A stretch of DNA of 40,304 bases from Eubacterium sp. (GTDB lineage Bacteria; Bacillota; Clostridia; Lachnospirales; Lachnospiraceae). The stretch covers positions 1 through 40,304 of the forward strand of contig JAGABX010000035.1 of NCBI GenBank assembly GCA_017614395.1. The letters are read 5' to 3'. How positions within the stretch are numbered: the stretch's first letter is position 1; every line of letters starts with the position of its first letter. Below the pieces are notes generated by a model. That model had not been told where the DNA came from. It saw nothing but the letters and a program-made list of their open reading frames with translations, and did not search any database. Made by a program: the position numbers and the translations under genes. Positions 1 through 40,304 of this stretch are shown in pieces.

Positions 1-542
1 ATGGACAGCCTGCCATCATCTATCCTCGCGGAAACCGTCCCCTGTCCGTTAACGCCGGAATACTCTACCGTGGTATATGACTGCAGGTTAAATTTCATCG
101 TTTTATTAACCACTAAAAAGACAATCAGGAGAGTGACTATCGCCGCGAATAAAAAGATTCCGCCTCCGATGATTCCGAACAAAGCGGGTTTCGGCAGTCC
201 CTTTTTTACCTTGGTTTCAGGCATGTTGGGCGCATATCCCATACCGTTTGCAGGATACGGATTCGGCTGAACATACGGATTCGGTCCCGGCTGCACCGGC
301 TCTCCTGCAGGCTCATTTACATACGGCTCCGGCGTGGGCTGTTCCGGCTCACTCGCAGGCTCACTCACATACGGCTCCGGCGTGGGCTGCACCGGCTCTC
401 CTGCAGACTCATGTACATACGGCTCCGGCGTGGGCTGTTCCGGCTCACTCACCGGTTGTACATACTCAGACAGATTCGTTCCGCACATCTGGCAGAATTT
501 ACTCCCATCGGGAATTTGCTGATTACATTTAGGACAGATCAT
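1..542 (-). CDS. Zinc-ribbon, repeat-linker, single-span membrane protein (partial, C-terminus outside window)
   Basis: The minus-strand frame is open from an ATG at 542 to the window edge, giving 180 visible residues; a GGAGGGG site lies just upstream of the ATG. Residues 1-20 form a zinc ribbon with Cys3, Cys6, Cys17 and Cys20. Residues 33-95 are a Pro/Glu-rich linker built of 16-residue units of the type EPYVxEPAxEPxQPTP. Residues 119-146 are one hydrophobic span, and the part after it starts a beta-rich region (QSYTTVEYSG) of a kind seen in extracytoplasmic domains of Firmicute zinc-ribbon proteins. The inferred topology is ribbon inside, C-terminal domain outside. It is transcribed after the next gene, also a zinc-ribbon protein, with a 10-nt gap, so the two are probably co-expressed. 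The function is unknown and the length cannot be judged because the gene runs out of the window. Confidence 0.8.
   Translation of the reverse strand, partial: MICPKCNQQIPDGSKFCQMCGTNLSEYVQPVSEPEQPTPEPYVHESAGEPVQPTPEPYVSEPASEPEQPTPEPYVNEPAGEPVQPGPNPYVQPNPYPANGMGYAPNMPETKVKKGLPKPALFGIIGGGIFLFAAIVTLLIVFLVVNKTMKFNLQSYTTVEYSGVNGQGTVSARIDDGRLS
278..460. repeat. 48-bp in-frame tandem repeat
   Basis: The core GGCTCCGGCGTGGGCTG (plus strand) recurs at 325, 373 and 421, an exact 48-nt period, with a degenerate unit to the left at about 278. Each unit codes 16 residues of the Pro/Glu linker of the minus-strand zinc-ribbon protein. The period is a multiple of three, so gain or loss of a unit keeps the frame. 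The plus-strand open frames here are by-products of this repeat. Confidence 0.85.
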
Positions 543-552
543 AGGCCCCTCC

Positions 553-1587
553 TTATATTTTGTATTTGAATGTTACCGTAACTCTGCCGCCGATCATGGT
601 GGTCAGCGCAAATTTCAGGTTTTCCTTATCCTCCGTCGTACGGGGTTTCGCTATACGAGTCGGCGTTATTGATGCGGAATGCGCGGACGTTGACAACTTC
701 AGCCAGTTTGTTCCGTATAGGAATAATTCGCCCTCCTCAACGGATTTTGATTCAGACAGATAATTCGGTATGGAACTCGGCAGGGCGACCGCGAACTCAT
801 TGCTTCCGACCGGCTCTAAATTCAATCCGGTATATGCGCCCGATGTATCATTTGATATTCTCTGATAAAAAGTAACCGCTGACGAATTTGCGTACAACGT
901 CATTGAGATAGGAATGTTATTGATGAGCATCACCATGTTTTTATCCGAAATCACGTCCGGACCTACGGGCGTCGGAGTCGGGCTCTGTGTCGGAGCGGGT
1001 GTAAACGTCGGCCACGGCGTCCCCGATGGCGAAGCTGATACTCCGGGTGACACTGTGGTCCCCGGTCTCGGCGTCGAAGTAGGTATCGGCGTGTATGTAC
1101 TGACTATGGCGCCTGTCGGAGTAGGCGTCGGAACAGGAGTCGGACTGGGCTCCGGAGTTGTACCGGGTTTGGGCTGGCCACAGTTTTCACAATACATACC
1201 ATCATTCATGGTTCCGCATACCGGACATTGCCACAGTTCCTTGCGAACAACAACCTTGCAGGTGTAGGTCTTTTTGTCCTTTGCGGAGTATGTGATAACC
1301 GCCTTGACAACGGCATTTCCGACTGCCTTGCCATACACCGTTACCTGCTTTTTCTTCTTTTTCTTTAAACTGATATATTCTTTTCCGGATTTGACGGACC
1401 ATGTCACTGCCATCGCAGTGTTTTTCATCTTGAGAACCTTGCCCTCACCGACACGTACGGACATCCCGGATCTGCTGAGTTCCGGCGTCGCAGCGCGCGA
1501 AATCCCATCGTCCCACCGGATTGGTGTGATCAGGCCGATTATCAAAGTTATGCTGAGCAATATAGCAATATTTCCGTGATCCTTCAT
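553..1587 (-). CDS. Secreted protein: Ig-like domain, zinc ribbon, Pro/Thr linker, cyclophilin-like C-terminal domain
   Basis: The gene codes 344 aa starting at an ATG preceded by AGGAGG. Residues 7-23 are hydrophobic and followed by a possible signal cleavage region, so the protein is probably exported. Residues about 40-115 look like a Big2/Ig-like beta domain, with a six-lysine run at 75-80. A zinc ribbon follows with Cys121, Cys124, Cys133 and Cys136. Residues 140-210 are a Pro/Thr/Ser linker. Residues 215-344 resemble the bacterial cyclophilin-like fold: a start of the form IPISMTLYANSSAVTF, then LPSS, a GELFLYG-like turn and a closing GGRVTVTF strand. That domain call rests on pattern only. 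The zinc ribbon in an exported protein is odd, because such ribbons are mostly cytoplasmic. It is followed closely by another zinc-ribbon membrane protein, so the pair may work together at the cell surface. Function unknown. Confidence 0.8.
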   Translation of the reverse strand: MKDHGNIAILLSITLIIGLITPIRWDDGISRAATPELSRSGMSVRVGEGKVLKMKNTAMAVTWSVKSGKEYISLKKKKKKQVTVYGKAVGNAVVKAVITYSAKDKKTYTCKVVVRKELWQCPVCGTMNDGMYCENCGQPKPGTTPEPSPTPVPTPTPTGAIVSTYTPIPTSTPRPGTTVSPGVSASPSGTPWPTFTPAPTQSPTPTPVGPDVISDKNMVMLINNIPISMTLYANSSAVTFYQRISNDTSGAYTGLNLEPVGSNEFAVALPSSIPNYLSESKSVEEGELFLYGTNWLKLSTSAHSASITPTRIAKPRTTEDKENLKFALTTMIGGRVTVTFKYKI

Positions 1588-1622
1588 TGCAGCCTCCTGA
1601 GTATTTCATGACAGATATAGTC

Positions 1623-1628
1623 ATTCTA
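1623..1628 (-). promoter_or_regulatory. Possible -10 box for the secreted zinc-ribbon gene
   Basis: The minus strand reads TAGAAT, one base from TATAAT, about 35 nt before the start codon at 1587. No good -35 hexamer lies at the right distance, so this is a weak call. Confidence 0.3.
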
Positions 1629-1660
1629 CCACATTTTTTTGATTTTGAAAAGACTTTTAC

Positions 1661-1689
1661 TTGAAAAATTGTGAAAAATGGGTTATTCT
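1661..1689 (+). promoter_or_regulatory. Sigma-A-type promoter for mutS2
   Basis: TTGAAA at 1661-1666 and TATTCT at 1684-1689 are separated by 17 nt. The expected transcription start, about 7 nt past the -10 box, falls on or next to the ATG at 1696. If the promoter is used, the mutS2 message would be leaderless, which fits the absence of a Shine-Dalgarno sequence in front of that ATG. Confidence 0.5.
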
Positions 1690-1695
1690 GTCAGT

Positions 1696-4137
1696 ATGAA
1701 TAAAAAGGTTCTGAAAACACTTGAATTTGACAAAATCCTCGCCCGGCTCACGGGAGAGGCTGATTGTGATGCCGCGAAAGAACGCATCCGCCATCTGAAA
1801 CCCTCCTCAAACCGGAACAAAATAATCGAATGGCAGGCGCAGACCACCGCTGCCCTAGGGAGGATCCTGCGTGATGACAAACCCCGTTTTCACGGACTGC
1901 GTGACCCACGTCCGTCACTCCTTCCCCTGAAAAAGGGCAGCTCTCTCGGCATCGGTGAACTGCTCTCCATATGCCGTCTGTTAGAGATCACGCGCGATGC
2001 GATAGCGTCTGATAAAAAGTTAAGCAATCGCGCGGATGAATCGCAAAAGAACTCTCCTGTGCCCCACACGGATAATACTGCATCAATCCATAACGGTTCG
2101 GATGTCCTGTCAGGGATGTTTGCGTCCCTTGTCGACGTGCCGGAATTACGTGCCGAGATAAACAGATGTCTTCCCGGTCCCGATGAGGTCGCCGATGATG
2201 CAAGCCCGGAACTCGCTTCCATCCGCAGGACCATTCGCGGAATGGACTCGAGAATACGCGAACAGTTGAACAAAACTATCGCTGAATCCGGCTCAATGCT
2301 TCGCGAGACGCTGGTAACAATGCGTGGCGGACGCTACTGCCTCCCCGTCCGCAGTGAGTACAAAAGCTCATTCCCCGGCATGATCCACGACCAGAGTTCA
2401 ACCGGCTCAACCTTTTTCATAGAACCATTATCCGTCGTCAATCTGAACAACGAATTGAACGGCTGGCTCGCCAGGGAACAAACAGAGATTGAACGCATAC
2501 TCGCGGGCTTAAGCAACCTTGTCGAACCGTATGCCGACAGTATTGAGAATGACTTTCTGCTGTTGGCCGATCTGGATTTCATATTTGCAAAGGGTAATCT
2601 TTCCAAAAAAATGCACGCGAGCGAGCCGCTTTTTCAGGGAAAATATATACAAATCCGCCAGGGGCGCCATCCCCTGATCGATCCGAAACAGGTGGTCCCG
2701 ATTGATGTTTCATTGGGCAGGGACTATGATCTGCTCGTTATTACCGGACCGAATACAGGCGGAAAAACCGTCACTCTCAAAACCGTCGGGCTGCTCACTC
2801 TCATGGGGCAGGCCGGGCTCCACATTCCAGCAAATGACCGCTCACACCTGCGCGTGTACGACGAGGTTTTTGCCGATATCGGAGACGAACAGAGCATCGA
2901 GCAGTCGCTCAGTACTTTTTCATCACACATGACAAACACTGTTTATATTTTGAAAAAAGCAACCGACCGCGCCCTCGTTTTGTTTGACGAGCTCGGCGCG
3001 GGAACCGATCCTGTGGAGGGCGCTGCACTTGCAATCGCGATCCTTGACCATCTGCGCAGCAGGCATGTTACCGCAATGGCAACCACCCACTACAGCGAAT
3101 TAAAATTATATGCCCTGCAGGAGGATGGCGTTGAGAACGCGTCCTGCGAATTCGATGTAAACACGCTGAGTCCGACATACAGACTGCTTGTCGGTATTCC
3201 GGGAAAAAGCAACGCATTTGCGATCTCCTCAAAATTGGGGCTGTCCGGTGCAATAATAAAGGACGCGAAACGCCGGATAGGAGACGATGAAAAAAGCTTT
3301 GAGGATGTTGTTCAGGATCTGGAATCCACACGTCTGACAGCTGAGCGTGAACGCGAGAAGGCTGTCCGATTCCGTGAGAATGCGGAATCTCACAAGAAAA
3401 AATTAGAGGAAAAAGAAGAACGTCTGAACCAGTCCCGTGACAAAATTCTCCGTCGCGCCAACGAGGAGGCAAGAGAGATCCTGGATCGCGCAAAAAAAGT
3501 AGCGGACGAGTCCATCAGAAAATATAACAAATGGATGAATGATCCGGAGGCCCTCCGGGCAATGGAGCAGGAGCGTTCGCGTCTGCGTGATGAGATAAAC
3601 AACGTGGATGAAGGCCTGGCAGATACCGGGATAAAAAGCTCCAAACCGCGCACCCCCGGTAAAAAACCTGAAGAGTTCAACGTCGGTGATGTAGTGATGG
3701 TTCATTCAATGGGCGTGAAAGGAACAATCAGCACCACTCCCGTTCGCGGAAAATGCTTTGTGCAAATCGGCATTCTCCGCACAGAGGTTAAAATCGATGA
3801 CCTTGAGTTTATTGAAGCAGGCGGCAAACAAAAAGTCAGCGAGGTAAAGTTAGCGCATACGGGTAGTATCAAGTCATCCAAGGCAATGAACGTCCATACG
3901 GAGATAAATCTGATCGGCAAAACCGTCGGGGAGGCAATCCCCATGCTTGAAAAATATCTCGACGATGCTTATCTGGCAAAGCTTAGCTCAGTCCGGATCA
4001 TTCACGGGATGGGGACCGGAGCATTGCGCGCAGCTGTTCATGATCACCTGAAACGAAGCCCCATCATTGAGGAGTATCGGCTCGGGGAACAGGGCGAGGG
4101 CGGTTACGGCGCCACAGTAGCGACATTCAAGAAATAA
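1696..4137 (+). CDS. mutS2: MutS2 family ATPase with C-terminal Smr domain
   Basis: MutS2 proteins are dimeric ATPases that bind branched DNA and suppress recombination; in Bacillus they also act on collided ribosomes. Numbering here is from the upstream ATG at 1678. Walker A GPNTGGKT lies at 357-364, Walker B VLFDELG has Asp437 and Glu438, a long charged coiled coil spans about 545-655, and the Smr domain occupies the last 80 residues with HGMGTGALR at 776-784. The usual LDLR motif at the start of Smr reads INLIG here. The length (813 aa) is slightly above the roughly 785 aa of the Bacillus protein, partly through a Ser/Asn-rich insertion near 120-150. I prefer the ATG at 1696 because MNKKVLKTLEFDKI matches the family N-terminus. 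The ATG at 1678 adds six unusual residues and would lie inside the promoter. Confidence 0.95.
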   Translation: MNKKVLKTLEFDKILARLTGEADCDAAKERIRHLKPSSNRNKIIEWQAQTTAALGRILRDDKPRFHGLRDPRPSLLPLKKGSSLGIGELLSICRLLEITRDAIASDKKLSNRADESQKNSPVPHTDNTASIHNGSDVLSGMFASLVDVPELRAEINRCLPGPDEVADDASPELASIRRTIRGMDSRIREQLNKTIAESGSMLRETLVTMRGGRYCLPVRSEYKSSFPGMIHDQSSTGSTFFIEPLSVVNLNNELNGWLAREQTEIERILAGLSNLVEPYADSIENDFLLLADLDFIFAKGNLSKKMHASEPLFQGKYIQIRQGRHPLIDPKQVVPIDVSLGRDYDLLVITGPNTGGKTVTLKTVGLLTLMGQAGLHIPANDRSHLRVYDEVFADIGDEQSIEQSLSTFSSHMTNTVYILKKATDRALVLFDELGAGTDPVEGAALAIAILDHLRSRHVTAMATTHYSELKLYALQEDGVENASCEFDVNTLSPTYRLLVGIPGKSNAFAISSKLGLSGAIIKDAKRRIGDDEKSFEDVVQDLESTRLTAEREREKAVRFRENAESHKKKLEEKEERLNQSRDKILRRANEEAREILDRAKKVADESIRKYNKWMNDPEALRAMEQERSRLRDEINNVDEGLADTGIKSSKPRTPGKKPEEFNVGDVVMVHSMGVKGTISTTPVRGKCFVQIGILRTEVKIDDLEFIEAGGKQKVSEVKLAHTGSIKSSKAMNVHTEINLIGKTVGEAIPMLEKYLDDAYLAKLSSVRIIHGMGTGALRAAVHDHLKRSPIIEEYRLGEQGEGGYGATVATFKK

Positions 4138-4224
4138 CCGAAAATATGGAAATACAGCCGTATATGCTGAAAGTAACTATATTGTACCGCTGTTTTAAAT
4201 AATACGATGAAAGGAACTATGGTC

Positions 4225-4962
4225 ATGACCAAGAAAAAAATCCTGATTGTTGACGACGATGAAAACATCGCGAGTTTGTTGTCACTCTACCTGACAAAGG
4301 AGTTTTTTGAGTGCCGTATTGCCGAAGACGGCGAAACCGCACTCACCATCAATAAACAATTCAAACCGGATCTGATCCTGCTCGACATTATGCTGCCGGG
4401 AATGGACGGTTACTCCGTCTGCCGTGAGCTTCGCAAGGATTATCTGACTCCGGTTATCATGCTTTCGGCAAAAACAGAAACGTTTGACAAGGTGTTAGGG
4501 TTAGAACTCGGCGCCGATGATTATATAAGTAAACCGTTCGATAACAAAGAAATGGTCGCGCGCGTCAAGGCTGTGCTGCGGCGCTATGAAAACGGTTCAA
4601 ACATGGTCTCGCAACCCGAAAAGACCGACGATGTCGAGTCAGTTACCTGCGGCGGACTGACTGTCAACAAGACAAACTATACAGTCACCCGGGACGGAGA
4701 AATGCTCGATATGCCTCCTAAGGAACTGGAGCTTTTGTATTTTCTTGTTTCTCATCCCAATCAGGTATTCACTCGCGAACAGCTTTTAGACCGGATCTGG
4801 GGTTACGAATATGTTTCCGAAACGCGAACCGTCGACGTGCATATCAAACGACTTCGTGAAAAACTCGGCGAACACGAGGAATATACCATCGCTACCATTT
4901 GGGGGATCGGCTATAGGTTTGAGCGATTAAACGCGAGACCGGGATCATCAGAGAACGGATGA
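4225..4962 (+). CDS. OmpR/PhoB-family response regulator
   Basis: This is the DNA-binding partner of the histidine kinase that follows. The receiver domain (1-120) has the acidic pocket Asp11-Asp12, the phospho-acceptor Asp54 in LLDIMLPG, and the conserved Lys in SKPF. The C-terminal winged helix (about 145-245) carries the recognition-helix pattern ETRTVDVHIKRLREKL. An AAGGA sits 9 nt before the ATG at 4225. In-frame ATGs at 4207 and 4219 are less well placed relative to it. The kinase starts 54 nt downstream, so the two form an operon. Target genes cannot be deduced from the sequence. Confidence 0.93.
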   Translation: MTKKKILIVDDDENIASLLSLYLTKEFFECRIAEDGETALTINKQFKPDLILLDIMLPGMDGYSVCRELRKDYLTPVIMLSAKTETFDKVLGLELGADDYISKPFDNKEMVARVKAVLRRYENGSNMVSQPEKTDDVESVTCGGLTVNKTNYTVTRDGEMLDMPPKELELLYFLVSHPNQVFTREQLLDRIWGYEYVSETRTVDVHIKRLREKLGEHEEYTIATIWGIGYRFERLNARPGSSENG

Positions 4963-5016
4963 GCTAAACGAGCTACGAGAATTGCGATTACACCATGAAA
5001 GGATTTCAGATTTCAA

Positions 5017-6471
5017 ATGAAGAAACGTCGCATTCATATTTTCGGCAAGACCACACTTTTTAAAAAACTGCTTGCTTTTTATTTAGTAATTGTAATGGTC
5101 TCTTTTTATTTTATGATTGCAGTCGGACGGAACTACATCTACCGTCAGGTGTCCGGGGAAACCGCAAACTCACTTGACTCGGCAGCAGAACGTCTGGTAC
5201 GCTCCGGACTCATCAGCGATGACGACACCGAGAGCACACTCCAGCAAAAAAGATCTTTATTTGATGTAGCGGCAAAAGCAGAGGCCTGCCAGATTCTTTT
5301 GATCAACGAGAATGGCGATATCATCCTTGATACTGAAGGGGCAGCCCGGGCTGAAACAAAACCCTACTACAATGTCATAGAGCATGGGGAATCGGAATTT
5401 CTCCACCACGATGCAACCTACGATTACACCATCGGAGGATATCTCGGCACGGCGTGCCTGTGCATTACTGAGCCTCTGCGACGCAGTGAAAACTTCCACG
5501 GTTATCTGGTGATGGCATATTCAAACACCCTTATTACCACAACCGCGGACTATTATTACAACATCCTGCTGACAGTTTATTTTATTGTGATTGGCCTGTT
5601 GCTGCTGACATATATCGGGCTTTTCTTTTTCTGTTTTATTCCCTTGCGAAAACTGCGCAACGGCAGCAAGGATTTTGCGATAGGGCGCGACAATCCGCCT
5701 ATCATTATCCACTCCAATGACGAATACGGTGAGATGGCCGAAACGCTGAATGTACTCGGTCAGGAGCTCCGAAAATTTGATGATTACCAGAGAAAGTTCC
5801 TCTCCAGCATTTCCCACGATTTCCGCTCGCCACTGACCTCCATCCACGGGTACCTGCAGGCGTTCAAGGACGGACTGATCCAGCCCGAGGACGCAGATCA
5901 CTATTATGATATTCTGATAGCGGAAACTGATCGCCTGACGAAGCTGACAAATCAGATTATAGAACTGAATTCATACGACCGCGACAACATCCTGCTGAAC
6001 GTTGATTCATTCGACATCCATGATACCATACGGCAGGTTCAGGGAGCGTTAGTCGGACGCGCTGACAAACGGGATATTTCGATAAAAACGGAGTTGGCTT
6101 CTGACGAACCGCTTTTTGTAGACGGTGATCCGGAAAAAATACATCAGGTTCTGTTTAACCTGACAGAGAATGCGGTAAAATTCAGTTATGATCACACCAC
6201 GATACTGCTCCGCACCTCCGTGAAAAAGGATAAGGTTTTCATCTCGGTGCGGGATTCCGGAATCGGCATCCCGAAGGACGATCTCGGGAACATCTGGGAT
6301 CGTTTCTATAAATCGGATCACTCGCGCGGTCGCGACAAAACAGGCACCGGTCTCGGACTGTCAATCTGCAAGGAAATAATCACAGCGCACAAGGAAACCA
6401 TAGATGTCGTCAGCACCGAGGGCGCGGGTTCGACATTTACGTTCAGACTGCCGAAATCTCAGACGAATTAA
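5017..6471 (+). CDS. Membrane sensor histidine kinase
   Basis: The 484-aa protein has a first membrane span at about 14-36, an extracytoplasmic sensor region of roughly 135 residues, a second span at about 176-205 and a HAMP linker. The HisKA domain has the phosphorylated His267 in SSISHDFRSPLTS. The ATPase domain shows an N box at 381-389 (NLTENAVKF), a G1 box DSGIGIP at 413 and a G2 box GTGLGLSI at 443. All catalytic motifs are intact. It would phosphorylate the response regulator encoded just upstream. The sensor region matches no domain I recognise, so the signal is unknown. Its TAA stop overlaps the stop of trmL on the other strand. Confidence 0.93.
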   Translation: MKKRRIHIFGKTTLFKKLLAFYLVIVMVSFYFMIAVGRNYIYRQVSGETANSLDSAAERLVRSGLISDDDTESTLQQKRSLFDVAAKAEACQILLINENGDIILDTEGAARAETKPYYNVIEHGESEFLHHDATYDYTIGGYLGTACLCITEPLRRSENFHGYLVMAYSNTLITTTADYYYNILLTVYFIVIGLLLLTYIGLFFFCFIPLRKLRNGSKDFAIGRDNPPIIIHSNDEYGEMAETLNVLGQELRKFDDYQRKFLSSISHDFRSPLTSIHGYLQAFKDGLIQPEDADHYYDILIAETDRLTKLTNQIIELNSYDRDNILLNVDSFDIHDTIRQVQGALVGRADKRDISIKTELASDEPLFVDGDPEKIHQVLFNLTENAVKFSYDHTTILLRTSVKKDKVFISVRDSGIGIPKDDLGNIWDRFYKSDHSRGRDKTGTGLGLSICKEIITAHKETIDVVSTEGAGSTFTFRLPKSQTN

Positions 6472-7073
6472 TCAATCCACTCCAGCCGATGCAACGCTCC
6501 CTCGGTGGTAAAGCCATCAAACCCCCACTGGCGCATGACCTCGTAGGCTACTATCGCCACGGAGTTACTGAGATTCAGCGAACGGATGTCGCCCATCATG
6601 GGAATCCGGATAGTTGTATCCCCATGGTCGACGAGTATCTCCTCCGGAATTCCGGCGCTCTCCTTGCCAAACATGATGTAGCAGTCAGGCTCATAGGATG
6701 GTTCAGTGTAGATGTGACGGGATTTAGTCGTGGCCATGTAGATGCGGGGGACTTGTATTGATTTACCGCCATTTTCAGTCAATTCAGCAGATGATGCATG
6801 GTCGCTCAGCAAGGCAGACGAATCTGTCACGGCAACATGACCTGCAGATGGCATGTCAGGAAAATTTTGCAACAAAAAATCGGGATAGCTGTCATACACT
6901 CTGACATTCAGCTGATCCCAATAATCTAATCCCGCACGACGCACCCACTTATCCGAAACTGAGAAGCCCATGGGCTCGATCAGATGGAGCGACGCTCCGA
7001 TGGCTACGCACGTGCGTCCGATATTCCCGGTATTCTGAGGAATCTCCGGTTCCAATAATACTATATTCAACAT
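6468..7073 (-). CDS. trmL: tRNA (cytidine(34)-2'-O)-methyltransferase, SPOUT family
   Basis: TrmL methylates the ribose of the wobble base 34 in tRNA-Leu isoacceptors, using S-adenosylmethionine. The three SPOUT motifs are present: EPEIPQNTGNIGRTC near the N-terminus, FGKESAGIPEEIL in the middle, and IPMMGDIRSLNLSNSVAI with YEVMRQW near the end, which form the knotted cofactor site. At 201 aa it is longer than the usual 155-170 aa, because about 30 extra residues lie between the DFL and MATTK segments. The stop codon overlaps the histidine kinase stop on the opposite strand. About 150 nt without a recognisable gene or terminator separate it from cheX upstream. Confidence 0.9.
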   Translation of the reverse strand: MLNIVLLEPEIPQNTGNIGRTCVAIGASLHLIEPMGFSVSDKWVRRAGLDYWDQLNVRVYDSYPDFLLQNFPDMPSAGHVAVTDSSALLSDHASSAELTENGGKSIQVPRIYMATTKSRHIYTEPSYEPDCYIMFGKESAGIPEEILVDHGDTTIRIPMMGDIRSLNLSNSVAIVAYEVMRQWGFDGFTTEGALHRLEWID

Positions 7074-7225
7074 ATTCAGAATCCTGTTGTCGCAACCATG
7101 GAACTACTGTACTGAACATTTCGAACATGCAGATGCCATCGAATGTATCATACAAAACAGTTCATGGAAGAGATATAACACAACTCCTGTTATTTTCGAT
7201 CCTTCTGCAACCAGGCGACTGTTTA

Positions 7226-7696
7226 TCAACTTTCCTGTTTCAACGCGAGGAACAGGTCGATGCCGCCACCGTCAAATACCATCGGCACACAGAGTGATTT
7301 AGTGTAGCTCGATGTGAAACTGACCTCGCCGTGTGACAGAGTCGGCGGTGTGATGTCAATACCGATTCCTGACGAAGAGAACACCGTCGAAGCATTTCCC
7401 ATGATCATGTTTCCAAGCTCCGACAGAGCCGATGAAGCAAAATCATCAATCTCCTTGATCTCGGTCATACACATCTTGGAAGCAATTGCGCAGGCATTCT
7501 TCTCAGACATGGCAATCAAAACCTGACCCCTCATCTCTCCGGTAACGCCGACTATGATAACCCAGTCGTCCTTGCCGAATGATGCCTCCTTGAGCATAGG
7601 TTTCTGGATGGCAACTTCCACGAAGCAGACATCCTGCAATATTTTCTTCGCCGTCATCAGAAACGGATTGATATGTTCCGCGTTGAGTGTTGCCAT
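7226..7696 (-). CDS. cheX: CheX-type CheY-phosphate phosphatase
   Basis: CheX removes phosphate from CheY-P and so resets the chemotaxis signal. The 156-aa protein has the CheC/CheX/FliY-family active-site pattern ExxN as Glu93-Leu-Gly-Asn96 within SELGNMIMGNAST, present once as in CheX. The start at 7696 has an AGAGGAGG site upstream. No other chemotaxis gene is in this window, so it is a detached chemotaxis gene. It has its own candidate promoter, and a leader of about 180 nt containing an element shared with an acyltransferase gene 17 kb away. Confidence 0.88.
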   Translation of the reverse strand: MATLNAEHINPFLMTAKKILQDVCFVEVAIQKPMLKEASFGKDDWVIIVGVTGEMRGQVLIAMSEKNACAIASKMCMTEIKEIDDFASSALSELGNMIMGNASTVFSSSGIGIDITPPTLSHGEVSFTSSYTKSLCVPMVFDGGGIDLFLALKQES

Positions 7697-7705
7697 ATCG
7701 CCGTC

Positions 7706-7764
7706 CTCCTCTAATCCTGTATGATTATCTGACTGAACCCGTCCGGTTGCCGAAACCGTATTCC
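7706..7764 (-). promoter_or_regulatory. 59-nt conserved leader element with competing RNA pairings (copy 1)
   Basis: This stretch, ending in the ribosome binding site of cheX, matches 24604-24662 without gaps at 46 of 59 positions (hand count), including GCAACCGGACGG and TAATCATACA. In the minus-strand RNA an upstream segment (7783-7793, GAAACCGUCCG) can pair either with 7752-7759 (ACGGUUUC, 8 bp) or with 7735-7745 (10 of 11 positions), but not both. A small UAAUC/GAUUA hairpin sits directly before the ribosome binding site. The layout resembles a switch or attenuator. It matches no riboswitch class I recognise. Confidence 0.5.
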
Positions 7765-7885
7765 TCGCCGCTGTCGCGACTTCGGACGGTTTCCGCTCCT
7801 CTCATCAATCCCGTTATCACTCTATATAATCGAAAAACCGCTATGTACAGACAGTGGCTTCCTAAAATCAGACTACCGCTTTACC

Positions 7886-7914
7886 ATTATATCACATTTT
7901 TTTCTTCGTGTCTA
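7886..7914 (-). promoter_or_regulatory. Sigma-A-type promoter for cheX
   Basis: The minus strand has TAGACA (7909-7914), a 17-nt spacer and TATAAT (7886-7891). It lies across the 3' end of the aminotransferase gene and predicts a start near 7879, giving cheX a leader of about 180 nt. Confidence 0.6.
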
Positions 7915-9058
7915 CAAAATCTTTTATCTTGTCAAGGGCAATTTTCAAATTTTCGATAGAATAGGCGTATGAGATGCGCAGGAATCCCTCTCCGCAGTCG
8001 CCGAACGCCGTACCCGGAACCACCGCAACACGCTGTTCATTCAGCAATTTTGTGGCAAATTCCTCACTGGACATCCCCGTACTCCTGATATCAGGGAATA
8101 CATAAAAAGCACCGCGCGGCTCAAAACAGGTCAGCCCCATACCATTCAGTTCGTGAACAAGGAACCTTCTCCTCTCATCATAGCTGTCACGCATCATTTC
8201 AACATCCGAATCGCCGTTTCTCAGGGCTTCGATCGCCGCATACTGGCTGGTGGTCGGAGCGCACATAATGACATACTGATGGATCTTGATCATCTGTTTC
8301 AGTATTTTAACCGGCGCTGCCGCATATCCTAAACGCCAGCCGGTCATGGCAAATGCCTTTGAGAAGCCGTTTATCACAACCGTCCGCTCCTTCATCTCCG
8401 GAAGCGACGCTATGGATGTATGCCTCTCATCGCCGTAGGTCAGCTCGGCATATATCTCATCTGAAAGAACAAAAAGATCATGCCTCTTCACGATATCAGC
8501 TATAACCTGCAGCTCGTATTTAGTCATCACGGCGCCGGTCGGATTGTTCGGGAACGGCAGAACAACCATTTTTGTCCGCTCCGTAATGGCAGACTCCAAT
8601 TTCTCCGCGGTGAGTTTGAACTGATCCCCCGCATCCAGCGGCAATCTGACAGGTGTTCCGCCGGCCAGGATCACGCATGGCAGGTAGGAAACATAGCACG
8701 GCTCCGGTATTATCACCTCGTCGCCCGGATCGAGCATCACCCGGAAAGCAATGTCTATTGCCTCACTGCCCCCGACCGTGATAAATACCTCGTCAGGACT
8801 GTATTCTAATGAGAATCGGCGTTTCAGGTATTTCGTGATCTCCGTCCGCAGCTCTGACAAACCGGCGTTTGATGTATAAAAAGTACGGCCTTTTTCCAGA
8901 GCGTATATACCCTCCTCGCGGATATGCCAGGGAGTATCAAAATCCGGCTCGCCAACACCGAGGGAGATAACATCATCCATCGTGCTGGCAAGATCAAAAA
9001 ATCGCCTGATTCCGGAGGGCGCCAAACCCTGTACTGCTTGTGATAAAGGTTCTCTCAT
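7892..9058 (-). CDS. Class I/II PLP-dependent aminotransferase
   Basis: The 388-aa fold-type I enzyme would transfer an amino group between an amino acid and a 2-oxo acid. Visible family features are SLGVGEPDFDTP near the N-terminus, FPNNPTGAV, the PLP-binding lysine Lys234 in NGFSKAFAMTGWRLGYA, and an Arg near the C-terminus in FLRISYA that normally holds the substrate carboxylate. The sequence is of the general aspartate/alanine aminotransferase type; the substrate cannot be assigned. Its ATG overlaps the stop of the Lrp-like regulator by four bases (ATGA), so the two are translationally coupled. The regulator probably senses an amino acid tied to this enzyme. Confidence 0.93.
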   Translation of the reverse strand: MREPLSQAVQGLAPSGIRRFFDLASTMDDVISLGVGEPDFDTPWHIREEGIYALEKGRTFYTSNAGLSELRTEITKYLKRRFSLEYSPDEVFITVGGSEAIDIAFRVMLDPGDEVIIPEPCYVSYLPCVILAGGTPVRLPLDAGDQFKLTAEKLESAITERTKMVVLPFPNNPTGAVMTKYELQVIADIVKRHDLFVLSDEIYAELTYGDERHTSIASLPEMKERTVVINGFSKAFAMTGWRLGYAAAPVKILKQMIKIHQYVIMCAPTTSQYAAIEALRNGDSDVEMMRDSYDERRRFLVHELNGMGLTCFEPRGAFYVFPDIRSTGMSSEEFATKLLNEQRVAVVPGTAFGDCGEGFLRISYAYSIENLKIALDKIKDFVDTKKKM

Positions 9059-9540
9059 GGTGTTATCAACTGCCTTTCGTCGGTATCCCTCAACTTCTCA
9101 AGCGGGATTCCGTGCTGCTTGTACTTTTTCAGGACAAAATAAGTCGCACAGCTGACGACCGATTCCATGGGAGCTAATTTCTGCGTGACAAAACGGGCAA
9201 CCTCCTTCATGCTGCTCCCGTCTATTATCACCGTGAAGTCAAAATTTCCGCTCATCAGATAGACATCCTTGACCTCGTCAAACTGGTAAATTCGCGCTGC
9301 GATCTTGTCAAAGCCCCGCCCACGCTCAGGCGCAGTCTTGACCTCGATTACGGCTGTCACGCGCTCGTCTCCTGTTTTATCCCAATTGATCAGAGTCGGA
9401 TAGCCGCAGATTATCCCCTCCTCCTCCATATCATGGATCATCTCCCGGATTTCCTCCGGCGATGAATCGAGCATGACCGCCAAATCCTCCGAGGACAGAC
9501 GGGCATTTCGAGACAGGCTCTGGAGTATTTTATCTCTCAT
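9055..9540 (-). CDS. Lrp/AsnC-family transcriptional regulator
   Basis: The 161-aa protein has an N-terminal winged helix-turn-helix (about 1-55, with LSSEDLAVMLDSSPEEI) and a C-terminal RAM/AsnC ligand domain (about 65-145, with KDVYLMSGNFDFTVII). Such proteins form octamers or related rings and bind amino acids. GGAGGG lies before the start. The gene sits 21 nt after the AIR-synthase-like gene and overlaps the aminotransferase gene by 4 nt. It probably regulates this operon, which is inferred from position. Confidence 0.92.
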   Translation of the reverse strand: MRDKILQSLSRNARLSSEDLAVMLDSSPEEIREMIHDMEEEGIICGYPTLINWDKTGDERVTAVIEVKTAPERGRGFDKIAARIYQFDEVKDVYLMSGNFDFTVIIDGSSMKEVARFVTQKLAPMESVVSCATYFVLKKYKQHGIPLEKLRDTDERQLITP

Positions 9541-9561
9541 CGATTTCCCTCCATTTTATCA

Positions 9562-10575
9562 TTATGCTTTATTTAACACCTTGTACAACTCATCCGAACG
9601 CGACGGCTCGAGATAGCGTTTATCGAGACCATTCCGAACGATCCTGTCGGCGCCCTCGATAACATAACCGATCACAGACGCGTGAATGCCAGCGCTCTCC
9701 AGCATGTCAACAAGGAGATTTCCCTTTGGCGTTCCAATCAGCATGGATCCGCTGGACATCAACATATAAGGATTGATGTCAAACACCTCACAGATTTCTA
9801 TCGTCTCCTGGCGTACCGGAATTTTGTTTATATCCACCTCAAAACCGACACCGGACGCGACTCCCATCTCCCACAGGGCTCCGAAAATCCCTCCCTCGGT
9901 AACATCATGCATGGCGGACACCCCGACCTCACGGGCAATCTCACTCTCAGGCATGACATTCATCAACTCAGAAAAATCGAAGGCGGCATTAACTATATCA
10001 GCCGGAAGCCTTTCCTTCAGAAAATCACGTTTCTCAGAGGCCAGTATGGCTGTTCCCTCGAGACCTATCCATTTCGTGATCACGAGTTCGTCGCCGGGAG
10101 AAAGTCCCGATGGAGCCAGAAGTTCATCGCGGTTGGCCTTACCGACACCCGTTACGGAAAGCAAAGGTTTGTTAACAGCATCGGTTACAATCGTATCTCC
10201 GGCAAGCACCTCGACATTGTAGTGTTCAGAAAGCGTTGAAATATCAGAAATAATACGCCTCAGGTCGGATTCCTTACTGCCTATGGGCAACGCAATGTCA
10301 ACCAACAGTCCTATCATTTTTGCGCCTGCTGCAGCCACGTCATTCGCCGCGATCTGGAATGCGATCTTGCCGACCTCGTCTACCGCTCCCGCCATCGGAT
10401 CAATGGTAAATACAAACGCTTCATCATCACCAGCCTCGATAGCGGAACAATCCTCACCTACTCCGAGATGGATCAGCACCTCTGGGCGTTTTACTGTCAG
10501 ATGATTGAACACGGATCGCCGCATGACACGCTCGTTAACACGACCGATCTCCAATATATGGTCCTCATTCCCCAT
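9562..10575 (-). CDS. AIR synthase-like (HypE/ThiL/SelD superfamily) enzyme
   Basis: The protein (337 aa from the preferred start) has the two-domain build of the AIR synthase superfamily, ATP-using enzymes such as PurM, HypE, ThiL and SelD. Visible features are GVGEDCSAI near the N-terminus, the DIALPIGSKESDL and AGDTIVTDAV region, GDELVITKWIGLEGTAIL at the domain junction, and the C-terminal MHDVTEGGIFGALWEMG motif. It lacks the neighbours expected of hydrogenase, thiamine or selenium genes, so the reaction is unknown. I prefer the ATG at 10575, which follows GAGAGGA at good spacing. A GTG at 10623 would overlap the VanW-like gene by 4 nt and adds 16 atypical residues. Confidence 0.85.
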   Translation of the reverse strand: MGNEDHILEIGRVNERVMRRSVFNHLTVKRPEVLIHLGVGEDCSAIEAGDDEAFVFTIDPMAGAVDEVGKIAFQIAANDVAAAGAKMIGLLVDIALPIGSKESDLRRIISDISTLSEHYNVEVLAGDTIVTDAVNKPLLSVTGVGKANRDELLAPSGLSPGDELVITKWIGLEGTAILASEKRDFLKERLPADIVNAAFDFSELMNVMPESEIAREVGVSAMHDVTEGGIFGALWEMGVASGVGFEVDINKIPVRQETIEICEVFDINPYMLMSSGSMLIGTPKGNLLVDMLESAGIHASVIGYVIEGADRIVRNGLDKRYLEPSRSDELYKVLNKA

Positions 10576-10619
10576 TTCAATATCCTCTCTTGCAGCACAA
10601 ATCCACAGATAATCTGCTG

Positions 10620-12074
10620 TCACTCTGTCTGCTCATCCTCCGATGGTTCTTCCTCAGTCTCCGGCTCATCCTCTGTCTCGTCGGTTTTCGCGGGTTTTTT
10701 AGTTGCAACAGGTTCTCCCGAACCCTTGGTTACATACCGCGGCACCGCTTTGTATGAGCTGGTATTTATCTGTTTTTTCGTGGTCTCCCCGTTCTCGGTA
10801 ACTATTTTCCACAAAACCGCCTCATATCCGATATGCGCGCTCTGTGTCACCTGCATATACGTTGGTGGTTTTGTGGGATCAAATGTGACTATATCCTCGC
10901 CCGGTTCAATAGTTTTCAGAACCTCGGAAACAAACTCAACCGTGCGATCCGGACTCCGTGTTTCAGCGCCGTAAACAGTGAACCAGATAGTTCCTCCGCC
11001 TGCTTCACCCCGGATCAGAATCGGAACCTCCGAGTCGTTCCTGAACTTAAAATCCTTGTAATCACCGGCAATTGCGGCATCCATCGACGGCTTGACATAG
11101 CTGACGACCATGGAATGCGGGTATCTCGCCACAATCTCCAGCTCCGCGCGCAATACTGCGTTATACAGAGTCGTGGAAACCTGGCATACGCCTCCGCCTA
11201 TGGAGTCTACAACCTCACCCTTGCTGTATGATGGAGCGCTATAATAACCATTCTCCTCAGTCAACGGGGATATTGTGTCATGTACGGAAAAAGTTTCTCC
11301 CGGCATAACAACGCTTCCGTTGATCAATCTGGCGGCATTCGCAAGATTTTTCGAACGGGTAACATTACTCGACGTGTACTCTGTAGAAAAAGATCCTATT
11401 TTGTCCTTGCATCGACGCGCCATTTCATCAGTAACTGCCGGTTCCTTGACAGTCGTTATAGCCACTGCGGAAATATCACCTGTCGGTGTGTTGTCAATCT
11501 GCTCACGAACAGCCGCAACTGTCGCGTCCACATCGACTGACAAACCGGTTTTAGCCTTGGTGTATTTAATTGTGTCATCCTCGAGACGAACGGTCGCATC
11601 CACAGGCTTTTTAGTCTTTTTGCCGCACTTTTTCTTGACAAATTTAGTCAGTTTAGCCTCAGAATAGGTAAATGTCAGGGAATAATTTACATGCTCCTCC
11701 TCTATCCGTTTTACCTCTCTGAAATTTGAAAACAAATCTCCGTCCTTGCCTAAACGCATTGCCTGCTCGACAACATCGTTCTCCTCCAAACGGTATTCGA
11801 GTTCAGACATTGGCGTTTCAACCATATTGCCGCTGACATCAATATACAGGTTTCGATTGATCCTCCCGGATGCGAAATTATCAATTACGGATTGCGCCTG
11901 CTCGGCCGTCATCCCGCCGATATCGATATTCTCGACATATACACCATTGATGATCAGGTTCGGATCAGGTTTGTTCTGCATGAAAAAAATCATCACATAT
12001 GACGCGATCATCATCGCCATGATCAGAATGACGAGGAGTGCCGCGAGATAATGTGGCCTTTTTCGTTCGTTCAT
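10620..12074 (-). CDS. VanW-like membrane-anchored cell-wall protein with G5-like domain
   Basis: The protein (484 aa from ATG 12074, preceded by AGAGGTG) has one span near residues 9-31 and an outside region with two parts. The first (about 40-200) looks like the peptidoglycan-binding-like repeats seen before VanW domains. The second is the VanW domain, with MPGETFSVHD, GGGVCQVSTTLYNAVL and RYPHSMVVSYV. A G5-like segment follows (TIEPGEDIV... PRYVTKGSGEP), then an acidic Glu/Asp tail. Members of this family sit in the cell envelope; their role is unclear and a VanW domain alone does not show vancomycin resistance. It is the first gene of an operon with the AIR-synthase-like, Lrp and aminotransferase genes. 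Confidence 0.9.
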   Translation of the reverse strand: MNERKRPHYLAALLVILIMAMMIASYVMIFFMQNKPDPNLIINGVYVENIDIGGMTAEQAQSVIDNFASGRINRNLYIDVSGNMVETPMSELEYRLEENDVVEQAMRLGKDGDLFSNFREVKRIEEEHVNYSLTFTYSEAKLTKFVKKKCGKKTKKPVDATVRLEDDTIKYTKAKTGLSVDVDATVAAVREQIDNTPTGDISAVAITTVKEPAVTDEMARRCKDKIGSFSTEYTSSNVTRSKNLANAARLINGSVVMPGETFSVHDTISPLTEENGYYSAPSYSKGEVVDSIGGGVCQVSTTLYNAVLRAELEIVARYPHSMVVSYVKPSMDAAIAGDYKDFKFRNDSEVPILIRGEAGGGTIWFTVYGAETRSPDRTVEFVSEVLKTIEPGEDIVTFDPTKPPTYMQVTQSAHIGYEAVLWKIVTENGETTKKQINTSSYKAVPRYVTKGSGEPVATKKPAKTDETEDEPETEEEPSEDEQTE

Positions 12075-12109
12075 AAAAACACCTCTTGCCATTTTTCTCA
12101 AAATAGTTT

Positions 12110-12121
12110 ACAATATATTGT
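12110..12121. promoter_or_regulatory. 12-bp palindrome in the VanW operon leader
   Basis: ACAATATATTGT is a perfect palindrome between the predicted transcription start (about 12128) and the ribosome binding site. Its place suits a repressor operator, but AT-rich palindromes also arise by chance. Confidence 0.3.
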
Positions 12122-12134
12122 ATATAATTTGTAC

Positions 12135-12163
12135 ATTATAACACAATTTAGAAAAAAAGGCAA
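12135..12163 (-). promoter_or_regulatory. Sigma-A-type promoter for the VanW-AIR-Lrp-aminotransferase operon
   Basis: The minus strand has TTGCCT (12158-12163), 17 nt, then a perfect TATAAT (12135-12140). The predicted start near 12128 gives a leader of about 54 nt before the ATG at 12074. Confidence 0.65.
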
Positions 12164-12252
12164 CATTTTATACCTATTATTTTGGGAAAAAGTGCGATTT
12201 GCAGCAACCCGGACGTAGGTTTTTGATCCTTGTATCAGGCTGCGGTTTTTTC

Positions 12253-12354
12253 TCACGTACCCGCGATGGTTGCAATCAAACCTGCTACCATGGCTAAAAT
12301 AACTACGACGCAGATGATCGCAGCAATCCAGCGTTGCTTTTTACGTTTTAACAT
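12253..12354 (-). CDS. 33-residue single-span membrane peptide
   Basis: An ATG at 12354 follows AAAGGAGG with good spacing and opens a 33-codon frame ending in TGA. The N-terminus is strongly basic (MLKRKKQRW) and the rest is one hydrophobic helix (residues 9-31). This build resembles the short stressosome-associated membrane peptides of Firmicutes (Prli42 type), but at this length that is only a resemblance. The gene lies alone in the roughly 380-nt space between the divergent VanW-like and TPR-like genes. The rest of that space holds the VanW promoter, its palindrome and possible weak hairpins at 12200-12250. Confidence 0.6.
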   Translation of the reverse strand: MLKRKKQRWIAAIICVVVILAMVAGLIATIAGT

Positions 12355-12452
12355 CGGAACCTCCTTTCACTAAATAACGAAACAAATTGTTCCGCACGAT
12401 CAATTCTGTAACTGTATTTTTACGCAGCAATCATTCAATAGAGGAAATCATA

Positions 12453-13085
12453 ATGATAACTGTTCCTGTTTTTATAATTATATTCATCATTTTCATCGCA
12501 TGGACACAGTACGAGATGAAAAAGTCCTCACGCGAAGCCCAGAAGGTCGAGGACGCTTTCTGGGCGAGAGAGGAAGCGGCTAACCACGCTCCCAAACAGG
12601 ATATCTCAAACCTGCCGCTGCTGTCTTTTGACGAAACAGTAATACCGAAACCTCCGGAGGGTCTCATTGCCGACGGGGACGATATCTCATCATACATAAA
12701 GGAACTGACCGCGCTCATCCGTGAGCCGATGGTCGACCTGTCCGAATACACCAACACCGACCTGAAATTAGCATATGGTATCGGTAATTTTAAAACATTG
12801 TCCGACTACGACAGCAATTACAGTTCATTTTTACTGCTGATGACCAACCTCGCACGCGCATATGAGCGGCGAGAAATGCATGAGCTCGCCGTGGAGACCT
12901 ATCGTTCCGCCCTGAAATGCGGTTCTGTCAAACTGAACGATTACACCGGGTTGGCCGAGGTTTATCTGGCAATGGACGAGCCATCCCGTGTATCCGAACT
13001 GATCGAGGAGGTCGAAAACTCTGATAACCCTCGCAAGGACGGTGTCGTCGAGGCGCTGAGGCGGGTACTGGCGAAATATCAATGA
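12453..13085 (+). CDS. Membrane-anchored TPR-like protein of unknown function
   Basis: From the ATG at 12453 (AGAGGA 7 nt upstream) the protein has 210 residues. Residues 2-17 are hydrophobic and act as an anchor, followed by a basic, charged helix. The C-terminal half (about 120-205) alternates Ala, Leu, Tyr and Glu in the way of tetratricopeptide repeats, with segments such as LARAYERREMHELAVETYRS. This suggests a protein-protein interaction role near the membrane. An upstream in-frame start at 12387 adds 22 residues without a ribosome binding site. The gene is single and ends at a bidirectional terminator shared with tRNA-Lys. Confidence 0.8.
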   Translation: MITVPVFIIIFIIFIAWTQYEMKKSSREAQKVEDAFWAREEAANHAPKQDISNLPLLSFDETVIPKPPEGLIADGDDISSYIKELTALIREPMVDLSEYTNTDLKLAYGIGNFKTLSDYDSNYSSFLLLMTNLARAYERREMHELAVETYRSALKCGSVKLNDYTGLAEVYLAMDEPSRVSELIEEVENSDNPRKDGVVEALRRVLAKYQ

Positions 13086-13089
13086 TATA

Positions 13090-13121
13090 AAAAAAGTGCA
13101 GCTTCGTCTGCACTCTTTTTC
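13090..13121. terminator. Bidirectional intrinsic terminator
   Basis: AGTGCAG (13095-13101) and CTGCACT (13108-13114) form a 7-bp stem with a 6-nt loop. An A-tract on the left and a T-tract on the right flank it. It works on paper in both directions, ending the plus-strand TPR-like gene and the minus-strand tRNA-Lys transcript. Confidence 0.85.
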
Positions 13122-13129
13122 TGTTTGCA

Positions 13130-13202
13130 TGAGGCATCGGGGACTCGAACCCCGGACAACTTGATTAAAAGTCAAGTGCTCTACCACCTGAGCTAATGCC
13201 CC
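13130..13202 (-). tRNA. tRNA-Lys (anticodon TTT)
   Basis: The 73-nt minus-strand sequence folds as a tRNA. The acceptor stem is GGGGCAT with ATGCCTC, including one G-T pair. The D arm has AGCTCAGGTGGTAGAGC. The anticodon stem CTTGA/TCAAG holds the loop CTTTTAA with anticodon TTT, and the T arm has GGTTCGAGTCC. The CCA end is not encoded. It is a single tRNA gene with its own promoter and terminator. Confidence 0.97.
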
Positions 13203-13204
13203 AA

Positions 13205-13246
13205 TTATCGCGAAATATCGAATGTTTTCACGACATTTCGCGATAA
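13205..13246 (-). promoter_or_regulatory. 16-bp hairpin in the tRNA-Lys 5' leader
   Basis: TTATCGCGAAAT (13205-13216) and its exact inverse (13235-13246) extend by four further pairs to 13220/13231, one of them a G-U that pairs only in minus-strand RNA. This gives a 16-bp stem and a 10-nt loop. It starts about 2 nt after the predicted transcription start and ends 2 nt before the tRNA, so it fills the whole leader. It has no T-tract and is not a terminator. It may guide processing or be a protein site. Confidence 0.7.
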
Positions 13247-13254
13247 CAAAAGGT

Positions 13255-13283
13255 ATTTTAACATCTTTTCATCGATATGTCAA
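13255..13283 (-). promoter_or_regulatory. Near-consensus sigma-A promoter for tRNA-Lys
   Basis: The minus strand has TTGACA (13278-13283), 17 nt, then TAAAAT (13255-13260), one base from consensus. It lies directly after the GH9 stop codon and a small GGAATA/TATTCC hairpin. The predicted start is near 13248. Confidence 0.8.
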
Positions 13284-13301
13284 GGAATATTTATCTATTC
13301 C

Positions 13302-15611
13302 CTATTTCATCAGCCCCGCCAGAAGCAGTATCAACGGTGAGTTCCAATAGATCGTCACCTCGTTTGTCGAATAACTCTGGTCGGAATCAGCATAGCATTT
13401 TGCCGGTGGCTTGCCCTCTAATACTGTCTTCGCAAACGGATCCTCGAGAGACGAATCCGGCCCTCCGACGAGCATGCCCGGAATAGCCTTTCCTACCACC
13501 TGTGAGATGCGGTGATGCGGATGCTCAGGACTCTGGCTGCCGAAACCGGTCACAAAACAATATCCCGTCGCATTCTCACCCAGCAGGTATGACAGCTGTC
13601 TCTGCGCATATGTATTTCTCTCATTGCTTCCGTCAATCATATCTGCCATATAGAACAGTACACCGTCGTTCGCAATGCCGAGATTCGAACCCCACTCATA
13701 ATCATCCGAGCGATCAACCGCGTATGGATTGGCATCCGCTCCGGCTGCCGTTTTTTCAACTTTTTCATCCAACAGATCATACAGAGCCTTGACATTGTTG
13801 TTGGATTGCATTGTAAATTTCGGATTCATCAGCAGGGAATAGGTTCCGTAGAAACCGATTTTCTGCCAGCCGAGTCCCGTAACATCGGAGCCGTCCGCGA
13901 TATAATCCCCTAGAACTCCGGTTATGCTCTCATCGCCGGTTGTCCTGTACATCTCCGCTGCCGCCCAGAATCTCTCATCACCATCCTCAGGATCGGGATA
14001 CTCGCCCGTCACAACATCGGACGGATTGGAATAATTTATGGCGTCCGGATGAGTCTTCAGGTATTTCCATGATTTTTTAGCCGCCTTCAGATAACGCTTT
14101 GCCGCCTTTTTAAATTCAGCATTTTTAGTTCCGCCGTAGATTCTCGCTGCCAACGCCATTATCGCGGTAAAATCGGCAATCGCCGGTGTAGATGTAAAGC
14201 ATACAACCAGGTCGTCGGTCTCCTCCTCCGGAAATACCGTTGACGGGAAATTCTTGCAGGTAACCTTGTGATAAACCTTGCCCTCGTCATACTGCATTTT
14301 CAGCATCCAGTCGAGCTCATATTTTGCCTCCTGCAACAGATCATCAACACCGTCACCGCTCTGCGGAGTACCGACATCATCGATGATCCTTTTTCCGGAA
14401 TATGATTCATATGCGTATAGGACATCCGCTGCCGCCTTGGCTCCCGCAACGACGTAACGGCCATAGTCGCCCGCGTCGTGCCAGCCGCCTGACACATCAA
14501 TCGTCGTGTCATAATCCCAATACAGATGAGCCGTCTCCGTGTGGCATTTTTTATGTGCATATTTTCCGGCATATTTTTCATCAAGTTCCTCTCCGCAGCG
14601 CTGCAGATAAAGGAATTTTACTGCTTTTTTCAATAAATTGTCATATACATTTTTTGCTATCTTGAATTTAGGTGACTCAGCTCCGTCAGGCGTTTTGATC
14701 TTGTATGTTCCCGGTGTTTTGAAATCCGAGAAATCAACAACACGATCGGTCTCTCCTGCATTTGGATTATCAGTAGCAGTACCGAACGTTCCTGTGTAAA
14801 CCTCCTTGCCGGATTTTGCATCGACGATCGAGTAAGAATCCTGATCCATCGCCACATCGGCAAACACAGCCGTTTTAACGTCATCCGGACGGAATCCGAC
14901 CTGGTTTACCCTGATGCCGGTAGGATCGACCTCCTTCGCCACGACGACATTGCTGTCATCCGCGAGCTCGAGACGCATGTTGTCGAAAATGATCTGGTGC
15001 TCTCCGATTCCCTTGTCAGCTTTGCCGCCGTATCCGCAGTTGAACACGAGTCTCGGCGCAGGGTCTGACTGCTCCTTCATTGTAAATTTAAATGAATAAT
15101 GCTGCATCTCCTCAGTCAGCTTGATCGGTTTTTTAAAATAAGCGTGATAGTCGCCACCGTTCATCTGGAACCGGTTCAGGATCGTACGTGGAATGGTAGA
15201 ACGCGCGTCAAATGAAAAAGCATATTCCGCGCCCTCATTCAACTGGAATCCGTCATAGTAAATCTGGACACCGTGCTGCACCTCGCCGAGATCGGTTATG
15301 GTCAAAACCAATTCGCCGTTCTCAATAGTATCCGAGCCCGAACCGCCACTCTGTTTATAAATAGCCCATGATGGTCCTTTATCAAAACCGCCGTCCTTGA
15401 TCATGTTTCCGTCGTCGGGCTCGGCTGTAGGTTCCGGTTCGGGCGTCTCTGCCGCCGGCTCCTCAGTCGGTTCCTCCGTAGCCTCTGCCTCGACCTCCGG
15501 GTCCGGAGATGCGTCTTCCTTTTTCTCTTCATTTCCGCATGCGGCGCATGACAGCACCAGCGCGGTCACAGTCAATACCGCAATTCCCTTTTTCAATGCT
15601 TTACGGAACAT
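13302..15611 (-). CDS. GH9 family cellulase/endoglucanase lipoprotein with CBM4/9-like and CelD-N domains
   Basis: The 769-aa protein starts with a lipoprotein signal ending in CAAC-GN, with Cys25 the likely lipidated residue. An acidic Pro/Glu linker (27-68) leads into a carbohydrate-binding-like domain (about 70-220, with NMIKDGGFDKGPSW), then the Ig-like N-terminal domain typical of one GH9 group (RVNQVGFRPDD, about 228-315). The catalytic (alpha/alpha)6 domain carries GGWHDAGDYGRYV (Asp379, Asp382), HPHHRIS, and the acid Glu751 in YSTNEVTIYWNSP. All expected catalytic residues are present. Such enzymes cleave beta-1,4-glucans; here it would be held on the outer face of the membrane and act on short or soluble chains. 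A structured leader of 124 nt separates it from the preceding gene. Confidence 0.93.
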   Translation of the reverse strand: MFRKALKKGIAVLTVTALVLSCAACGNEEKKEDASPDPEVEAEATEEPTEEPAAETPEPEPTAEPDDGNMIKDGGFDKGPSWAIYKQSGGSGSDTIENGELVLTITDLGEVQHGVQIYYDGFQLNEGAEYAFSFDARSTIPRTILNRFQMNGGDYHAYFKKPIKLTEEMQHYSFKFTMKEQSDPAPRLVFNCGYGGKADKGIGEHQIIFDNMRLELADDSNVVVAKEVDPTGIRVNQVGFRPDDVKTAVFADVAMDQDSYSIVDAKSGKEVYTGTFGTATDNPNAGETDRVVDFSDFKTPGTYKIKTPDGAESPKFKIAKNVYDNLLKKAVKFLYLQRCGEELDEKYAGKYAHKKCHTETAHLYWDYDTTIDVSGGWHDAGDYGRYVVAGAKAAADVLYAYESYSGKRIIDDVGTPQSGDGVDDLLQEAKYELDWMLKMQYDEGKVYHKVTCKNFPSTVFPEEETDDLVVCFTSTPAIADFTAIMALAARIYGGTKNAEFKKAAKRYLKAAKKSWKYLKTHPDAINYSNPSDVVTGEYPDPEDGDERFWAAAEMYRTTGDESITGVLGDYIADGSDVTGLGWQKIGFYGTYSLLMNPKFTMQSNNNVKALYDLLDEKVEKTAAGADANPYAVDRSDDYEWGSNLGIANDGVLFYMADMIDGSNERNTYAQRQLSYLLGENATGYCFVTGFGSQSPEHPHHRISQVVGKAIPGMLVGGPDSSLEDPFAKTVLEGKPPAKCYADSDQSYSTNEVTIYWNSPLILLLAGLMK

Positions 15612-15666
15612 TTATTTTCCCCCTATATGATGAGATTTTCTGTTTTCCGGATGCTCGTATCAATCA

Positions 15667-15729
15667 GTTGCTATTCACGTCTGTCACTCTGCCATGCAGA
15701 AAAACCGGTGTGAACAGTAACGTCTGTCA
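15667..15729 (-). promoter_or_regulatory. Structured leader of the GH9 gene with inverted and direct repeats
   Basis: In the minus-strand RNA, GUUACUGUUCAC (15710-15721) can pair with GUGAAUAGCAAC (15667-15678) at 11 of 12 positions, one a G-U pair. The same stretch has a 10-nt direct repeat, ACGTCTGTCA on the plus strand at 15677-15686 and 15720-15729. It may be a folded RNA leader or a pair of regulator sites. No class is recognised. Confidence 0.4.
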
Positions 15730-15735
15730 TGATTG

Positions 15736-16890
15736 TTACCAAAACGCCTTCAAAACCTTTTTATATTTCTTGATCAGCTTTTTGATGTTTTTAGCCTGCT
15801 CAGCTGTTATCTTGCATTTATATTTGCGATTGTGGACGGTGTCCTTCACGGTGATCACCGGCTTTTTCACGGACAGTATCTCGTTCAGAGTGTCAAGACG
15901 CGACAGATGTGTGTTGCTGTCCGCAGACAGGTAAAAAGTTCCCTGCGTACGGATCTGCCAACGGATATAACTGCCGATCGTTTTGTACCTGCAGGTGGTG
16001 GAACCGGATATCGAAACCGTCTTGCCGCCACCGGAGAATTTCATTGTTTTGAATGACCGCGAAACCTTGTCCTTTATCTCCACAAACGAGCGCAACTCAA
16101 CTCCTAAACGAAGTATCGAATGGTCGCCTTCCTTTTTCGCGATGATCTTTGGATAATAATAAATCGTCTCATCGCCTGAGCCGTACGTGTAGTCGCCCGG
16201 ATGTACCTTGAACACCCAGTATAATCCGTCATAGAGTGTCAGCGTTGATGCGGAGCTGCCTTCATCTGCAAACAGCATTTTATCAGCCTTCTGTTTGCTC
16301 AGTTTTTTACGCAGATTGCTGTAGGAAACCTTTTTTGCCGTGACCGCAACATCACAGACCATTTCCTTTACTACGTTCCCGCACCACAGGACATGCACGA
16401 CAATTTTCGCCTTGCCGGTATTTTCTCCGCGCACGTTTCCGTTATTATTCACGGTAACAACCCTGGTATCCGTGGATGTCATAACAACATCACAGCCCGA
16501 GCCGGTCACGCAGCCACAGACGGTCAGAACCGTTTTTTGGGCAGGGTGAATGTCTAACCTCGCAGCGCCTAACGAAACGCTCTCTGCTACCGGTTCGGTC
16601 GAAGGGTCTATAACCTGCGGAGTAGGCACAACCGGAACCTCTGTCCCGGGATCCGTTGTTCCGGGAGCTGTCGTCGGCTCACCCGGCTGGATAATTATCT
16701 CACCGTTCGGCGTCGCCGTTGGAACATCCGGCTGGATAACTATCGAGCCTCCCGGAGTCTGCGTCGGTGAATTGTCATTCTCGATATACGGGCGGGTCTC
16801 CTCGGCGGATGCCTCAGGCCTCATAGCCCTGATTCCCAGCGCTGTCAAAAATATTATTGCCGCCAGGAAAACTATCTTTCTGGTTTTCAT
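15736..16890 (-). CDS. Secreted Big2-like protein of unknown function
   Basis: The 384-aa protein has an N-terminal signal or anchor (residues 4-23). A Pro/Thr linker follows, with two near-copies of an IVIQPDVPTATPNG-type unit at 49-77. Residues about 108-185 look like a Big2 Ig-like domain (VMTSTDTRVVTVNNNGNV), with an unusual set of cysteines at 125, 127, 133, 170 and 179 that could form disulfides. The C-terminal 200 residues are basic and beta-rich (GSYIRWQIRTQGTFYL) and match no domain I know. The stop of the S41-like gene lies 15 nt upstream, so the two are probably co-transcribed. It is likely a surface protein. Confidence 0.8.
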   Translation of the reverse strand: MKTRKIVFLAAIIFLTALGIRAMRPEASAEETRPYIENDNSPTQTPGGSIVIQPDVPTATPNGEIIIQPGEPTTAPGTTDPGTEVPVVPTPQVIDPSTEPVAESVSLGAARLDIHPAQKTVLTVCGCVTGSGCDVVMTSTDTRVVTVNNNGNVRGENTGKAKIVVHVLWCGNVVKEMVCDVAVTAKKVSYSNLRKKLSKQKADKMLFADEGSSASTLTLYDGLYWVFKVHPGDYTYGSGDETIYYYPKIIAKKEGDHSILRLGVELRSFVEIKDKVSRSFKTMKFSGGGKTVSISGSTTCRYKTIGSYIRWQIRTQGTFYLSADSNTHLSRLDTLNEILSVKKPVITVKDTVHNRKYKCKITAEQAKNIKKLIKKYKKVLKAFW

Positions 16891-16905
16891 TGTAACATCA
16901 ACCCC

Positions 16906-18867
16906 TTAATCTATCTTTTTGATCAGTGCATTAACATATTCCCTGTCATAGAGTTTGGTCAGGTCACGGATATATACATCCGGATCCGCTCCCCTGTCTA
17001 CATTGTAGAATGAACCGTTTTTGTAAAAGCTGAACTGCCACGGACTTGAGATGTTAAATATGGATCCATATGCAGTGCTCGCGCAATAAAGGGCACAGCT
17101 GCCGCCTCCGCTGGTCTGGCCGATCATAGTGACCTTGCCGGAATCCTTGAACGCACAGGAAACGAAATTACCACTGGAGAAACTCAGGCGCGAGGTCAGG
17201 CAATAGAGGTTCAGACCTGTGAACGTATCCTTGTCATCAAACACGCCGTCCAGATTGTTGTCCACATAGTACTGAGCATAGGTCATGGCATTGGTTATCG
17301 TGTCCTTCGTTGCCACCGCAGCCTTGCCTAAAAAGGTTCCAACCAGATATACCGCAGCGTAGATGGTGCCGCCTCCGTTCGTAGAGAGATCCAAAACCAC
17401 ATTTTTGATCGGAGAATTTGCCCGCCGGATCTGGCTGTGAGCATACATCATCAGCTTGACCGTATCCTCTCCTACCTCGGTCAGATCCCCAGGAACCGCA
17501 GTGTATTCAGCCGACGAACCAACTTCTACCTCAAAATCATCAAAGCTGATATATGCCGTATCACCTAACTCATAATAGGGCAGCCCGGCATTGGGATTTT
17601 TGTCCCTGGCAGCCTTCAACACGCCCTTCTGGCTAAAGTATGCATTCCTCGAGATTGACTGCACTGATCCGCCGATCGCGTTTTGGATATCACCTGTCGT
17701 AGCATATTTTGACTGACAGGATGTTGACAGAAACCTCGTATGCAAATCATCAATATACACATTGATCAGCTCGTACAGTCCCTCCTCAAATTCGGAAACA
17801 TCCGTGGATTTTAATTTCACCATGAGGCCGCTGTTACGAAAAAAATCGGCAAAACAGGTAATTCCATGCGTATCCTTCAACCCGTACCGGTGGTCCAGCA
17901 TGATACAAAGTTCGTTATAATTGTACTCCGCAAATTCCTTGCTCGGTGTTTTCTTCTCAGTCTTGTGATAAATCTCGGCCATCTCCGGATCCAATCCTGA
18001 AATGTCCGTCACAAAAATGTACTCTCCGTTGTATAAAAAGTTTAGCTGCATCCTCTGGAAGAAAAAGTCATTCAATGTCTGAAGCGGTATCAGATTTCCT
18101 TTATCAGACTGCACCAGTTCAATGCCATAAGCACCCAGATTGACCATCATATCGTTTCCGTACAAAGTGGTGCTGACTGATTTATCCTTTTTAAAGATTT
18201 TATCGTTTGATTTGATCTGGTCGTTACCAATCAGGTTTTCATCCTTCTGGAAAAAGGCATTTTCATCGGAAAACCATATCGAGTTCTCATCATAACTGAT
18301 CTCTGCGATCGCCTGGCCCTTCCGGTCGAGTCTGGTTACTGAATCGGTTTGACTCAGCTTTATATCAGGATTCAGGGAAGCGCCTGAAAAATAATCCGTC
18401 AGCTGTTCGATCAATTCCTTCTCACTCAAATAAGGGATATCGCCGCCATCCACAAAATACAGTGAAAACTTCTTGGTATCAATGCCGTAAATGGGAACAG
18501 TTATTTCCTTTGCCTTCCTCTTTTTATTTGAGGTTACCTTTACCTTGACGGTTCCGACATTGACCGTTTTTTCATCCTTGGTCTGTTTGACAACGATCTT
18601 GGTAGAGCCTTCCTTTTTGCCGGTGACCTTTCCTTTTTTTGTAACCGTTGCGATCCCGGTATCCTTCGACTTGAATGAATAGGTCGCGCCGGATACCTTT
18701 TTCTTCAACATGATCGTGCTGCTCTGACCTACTGAAACTGTCATGTTCGAGCTGACTATGACAGCCTTTTCCGCAGCCGATGCGGGCTTCTCCGATACGG
18801 TCACACCGCCGACAGCCAACGCGAATGTCATCATAACAGCGCATGTTCTCATCTGTGCTTTTCTCAT
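16906..18867 (-). CDS. Secreted protein: Big2 domain plus S41 (C-terminal processing) peptidase-like domain
   Basis: From the ATG at 18867, behind AAGGAGG, the protein has 653 residues. Residues 1-31 are a signal peptide ending in ASA. Residues about 33-115 are a Big2 domain (TYSFKSKDTGIATVTKKGKV), followed by a middle region without a clear domain. The C-terminal third has S41 protease features: VVLDLSTNGGGT, then a strand leading to SFSSGNF with a candidate nucleophile Ser564, and IGQTSGGGS. I do not see the classic Ser-Lys pattern of tail-specific proteases, so activity is uncertain. An upstream in-frame start at 18930 would overlap the membrane-protein gene. It is part of a run with the membrane protein before it and the Big2 protein after it. 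Confidence 0.82.
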   Translation of the reverse strand: MRKAQMRTCAVMMTFALAVGGVTVSEKPASAAEKAVIVSSNMTVSVGQSSTIMLKKKVSGATYSFKSKDTGIATVTKKGKVTGKKEGSTKIVVKQTKDEKTVNVGTVKVKVTSNKKRKAKEITVPIYGIDTKKFSLYFVDGGDIPYLSEKELIEQLTDYFSGASLNPDIKLSQTDSVTRLDRKGQAIAEISYDENSIWFSDENAFFQKDENLIGNDQIKSNDKIFKKDKSVSTTLYGNDMMVNLGAYGIELVQSDKGNLIPLQTLNDFFFQRMQLNFLYNGEYIFVTDISGLDPEMAEIYHKTEKKTPSKEFAEYNYNELCIMLDHRYGLKDTHGITCFADFFRNSGLMVKLKSTDVSEFEEGLYELINVYIDDLHTRFLSTSCQSKYATTGDIQNAIGGSVQSISRNAYFSQKGVLKAARDKNPNAGLPYYELGDTAYISFDDFEVEVGSSAEYTAVPGDLTEVGEDTVKLMMYAHSQIRRANSPIKNVVLDLSTNGGGTIYAAVYLVGTFLGKAAVATKDTITNAMTYAQYYVDNNLDGVFDDKDTFTGLNLYCLTSRLSFSSGNFVSCAFKDSGKVTMIGQTSGGGSCALYCASTAYGSIFNISSPWQFSFYKNGSFYNVDRGADPDVYIRDLTKLYDREYVNALIKKID

Positions 18868-18892
18868 GTAATACCTCCTTAAAAAAAGCGTT

Positions 18893-19642
18893 TTAAACCC
18901 CCTTGTACTTAACGCGCAAATATATGGCAAACAGAATCATGCCTACGGTGCTGATCAGTTGGAATGCAATGGATGTCCATGAGATGCCTACCTGCACACC
19001 GAACAGTGCCACCTTGTTTATGTTAAGGATACAAAACGCCAGCAGCAATGCAACGGCAACAACCGCGGATATGATCGTGAAGGTTTTGTTCCCCAGCATC
19101 ACGGCCGTTATAACGACTCCGAGCAACAGGGCAAATATCATGATGAGGTTTTTGAACCCGTCCATATGGCTGTAAATCGTGGTCAGTTCATTTTCGTAGT
19201 TATCTATCGCGCTCACATCAACAATGAAATTGTGATACATGACTAAAAAGATTGTCTGGAGAATTCCGATTCCTGTCAGGATTACCGCCCAGAGACCCAG
19301 CAGCCTTTGTATCATCTCCGCAGGGAGTGCAGACAGGTTTTCACCGAATTTATCCTCCTGGAGACGCCCCATCATGGCTCTGTCATCCTTGTCCACAACA
19401 CCAATATAGTGTTTGACGCGCATTATGGCAAGCATAATAACGATCAGGGAGAGTACATATGCACAGGCGATTAAGGTATGCTGCATAATCCAGACAGATA
19501 TGTCTATTCCCGTAGCCGCGTTTTCACTTCCTCCCCCCATTATTCTCCTGAGCACATGCTGAGAAGCGGTTGATACCAATTGGATCAGTGTTGTTATTAT
19601 CAATGTAGTTGATAACAGATGCTTTTTACTTGAAAGATACAT
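18893..19642 (-). CDS. Multi-span membrane protein of unknown function
   Basis: The 249-aa protein starts at an ATG with GGAGG six bases upstream; a TTG at 19648 is in frame but poorly placed. Hydrophobic spans lie near 10-30, 50-75, 115-135, 160-180, 183-203 and 215-240, giving about six segments with short loops. A charged loop at 78-108 is probably cytoplasmic. I do not recognise the family. It follows the second ABC exporter by 63 nt without an obvious terminator and precedes the S41-like gene by 25 nt. It could be the last membrane part of the large operon or the first gene of the surface-protein run. Confidence 0.75.
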   Translation of the reverse strand: MYLSSKKHLLSTTLIITTLIQLVSTASQHVLRRIMGGGSENAATGIDISVWIMQHTLIACAYVLSLIVIMLAIMRVKHYIGVVDKDDRAMMGRLQEDKFGENLSALPAEMIQRLLGLWAVILTGIGILQTIFLVMYHNFIVDVSAIDNYENELTTIYSHMDGFKNLIMIFALLLGVVITAVMLGNKTFTIISAVVAVALLLAFCILNINKVALFGVQVGISWTSIAFQLISTVGMILFAIYLRVKYKGV

Positions 19643-19705
19643 CTTCAACCTCCGTTCTGTTCTTCAGATTTACAGTAAACATAAATAGCATTACATTTTC
19701 ATGTA

Positions 19706-21484
19706 CTATGCCACATCCCCTTCGCCGTTGTCAAACTGGCTCATGTACAGATCTGCGTAGAAGCCTTTCTTCGCCATGAGCTCGTCATGCGTTCCGGTCT
19801 CAAGCACATCGCCGTCCTTGAGCACCAGGATGACATCCGCGTTTTTGATCGTGGAGAGACGATGCGCGATAACGAAGCTGGTCCTCCCCTCCATCAGCGT
19901 ATCGAGAGCCTTCTGGATGAGCAACTCGGTACGTGTATCGACCGATGATGTAGCCTCGTCGAGGATCAGGATCGGCGCATTTTTGATCATCGCGCGCGCG
20001 ATCGTGATGAGCTGTTTCTGTCCGGAGGAGATGTCTCCCTCCTCGCGGATCAGCGTGTCTGCGCCGTCCGGAGCCGTCCGTATAAACTCGGTCAGACCGG
20101 CATCATCAACTGTCTTTTTAAATAACTCATCGGTAACGCCTTCCTTGGAATAAATGATATTGTCCCGAATCGAAGCCTGGAACGTCCAGGTATCCTGAAG
20201 AACTATACTGATGAGATCGTGAAGCGTCTCACGAGGCATGTCGTAAATCGAGGTTCCGTTGATGCGAATGTCGCCGCTGTTCAGTTCGTAGAAACGTGTC
20301 AGCAGGTTTATGATCGTCGATTTTCCGGCACCGGTCGGCCCGACAATGGCAACCTTCTGACCCGGCTTCACATCCAATGAAAAATCATTGATGATGATAT
20401 GATCCTTGACATAGCCGAACTTGATATGGTCAAAGGAAACCTGCCCGGTTACCTTTTTCTCGTCCACGGATGTATGGCCCTCGTCGGTCATTTCTTCGTT
20501 TTCCAGCATAGTGAAGATTCGTTTCGCGCCCGCGAGTGCCGGCTGGATGTTGCCCACCGACTGCGTGACTGTGGAGACCTGATCCGAAAACATCTTGACA
20601 TATGAGATAAATGCCACAATAGTACCGACATCCGTCTGTCCCTTCATCACGAGCAGAGCGCCGACGATGCAGACAACAACGTACCCCAGGTTACTCGAGA
20701 ACGATGAAACAGGCATCAGCACCGAGGTGGCAAACTGGCTCTTCCAGGTTGAACTGTACAACTCGTCATTCAACGCCAGAAAACTCTCCGTGACCTCTCT
20801 CTCCGCGCCGAACGATTTGATGACGAGATGGCCCTTGATATCCTCGTTCACTGCTGAGTTCAGTCCTGCCAAACGGTTCTGGTTCATGGAGAACAGCGGT
20901 GAGGATTTTTTCAGGATAATTGCGGATATGGTCACTCCGACGAGGGACGCCACGATCGTAGTGATCGCGAGGATCCAGTTCATCGTAAACATCATTACAA
21001 ATGCACCTAAAATCGTACAAACAGCGACGATCATAGACGGCAGTGTATTGGCAAATGACTGTGATACCGTGTCGACGTCATTTGTCATTGTGGAGAGGAC
21101 CTCGCCCTCCGGATTGGTATCAAAATAATTCAACGGGATCTTGTTTGCTTTTTCATTGATATCACGACGCATTTTCTGCGCGGTTCGCATTGACATGACC
21201 GGAGTCAGCATCGTCTGGATGAAATTGCATAAAAAGGAACCGCCGAGTATCGCAAACGCGATCATGGCTGTGGTCCAGATCTTTTCCGCATCCATTTCAC
21301 CATTGATGCCTTCTTCAATATAGTTTGTGATGTCCGCGATAAAGCCCGGCGCAAGAACGTTCAGTATAGCACCGGTCAGCGAAAGGACGAGCACTGCGGC
21401 GAGTATTCCCCACCAGGGCTTCATATAGAGCAGGAGCCTTCCGAATGCGCCTTTTTCTTTTTTCTGATTATTCTGCTTGCTCAT
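19706..21484 (-). CDS. ABC exporter subunit with consensus catalytic site (heterodimer partner B, copy 1)
   Basis: This 592-aa half-transporter has six membrane segments in residues about 20-325 and a nucleotide-binding domain with Walker A GPTGAGKST (Lys388), Walker B ILILDEATSS (Asp509, catalytic Glu510) and H-loop IAHRLST. Its signature motif is ISSGQKQL instead of LSGGQ. That altered signature pairs with the altered Walker site of the partner encoded 1 nt upstream, the pattern of heterodimeric exporters with one strong and one weak ATP site. Its ribosome binding site lies inside the end of the partner gene, which couples translation. It is the last gene of the acyltransferase run, so its cargo may be the product of that pathway; this is inferred from position. 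Confidence 0.93.
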   Translation of the reverse strand: MSKQNNQKKEKGAFGRLLLYMKPWWGILAAVLVLSLTGAILNVLAPGFIADITNYIEEGINGEMDAEKIWTTAMIAFAILGGSFLCNFIQTMLTPVMSMRTAQKMRRDINEKANKIPLNYFDTNPEGEVLSTMTNDVDTVSQSFANTLPSMIVAVCTILGAFVMMFTMNWILAITTIVASLVGVTISAIILKKSSPLFSMNQNRLAGLNSAVNEDIKGHLVIKSFGAEREVTESFLALNDELYSSTWKSQFATSVLMPVSSFSSNLGYVVVCIVGALLVMKGQTDVGTIVAFISYVKMFSDQVSTVTQSVGNIQPALAGAKRIFTMLENEEMTDEGHTSVDEKKVTGQVSFDHIKFGYVKDHIIINDFSLDVKPGQKVAIVGPTGAGKSTIINLLTRFYELNSGDIRINGTSIYDMPRETLHDLISIVLQDTWTFQASIRDNIIYSKEGVTDELFKKTVDDAGLTEFIRTAPDGADTLIREEGDISSGQKQLITIARAMIKNAPILILDEATSSVDTRTELLIQKALDTLMEGRTSFVIAHRLSTIKNADVILVLKDGDVLETGTHDELMAKKGFYADLYMSQFDNGEGDVA

Positions 21485-21485
21485 A

Positions 21486-23243
21486 TCATCCCACCTCCTT
21501 TGTCAGCATCTGCGACGATGCGATTTCCTGATAGATCGGGCAATTCGCGAGCAGCTCCTCATGCGTTCCGCTGCCGACAATCTCGCCCTTGTCTAAAACG
21601 AGGATATTGTCCGCATGCATGATGCTGCCGATACGCTGGCCGACAATTATCTGGGTGGCATCCTTCGCATGGCTTCGGAGTGTTTTTCGAAGTGTCGCGT
21701 CTGTCTTGAAATCGAGTGCGGAGAAGGAATCATCAAACAGGTACATCTCCGGATCACGACAAACAGCACGTGAAATTGTCAGGCGCTGGCGCTGGCCGCC
21801 GGAGAAATTGGAACCGCCCTCCTCTACTCTGGCCTCGTAGCCGCCTTCCTTTTTCTCAATGAAATCACGGGACTGGCCGATCTCGGAGGCCTTTTTGATA
21901 TCCGACAGTGTGTTCTGCAGTCCGGTTCTCTGGCCGTAGTCGATGTTTGAGTAGATCGTTCCTGAGAACAAAAAGCTTTTCTGTGGAACATAACCGAGCC
22001 GGTCGCGCAGAGCCCACAGCTTGTAATCCCGGACGTCACGTCCGTCCACCATGACAACGCCCTCTGTCGCGTCGTAGAAACGTGGGATCAGATTCATCAG
22101 CGTCGTTTTGCCCGAACCGGTTGCCCCGACAATTGCCACGGTCTGTCCGCGCTCCACTCTAAATGAAATATTTGAAAGCACGTTTTCAGGAGAACCGGGA
22201 TATCTGAACGACACATCACGAAACTCGATCGTTCCGATCTGGCCGTTCGCGCCTGTTTCAGCATGTCCGTCCTTTATTGCATTTTCCGTGTACAATACCT
22301 CGTTGATTCGCTTGATCGAAACAACCGTCCTCGGGAGAGCCGCAATGATGATGATCATCATGGCAAATGCGGAGATTGCCTGGACCGCATACGAGGAGAA
22401 CACAACCATTTCAGCAAACAGGCTCTGTTTCTCCGTTGTCTCGACCAGTTCGCGTATCATGACGCCACCGAGATAAACGATGATCAAGTTGAGCAGGTTG
22501 ATACTCAGTGTGAAGAACGGTCCGACGGAACCGATCAGACGGTTTGCCGTGATATTGTTTTTCGTAAGATCGCTGTTGACGGTCTCAAACTGGTTTTTCT
22601 GATAATCATAGCCGTTGTAGGCATGTACGACACGCATACCGGTCAGGTGCTCCTTGGTGATCCGGTTGATAGTATCCATGAGTTTTTGCACCCTGGTGGT
22701 TTTGGAAATTGAACACAGGAACAGCGTGAGCGCGATGATGGTCAGAATCACCGCGACTGCGATGGTGACCGTAAGCCATTTTCCGTTGCTGCCCATTTTC
22801 ATAACGGCAATCACGACGGTGATCGGCGCCTGAATCAGGATCTGCAGACCCATTCCGGAGAAGTTCTGGATCTGGGCTATATCGTTTGTGCATCGTGTGA
22901 TCAGGCTCGACGGAGAGAGCGTGTTCATGTCCGCCAGGTCGAATGAAATAATTTTCTGGAAGGTTTCCGCGCGCATACGCTGAATTACCTTGGAGGTCAG
23001 CAGCGCGAGGCAGAGACCTCCGAGCACAGCACACGCAACAGACCCGAGTGTGCAGAGCAGCATCAGGATCGCCGGCATTACGAGATCGCCGATATCTCCA
23101 TTTCCTGCCTGCATGGCGTTGGTGATGCCTTGCATGAAATCAGGCAATTTCAGGGACAGGAGTACCTGACCGAAAATCAGCCCGACAAACAGCACGAAGT
23201 ATACCCACTCCTGTGCCTTCATGTAGGATAGAATCTTTTTCAT
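21486..23243 (-). CDS. ABC exporter subunit with degenerate catalytic site (heterodimer partner A, copy 1)
   Basis: This 585-aa half-transporter has a six-span membrane domain and a nucleotide-binding domain with Walker A GATGSGKTT (Lys379) and an intact signature NFSGGQRQR. Walker B reads YLFDDSFSALD, with Asp505 where the catalytic Glu should be, and the H-loop His is replaced by Gln536 (VGQRIGS). Both changes weaken ATP hydrolysis at this site, as in known asymmetric exporters. It forms the heterodimer with the gene 1 nt downstream. The start has GGAGG about 11 nt upstream. A 126-nt gap with a hairpin-forming sequence separates it from the last acyltransferase gene. Confidence 0.93.
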   Translation of the reverse strand: MKKILSYMKAQEWVYFVLFVGLIFGQVLLSLKLPDFMQGITNAMQAGNGDIGDLVMPAILMLLCTLGSVACAVLGGLCLALLTSKVIQRMRAETFQKIISFDLADMNTLSPSSLITRCTNDIAQIQNFSGMGLQILIQAPITVVIAVMKMGSNGKWLTVTIAVAVILTIIALTLFLCSISKTTRVQKLMDTINRITKEHLTGMRVVHAYNGYDYQKNQFETVNSDLTKNNITANRLIGSVGPFFTLSINLLNLIIVYLGGVMIRELVETTEKQSLFAEMVVFSSYAVQAISAFAMMIIIIAALPRTVVSIKRINEVLYTENAIKDGHAETGANGQIGTIEFRDVSFRYPGSPENVLSNISFRVERGQTVAIVGATGSGKTTLMNLIPRFYDATEGVVMVDGRDVRDYKLWALRDRLGYVPQKSFLFSGTIYSNIDYGQRTGLQNTLSDIKKASEIGQSRDFIEKKEGGYEARVEEGGSNFSGGQRQRLTISRAVCRDPEMYLFDDSFSALDFKTDATLRKTLRSHAKDATQIIVGQRIGSIMHADNILVLDKGEIVGSGTHEELLANCPIYQEIASSQMLTKEVG

Positions 23244-23270
23244 GAGTTGTTATGCCTCCTTTTTTATATT

Positions 23271-23320
23271 GAGATCCTTCGGCTCGCTGACGGGATTCGC
23301 CCATGCGTGCCGGGGATGAC
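23271..23320. repeat. Hairpin-forming intergenic element resembling dispersed REP-like repeats
   Basis: Between acyltransferase 1 and the exporter, GGCTCGC (23281-23287) and GCGTGCC (23305-23311) form a stem with one mismatch, with a GGG/CCC inner stem. The minus-strand ends GTCATCCCCGG and GCCGAAGGATCTC resemble a dispersed intergenic repeat type seen in many genomes. There is only one copy in this window, so the repeat nature is a guess from pattern. Confidence 0.35.
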
Positions 23321-23369
23321 TGTTCATTTTCTGTAAAAGTCTGACGGCTGGATAATCCGCCGCATAGTA

Positions 23370-24596
23370 TCAGACGGTCGGAGTATCCGAATCTAAATCC
23401 ACCGGATGCGCCGCAGCATGCACGCGCGCCGGAACACCCATCTCCGTGATAACCTCCGACAGTGCCTGCAGGTATTCATCCGTCGCCTGTCCGAACTGGA
23501 GCAGGACAATGAACTCTCCGTTCAGATCCATCATGTAACAGTTCATATGCGCGTTGGTCGGCATTTCAAAATCCACGATATGCGAGGTGTTTTTGCCGAT
23601 GTCCAAACGTCCCATGTAGGTGATCAGCGCATACTGGTCCACCTGCTGCCACGCATAAGTTTTGCAGAACTCGCCCATGGTTTTTATGTAGTCCGCCTGT
23701 CGCTGGTAGTTCATTAATTCACGTATATGTGATGCGGTTTCGCTGACTTTTTCCTCCTGCACGCCCTCATAATCGGTATAGGCAAGCGCCATGGACAAAC
23801 AGTTGGAAATACAGTCCTCGTGATGCAGCGCCTGTCTCGCGCTGAGTGTGAAGGAAAAGGCAACCCCGCGTCGCTCCTCGGGATGCAGCCTGTACGCCGC
23901 CCTCGCCAGCGCAACACAGAGCAATGATGACGGATTGCCGCCGCGCGATTTGCTTAATTTTATAAACTCCTCCGAGGAAAAACGGATCGATCCCATCGGA
24001 ATGGTGCCGTCCTCCATCTGAGCGATTTTTTCATCGGTAAAATACTCGCTGTTGAACGGGTAAGTGACGAGAGCCTGATTCTCAAAATTCTCAAAATCCG
24101 CGCCACCGAGTACACAATAATAATCATCGAGTACACGCCCCTCGCGCGTCTCCACCGATGGATTATCGTCCTCCTCACCGGTAAAAAGCGCGAGATAAAA
24201 ATACAGATAGGTGCGGAATATCATCGTCAGGCCGCCGCCGTCAACGAGAGAATGGTAGGCGCTGACGGATACCCTGTTCCCATCATAGGTCGTGCTGATC
24301 ACTCGCCCACGGGCCTCCTCGCTGCCGGGAGTGATCGGGTTTTTGCTGCGGATCGGTTTTGATGTCCTGCTGTCATCTGCATAGTATTTGATGTTTCCGT
24401 CCGCCGTACTCGGGACGCAGTCGATGATGGGGTAGACGCGTTTTGTTTTCTCCCATGCCTCCGCGAGTATCTCCGAATCGATCTCATGATCCAGCGTCGC
24501 TGTGTAGCGCAGGTGAATAGGATTGTTATTGTCCATCAGCCAGAACAGATTTTTCTCGGTGCCGAGATCCAGAACGCATGCTTTTTCACTTGCCAT
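23370..24596 (-). CDS. Condensation-like CoA-dependent acyltransferase, paralogue 1
   Basis: The 408-aa protein has the catalytic HxxxDG motif of the chloramphenicol acetyltransferase/condensation superfamily as His115-Ser-Leu-Val-Asp119-Gly in SAYHSLVDGGG. The first His of the NRPS HHxxxDG form is a Tyr here, as in stand-alone acyltransferases of the PapA or alcohol-acetyltransferase type. The N-terminal lobe carries FWLMDNNNPIH and DHEIDSEIL, and the C-terminal lobe GNPSSLLCVALA, NCLSMALAY, YMGRLDIG and MMDLNGEFIVLLQFG. It would move an acyl group from a thioester or adenylate to an alcohol or amine; the substrate is unknown. An AGAGGAG site precedes the ATG. It is the last of four paralogues and follows a leader element shared with cheX. 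Confidence 0.85.
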   Translation of the reverse strand: MASEKACVLDLGTEKNLFWLMDNNNPIHLRYTATLDHEIDSEILAEAWEKTKRVYPIIDCVPSTADGNIKYYADDSRTSKPIRSKNPITPGSEEARGRVISTTYDGNRVSVSAYHSLVDGGGLTMIFRTYLYFYLALFTGEEDDNPSVETREGRVLDDYYCVLGGADFENFENQALVTYPFNSEYFTDEKIAQMEDGTIPMGSIRFSSEEFIKLSKSRGGNPSSLLCVALARAAYRLHPEERRGVAFSFTLSARQALHHEDCISNCLSMALAYTDYEGVQEEKVSETASHIRELMNYQRQADYIKTMGEFCKTYAWQQVDQYALITYMGRLDIGKNTSHIVDFEMPTNAHMNCYMMDLNGEFIVLLQFGQATDEYLQALSEVITEMGVPARVHAAAHPVDLDSDTPTV

Positions 24597-24603
24597 TTAT
24601 TCG

Positions 24604-24662
24604 CTCCTCTTATCTTGTATGATTACTCTAATGAAACCGTCCGGTTGCATCAGCCGTATCCC
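24604..24662 (-). promoter_or_regulatory. 59-nt conserved leader element (copy 2)
   Basis: This matches 7706-7764 before cheX without gaps at 46 of 59 positions and, like it, ends in the AGAGGAG ribosome binding site. It occupies the whole gap between acyltransferase 2 and acyltransferase 1. The CGGACGGTTTC part could pair with GAACAGTCCG (minus strand of 24668-24677) at the end of the preceding gene, a looser version of the pairing seen before cheX. Confidence 0.5.
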
Positions 24663-25897
24663 TAAATCGGACTGTTCACATACTCCAATATTCTGTCATC
24701 CCTGTCGGTAATGACCGTTTCCGGTTCGGTGTTAACCGTTGCGCTAATTCCGGCCTCCGTCAACAGATTTTTAAACTCATTCATATACTCCCTCGTCACG
24801 CGGCCGAACTGGAACATCAGGATAAACTCATCATTCATATCCGCTAAATACAGGTTGTTACAGGAGTTTGTTTCCATCCTGAAATCCGTAATATGTCCGG
24901 TCAGACTGCCGATGTCAACCGTTCCGATATAGGTGACCAGACCGAGGCGGTGGATATGATTCCAACCGTAAGTGCTCTCAAACTGCCAGAAGGTTTTTAT
25001 GTAATCATCCGTGCGCTGCATTGAGATGTCCCGTCGGATTTTCGCAGCTGTTTCAGGCATCATCGCCATCTCGTGACTGATATCTAAAATCCCCATTGAC
25101 AGGCAGTTGGAAATGTATTTCTCCATCCCAAATGTTTTCCGATCGCTGATCGTGATCGCAAGCCCGACATCCCTGCGTTCCTCCGGATGCAACCGGTAAA
25201 ACGCCTGTGCAAACCAGAGACAAAGCATCGCAGACGGATTGGCGCCGTTCGCCTTGCATAGTTTTAAAAAGTCTCCCTTATCAAATTGCAGTGCTCCGAA
25301 TATCCGCGCCCCATCATCGCCCGGACGCATCTCCTCGTCCTCGACAAATTCCCGTTTAAACGGATACAGAAAAAGCGGCTGCGGCTCGAATTCTCCGAGA
25401 TCGCCCTCACCCAGGATCCGGTAATATTCTCCTGCATCCCGGTTTTCCTCAAGCTGCACTGTCGTGACGCCATCTGTCTCGCCTGTGTATTCCGACAGAT
25501 ATGTATACAGAAGCGTCTGCATAATCTGCAACAGACCGCCGCCGTCGACCAGGGTATGGAACGCGTTCATAGTTATTTTATTTTTGTAAACCGTAAGCGT
25601 AACAACGCGATTTCCCACAACTGACGATCCCGGCATGGCGGGCCTTTCCCCGTGCATCACGGGATTCTCGCCATTGGCAGTATAGAGATAAATATCCCAG
25701 TCCACGACATCTATTATGGTATCAATGATCGGATAAACAAGCTTGGTTTTTTCCCATGCTTTTTTTATAATTTCATCATCAATTTCATGATCCAGCGTCG
25801 CTACATATCTGATATGTATGTCGTTGTTACGGTCCATCAGCCAGAACATATTTTTGACGGTTCCGAAATGAAAATATTCTTCTTTTTTATTGATCAA
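24662..25897 (-). CDS. Condensation-like CoA-dependent acyltransferase, paralogue 2
   Basis: The 411-aa protein is a close paralogue of the next gene, sharing the starts of both lobes (KNMFWLMDRNNDIH; DHEIDDEIIKKAWEKTK). The active-site motif is His114-Thr-Leu-Val-Asp118-Gly in NAFHTLVDGGG. The C-terminal lobe has GANPSAMLCLWFA, NCLSMGIL, TYIGTVDIGS and DEFILMFQFG. I choose a TTG start at 25897 because GGAGG lies 6 nt before it and the protein then begins MINKKEEYFHFGTVKN, in line with paralogue 1. A frame reading back to 25918 has no proper site. A 21-codon frame just upstream ends in a TTGA overlap with this start. Confidence 0.83.
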   Translation of the reverse strand: MINKKEEYFHFGTVKNMFWLMDRNNDIHIRYVATLDHEIDDEIIKKAWEKTKLVYPIIDTIIDVVDWDIYLYTANGENPVMHGERPAMPGSSVVGNRVVTLTVYKNKITMNAFHTLVDGGGLLQIMQTLLYTYLSEYTGETDGVTTVQLEENRDAGEYYRILGEGDLGEFEPQPLFLYPFKREFVEDEEMRPGDDGARIFGALQFDKGDFLKLCKANGANPSAMLCLWFAQAFYRLHPEERRDVGLAITISDRKTFGMEKYISNCLSMGILDISHEMAMMPETAAKIRRDISMQRTDDYIKTFWQFESTYGWNHIHRLGLVTYIGTVDIGSLTGHITDFRMETNSCNNLYLADMNDEFILMFQFGRVTREYMNEFKNLLTEAGISATVNTEPETVITDRDDRILEYVNSPI

Positions 25898-25959
25898 ATC
25901 AGTCCTCCAAACACACAATCAGCCACAGTTTTTTTCACTGCTATTTCATTGCTACTCAT
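25894..25959 (-). CDS. Possible 21-codon upstream frame coupled to acyltransferase 2
   Basis: An ATG at 25959 preceded by GGGGTG opens a 21-codon frame (MSSNEIAVKKTV...) whose TGA overlaps the TTG start of acyltransferase 2 as TTGA. The ribosome binding site of the acyltransferase lies inside it. This is the layout of translational coupling from a leader peptide to a weak start codon. It is short, so it may be a chance frame. Confidence 0.35.
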   Translation of the reverse strand: MSSNEIAVKKTVADCVFGGLI

Positions 25960-26015
25960 CAAAAAGCACCCCTAAATCCGATAATCCCGACCAAATACAG
26001 AACAAAACTATTACA

Positions 26016-27242
26016 CTAAATCTGCGGTTTTTCGGCATCCGGCAAAACAATTTCCGGCTCGGTCAAAACCTCGGCCGTCAGCCCGTAACCGGTAAGCACC
26101 TCGCGGAGCCCCTGCATGTATTTTCCGGTCGCGCGCCCGAACTGGAACGAGATAACAAACTCTCCGTTCAGATCCATCATGTACAGGCTGCTCGTCGCGT
26201 CGTCCGTCATCCTGAATGAGCGGACATGTGAGGTCTGCGAACCGACATTGAATTTTCCCATGTAGGTAACAAACGCATAACGTTTCGCCAATATCCAGTC
26301 ATAGGTGTCATAAAAAGCAGTCAGCGTTTTGATGTAATCCTCACTCTGCTGGTAACTGATCACCGAGCGGATGTTTTTGATCGCTTTGCTGATCTGTTCA
26401 TCATCGGTAATATCATCATGACGAACCGGTATCAGTAGATTGGCCGAGCAATTTGCTATTGATTCCGGCGCGTTGAAAAACTTCCGTACACTCATAGTCA
26501 GAACAAACGCAATATCTCCGGTTCTGTCCGGATACAGATCATATATAACCTTCGCTAATAAATATACCAGCATTGAGGATGGGTTTGCGCCGTGCTTTTT
26601 ACAAAAATCCATGAACGGCTGCACCGGTGTTTTGAGGCAGGCGCGTTCGATTCGCCCCTCATCGTCAGGCGCGAGCTCCTCATCAATAAACATGCCGTCC
26701 CGTTTCGCATAACTCACGAGCGGAACCGGTGTAAAATCCCTCATGTTAACAGATGACATAGGCACGAAATACTCCTCGGGTTTTCGTCCCGTCCGTGTCA
26801 TGACAAGTGGCTCATCGTCCCGGACTCCGGTGTAGAGCGACAGATAGAAATACAGCATCGTTGAAAAAATACTGCTGATCCCGCCGCCGTCCACGATGGA
26901 ATGGAATGCGTTCATGGTGACTCTGTTTTTATCATAGGTCAGGGAAAAAGTCCTTCCGGCCGTGAGTTCCCCTCCCGGGATTACAGACACAGCGCTATGG
27001 ATTGGTGGATTCTTCAGGTCATCCTCATAAAACACCACATCCCCGCCAACCCGCTCAGGCACCCAGTCAATAAGCGGATAGACCTCTTTGGTTTTGTTCC
27101 ACGCCTGTGCTAACAACTCCGGATCGATCTCATGATCCAGCTCGACGGAGAACTGGTTATGATATGGATTAAAATGGTCATGGTCCCAGAAGGGTGACAT
27201 GGAACCGCCATTAAATACTTCTCGTTTATCCGATTTATTCAT
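26016..27242 (-). CDS. Condensation-like CoA-dependent acyltransferase, paralogue 3
   Basis: The 408-aa protein starts at the ATG at 27242, behind GGAGG; the longer frame to 27263 has no such site. The catalytic motif is His114-Ser-Ile-Val-Asp118-Gly in NAFHSIVDGGG. The first residues (EVFNGGSMSPFWDHD) resemble paralogue 4 more than 1 and 2, while the core (DHEIDPELLAQAWNKTK; GANPSSMLVYLLA; TYMGKFNVGSQTSH; MMDLNGEFVISFQFG) follows the common pattern. All superfamily motifs are intact. It lies between paralogues 4 and 2 in one transcript. The substrate is unknown. Confidence 0.85.
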   Translation of the reverse strand: MNKSDKREVFNGGSMSPFWDHDHFNPYHNQFSVELDHEIDPELLAQAWNKTKEVYPLIDWVPERVGGDVVFYEDDLKNPPIHSAVSVIPGGELTAGRTFSLTYDKNRVTMNAFHSIVDGGGISSIFSTMLYFYLSLYTGVRDDEPLVMTRTGRKPEEYFVPMSSVNMRDFTPVPLVSYAKRDGMFIDEELAPDDEGRIERACLKTPVQPFMDFCKKHGANPSSMLVYLLAKVIYDLYPDRTGDIAFVLTMSVRKFFNAPESIANCSANLLIPVRHDDITDDEQISKAIKNIRSVISYQQSEDYIKTLTAFYDTYDWILAKRYAFVTYMGKFNVGSQTSHVRSFRMTDDATSSLYMMDLNGEFVISFQFGRATGKYMQGLREVLTGYGLTAEVLTEPEIVLPDAEKPQI

Positions 27243-27332
27243 TAAATCCTCCATGCCCTGCAAATATCGGTATTCTTTTTGCCAAAAAAATGTACACGCT
27301 CTGAAAATCGCCTCGACTCACTTATCCGGATA

Positions 27333-28646
27333 CTATGCTTCTGTTATCTCAACCGGAACCCGTCTCGCCTCTGTTATGACCGTTGCCTCGATTCCGACAT
27401 TCTCAAGTACACGCATCATTGCGTTTGTGTAGTCCTCCGTCCGATCTCCGAACTGCAGATATATCCACATCGACTCACCGTATCCAATCATCAGAACCGA
27501 CCGTTTTTCCAAATATGACACCGCAACCTGACGGATTGGAAGTCCGGTTTCCACAGCATTTACATCCGATTCCGACATCAATTCACGCGCGGTACCCGAA
27601 CCGATTTTCTCTGCCTCCGATCCCTGTGCGTCTGACATACCAGAGGATGAAGCCATCCGTTGCAGCGCCGGACTTAAAACATCCATATACGCCACCGCAG
27701 CCGCCGGCCGTTTCTGACCGAGAACTGCATAGGTGTTATCCAGAGCGAGATAGGATTTCAGATAATCATCACTTGTCTGTGTCTCGCGCAGAGAACATAT
27801 CCTCTGCACAGCCTCCTCAAATGAGCCCTCCATAACCTCATCATAGGAAACTATCATCGGCAAGTGTTTGGAACAGGGCGCGATCGAGGACCGGATTCCG
27901 AACGCGCCTCGAAAGTCAGTCAGCATGTCCAGACTCAGTGCCCGACGCTCATTCGTGTAAAGTTCGTAGACGGTTCGCGCTGTAATAGCACTCAATACTG
28001 CCTCCGGACATGACCCGGCAATTTCCATAAACGCCCGCCTCGATACGCGAATGCACGATGCTGTCATCGGCTCATCCATGTCATAGGGAATCGAATCATC
28101 ATAAAAAATATCAGCCGAATTACCGTATAACGTGAGCGGCTGCGGTTTATAATCCTCCGGTGCCAGCATTGTGTTCTGAATAAATATATCCTCCGGTTTA
28201 AACTCCGGATCAAATGAACCGGGAAAATCACATAAATACGCGCGCAACAGTGTGGCGAGCACCTGACGGATACCAAACTCATCCACCAGGGAATGATAGG
28301 CTGTGAGCGTGATGGTTTTTCCGGAAAAAGTCAATGCCATCGCGCGCCCGGCCGTGGCCTCCCCACCCGGGCAAACAGGCGCGTCGCTCTCGTCCGTGTT
28401 TCCTATCTCCGGACTGACATCAAAAAAGTAAATGTCCTCATCAAACACCTGCATGGCCATGTCAATAACCGGGTAGATCTGCTTCGTCCGGTCCCATGCT
28501 TTTTTTAAATGCACCGGATCCACATCGGAATCCAGCACGGCGAATGCCTTGAGATGATAGGGATAATGTTCGTCCGCGTACCAGAAACTCTGCATCGGTC
28601 CACCGCGAAATACCGCATCCTTTTTATCAAATATCCTGCTTCCCAT
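27333..28646 (-). CDS. Divergent condensation-like acyltransferase, paralogue 4
   Basis: At 437 aa this is the longest of the four. The motif reads His118-Ser-Leu-Val-Asp122-Glu-Phe-Gly (TAYHSLVDEFG), so the Gly after the Asp is replaced by Glu. The N-terminal lobe keeps FRGGPMQSFW and KKAWDRTKQIYPVID. The C-terminal lobe has an insertion of about 30 Ser/Gly/Glu-rich residues after VAYMDVL, where the others have a short DIGS loop. His and Asp are kept, so it may still be active, perhaps with another acceptor. The start is uncertain: the ATG at 28646 or GTG codons at 28655-28658. It is the first acyltransferase after the second STAS-ligase fusion, 60 nt downstream. Confidence 0.8.
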   Translation of the reverse strand: MGSRIFDKKDAVFRGGPMQSFWYADEHYPYHLKAFAVLDSDVDPVHLKKAWDRTKQIYPVIDMAMQVFDEDIYFFDVSPEIGNTDESDAPVCPGGEATAGRAMALTFSGKTITLTAYHSLVDEFGIRQVLATLLRAYLCDFPGSFDPEFKPEDIFIQNTMLAPEDYKPQPLTLYGNSADIFYDDSIPYDMDEPMTASCIRVSRRAFMEIAGSCPEAVLSAITARTVYELYTNERRALSLDMLTDFRGAFGIRSSIAPCSKHLPMIVSYDEVMEGSFEEAVQRICSLRETQTSDDYLKSYLALDNTYAVLGQKRPAAAVAYMDVLSPALQRMASSSGMSDAQGSEAEKIGSGTARELMSESDVNAVETGLPIRQVAVSYLEKRSVLMIGYGESMWIYLQFGDRTEDYTNAMMRVLENVGIEATVITEARRVPVEITEA

Positions 28647-28708
28647 TCTATGCACCACACCCTTTTTCTGATGTCATGGTTTCCAAAACCCGGTCATCGA
28701 TTCTATTT

Positions 28709-30577
28709 TTACGGTTTCCCGTATTTTGCCACCGCATCCCTTTTGATCGTCACTGAATCCATCTTGCCACTGGCGAGTTTCGGAAACTCATCGTATACCA
28801 TGTAATAAGCAGGCAGCTTGTATTTTGCCAGCTGCTCCGACAAAAACGTCTTCATAGTCTCCTCGTCGAATACGGTTCCCGGACGCATCACTATACATGC
28901 GCACACAACCTCGCCAAAGAAAGCATCCGGCACTCCGACCACCTTGACATTCTCCACATCTGGATGCTTCGAAACCGCTCCCTCGACCTCGCTTGGCATG
29001 ATGTTCTCGCCACCGCGTATGATGAGTTCCTTCAAACGGCCGGTAATATGAAGGTAACCGCTCTCGTCGAGCATGCCCATGTCGCCCGTATGCAGCCAGC
29101 CCTCCGCGTCGATCGCCTGATCCTTGAGATCGACCTTGTAATAATAGAGCATGAGGTTGTACCCCTCGACCTGTATCTCGCCGGTCTCACCGGGTTTACA
29201 TATCTCGCCTGTTTCGGTACTGACAATGCGGATGCCTATGTTCTCGACCGGTTTGCCGACGGTCGTTGCCACCAGCTCTATTGAGTCGTCATAACCCGTG
29301 ATGCTGACCGGCGCCATCTCGCTGAGTCCGTAAGCGCAGAAAAAGCGGACGCCCTCAAACCGCTCTGACATCTCAATGAGCTGCGTTTGGGTAACGGGCG
29401 CCCCTGCAAGAATGCTGGCACGAAGGGAGGAAATCCTGTTGAAATCAAAATTCTTGTTATTCATCAGGGCCAGCAACATCGTCGGTACTGAATGGAACAG
29501 CGTACACTGCTGCTTCTCTATTGTTTCAAGTATTGTAGCAGTTCGGATATCCTGCGGTATTACGACCTGACCGTCCTCTAAAATATTGCAGAACAACCCT
29601 GCAGTCATTCCGAAAATGTGGAACAAAGGCAGAATCAGGCACAACTTGTCCTCCTCGGTGATACGGATCGTCTCCGACATGGAACGGGACGCATTCAGTA
29701 TATTGTAGGAGGAGAGCAACACTCCTTTCGGCACGCCGGTTGATCCGGAAGTGTAGATCATCACGCAGGCATCATCACTCTCAACCGGTTCCGAGTAAAG
29801 CGCGGCAATCGCGTCGTACTCCGAACTCCTGTCCATAAACTGTATGGTTCTGCGGATATCATAGGTCGCTTTGATCGGGCTCTCATCCGCTGTTATAGCT
29901 GATAAAAATGACTTCTCATCAGTCATGGTTGAAATCTCTCCGTAGCAGAGAACATCTACATCGCCGGCACGAGCCACGGTAACAATCTCCTCCGGTCCAT
30001 AGCCGAAATTGAGCAGGCAGGCGATCGCTCCGAGTTTCTGAACCGCGAAAAAGGTAAGCACCCAGTTCGCCGAGTTGGCGGAGCATATCCCGACATGCGA
30101 ACCCTTTTTTACACCCAAACCTGCCAGATCATGCGCGATGATCTGAGAGCAGCGTTCAATATCGCCCCAGGTGTAAACTACGTCACCCTCTGTCAGGAAT
30201 ACGGAATATGGATATTCATTTTTCTCCTTCAGTATACGTTTGAAGGATTTCTGAACATATGAGGTCTTTTTATCCTCATTGCCGGATATTTCAAAATAGT
30301 TTTCCACACCGGTCATTTTGAGGACATCCAGCACCTCGTCCGATACGTTCAAAAGGCGCATCACACCGTCTCCGTTCGACTGTTTGGCCGCAAGGAGATG
30401 CCTGAGTCCTGCCGATGAAACATACTCTACATCCGTAAAATCAAAGGTCACATTTTTCCCGTAGATATCAACCTCCTTCAGTGCGGCAGCAAACTGCGGA
30501 CTGGTCACGGTGTCTATGCGCCCCTGAACCACAACCTGAATATCTTTTTCTGTTTTTTGATCGATAGTAATTTTCAT
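28709..30577 (-). CDS. STAS domain fused to acyl-CoA-synthetase-like adenylating enzyme (copy 2)
   Basis: The 622-aa protein joins two domains not usually found together. Residues 1-100 are a STAS domain with DFTDVEYVSSAGLRHLL; Ser55 takes the place of the serine that anti-sigma kinases phosphorylate in SpoIIAA/RsbV. Residues about 105-622 are an ANL-superfamily adenylating enzyme with MIYTSGSTG at 273-281, CAYGLSEMAP, HTGDMG, GRLKELIIRGGENIMP and the catalytic Lys605 in ASGKMD. All motifs are intact, so it should activate a carboxylic acid as acyl-AMP and then acyl-CoA, or pass it to another carrier. No acyl carrier protein gene is visible. GGAGA precedes the start. It lies between the free STAS gene and the four acyltransferases, which suggests it feeds them and is switched by phosphorylation. 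Confidence 0.92.
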   Translation of the reverse strand: MKITIDQKTEKDIQVVVQGRIDTVTSPQFAAALKEVDIYGKNVTFDFTDVEYVSSAGLRHLLAAKQSNGDGVMRLLNVSDEVLDVLKMTGVENYFEISGNEDKKTSYVQKSFKRILKEKNEYPYSVFLTEGDVVYTWGDIERCSQIIAHDLAGLGVKKGSHVGICSANSANWVLTFFAVQKLGAIACLLNFGYGPEEIVTVARAGDVDVLCYGEISTMTDEKSFLSAITADESPIKATYDIRRTIQFMDRSSEYDAIAALYSEPVESDDACVMIYTSGSTGVPKGVLLSSYNILNASRSMSETIRITEEDKLCLILPLFHIFGMTAGLFCNILEDGQVVIPQDIRTATILETIEKQQCTLFHSVPTMLLALMNNKNFDFNRISSLRASILAGAPVTQTQLIEMSERFEGVRFFCAYGLSEMAPVSITGYDDSIELVATTVGKPVENIGIRIVSTETGEICKPGETGEIQVEGYNLMLYYYKVDLKDQAIDAEGWLHTGDMGMLDESGYLHITGRLKELIIRGGENIMPSEVEGAVSKHPDVENVKVVGVPDAFFGEVVCACIVMRPGTVFDEETMKTFLSEQLAKYKLPAYYMVYDEFPKLASGKMDSVTIKRDAVAKYGKP

Positions 30578-30651
30578 GTCTTTTTCTCCACAATTCTTTT
30601 ACATAAAATATTTACTCGTACGCCGGATTATAACATCAATTGAATTCGCAA

Positions 30652-30957
30652 TCACTCGATATTAACATAGTCGGCAAACCCGGTCATCTCGAACACTTCA
30701 CGTACGCCCTCACTCATATTTATCAATTTCATCTCTGCTTTTCCTTCTATCTTTGTATAGGTCGCTATGACAGCGCGTAGCCCGGCCGATGATACATAAG
30801 TAACCTTTTCAAAATCAATGATCATCTCCGTCACATCGGACAGCGCCGCATCCAGCTCCTTTTCAAATTCCGGTGCGGTATTCGTGTTTATTTCACCCTC
30901 CGGCATAAACACATATTTGGTTCCCTCGACTGTTTTATTAATTTCCAGTTTGCTCAT
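30652..30957 (-). CDS. STAS-domain protein (anti-sigma-factor-antagonist type)
   Basis: The 101-aa protein is a stand-alone STAS domain of the SpoIIAA/RsbV kind, with GEINTNTAPEFEKEL and the phospho-site loop VTYVSSAGLR, Ser57 being the likely phosphorylated residue. Such proteins are phosphorylated by an RsbW-like kinase and reset by a PP2C phosphatase. Both partner activities are encoded in this cluster. No sigma factor is nearby, so its partner may be the HATPase domain of the large sensor protein or the STAS-ligase fusions. GGGGGG lies about 10 nt before the start. It may share a transcript with the SpoIIE-type gene 62 nt upstream. Confidence 0.93.
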   Translation of the reverse strand: MSKLEINKTVEGTKYVFMPEGEINTNTAPEFEKELDAALSDVTEMIIDFEKVTYVSSAGLRAVIATYTKIEGKAEMKLINMSEGVREVFEMTGFADYVNIE

Positions 30958-31019
30958 TTTTTATTATCCCCCCAGACAATTTCCATTCTTCCAGACATGG
31001 TAGTTTTATTAACTTACAT

Positions 31020-32855
31020 TTAATCCTGTTTCTGTCCGTGATACCGGATACACAGCATTGTCATGTCATCGAACTGCTCCGCTCCGGCCGTGAATTTATT
31101 AACATCCGCGGTCACCATGTCACATATCTGTTCCACAGGCATGCCCGCCGTCGACAGTATGGCTTTCAACCTGTCATTCCCATACTGCTCGCCGTCATCG
31201 CCCTGCGCTTCCGTGATTCCGTCCGTATACAAAAACAAAACATCTCCGGACTGCAGCCGCACAGTATGCTCCACGTATTTCGGATTATTAAACATGGCCA
31301 TCAGGATGTTCGGTTTCAGCATTACCGGTTCCGCCTTGTCGTCATGAATCAGCATCGGCGGATTATGGCCGGCATTGACCGCGCGAACCACTCCCGTTTT
31401 CAGGTCAAGATAACCGAGCCAGACGGTCACGAACATCTGGGCTTCATTTCCTTCAAAAAGCTTGTTATTTGCCTGCCTCATAACCTCAGCCGGAGGCAGC
31501 CCGCTCTCCGCCAGATCCTTGATCGTCGTTTTGGCTGTCATCATAAACATGGCACCCGGGATACTTTTTCCCGAAACATCCGCAATGAGAAATACAAGAG
31601 TATCAGAATCCGGCATGAAAAAGTCATAAAAATCGCCGCCTACTTCCTTGGCCGCATTCATGCTCGCGAACAGGTCAAACTCATCTCGTTCGGGGAACGG
31701 CGGGAATATCGAGGGGAGTGATGCGCTCTGGATCGATTCCGCCACCGACAGATCCTCCTCATACCGCGCTGCCTCCTCCGCGATGAAATCCTGCAGACGA
31801 TCCACCGTCCGGTTGATGCCGTCGGAGAGAGAGTCAAGCTCATAGGTACTTTTTATGTCTATTCGTTTGTCGAGATCTCCATCCGTGATGTCTAACAGCG
31901 TATTGTTCATCCGCACGATATTTGACACGATAAGTTTCCGTATCAGAATGATGAGCGTGATAAACAGGATAACAAACAGACCAATCTCGAGAATGAGAAA
32001 TCCGCCGATCATGCTCAGGAAAAATGCCTCGGACTCGCTGACCGGATATACGCCGGCAATATAATAGTCCTCGATCCGGTTGACCTCCACATAGGAGGGA
32101 ACGCCGAATACCGTCTCCTGCATTTTTTCAAAAGCATAGTCCCTACCCAGCTCAATGTTCAGACCTGACTCGCTGACAGACTGTGCGGCATGCTCATTTT
32201 TGTAGCTGCACATAACCAAGCCGTCGTCCCCGTCAATCATGAGCAGGTAACCGGATTCCCCAACGCGCCGATAATTGACCGTATACGCGCCGGACATGAT
32301 CAGCGATGAATCATATCGGTCTTTTGCCATACCGAACAGCAGATAGCCACTTCCGTCAGAAAACGGCTGTGCCGAGTACAGCATCTGTCGTTTTCCGCCG
32401 GCTGAGACCTCTGTCATCTCGGATTGCATCGGTTTTCCATTCTCTGTATCCAAAACGTCTGCCAGCACCTTGTCATCATGACAGTCATAGCCGATCAGAT
32501 CCTTGTTGGAGGATGCCAGGACAACCCAGTTCGAATCGAGGATGCTAACCTCCGTGCCGCTTTCTACATTCTGTAAACCGGCGGAGACCTCATCGGGATT
32601 CTCCATTTTGGCTGTATTGTTAAAGGTGGACGCATAATTGTTGACGTAGATCGCGACCTCCAGCTTGATCATGTTCTCTATGGAATCCGTTACATCCTCG
32701 ACATCGCGATGGAGCACTCCGAGCGTCTGCTGCTTTACACGTCCGGAGATGCTGATATACGACACCACGGCAAACAGAGCGCACGCGATACCCATGATCA
32801 CGGCGATCCATATTGTTATGACGAGAGATATTTTATGCTTTCGTTTTGTTTTCAT
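31020..32855 (-). CDS. Membrane sensor with HAMP and SpoIIE/RsbU-type PP2C phosphatase
   Basis: The 611-aa protein has a first span at 10-34, an extracytoplasmic Cache-like sensor region to about 280, a second span at about 280-310, a HAMP linker and a PP2C phosphatase at about 395-605. Metal-binding acidic residues are seen in GGDFYDFF (Asp408), ADVSGKSIPGAMFM, TDGITEAQGDDGEQYG and FDDMTMLCIRYHG. It should remove phosphate from a STAS serine on receiving an outside signal, which releases or activates the STAS partner. The free STAS gene follows 62 nt later and a STAS-ligase gene precedes it by 72 nt. AGAGGA precedes the ATG. Unlike the other phosphatase of the cluster, it has no HATPase domain. 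Confidence 0.92.
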   Translation of the reverse strand: MKTKRKHKISLVITIWIAVIMGIACALFAVVSYISISGRVKQQTLGVLHRDVEDVTDSIENMIKLEVAIYVNNYASTFNNTAKMENPDEVSAGLQNVESGTEVSILDSNWVVLASSNKDLIGYDCHDDKVLADVLDTENGKPMQSEMTEVSAGGKRQMLYSAQPFSDGSGYLLFGMAKDRYDSSLIMSGAYTVNYRRVGESGYLLMIDGDDGLVMCSYKNEHAAQSVSESGLNIELGRDYAFEKMQETVFGVPSYVEVNRIEDYYIAGVYPVSESEAFFLSMIGGFLILEIGLFVILFITLIILIRKLIVSNIVRMNNTLLDITDGDLDKRIDIKSTYELDSLSDGINRTVDRLQDFIAEEAARYEEDLSVAESIQSASLPSIFPPFPERDEFDLFASMNAAKEVGGDFYDFFMPDSDTLVFLIADVSGKSIPGAMFMMTAKTTIKDLAESGLPPAEVMRQANNKLFEGNEAQMFVTVWLGYLDLKTGVVRAVNAGHNPPMLIHDDKAEPVMLKPNILMAMFNNPKYVEHTVRLQSGDVLFLYTDGITEAQGDDGEQYGNDRLKAILSTAGMPVEQICDMVTADVNKFTAGAEQFDDMTMLCIRYHGQKQD

Positions 32856-32927
32856 TTGATTCCTCTAATATCCGTTCCTTCGACTCTCAACTGATTTGGT
32901 CAGGCGAAGAAAATACCGGCAGATATC

Positions 32928-34799
32928 CTATCCCTGCGCCAATCGGTTTATCACATCTTCTTTCAATTTAACACCGTCAATCTTTCCGGTGCCTAGCATC
33001 GGAAATTCGTCATACAAGAAAAAGTGTGACGGAATCTTAAATTTAGCGAGCGATTTCGCAAGCTCCGACTTCACCTCATCCTCGTTCCATTCCGCACCAT
33101 CTTTCAGCTTAATGCAGGCACCGACCTCCTCGCCGAAAAAGTCACTCGGCACGCCGAGTACCTTGACATTGTCTATGATCGAAAGTTCCGAAATTGCCGC
33201 CTCTACTTCACCGGGCATGATGTTCTCACCACCACGGATAATAAGCTCCTTAAGACGGCCGGACAGATGCAGATAGCCGTCAGTATCCATGAATCCGAGA
33301 TCACCGGTATGCAACCACCCCTCCGTATCGATCGACTGCATATCCAACGCCACCTTGTAATAACCGGTCATCAGGTTGAATCCCTGCACCTGTACCTCAC
33401 CCGAGGTGCCAACCGGACATTCCGCTCCGGTCTCCGGATTGCATATGCGGATCTGGATATTTTCAACCGGCTTGCCGACGGTCTGCAACACATGTTCCTC
33501 GGTGTCATCATATTTCGTGATGGATACCGGCGCCATCTCTGACAGACCATATGAGGCTAGGAAATGGTCGTTCGGGAGATTATCCTTGAACATTTTTATC
33601 TGTGCCTCCGAGGCTGCGGCACCGGAAATAATAGTGCATCGTATGGAAGCAAGTTTCTCCTTTGAGAAACCCTTGTTGTTCATCATTGCGATCAGCATCG
33701 TCGGAACCGAATGGAAGATCGTGCATTTCTCACGGTCGATGAGCTCGATCAGCGTGTCTGTACGCAAATCTCTCGGAATAAATATGGTCGATCCGGCGAT
33801 CGCATTTGCAAACAGCCCCGCAACCAAACCGAATATATGGAACAATGGCAGGATCAGGCATGTCCGATCCGTATCAACCAGTGTCTGATCCTTGTAGTTT
33901 ATCTCAGCCGCATTCAGTACGTTATAAGCGGAGAGCAGCACGCCCTTGGGATTTCCGGTCGAACCCGATGTGAATATCATCGCGCAGGGATCATCCTCCC
34001 TGACGGTAAATCCGAATTTGTCCTTGATCGCCTCGTACTCGCCCCGGCGCTCACGTATATCCTGCCGGTCGTTGCGGATGGATATGAATTCCTGCAGAGG
34101 CGATCCGGCAGCCTTTAATTCGGCCAGATATGCCTCCTCGTCCTTCATCTCCGGCATCTGCCCGTAGCACAGATGCGTGATATCACCGATTTCAGCCACA
34201 CGCGCAATCTCTGATGCCCGCATGTTAAAATTCAGGAGCTGCGCCATCGCACCGAGTTTTTGTATCGCGAAAAAGGTCAGCACCCAATTCACGGAGTTCG
34301 CGCCGCAGATAGCCACATGTGTGCCCTTTTTCACGCCCTTGGCCTCGAGGCCGTTCGCGATTATCTGTGAATAGATCTCCACGTCCGACCATGTATATGA
34401 GCCACCGATGTCCGCTATCGCTATCGAATCCGGCGTGGTCTCGACCTTCTTTTTCAAAAAGTCCTTGAACGACAAATGCACGTAGGTGCTTACCTCGTCA
34501 TTAGTGACCTCCATCGGGATCATCATGTGAAATCCGGTCGTCTGGAAAATGTCATAGATCTCCGGCGTAACATTTATCAGGAGCATGCGATCCCCGTCAA
34601 AACGCTGGCGGCAGATCAGAAGCTCCCGCAGACCTGCAGAGGATAAATACTCAACATCCTTGAAATCCATGGTTACCTTGGGAGTAAAATCCGGAATCGC
34701 CGCGATTTTCTCACGCAACACCGGTGCCGTGCTCGTATCGATGCTGCCTGATATTTCCAGCACAAGTCCCTCAGATGATTGCTGTTCGTTAATTACCAT
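32928..34799 (-). CDS. STAS domain fused to acyl-CoA-synthetase-like adenylating enzyme (copy 1)
   Basis: The 623-aa protein has the same build as the second fusion in this cluster. Residues 1-100 are a STAS domain with DFKDVEYLSSAGLRELL and the candidate phospho-site Ser54. The rest is the ANL enzyme with MIFTSGSTG at 274-282, ASYGLSEMAP, HTGDLG, GRLKELIIRGGENIMP and Lys606 in GTGKID. All catalytic residues appear intact. AGGAGGGG lies 6 nt before the ATG. A 196-nt AT-rich gap with repeated TAAAC units precedes it, so it probably begins a transcript. The pair of fusions may differ in substrate, since the substrate-pocket regions differ; this cannot be resolved by eye. Confidence 0.92.
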   Translation of the reverse strand: MVINEQQSSEGLVLEISGSIDTSTAPVLREKIAAIPDFTPKVTMDFKDVEYLSSAGLRELLICRQRFDGDRMLLINVTPEIYDIFQTTGFHMMIPMEVTNDEVSTYVHLSFKDFLKKKVETTPDSIAIADIGGSYTWSDVEIYSQIIANGLEAKGVKKGTHVAICGANSVNWVLTFFAIQKLGAMAQLLNFNMRASEIARVAEIGDITHLCYGQMPEMKDEEAYLAELKAAGSPLQEFISIRNDRQDIRERRGEYEAIKDKFGFTVREDDPCAMIFTSGSTGNPKGVLLSAYNVLNAAEINYKDQTLVDTDRTCLILPLFHIFGLVAGLFANAIAGSTIFIPRDLRTDTLIELIDREKCTIFHSVPTMLIAMMNNKGFSKEKLASIRCTIISGAAASEAQIKMFKDNLPNDHFLASYGLSEMAPVSITKYDDTEEHVLQTVGKPVENIQIRICNPETGAECPVGTSGEVQVQGFNLMTGYYKVALDMQSIDTEGWLHTGDLGFMDTDGYLHLSGRLKELIIRGGENIMPGEVEAAISELSIIDNVKVLGVPSDFFGEEVGACIKLKDGAEWNEDEVKSELAKSLAKFKIPSHFFLYDEFPMLGTGKIDGVKLKEDVINRLAQG

Positions 34800-34827
34800 T
34801 TTGTCCCCTCCTGTTTTTCTTTTATTA

Positions 34828-34902
34828 GTTTATAATTGCCAGTTTAAAAATGTTTGGAAAATACTGTTTGTTTAATATTGTTTGTTTAAGTTTAATAGTT
34901 TA
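34828..34902 (-). promoter_or_regulatory. AT-rich leader with six TAAAC units and a 14-nt direct repeat
   Basis: The 196-nt space before the first STAS-ligase gene holds six minus-strand TAAAC units, seen as GTTTA on the plus strand at 34828, 34842, 34870, 34884, 34890 and 34898. GTTTGTTTAA occurs twice, at 34866 and 34880, 14 nt apart. This may be a regulator site or a promoter region. I cannot pick a convincing -35/-10 pair or a terminator for the preceding gene here. Confidence 0.35.
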
Positions 34903-34995
34903 AAATTACCAGATTTTTTCTTTAATAATAATTAGATTTTTGTTAACATTTTTTCATATACCTTTTAACGAAACGCTGATTGAATCAGTATATAA

Positions 34996-37371
34996 TTATG
35001 TATTATTATCATTATGCCTGAATTCCTTTACCAGTCTCAACACATTCATTCCGTTCTCGTAGGTGTAAGTCATCTCGTCCATTTTTTCCTTTACCAGAAA
35101 AATACCGAGTCCGCCTATCCGGCGTTCCTTCGCCTCGAGGGTAATATCCGGGTCCTCCTTGTCCAACGGATTATACTTGAATCCGCTGTCATAAAATGTC
35201 AGAATGATCTTGGGAGTCGGATCACCGATAAGTTCCCTGGTGACTGTTACCGTCCCCTCTCCATCCGTATAAGCATAGGACGCAATGTTGATAAAAATCT
35301 CCTCGACCGCCATCCGGATCTGCAGCTTCACCGATTTGTCCGAGCTCGGGATATCGTCACACACAAACGCGACGACCTCATTCAGTTTTTCCGGTTCGGC
35401 GGGAATCTCCAGTTTCCGTATCGTATTATGCTTTCCGAAATATGAAAAGGAACAAATTGTGATATCGTCAAATTGTTTTGCGTTTCCCGTGTGCGTCCCG
35501 ATCGCGGAGCGCAGCTCCGTTATTGTTTCCTCAGGACCGAGGTCTCCGGCGGAATCCAGAACAGCCATCAAACCATCGTCCCCAAACCGTTCGTTGTTCT
35601 CGTTTACGGCATCGGTTACACCATCCGTATAAACTAAAATCTTTTCTCCCGGCTGCAGTACAAAATCCCGGTTCGCGTAGGGCATGTTTTTCATGACTGC
35701 GACCGGCGGCGAATGCGGATATTTGATCAGCCGGTAGGCTCCGTCCCTGTACAAAGCCGGATGCTCGTGCCCTGCGTTTACCTCGATGCCCTTCCCGGTT
35801 GACAACTCTATGATAGCCAGCCAAATGGTAATAAAAAGCTTCGCCTCGTTGTCATCACATAGAGCATTGTTAACATCATACATGATTTGCGCGGGCGTGC
35901 CGCCCTGCATGGTACGGCCATGGATGCGCGCCTTTGCCTGCATCATGAACATGGCGGCGGGTATTCCCTTGTCTGACACATCCGCGATCACGATAGCCAG
36001 ATGGTCGTCATCAATGAAAAAGAAATCGTAAAAATCTCCTCCTACCTCCCTGGCCGTATCCATGGATGCGTAAATCGCGAACTCATTCCGATCGGGAAAT
36101 GGCGGAAACGTGTTCGGCACGGAGGAATGCTGTATTGTTCTGGCCAGTGCCAGTTCCTTGTCAATCCTGCCCTCTGCGTCCCGTATATACCGTTTCAGGG
36201 ACAACACCATGATATTGATGTCATCCGACAGCATGGCAAATTCGCGATTATCGGTCACATCCATCCGGACGTCAAGTTCGCCCATGCTGATTCTCTCCAG
36301 CGAGGTGTTCATCCTCTGCAGGGGCCGTACAATTCCCTTTTTCAGCATACGATTCAGGATTATGAGCAGACTCAGAGAGAGAACAAACAGTGCAAATGTA
36401 AATCCTAACGCGGATAGGACACGCATCTTTGCCGCTTCCCACCGGGGATACAAAGCGACTGCGATCGTTTTATTGTAGGGATGGTACATCGCATAGTATT
36501 CCGTGCCATTCGGTGCATTATATTTAAATATTTCACTGAAGGAATCATCATCTGATTCCTCAGCTATTGAAGGTAAATCCAACTGCAGTTTTTCAGGGAC
36601 GTCATCACCCTCTACGCCATAATAGGTTCCATCATCCTTTGGCGCTAACATCGAATAGGTTCCGTCAGGATTCTGTTCCCTGTCCAGCACGATCATCATG
36701 CCTTCATTTCCGACCGCTACCGATTGGCAATACACTCTTGACAGCATTACCAGCTCTTCCGAAATCTGACTGGAAACAATACCGAGAACTACCATCCATC
36801 CTTTCTTCCCGACGAAGCAATCCTCGCCTATCACCTGTCCGCAATAATATATTTTATTCTCATTCTGGTATTCTTCCTGTAATTTGCAATCCCGGTAATA
36901 ATTATCTCTCTCCTCCGCATTTGACACACGTCTCAGATCGATCCGTGCTCCCCCGATATCCGATGTTTTTTTTCCGACCAGTTGTGTCACGGAGGAATGG
37001 CGAATGATTCCATCCGGCGAAACTACATGAAGTTCCCTTAAATTCAGATCTCTGACCTCATCCTGCAGATAAGCATCCACTCCGGAATAATGGTCATGTG
37101 TGTCCTTAAACTCGATAATAGCGTTCGTATTGGAATACAATGTCGAATACATGTATCCGACCGTGACATCCATGTATTGATCAATCGAGAAGAAGAGTGT
37201 TTTTTTTGTCTCGTTGTCAGTAAGATATGTGGCAAGCAGTCCTCCGAATATACCCGAAATAAACAAATAGACCAGCATAAACAAAATGATCCATTTGTTA
37301 AACAGTTTTGATATAGCCTTGGTTCTGTTTTTAATTACTTTTTTTGATTGTTTATCATCTCTCTGAGACAT
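34996..37371 (-). CDS. Membrane sensor fusing SpoIIE-type PP2C phosphatase to RsbW-like HATPase
   Basis: The 791-aa protein has a first span at 27-50, an extracytoplasmic sensor region of about 270 residues, a second span near 320-345, a HAMP linker, a PP2C domain (about 415-640) and a HATPase domain (about 650-785). The PP2C domain shows GGDFYDFF (Asp446), ADVSDKGIPAAMFM and FDDITICSF. The HATPase domain shows the RsbW/SpoIIAB N-box MAVEEIFINIASYAY (Asn695) and a GGLGIFLVKEKMD segment. One chain therefore carries both a phosphatase and a possible serine kinase for STAS proteins. Its ATG shares a base with the stop of the exporter gene upstream (TAATG), so it is translated together with it. 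It should be the main switch of the cluster. Confidence 0.92.
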   Translation of the reverse strand: MSQRDDKQSKKVIKNRTKAISKLFNKWIILFMLVYLFISGIFGGLLATYLTDNETKKTLFFSIDQYMDVTVGYMYSTLYSNTNAIIEFKDTHDHYSGVDAYLQDEVRDLNLRELHVVSPDGIIRHSSVTQLVGKKTSDIGGARIDLRRVSNAEERDNYYRDCKLQEEYQNENKIYYCGQVIGEDCFVGKKGWMVVLGIVSSQISEELVMLSRVYCQSVAVGNEGMMIVLDREQNPDGTYSMLAPKDDGTYYGVEGDDVPEKLQLDLPSIAEESDDDSFSEIFKYNAPNGTEYYAMYHPYNKTIAVALYPRWEAAKMRVLSALGFTFALFVLSLSLLIILNRMLKKGIVRPLQRMNTSLERISMGELDVRMDVTDNREFAMLSDDINIMVLSLKRYIRDAEGRIDKELALARTIQHSSVPNTFPPFPDRNEFAIYASMDTAREVGGDFYDFFFIDDDHLAIVIADVSDKGIPAAMFMMQAKARIHGRTMQGGTPAQIMYDVNNALCDDNEAKLFITIWLAIIELSTGKGIEVNAGHEHPALYRDGAYRLIKYPHSPPVAVMKNMPYANRDFVLQPGEKILVYTDGVTDAVNENNERFGDDGLMAVLDSAGDLGPEETITELRSAIGTHTGNAKQFDDITICSFSYFGKHNTIRKLEIPAEPEKLNEVVAFVCDDIPSSDKSVKLQIRMAVEEIFINIASYAYTDGEGTVTVTRELIGDPTPKIILTFYDSGFKYNPLDKEDPDITLEAKERRIGGLGIFLVKEKMDEMTYTYENGMNVLRLVKEFRHNDNNT

Positions 37372-39104
37372 TACTCACCTTCATCAAACTGGCTGTTGTA
37401 CAGCTGCGCATACAGGCCGTTGCGTTGTAACAGTTCCTCGTGTTTGCCCGTTTCTACGACATCTCCGTCCTTCATGACAAATATCACATCCGCATCCCGG
37501 ATGGTGGACAGCCTGTGCGCGATCACAAACGAGGTTCGTCCCTCGGTCAGTTTGTCGATCGCCTGTGTAATGATTTTTTCCAAACGAGTATCAATTGATG
37601 AGGTTGCCTCGTCCAGGATCAGGACCTTCGGATTCCGTATCATGGCGCGGGCTATCGTCAGGAGCTGTTTCTGTCCCGCCGACACCTCAGTCTGTTCACC
37701 GAGAATAGTGTCCAATCCGTTTGGCAGCGTATCCACGAAATGATCCAGTCCCACATCCTCAATTACCTCGCGCAGGCGTTCCTCGGTCACCCCTTTGGTG
37801 GAGTAGACGATGTTGTCACGGATGGAGCCCTCGAACGTCCATGTATCCTGCAGCACCATGCCGACATAATCATGGAGATTATCCCGGTGCAGCTTTGACA
37901 CCGGCGTTCCGTCAATCCGGATCTCACCGCCATCCAGCTCATAAAACCGCATGAGAAGATTGACCATCGTCGTTTTTCCGGCACCAGTCGGTCCGACGAT
38001 CGCCACCTTCTGACCGCTTTTTACATCAGCGGAGAAATCATGGAGGATCGGCGTGTTCGGCACATATCCGAATTTCACATGTGAAAAACCAATCTCGCCG
38101 GACACATCCTGAATGGTCTCGGTTGCTCCCGATTCGTCGATTTCGTCCTCATCCAGAATCTCGAACACGCGCCCCGCTGCCGCATAGGCCGGCTGAATCG
38201 AGCCGATTGCCGAGGCCACGTTACTGATATTGGACTGGTACATCCTGACATAGAGGATGAACGCGACAATGACCGAAATCGTAGTGCCTGCGATATTGCC
38301 CACGATCAGCGCTGCGCCGACGATGCAGACAATGATGTATCCGAGGTTGCCCACGAACGCCATGACCGGCGTCATTATGCCCGACGCTACCTGCGATTTC
38401 CACGAGCTCTCGTACATATCCTGATTTCGTTTATGGAAGTATTCCCGAACGTCGTCCTCACAGTTGAATGCCTTGACTACCAGATGGCCGGTAAAAACTT
38501 CCTCTATATGAGCGTTGATGGCGCCCAGACTCCTCTGCTGCGTCCTTGCGTAGTTGCGGCCGGCCTTAGCCACCTTTCGCGATATGGCAAAACCGCCTAT
38601 GGAAACAACCATGACGCAGAGTGCCAGAATCCAGTTGGTAATGAGCATCATGACCGTTGCGCCGATAACCGTGGTCATCGATGACAGGATGCTGGTAATA
38701 TTGCTGACGAGCGACTGGCTGACCATATCGACATCGTTGGAAACACGGCTCAGCGTGTCACCGCTTTTGTGGCTGTCAAAATACGCAATCGGCAGGCGGT
38801 TCAGCTTGGCGGAGATGTCACGCCTCATATTTTTGCACAGATCCTGAGATACGCCCGCCATCATGAACTGCTGGGCGTAGCCAAAAGCAAACACGATCAG
38901 CACTGCCCCGAAAGCTAAAACTGCATTGAAGGAGAGAGATGAGAAATCCACCTTGCTTTTCAGCCCCTCCTCGATCACGGAGGATATGGTCCGGACTATC
39001 TGTGGAATCAGCACGCTCATCAGTGAGGACACGACGCCGATAATAACCGCAAAGATCACCTTGCCACGATAGGGTTTTAACAGCCCTGCAATACGCTTGT
39101 TCAT
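37371..39104 (-). CDS. ABC exporter subunit with consensus catalytic site (heterodimer partner B, copy 2)
   Basis: The 577-aa half-transporter has a six-span membrane domain and a nucleotide-binding domain with GPTGAGKTT, VLILDEATSSID with the catalytic Glu, and IAHRLST. The signature reads EVSAGQKQL instead of LSGGQ. It is the same asymmetric type as the exporter at the other end of the cluster, and its sequence is clearly related to it. It overlaps the partner gene upstream by 4 nt (ATGA) and the phosphatase-kinase gene downstream by one base, so all three are translationally linked. The cargo is unknown. Confidence 0.93.
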   Translation of the reverse strand: MNKRIAGLLKPYRGKVIFAVIIGVVSSLMSVLIPQIVRTISSVIEEGLKSKVDFSSLSFNAVLAFGAVLIVFAFGYAQQFMMAGVSQDLCKNMRRDISAKLNRLPIAYFDSHKSGDTLSRVSNDVDMVSQSLVSNITSILSSMTTVIGATVMMLITNWILALCVMVVSIGGFAISRKVAKAGRNYARTQQRSLGAINAHIEEVFTGHLVVKAFNCEDDVREYFHKRNQDMYESSWKSQVASGIMTPVMAFVGNLGYIIVCIVGAALIVGNIAGTTISVIVAFILYVRMYQSNISNVASAIGSIQPAYAAAGRVFEILDEDEIDESGATETIQDVSGEIGFSHVKFGYVPNTPILHDFSADVKSGQKVAIVGPTGAGKTTMVNLLMRFYELDGGEIRIDGTPVSKLHRDNLHDYVGMVLQDTWTFEGSIRDNIVYSTKGVTEERLREVIEDVGLDHFVDTLPNGLDTILGEQTEVSAGQKQLLTIARAMIRNPKVLILDEATSSIDTRLEKIITQAIDKLTEGRTSFVIAHRLSTIRDADVIFVMKDGDVVETGKHEELLQRNGLYAQLYNSQFDEGE

Positions 39105-40304
39105 ACGGCTGCCCCCCTTTCCATCATCTGGGAGGAGGCAATCTCCTGATAGATAGGACAGCTCGACAACAGCTCGTCATGCTTACCGGCGCCGACTATC
39201 TGTCCCTTGTCGATCACGTAGATGCAATCCGCGCCCATTATCGTGCCGATCCGCTGCGCCACTATCAATACAGTGGCATCAGCCGCAACCTCCTTCAGCC
39301 GGTCACGGAGCATACGGTCCGTCTTGAAATCCAGCGCGGAAAACGAATCGTCAAACAAATATATTTCCGGATCGCGGCAGATGGCACGCGATATGGTCAG
39401 TCGCTGTTTCTGGCCGCCGGAGAAGTTTTTGCCGCCCTCGGCAACCTTCGCGTCATAGCCGCCTTCCTTTTTCTCGATGAATTCACGTGCCTGCCCTACC
39501 TCGGAGGCTTTTTTTATCTCCGTGAGAGTGGCCTGGAAACGCCCGTTGTCACCGTAGGCGATGTTGTCCGAAATCGTTCCGGAAAACAGCATGCTTTTTT
39601 GCGGGATGTAACCGAGCTTGTTACGGAGATCCCGCAGCTTGTAATCCCTGACATCCTTGCCGTCGACCAGAACTCGCCCCTTCGTCGCGTCATAGAAACG
39701 CGGGATCAGATTGAGGATGCTCGTCTTGCCGGAGCCCGTGGCACCGATGAAGGCAACGGTCTGTCCTTTTTTTATGGAAAGGTTTATATCCTTGAGCGCA
39801 TAGCCGCCGGCACCCGGGTATTCAAAGCTGACATTCTCAAATACGATACTGCCGTCTTTTTTATCCTCCTGCTCGTCCGCGCCGTCCTGTATTGAAATAT
39901 CGGATTTCAGCACCTCGGAGATACGGTCCCAGGAGGCCATGGCCTTGACGATGCCGATATAGATCAGCAGGAGCTGTACAAACGCCGACATAACTAACAC
40001 TGCATAGGATGAGAACGTCACCATGTCCGAAAACAACTGGAGACGATCTCCTGATGCTGCGCCGGATATGACGAACGCACCGACAAAATAGATCAGAACG
40101 TTCAACAGGTTCATCATGCTCGTCATGAACGGGGCAAACAGTCCGGTTCTCCGGTCCACGCTGCGGGATGCTTTGAACAGGGACTCGTTTACCTCACCGA
40201 AACGTTCCTCCTGGTAATCAAACGCGTTAAATGCATGTATCACACGGATGCCGGACAGGTGCTCGCGATTGACGCGGTTGACATTGTCCACCTGTTTCTG
40301 TGCC
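39101..40304 (-). CDS. ABC exporter subunit with degenerate catalytic site (partner A, copy 2; N-terminus outside window)
   Basis: The frame is open to the right window edge and shows 400 residues. The visible part starts in the membrane domain (VNREHLSGIRVIHAFNAFDY), so about 180 residues are missing; a GTG at 40291 is not the true start. The nucleotide-binding domain has GATGSGKTS, an intact signature NFSGGQKQR, YLFDDSFSALD with Asp in place of the catalytic Glu, and AQRIGT with Gln in place of the H-loop His. These are the same changes as in the other A partner, which argues for one duplication of a heterodimer gene pair. Confidence 0.92.
   Translation of the reverse strand, partial: AQKQVDNVNRVNREHLSGIRVIHAFNAFDYQEERFGEVNESLFKASRSVDRRTGLFAPFMTSMMNLLNVLIYFVGAFVISGAASGDRLQLFSDMVTFSSYAVLVMSAFVQLLLIYIGIVKAMASWDRISEVLKSDISIQDGADEQEDKKDGSIVFENVSFEYPGAGGYALKDINLSIKKGQTVAFIGATGSGKTSILNLIPRFYDATKGRVLVDGKDVRDYKLRDLRNKLGYIPQKSMLFSGTISDNIAYGDNGRFQATLTEIKKASEVGQAREFIEKKEGGYDAKVAEGGKNFSGGQKQRLTISRAICRDPEIYLFDDSFSALDFKTDRMLRDRLKEVAADATVLIVAQRIGTIMGADCIYVIDKGQIVGAGKHDELLSSCPIYQEIASSQMMERGAAV

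Follow-up and report, generated by a model that had tools for sequence, protein, structure and literature searches.

A minus-strand gene run in a Eubacterium sp. genome combines adenylating (ANL) enzymes carrying a STAS domain within the same chain with SpoIIE sensor phosphatases, an RsbW-like kinase domain, condensation-like acyltransferases and ABC exporters. On balance, we consider it probable that this run constitutes a biosynthesis-and-export cluster, in which the acyl-activating step stands directly under partner-switching control. The gene content, the catalytic motifs, the acceptor serine and the recurrence of the neighborhood in other genomes are direct observations.

Gene content and organization of the cluster

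The window, i.e., the whole stretch of DNA analyzed (40,304 bp), corresponds to the entire contig C15 of the genome. Every gene named in a preceding sequence-only reading was found, and the cluster proved to be bigger than claimed. The gene run extends past position 40304 onto contig C1 of the same genome, which dovetails with the right end of the window over 354 bp (96.0% on DNA level, 113 of 113 amino acids identical). Contig C1 contributes two glycosyltransferases, two kinase-like genes, a STAS-kinase fusion (STAS-APH) and two further condensation-like acyltransferases. The features of the window, all on the minus strand, are listed from its right end.

39951..40304, minus: dovetail overlap with the end of contig C1 (L100:9023-9376; upstream genes there)
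39101..40291, minus: P0001, ABC subunit 1 (module A), degenerate type, truncated at the contig end; start on contig C1 (L100:8469-9376)
37371..39104, minus: P0002, ABC subunit 2 (module A) (Pfam)
34996..37371, minus: P0003, membrane sensor, HAMP + SpoIIE phosphatase + RsbW-like HATPase (Pfam)
32928..34799, minus: P0004, STAS-ANL 1, STAS + AMP-binding + AMP-binding_C; YLSSAGLR, A10 lysine (Pfam, motifs)
31020..32855, minus: P0005, membrane sensor, HAMP + SpoIIE phosphatase (Pfam)
30652..30957, minus: P0006, free STAS protein, no further domain (Pfam)
28709..30577, minus: P0007, STAS-ANL 2, STAS + AMP-binding + AMP-binding_C; YVSSAGLR (Pfam, motifs)
27333..28658, minus: P0008, predicted condensation-like acyltransferase 1, HSLVDE (profile, motif)
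26016..27263, minus: P0009, predicted condensation-like acyltransferase 2, HSIVDG (profile, motif)
24662..25918, minus: P0010, predicted condensation-like acyltransferase 3, HTLVDG (profile, motif)
23370..24596, minus: P0011, predicted condensation-like acyltransferase 4, HSLVDG (profile, motif)
21486..23243, minus: P0012, ABC subunit 3 (module B), degenerate type (Pfam)
19706..21484, minus: P0013, ABC subunit 4 (module B) (Pfam)
18893..19648, minus: 251-aa hydrophobic protein directly downstream of the exporter genes, membership uncertain (homologue in the STAS-ANL cluster of locus L046)

The arrangement suggests a tandem pair of modules, with one sensor phosphatase, one STAS-adenylating enzyme, and one set of paired ABC exporter subunits in each. 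Several start/stop overlaps had been described along the run; only two are present (39101-39104 and 37371), together with a 1-bp gap at 21485, while the remaining genes are separated by 50-196 bp. No terminator-like site was detected in any minus-strand gap of 20305-40304, and the AT-rich 196-bp gap preceding P0004 could harbor a promoter. P0001, P0002, P0012, and P0013 all consist of ABC_membrane and ABC_tran domains (Pfam), and the proposed asymmetry of both pairs is borne out by LFDDSFSALD in P0001 and P0012 versus LILDEATSS in P0002 and P0013.

The SpoIIE domains of P0003 and P0005 scored 145 and 171 bits (Pfam), and both proteins contain GGDFYDF, IADVS, and FDD, which we take to be the SpoIIE (PPM) phosphatase motifs including the catalytic aspartates. 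Their top NCBIfam name is SiaA, but at 60 and 64 bits compared with a cut-off of 700. The putative kinase part of P0003 is a HATPase_c_2 domain (52.8 bits, Pfam), RsbW-like with an N box and alignable with the free HATPases of the loci L046, L051, and L071. The free STAS protein P0006 carries YVSSAGLR as putative phospho-acceptor motif.

Both fusion enzymes, P0004 and P0007, display the ANL signature with A3, A5, A7, and A8 motifs, the A10 lysine, and both the AMP-binding and the C-terminal domain. The A10 lysine is present in all 56 full-length fusions (54 from further loci and the two of the window). The putative acceptor serine is found in 47 of them and lost in nine that retain the catalytic motifs, indicating that the fusion functions without it in some lineages. 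Where the locus has a SpoIIE or HATPase gene, the serine is retained in 17 of 17 cases compared with 30 of 39 elsewhere (Fisher P 0.045 on hand-entered counts), a weak test since the losses sit at three places in the fusion tree. The suggested search of the extended locus for a carrier protein gave no PP-binding domain in the 13 window proteins or in five of the eight contig C1 proteins (Pfam); such a domain was found in the relative L035.

The four condensation-like proteins had been described as tandem HxxxDG proteins, which holds for three of them, with P0008 carrying HSLVDE instead. None of the four matched a Pfam model, even at E 10 in single-sequence search, and a phmmer search of P0009 against the PDB returned nothing. 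Their predicted membership in the condensation-domain acyltransferase superfamily is based on profile-profile comparison, in which a profile of the 24-member family matched four NRPS condensation domains (hhalign probability 94.4, E 8.8e-8) with the HxxxD columns aligned. The motif histidine and aspartate are invariant in all 24 family rows. The Pfam Condensation model matches just two of the 24 members (best E 0.046). Searching the PDB with the family profile gave ten matches, none better than E 0.12; they include NRPS-type chains (tyrocidine synthase 2), polyketide synthase associated protein 5 (E 1.3), and also a poly(A) polymerase.

Recurrence in other genomes

A collection scan revealed 54 further full-length STAS-ANL fusions in bacteria of herbivore guts, belonging to several phyla; a source is named in 28 of the record titles, and all 28 are herbivores or rumen. 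Their distribution is patchy, with none found in 38 other genomes of the genus. Two Synergistota rows fall among Bacillota rows in the fusion tree, suggesting possible horizontal transfer, with the tree being unrooted and several cross-phylum cases located on short metagenome-bin contigs. Among 72,556 plasmid records, tblastn with P0004 matched 45 at E 1e-60; the best ten of these 45 matches start at query residue 90 or beyond, so that most or all of the STAS part is absent from these ten.

STAS-ANL fusions recur in other genomes alongside SpoIIE/HATPase genes, acyltransferases, and exporters, in line with the sequence-only reading, and the grouping is thus not an accident of one genome. Locus L051/L083 is a near replicate of the window (SpoIIE, HATPase, STAS-ANL, two condensation-like proteins, and an ABC pair), and L034 resembles the joined contigs C1 and C15 in gene content and order. 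SpoIIE was detected in 11 of 49 fusion loci, where the SpoIIE counts of the individual genomes would predict 1.13 (exact P 8e-9); after removal of one near-duplicate and three SpoIIE-rich genomes, it was detected in seven of 45, with 0.93 predicted (P 3e-5). It was not seen in the remaining 38 of the 49 loci, many of them short contigs. A SpoIIE or HATPase gene directly abuts the fusion in only three of 54 loci, and one fusion-bearing genome (G371, locus L065) gave zero SpoIIE matches genome-wide. RsbW-like HATPase domains fused to MATE exporters adjoin STAS or STAS-fusion genes (L042, C128). Locus L101 holds a STAS-APH gene at 7870-9051 and, at 9563-11332, a MATE protein whose C-terminal domain is a HATPase.

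In 20 of the 54 loci an acyltransferase directly abuts the fusion (gap of 60 bp or less, same strand), five of these being condensation-like and 15 membrane proteins of the PF01757 or PF07786 groups. On genome level, the condensation-like family occurs in 27 of 50 fusion-bearing genomes and was not found in the other 23; it is consequently no obligate partner of the fusion. The earlier interpretation is supported in part, the recurrent grouping speaking for it and the frequent absence of the condensation-like family against it. As the family is present in 170 of 299 genomes of the bacterial family, its bare co-occurrence with the fusion says little, and genome-level co-occurrence (four of four fusion genomes versus 166 of 295 others in the sample) was rejected as proof of a system.

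The genome of locus L071 contains a single SpoIIE, a single strong RsbW-like HATPase (90 bits, with four more at 21-26 bits) and, as its sole recognizable STAS domain (PF01740 and PF13466 both considered), the enzyme-fused one, with all three genes sharing one 13-kb contig. This supports a switch acting on the enzyme itself.

Proposed mechanism and alternatives

In the mechanism we infer, including switch direction, effect on catalysis, acceptor, and product, an outside signal would be read by the two membrane sensors (P0003 and P0005), setting the phosphorylation state of the STAS domains, of which three are on enzymes (two STAS-ANL and the STAS-APH of contig C1) and one is free. The HATPase part of P0003 would phosphorylate the acceptor serine of YxSSAGLR, and the SpoIIE domains would take the phosphate off. 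The ANL enzymes would provide an activated acyl group (acyl-CoA or acyl-adenylate), which the six condensation-like proteins of the window and contig C1 would move onto an acceptor that the kinase-like enzymes and glycosyltransferases might supply; letting the product out would fall to the heterodimeric ABC exporters.

We regard it as unlikely that STAS serves instead as a docking or assembly module, linking the ligase to sensor, exporter or other enzymes with catalysis unaffected by phosphorylation. The nine fusions dispensing with the serine speak for docking, the HATPase-MATE fusions would fit it, and MlaB is, in the accessible part of its description, a STAS protein working on an ABC transporter (PMC7367683); motif integrity in both SpoIIE and HATPase, together with the local SpoIIE enrichment, however, argues for reversible phosphorylation as part of the function. 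Quite improbable in our view is a sigma factor encoded elsewhere as output, with the free STAS carrying the signal and the enzyme-fused STAS merely competing for the kinase or feeding back. The statement that the window lacks a sigma factor holds: the genome gave seven sigma-70 region 2 matches, and neither C15 nor contig C1 carries any of them, which itself weighs against such an output. Two of the seven, though, fall in open frames whose lengths (233 and 259 aa) lie within the 230-290 aa typical of SigB and SigF, and other loci lend this alternative some support: L046 has an ECF-size sigma gene among its STAS/SpoIIE genes, and the L071 contig matches sigma-70 region 2 at C38:1110-1298. The L071 genome, on the other hand, has no free STAS, and the open frames holding its six sigma region 2 matches measure 395, 515, 169, 182, 167, and 208 aa, all outside 230-290 aa. 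Ordinary fatty-acid uptake, the fusions being FadD-like ligases that feed lipid synthesis amid unrelated neighbors, would agree with their best NCBIfam models, long-chain-fatty-acid-CoA ligases (350-376 bits, under the cut-off of 476). The acyltransferases abutting 20 of 54 fusions, the exporters and SpoIIE nearby, and the patchy presence (0 of 38 other genus genomes) make this very improbable.

Beyond direct partner-switching control of acyl activation in this cluster, a general architecture across several herbivore-gut phyla is a tentative and rather doubtful extension. STAS would be welded to enzymes (ANL, choline-kinase-like APH) and RsbW-like HATPase to exporters (MATE, possibly SDF symporter), phosphorylation deciding on enzyme-exporter docking, so that a secreted acylated glycan or peptide would be made and exported in step, with transcription unchanged.

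Comparison with known systems

Mycobacterial FadD/FAAL plus PapA loci likewise unite acyl activation, a condensation-superfamily acyltransferase, and export, though with a ligase not known to carry STAS, with polyketide synthases, and with MmpL exporters; the sequence link to our cluster is only the sub-threshold match to polyketide synthase associated protein 5 (E 1.3). To our knowledge, the MlaB-MlaF system has no SpoIIE/HATPase pair. Its STAS protein acts on an ABC transporter as a separate protein not fused to an enzyme, as far as the accessible part of PMC7367683 describes it.

In SiaABCD of Pseudomonas aeruginosa, a phosphatase and a kinase set the phosphorylation state of a STAS-like protein, which, when unphosphorylated, binds an enzyme rather than a sigma factor and activates it (PMC8457831, in part). 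The target class would be shared with our cluster, whereas the Sia regulator is a separate DUF1987 protein that acts on a diguanylate cyclase; in our cluster, the STAS (PF01740) lies inside the chain of an enzyme that adenylates. Neither DUF1987 SiaC nor diguanylate cyclase SiaD was present among the 13 cluster proteins scanned (Pfam). HsbA-HsbD and BgrV-BgrR also comprise an enzyme controlled by the phosphorylation state of a STAS protein, but in trans and on diguanylate cyclases (same part of PMC8457831). SypA/SypE, BtrV, RbaV, and HmpV are partner switches that do not act on a known sigma factor; unlike our cluster, they have a free STAS, mostly unknown targets, and no enzyme fusion described in the accessible part of PMC8256260.

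Partner switching is mostly described as freeing sigma factors, and the enzyme targets in the cited papers, as far as accessible, are diguanylate cyclases addressed in trans. Partner switches that act on an enzyme in trans are known; the literature searched contained no example of a STAS domain forming part of an acyl-activating enzyme. The L071 genome represents a minimal set: a single SpoIIE, a single strong RsbW-like kinase, and a single STAS, the enzyme-fused one. If the proposal is true, a gut bacterium responding to a signal would have transcription-free on/off control of a secreted product, and these clusters flag unexplored acylated products within the herbivore-gut community.

Extent and organization of the cluster

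The genes named in the sequence-only reading are all present, spanning 19706-40291 of the window on its minus strand. The window represents one entire contig (C15) of the 2.6 Mb draft genome (94.7% complete). Gene names derive from Pfam; those of the four condensation-like proteins (C1-C4) derive from profile-profile comparison instead. The cluster is real and recurrent, and its extent exceeds the one originally described, since contig C1 (9376 bp) prolongs the window: its last 354 bp dovetail with the last 354 bp of the window at 96.0% DNA identity and 113/113 amino acids. This break is probably of the kind expected when strain variation splits an assembly. Of the seven condensation-like members recovered by a profile search of the genome, the window holds four, contig C1 two, and contig C118 one. 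Gene set and order of contig C1 plus window are resembled by those of L034, a locus fetched from another genome, with SpoIIE being absent between ABC2 and STAS-ANL in the latter.

The STAS-adenylating enzyme (STAS-ANL) fusions of the window fall into separate groups in a tree of 56 full-length fusions. STAS-ANL1 (P0004) clusters with those of loci L029-L034 and L046, and STAS-ANL2 (P0007) with those of L042, L045, L047, L051, and L083. Their neighbors differ accordingly: relatives of STAS-ANL1 adjoin ABC2-like genes (64-90% identity in L030, L031, and L034) and SpoIIE (L029, L030, and L031), those of STAS-ANL2 adjoin proteins resembling condensation-like proteins C1-C3 (37% and 58% in L045, 35% in L051). 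The window is best read as two modules.

Gene content of the two modules, contig C1, and L034
Module A: contig C1 genes, ABC1, ABC2, SpoIIE-HATPase, STAS-ANL1
Module B: SpoIIE, STAS, STAS-ANL2, condensation-like C1-C4, ABC3, ABC4
Contig C1, towards the window: two family-2 glycosyltransferases, APH-like kinase, STAS-APH fusion, APH-like kinase, two condensation-like genes, start of ABC1
L034: STAS-APH, condensation-like, APH and condensation-like in one frame, ABC1, ABC2, condensation-like, STAS-ANL

No terminator-like site was detected in the minus-strand gaps of 20305-40304; inside genes, such sites were about equal to or somewhat above shuffles (24 vs 17, both strands). The AT-rich 196-bp gap before STAS-ANL1 may hold a promoter. 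Left of the cluster, window positions 13129-18930 carry a GH9 cellulase, a Big_2 protein, an S41 peptidase-like protein, and a tRNA-Lys, the S41 peptidase-like gene overlapping that of the 251-aa hydrophobic protein directly downstream of the cluster.

Distribution of the fusions

At an E-value of 1e-90, STAS-ANL2 matched 8 of 299 genomes sampled across the family (own genome included) and none of the 38 other genomes of its genus. STAS and ligase were both covered in four of these eight (own, G168, G041, and G233), the ligase part alone in the other four. A collection scan with two short peptide patterns, using one genome per species, led to 65 loci, 54 of them with full-length fusions; incomplete fusion genes belong by title to Fibrobacter (L041) and Gastranaerophilales (L084). 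Phyla in the locus titles include Bacillota, Synergistota, Riflebacteria, and Abditibacteriota. An animal or gut site is named in 28 titles of the 61 loci L029-L089, in every case a herbivore or “rumen,” the rest naming none. The contig of L081 (Synergistales) is 258 kb long; several other loci sit on short contigs, for which misbinning is possible.

Among the open-access matches listed, no paper presents a STAS-adenylating enzyme fusion in its title or abstract start, which is no proof of absence. Partner switching controlling an enzyme in trans is described in PMC8457831, and STAS switches with unknown targets in section 6 of PMC8256260.

Proposed coupling to acyl transfer

All 56 fusions possess the A10 lysine. 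In 20 of 54 cases, a same-strand acyltransferase gene directly abuts the fusion, encoding 5 condensation-like and 15 membrane proteins grouped with PF01757 or PF07786 members; many of these are close relatives, thus representing fewer independent events. An A-T-C NRPS module lies directly upstream of the fusion in L035, and L040 contains a similar 973-aa gene. The sequence-only reading had proposed co-occurrence across genomes as a check; run at genome level, it did not single out the condensation-like family, at least one member of which occurs in 170 of 299 family genomes. The case for a linked system rests on physical neighborhood. Condensation-like proteins of the family are often found in an open frame of ~430 or ~610 aa, and few of them reach any Pfam model.

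The cluster proteins scanned included no carrier protein, making acyl-CoA or acyl-adenylate the likelier acyl donor. GlgX-like (glycogen-debranching) genes within or beside the fusion clusters (L030, L040, L042, L051, and L083) and family-2 glycosyltransferase-like genes (L033, L052, and contig C1) hint at a putative glycan acceptor.

Candidate switch halves fused to other effectors

Besides L032 and L034, three contigs of the own genome (C1, C79, and C128) carry STAS-APH fusions. MATE proteins with a C-terminal HATPase were detected twice in L042 (34.8 and 29.9 bits); the C-terminal domains of the MATE proteins on C128 and in L097 are HATPase-like, scoring 25.6 and 26.1 bits, under the cut-off of 27.4. 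The MATE-linked HATPases retain E-E-x-x-x-N, with the nucleotide lid being altered.

Rows carrying fused switch halves
G000:C128 (own genome), L101:7870-11332: STAS-APH, cytidylyltransferase-like (165 aa), MATE-HATPase (25.6 bits), in succession
G000:C79 (own genome), L010:9950 to L011:9931: STAS-APH, free STAS, SDF symporter, SpoIIE, MatE, NRPS, second SpoIIE
L042:2507-17612: two MATE-HATPase fusions flanking a free STAS, with STAS-ANL and three condensation-like genes upstream

Judged from its domains, the C128 row would put both halves of the partner switch on effectors. The STAS-APH and MATE-HATPase fusions form the base of a broader hypothesis, under which enzymes would carry one half of the switch and exporters the other; we regard it as tentative and rather improbable. 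The first 150 aa of the C79 SDF symporter appear HATPase-like by eye, with no Pfam hit, and the C79 NRPS comprises two C, two A, and two T domains plus a reductase-type domain. L042:2507-2779 resembles a Nif11-type RiPP leader (24.1 bits vs a cut-off of 32.3).

Proposed coupling of the switch to the enzyme

A SpoIIE catalytic domain lies inside 11 of 49 fetched loci, compared with 1.13 expected under random placement from per-genome SpoIIE number and locus length (exact P 8e-9); the SpoIIE-type sensor of L029, truncated at the contig end, was not counted. Without a near-duplicate and three SpoIIE-rich genomes, 7 of 45 loci remained vs 0.93 expected. As STAS genes tend to lie near SpoIIE, this enrichment says that the fused STAS behaves as a normal partner-switch STAS. 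Only 3 of 54 fusions directly abut a SpoIIE or HATPase gene.

A PF01740 search covered 61 genomes (12 + 49, own included). In the L071 genome bin (Solobacterium by title), one SpoIIE and one STAS, the fused one, were detected, sharing one contig with an RsbW-like HATPase (90 bits; four other HATPases 21-26 bits). Single PF01740 matches, with E-values fitting the fused domain, were also obtained in G369 (L063) and G371 (L065), the G371 genome giving no SpoIIE match. The L087 genome gave a single HATPase_c_2 match, located immediately upstream of its fusion, whose STAS is marginal (21 bits).

The acceptor serine is retained in 47 of 56 fusions. Its nine losses, with replacement by Leu, Ala, or Asn, map to three positions in the tree (L055; L059, L073, L076, and L086; L060, L064, L067, and L074), and these fusions are perhaps released from the switch. 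By locus, the serine is present in 17/17 cases with and 30/39 without a SpoIIE/HATPase hit (P 0.045 from hand counts ignoring kinship). In four Selenomonadales loci (L038, L070, L072, and L075), none of which contains a SpoIIE hit, the fusion adjoins genes that group with citrate synthase and with an AbrB-type membrane protein, as identified by Pfam for the copies in L038. Sigma genes of ECF size close to STAS-ANL clusters (L046:12973-13449; G377:C38:1110-1298 in L094) possibly represent a second output. These data are best read as partner switching acting directly on acyl activation, which we consider somewhat probable.
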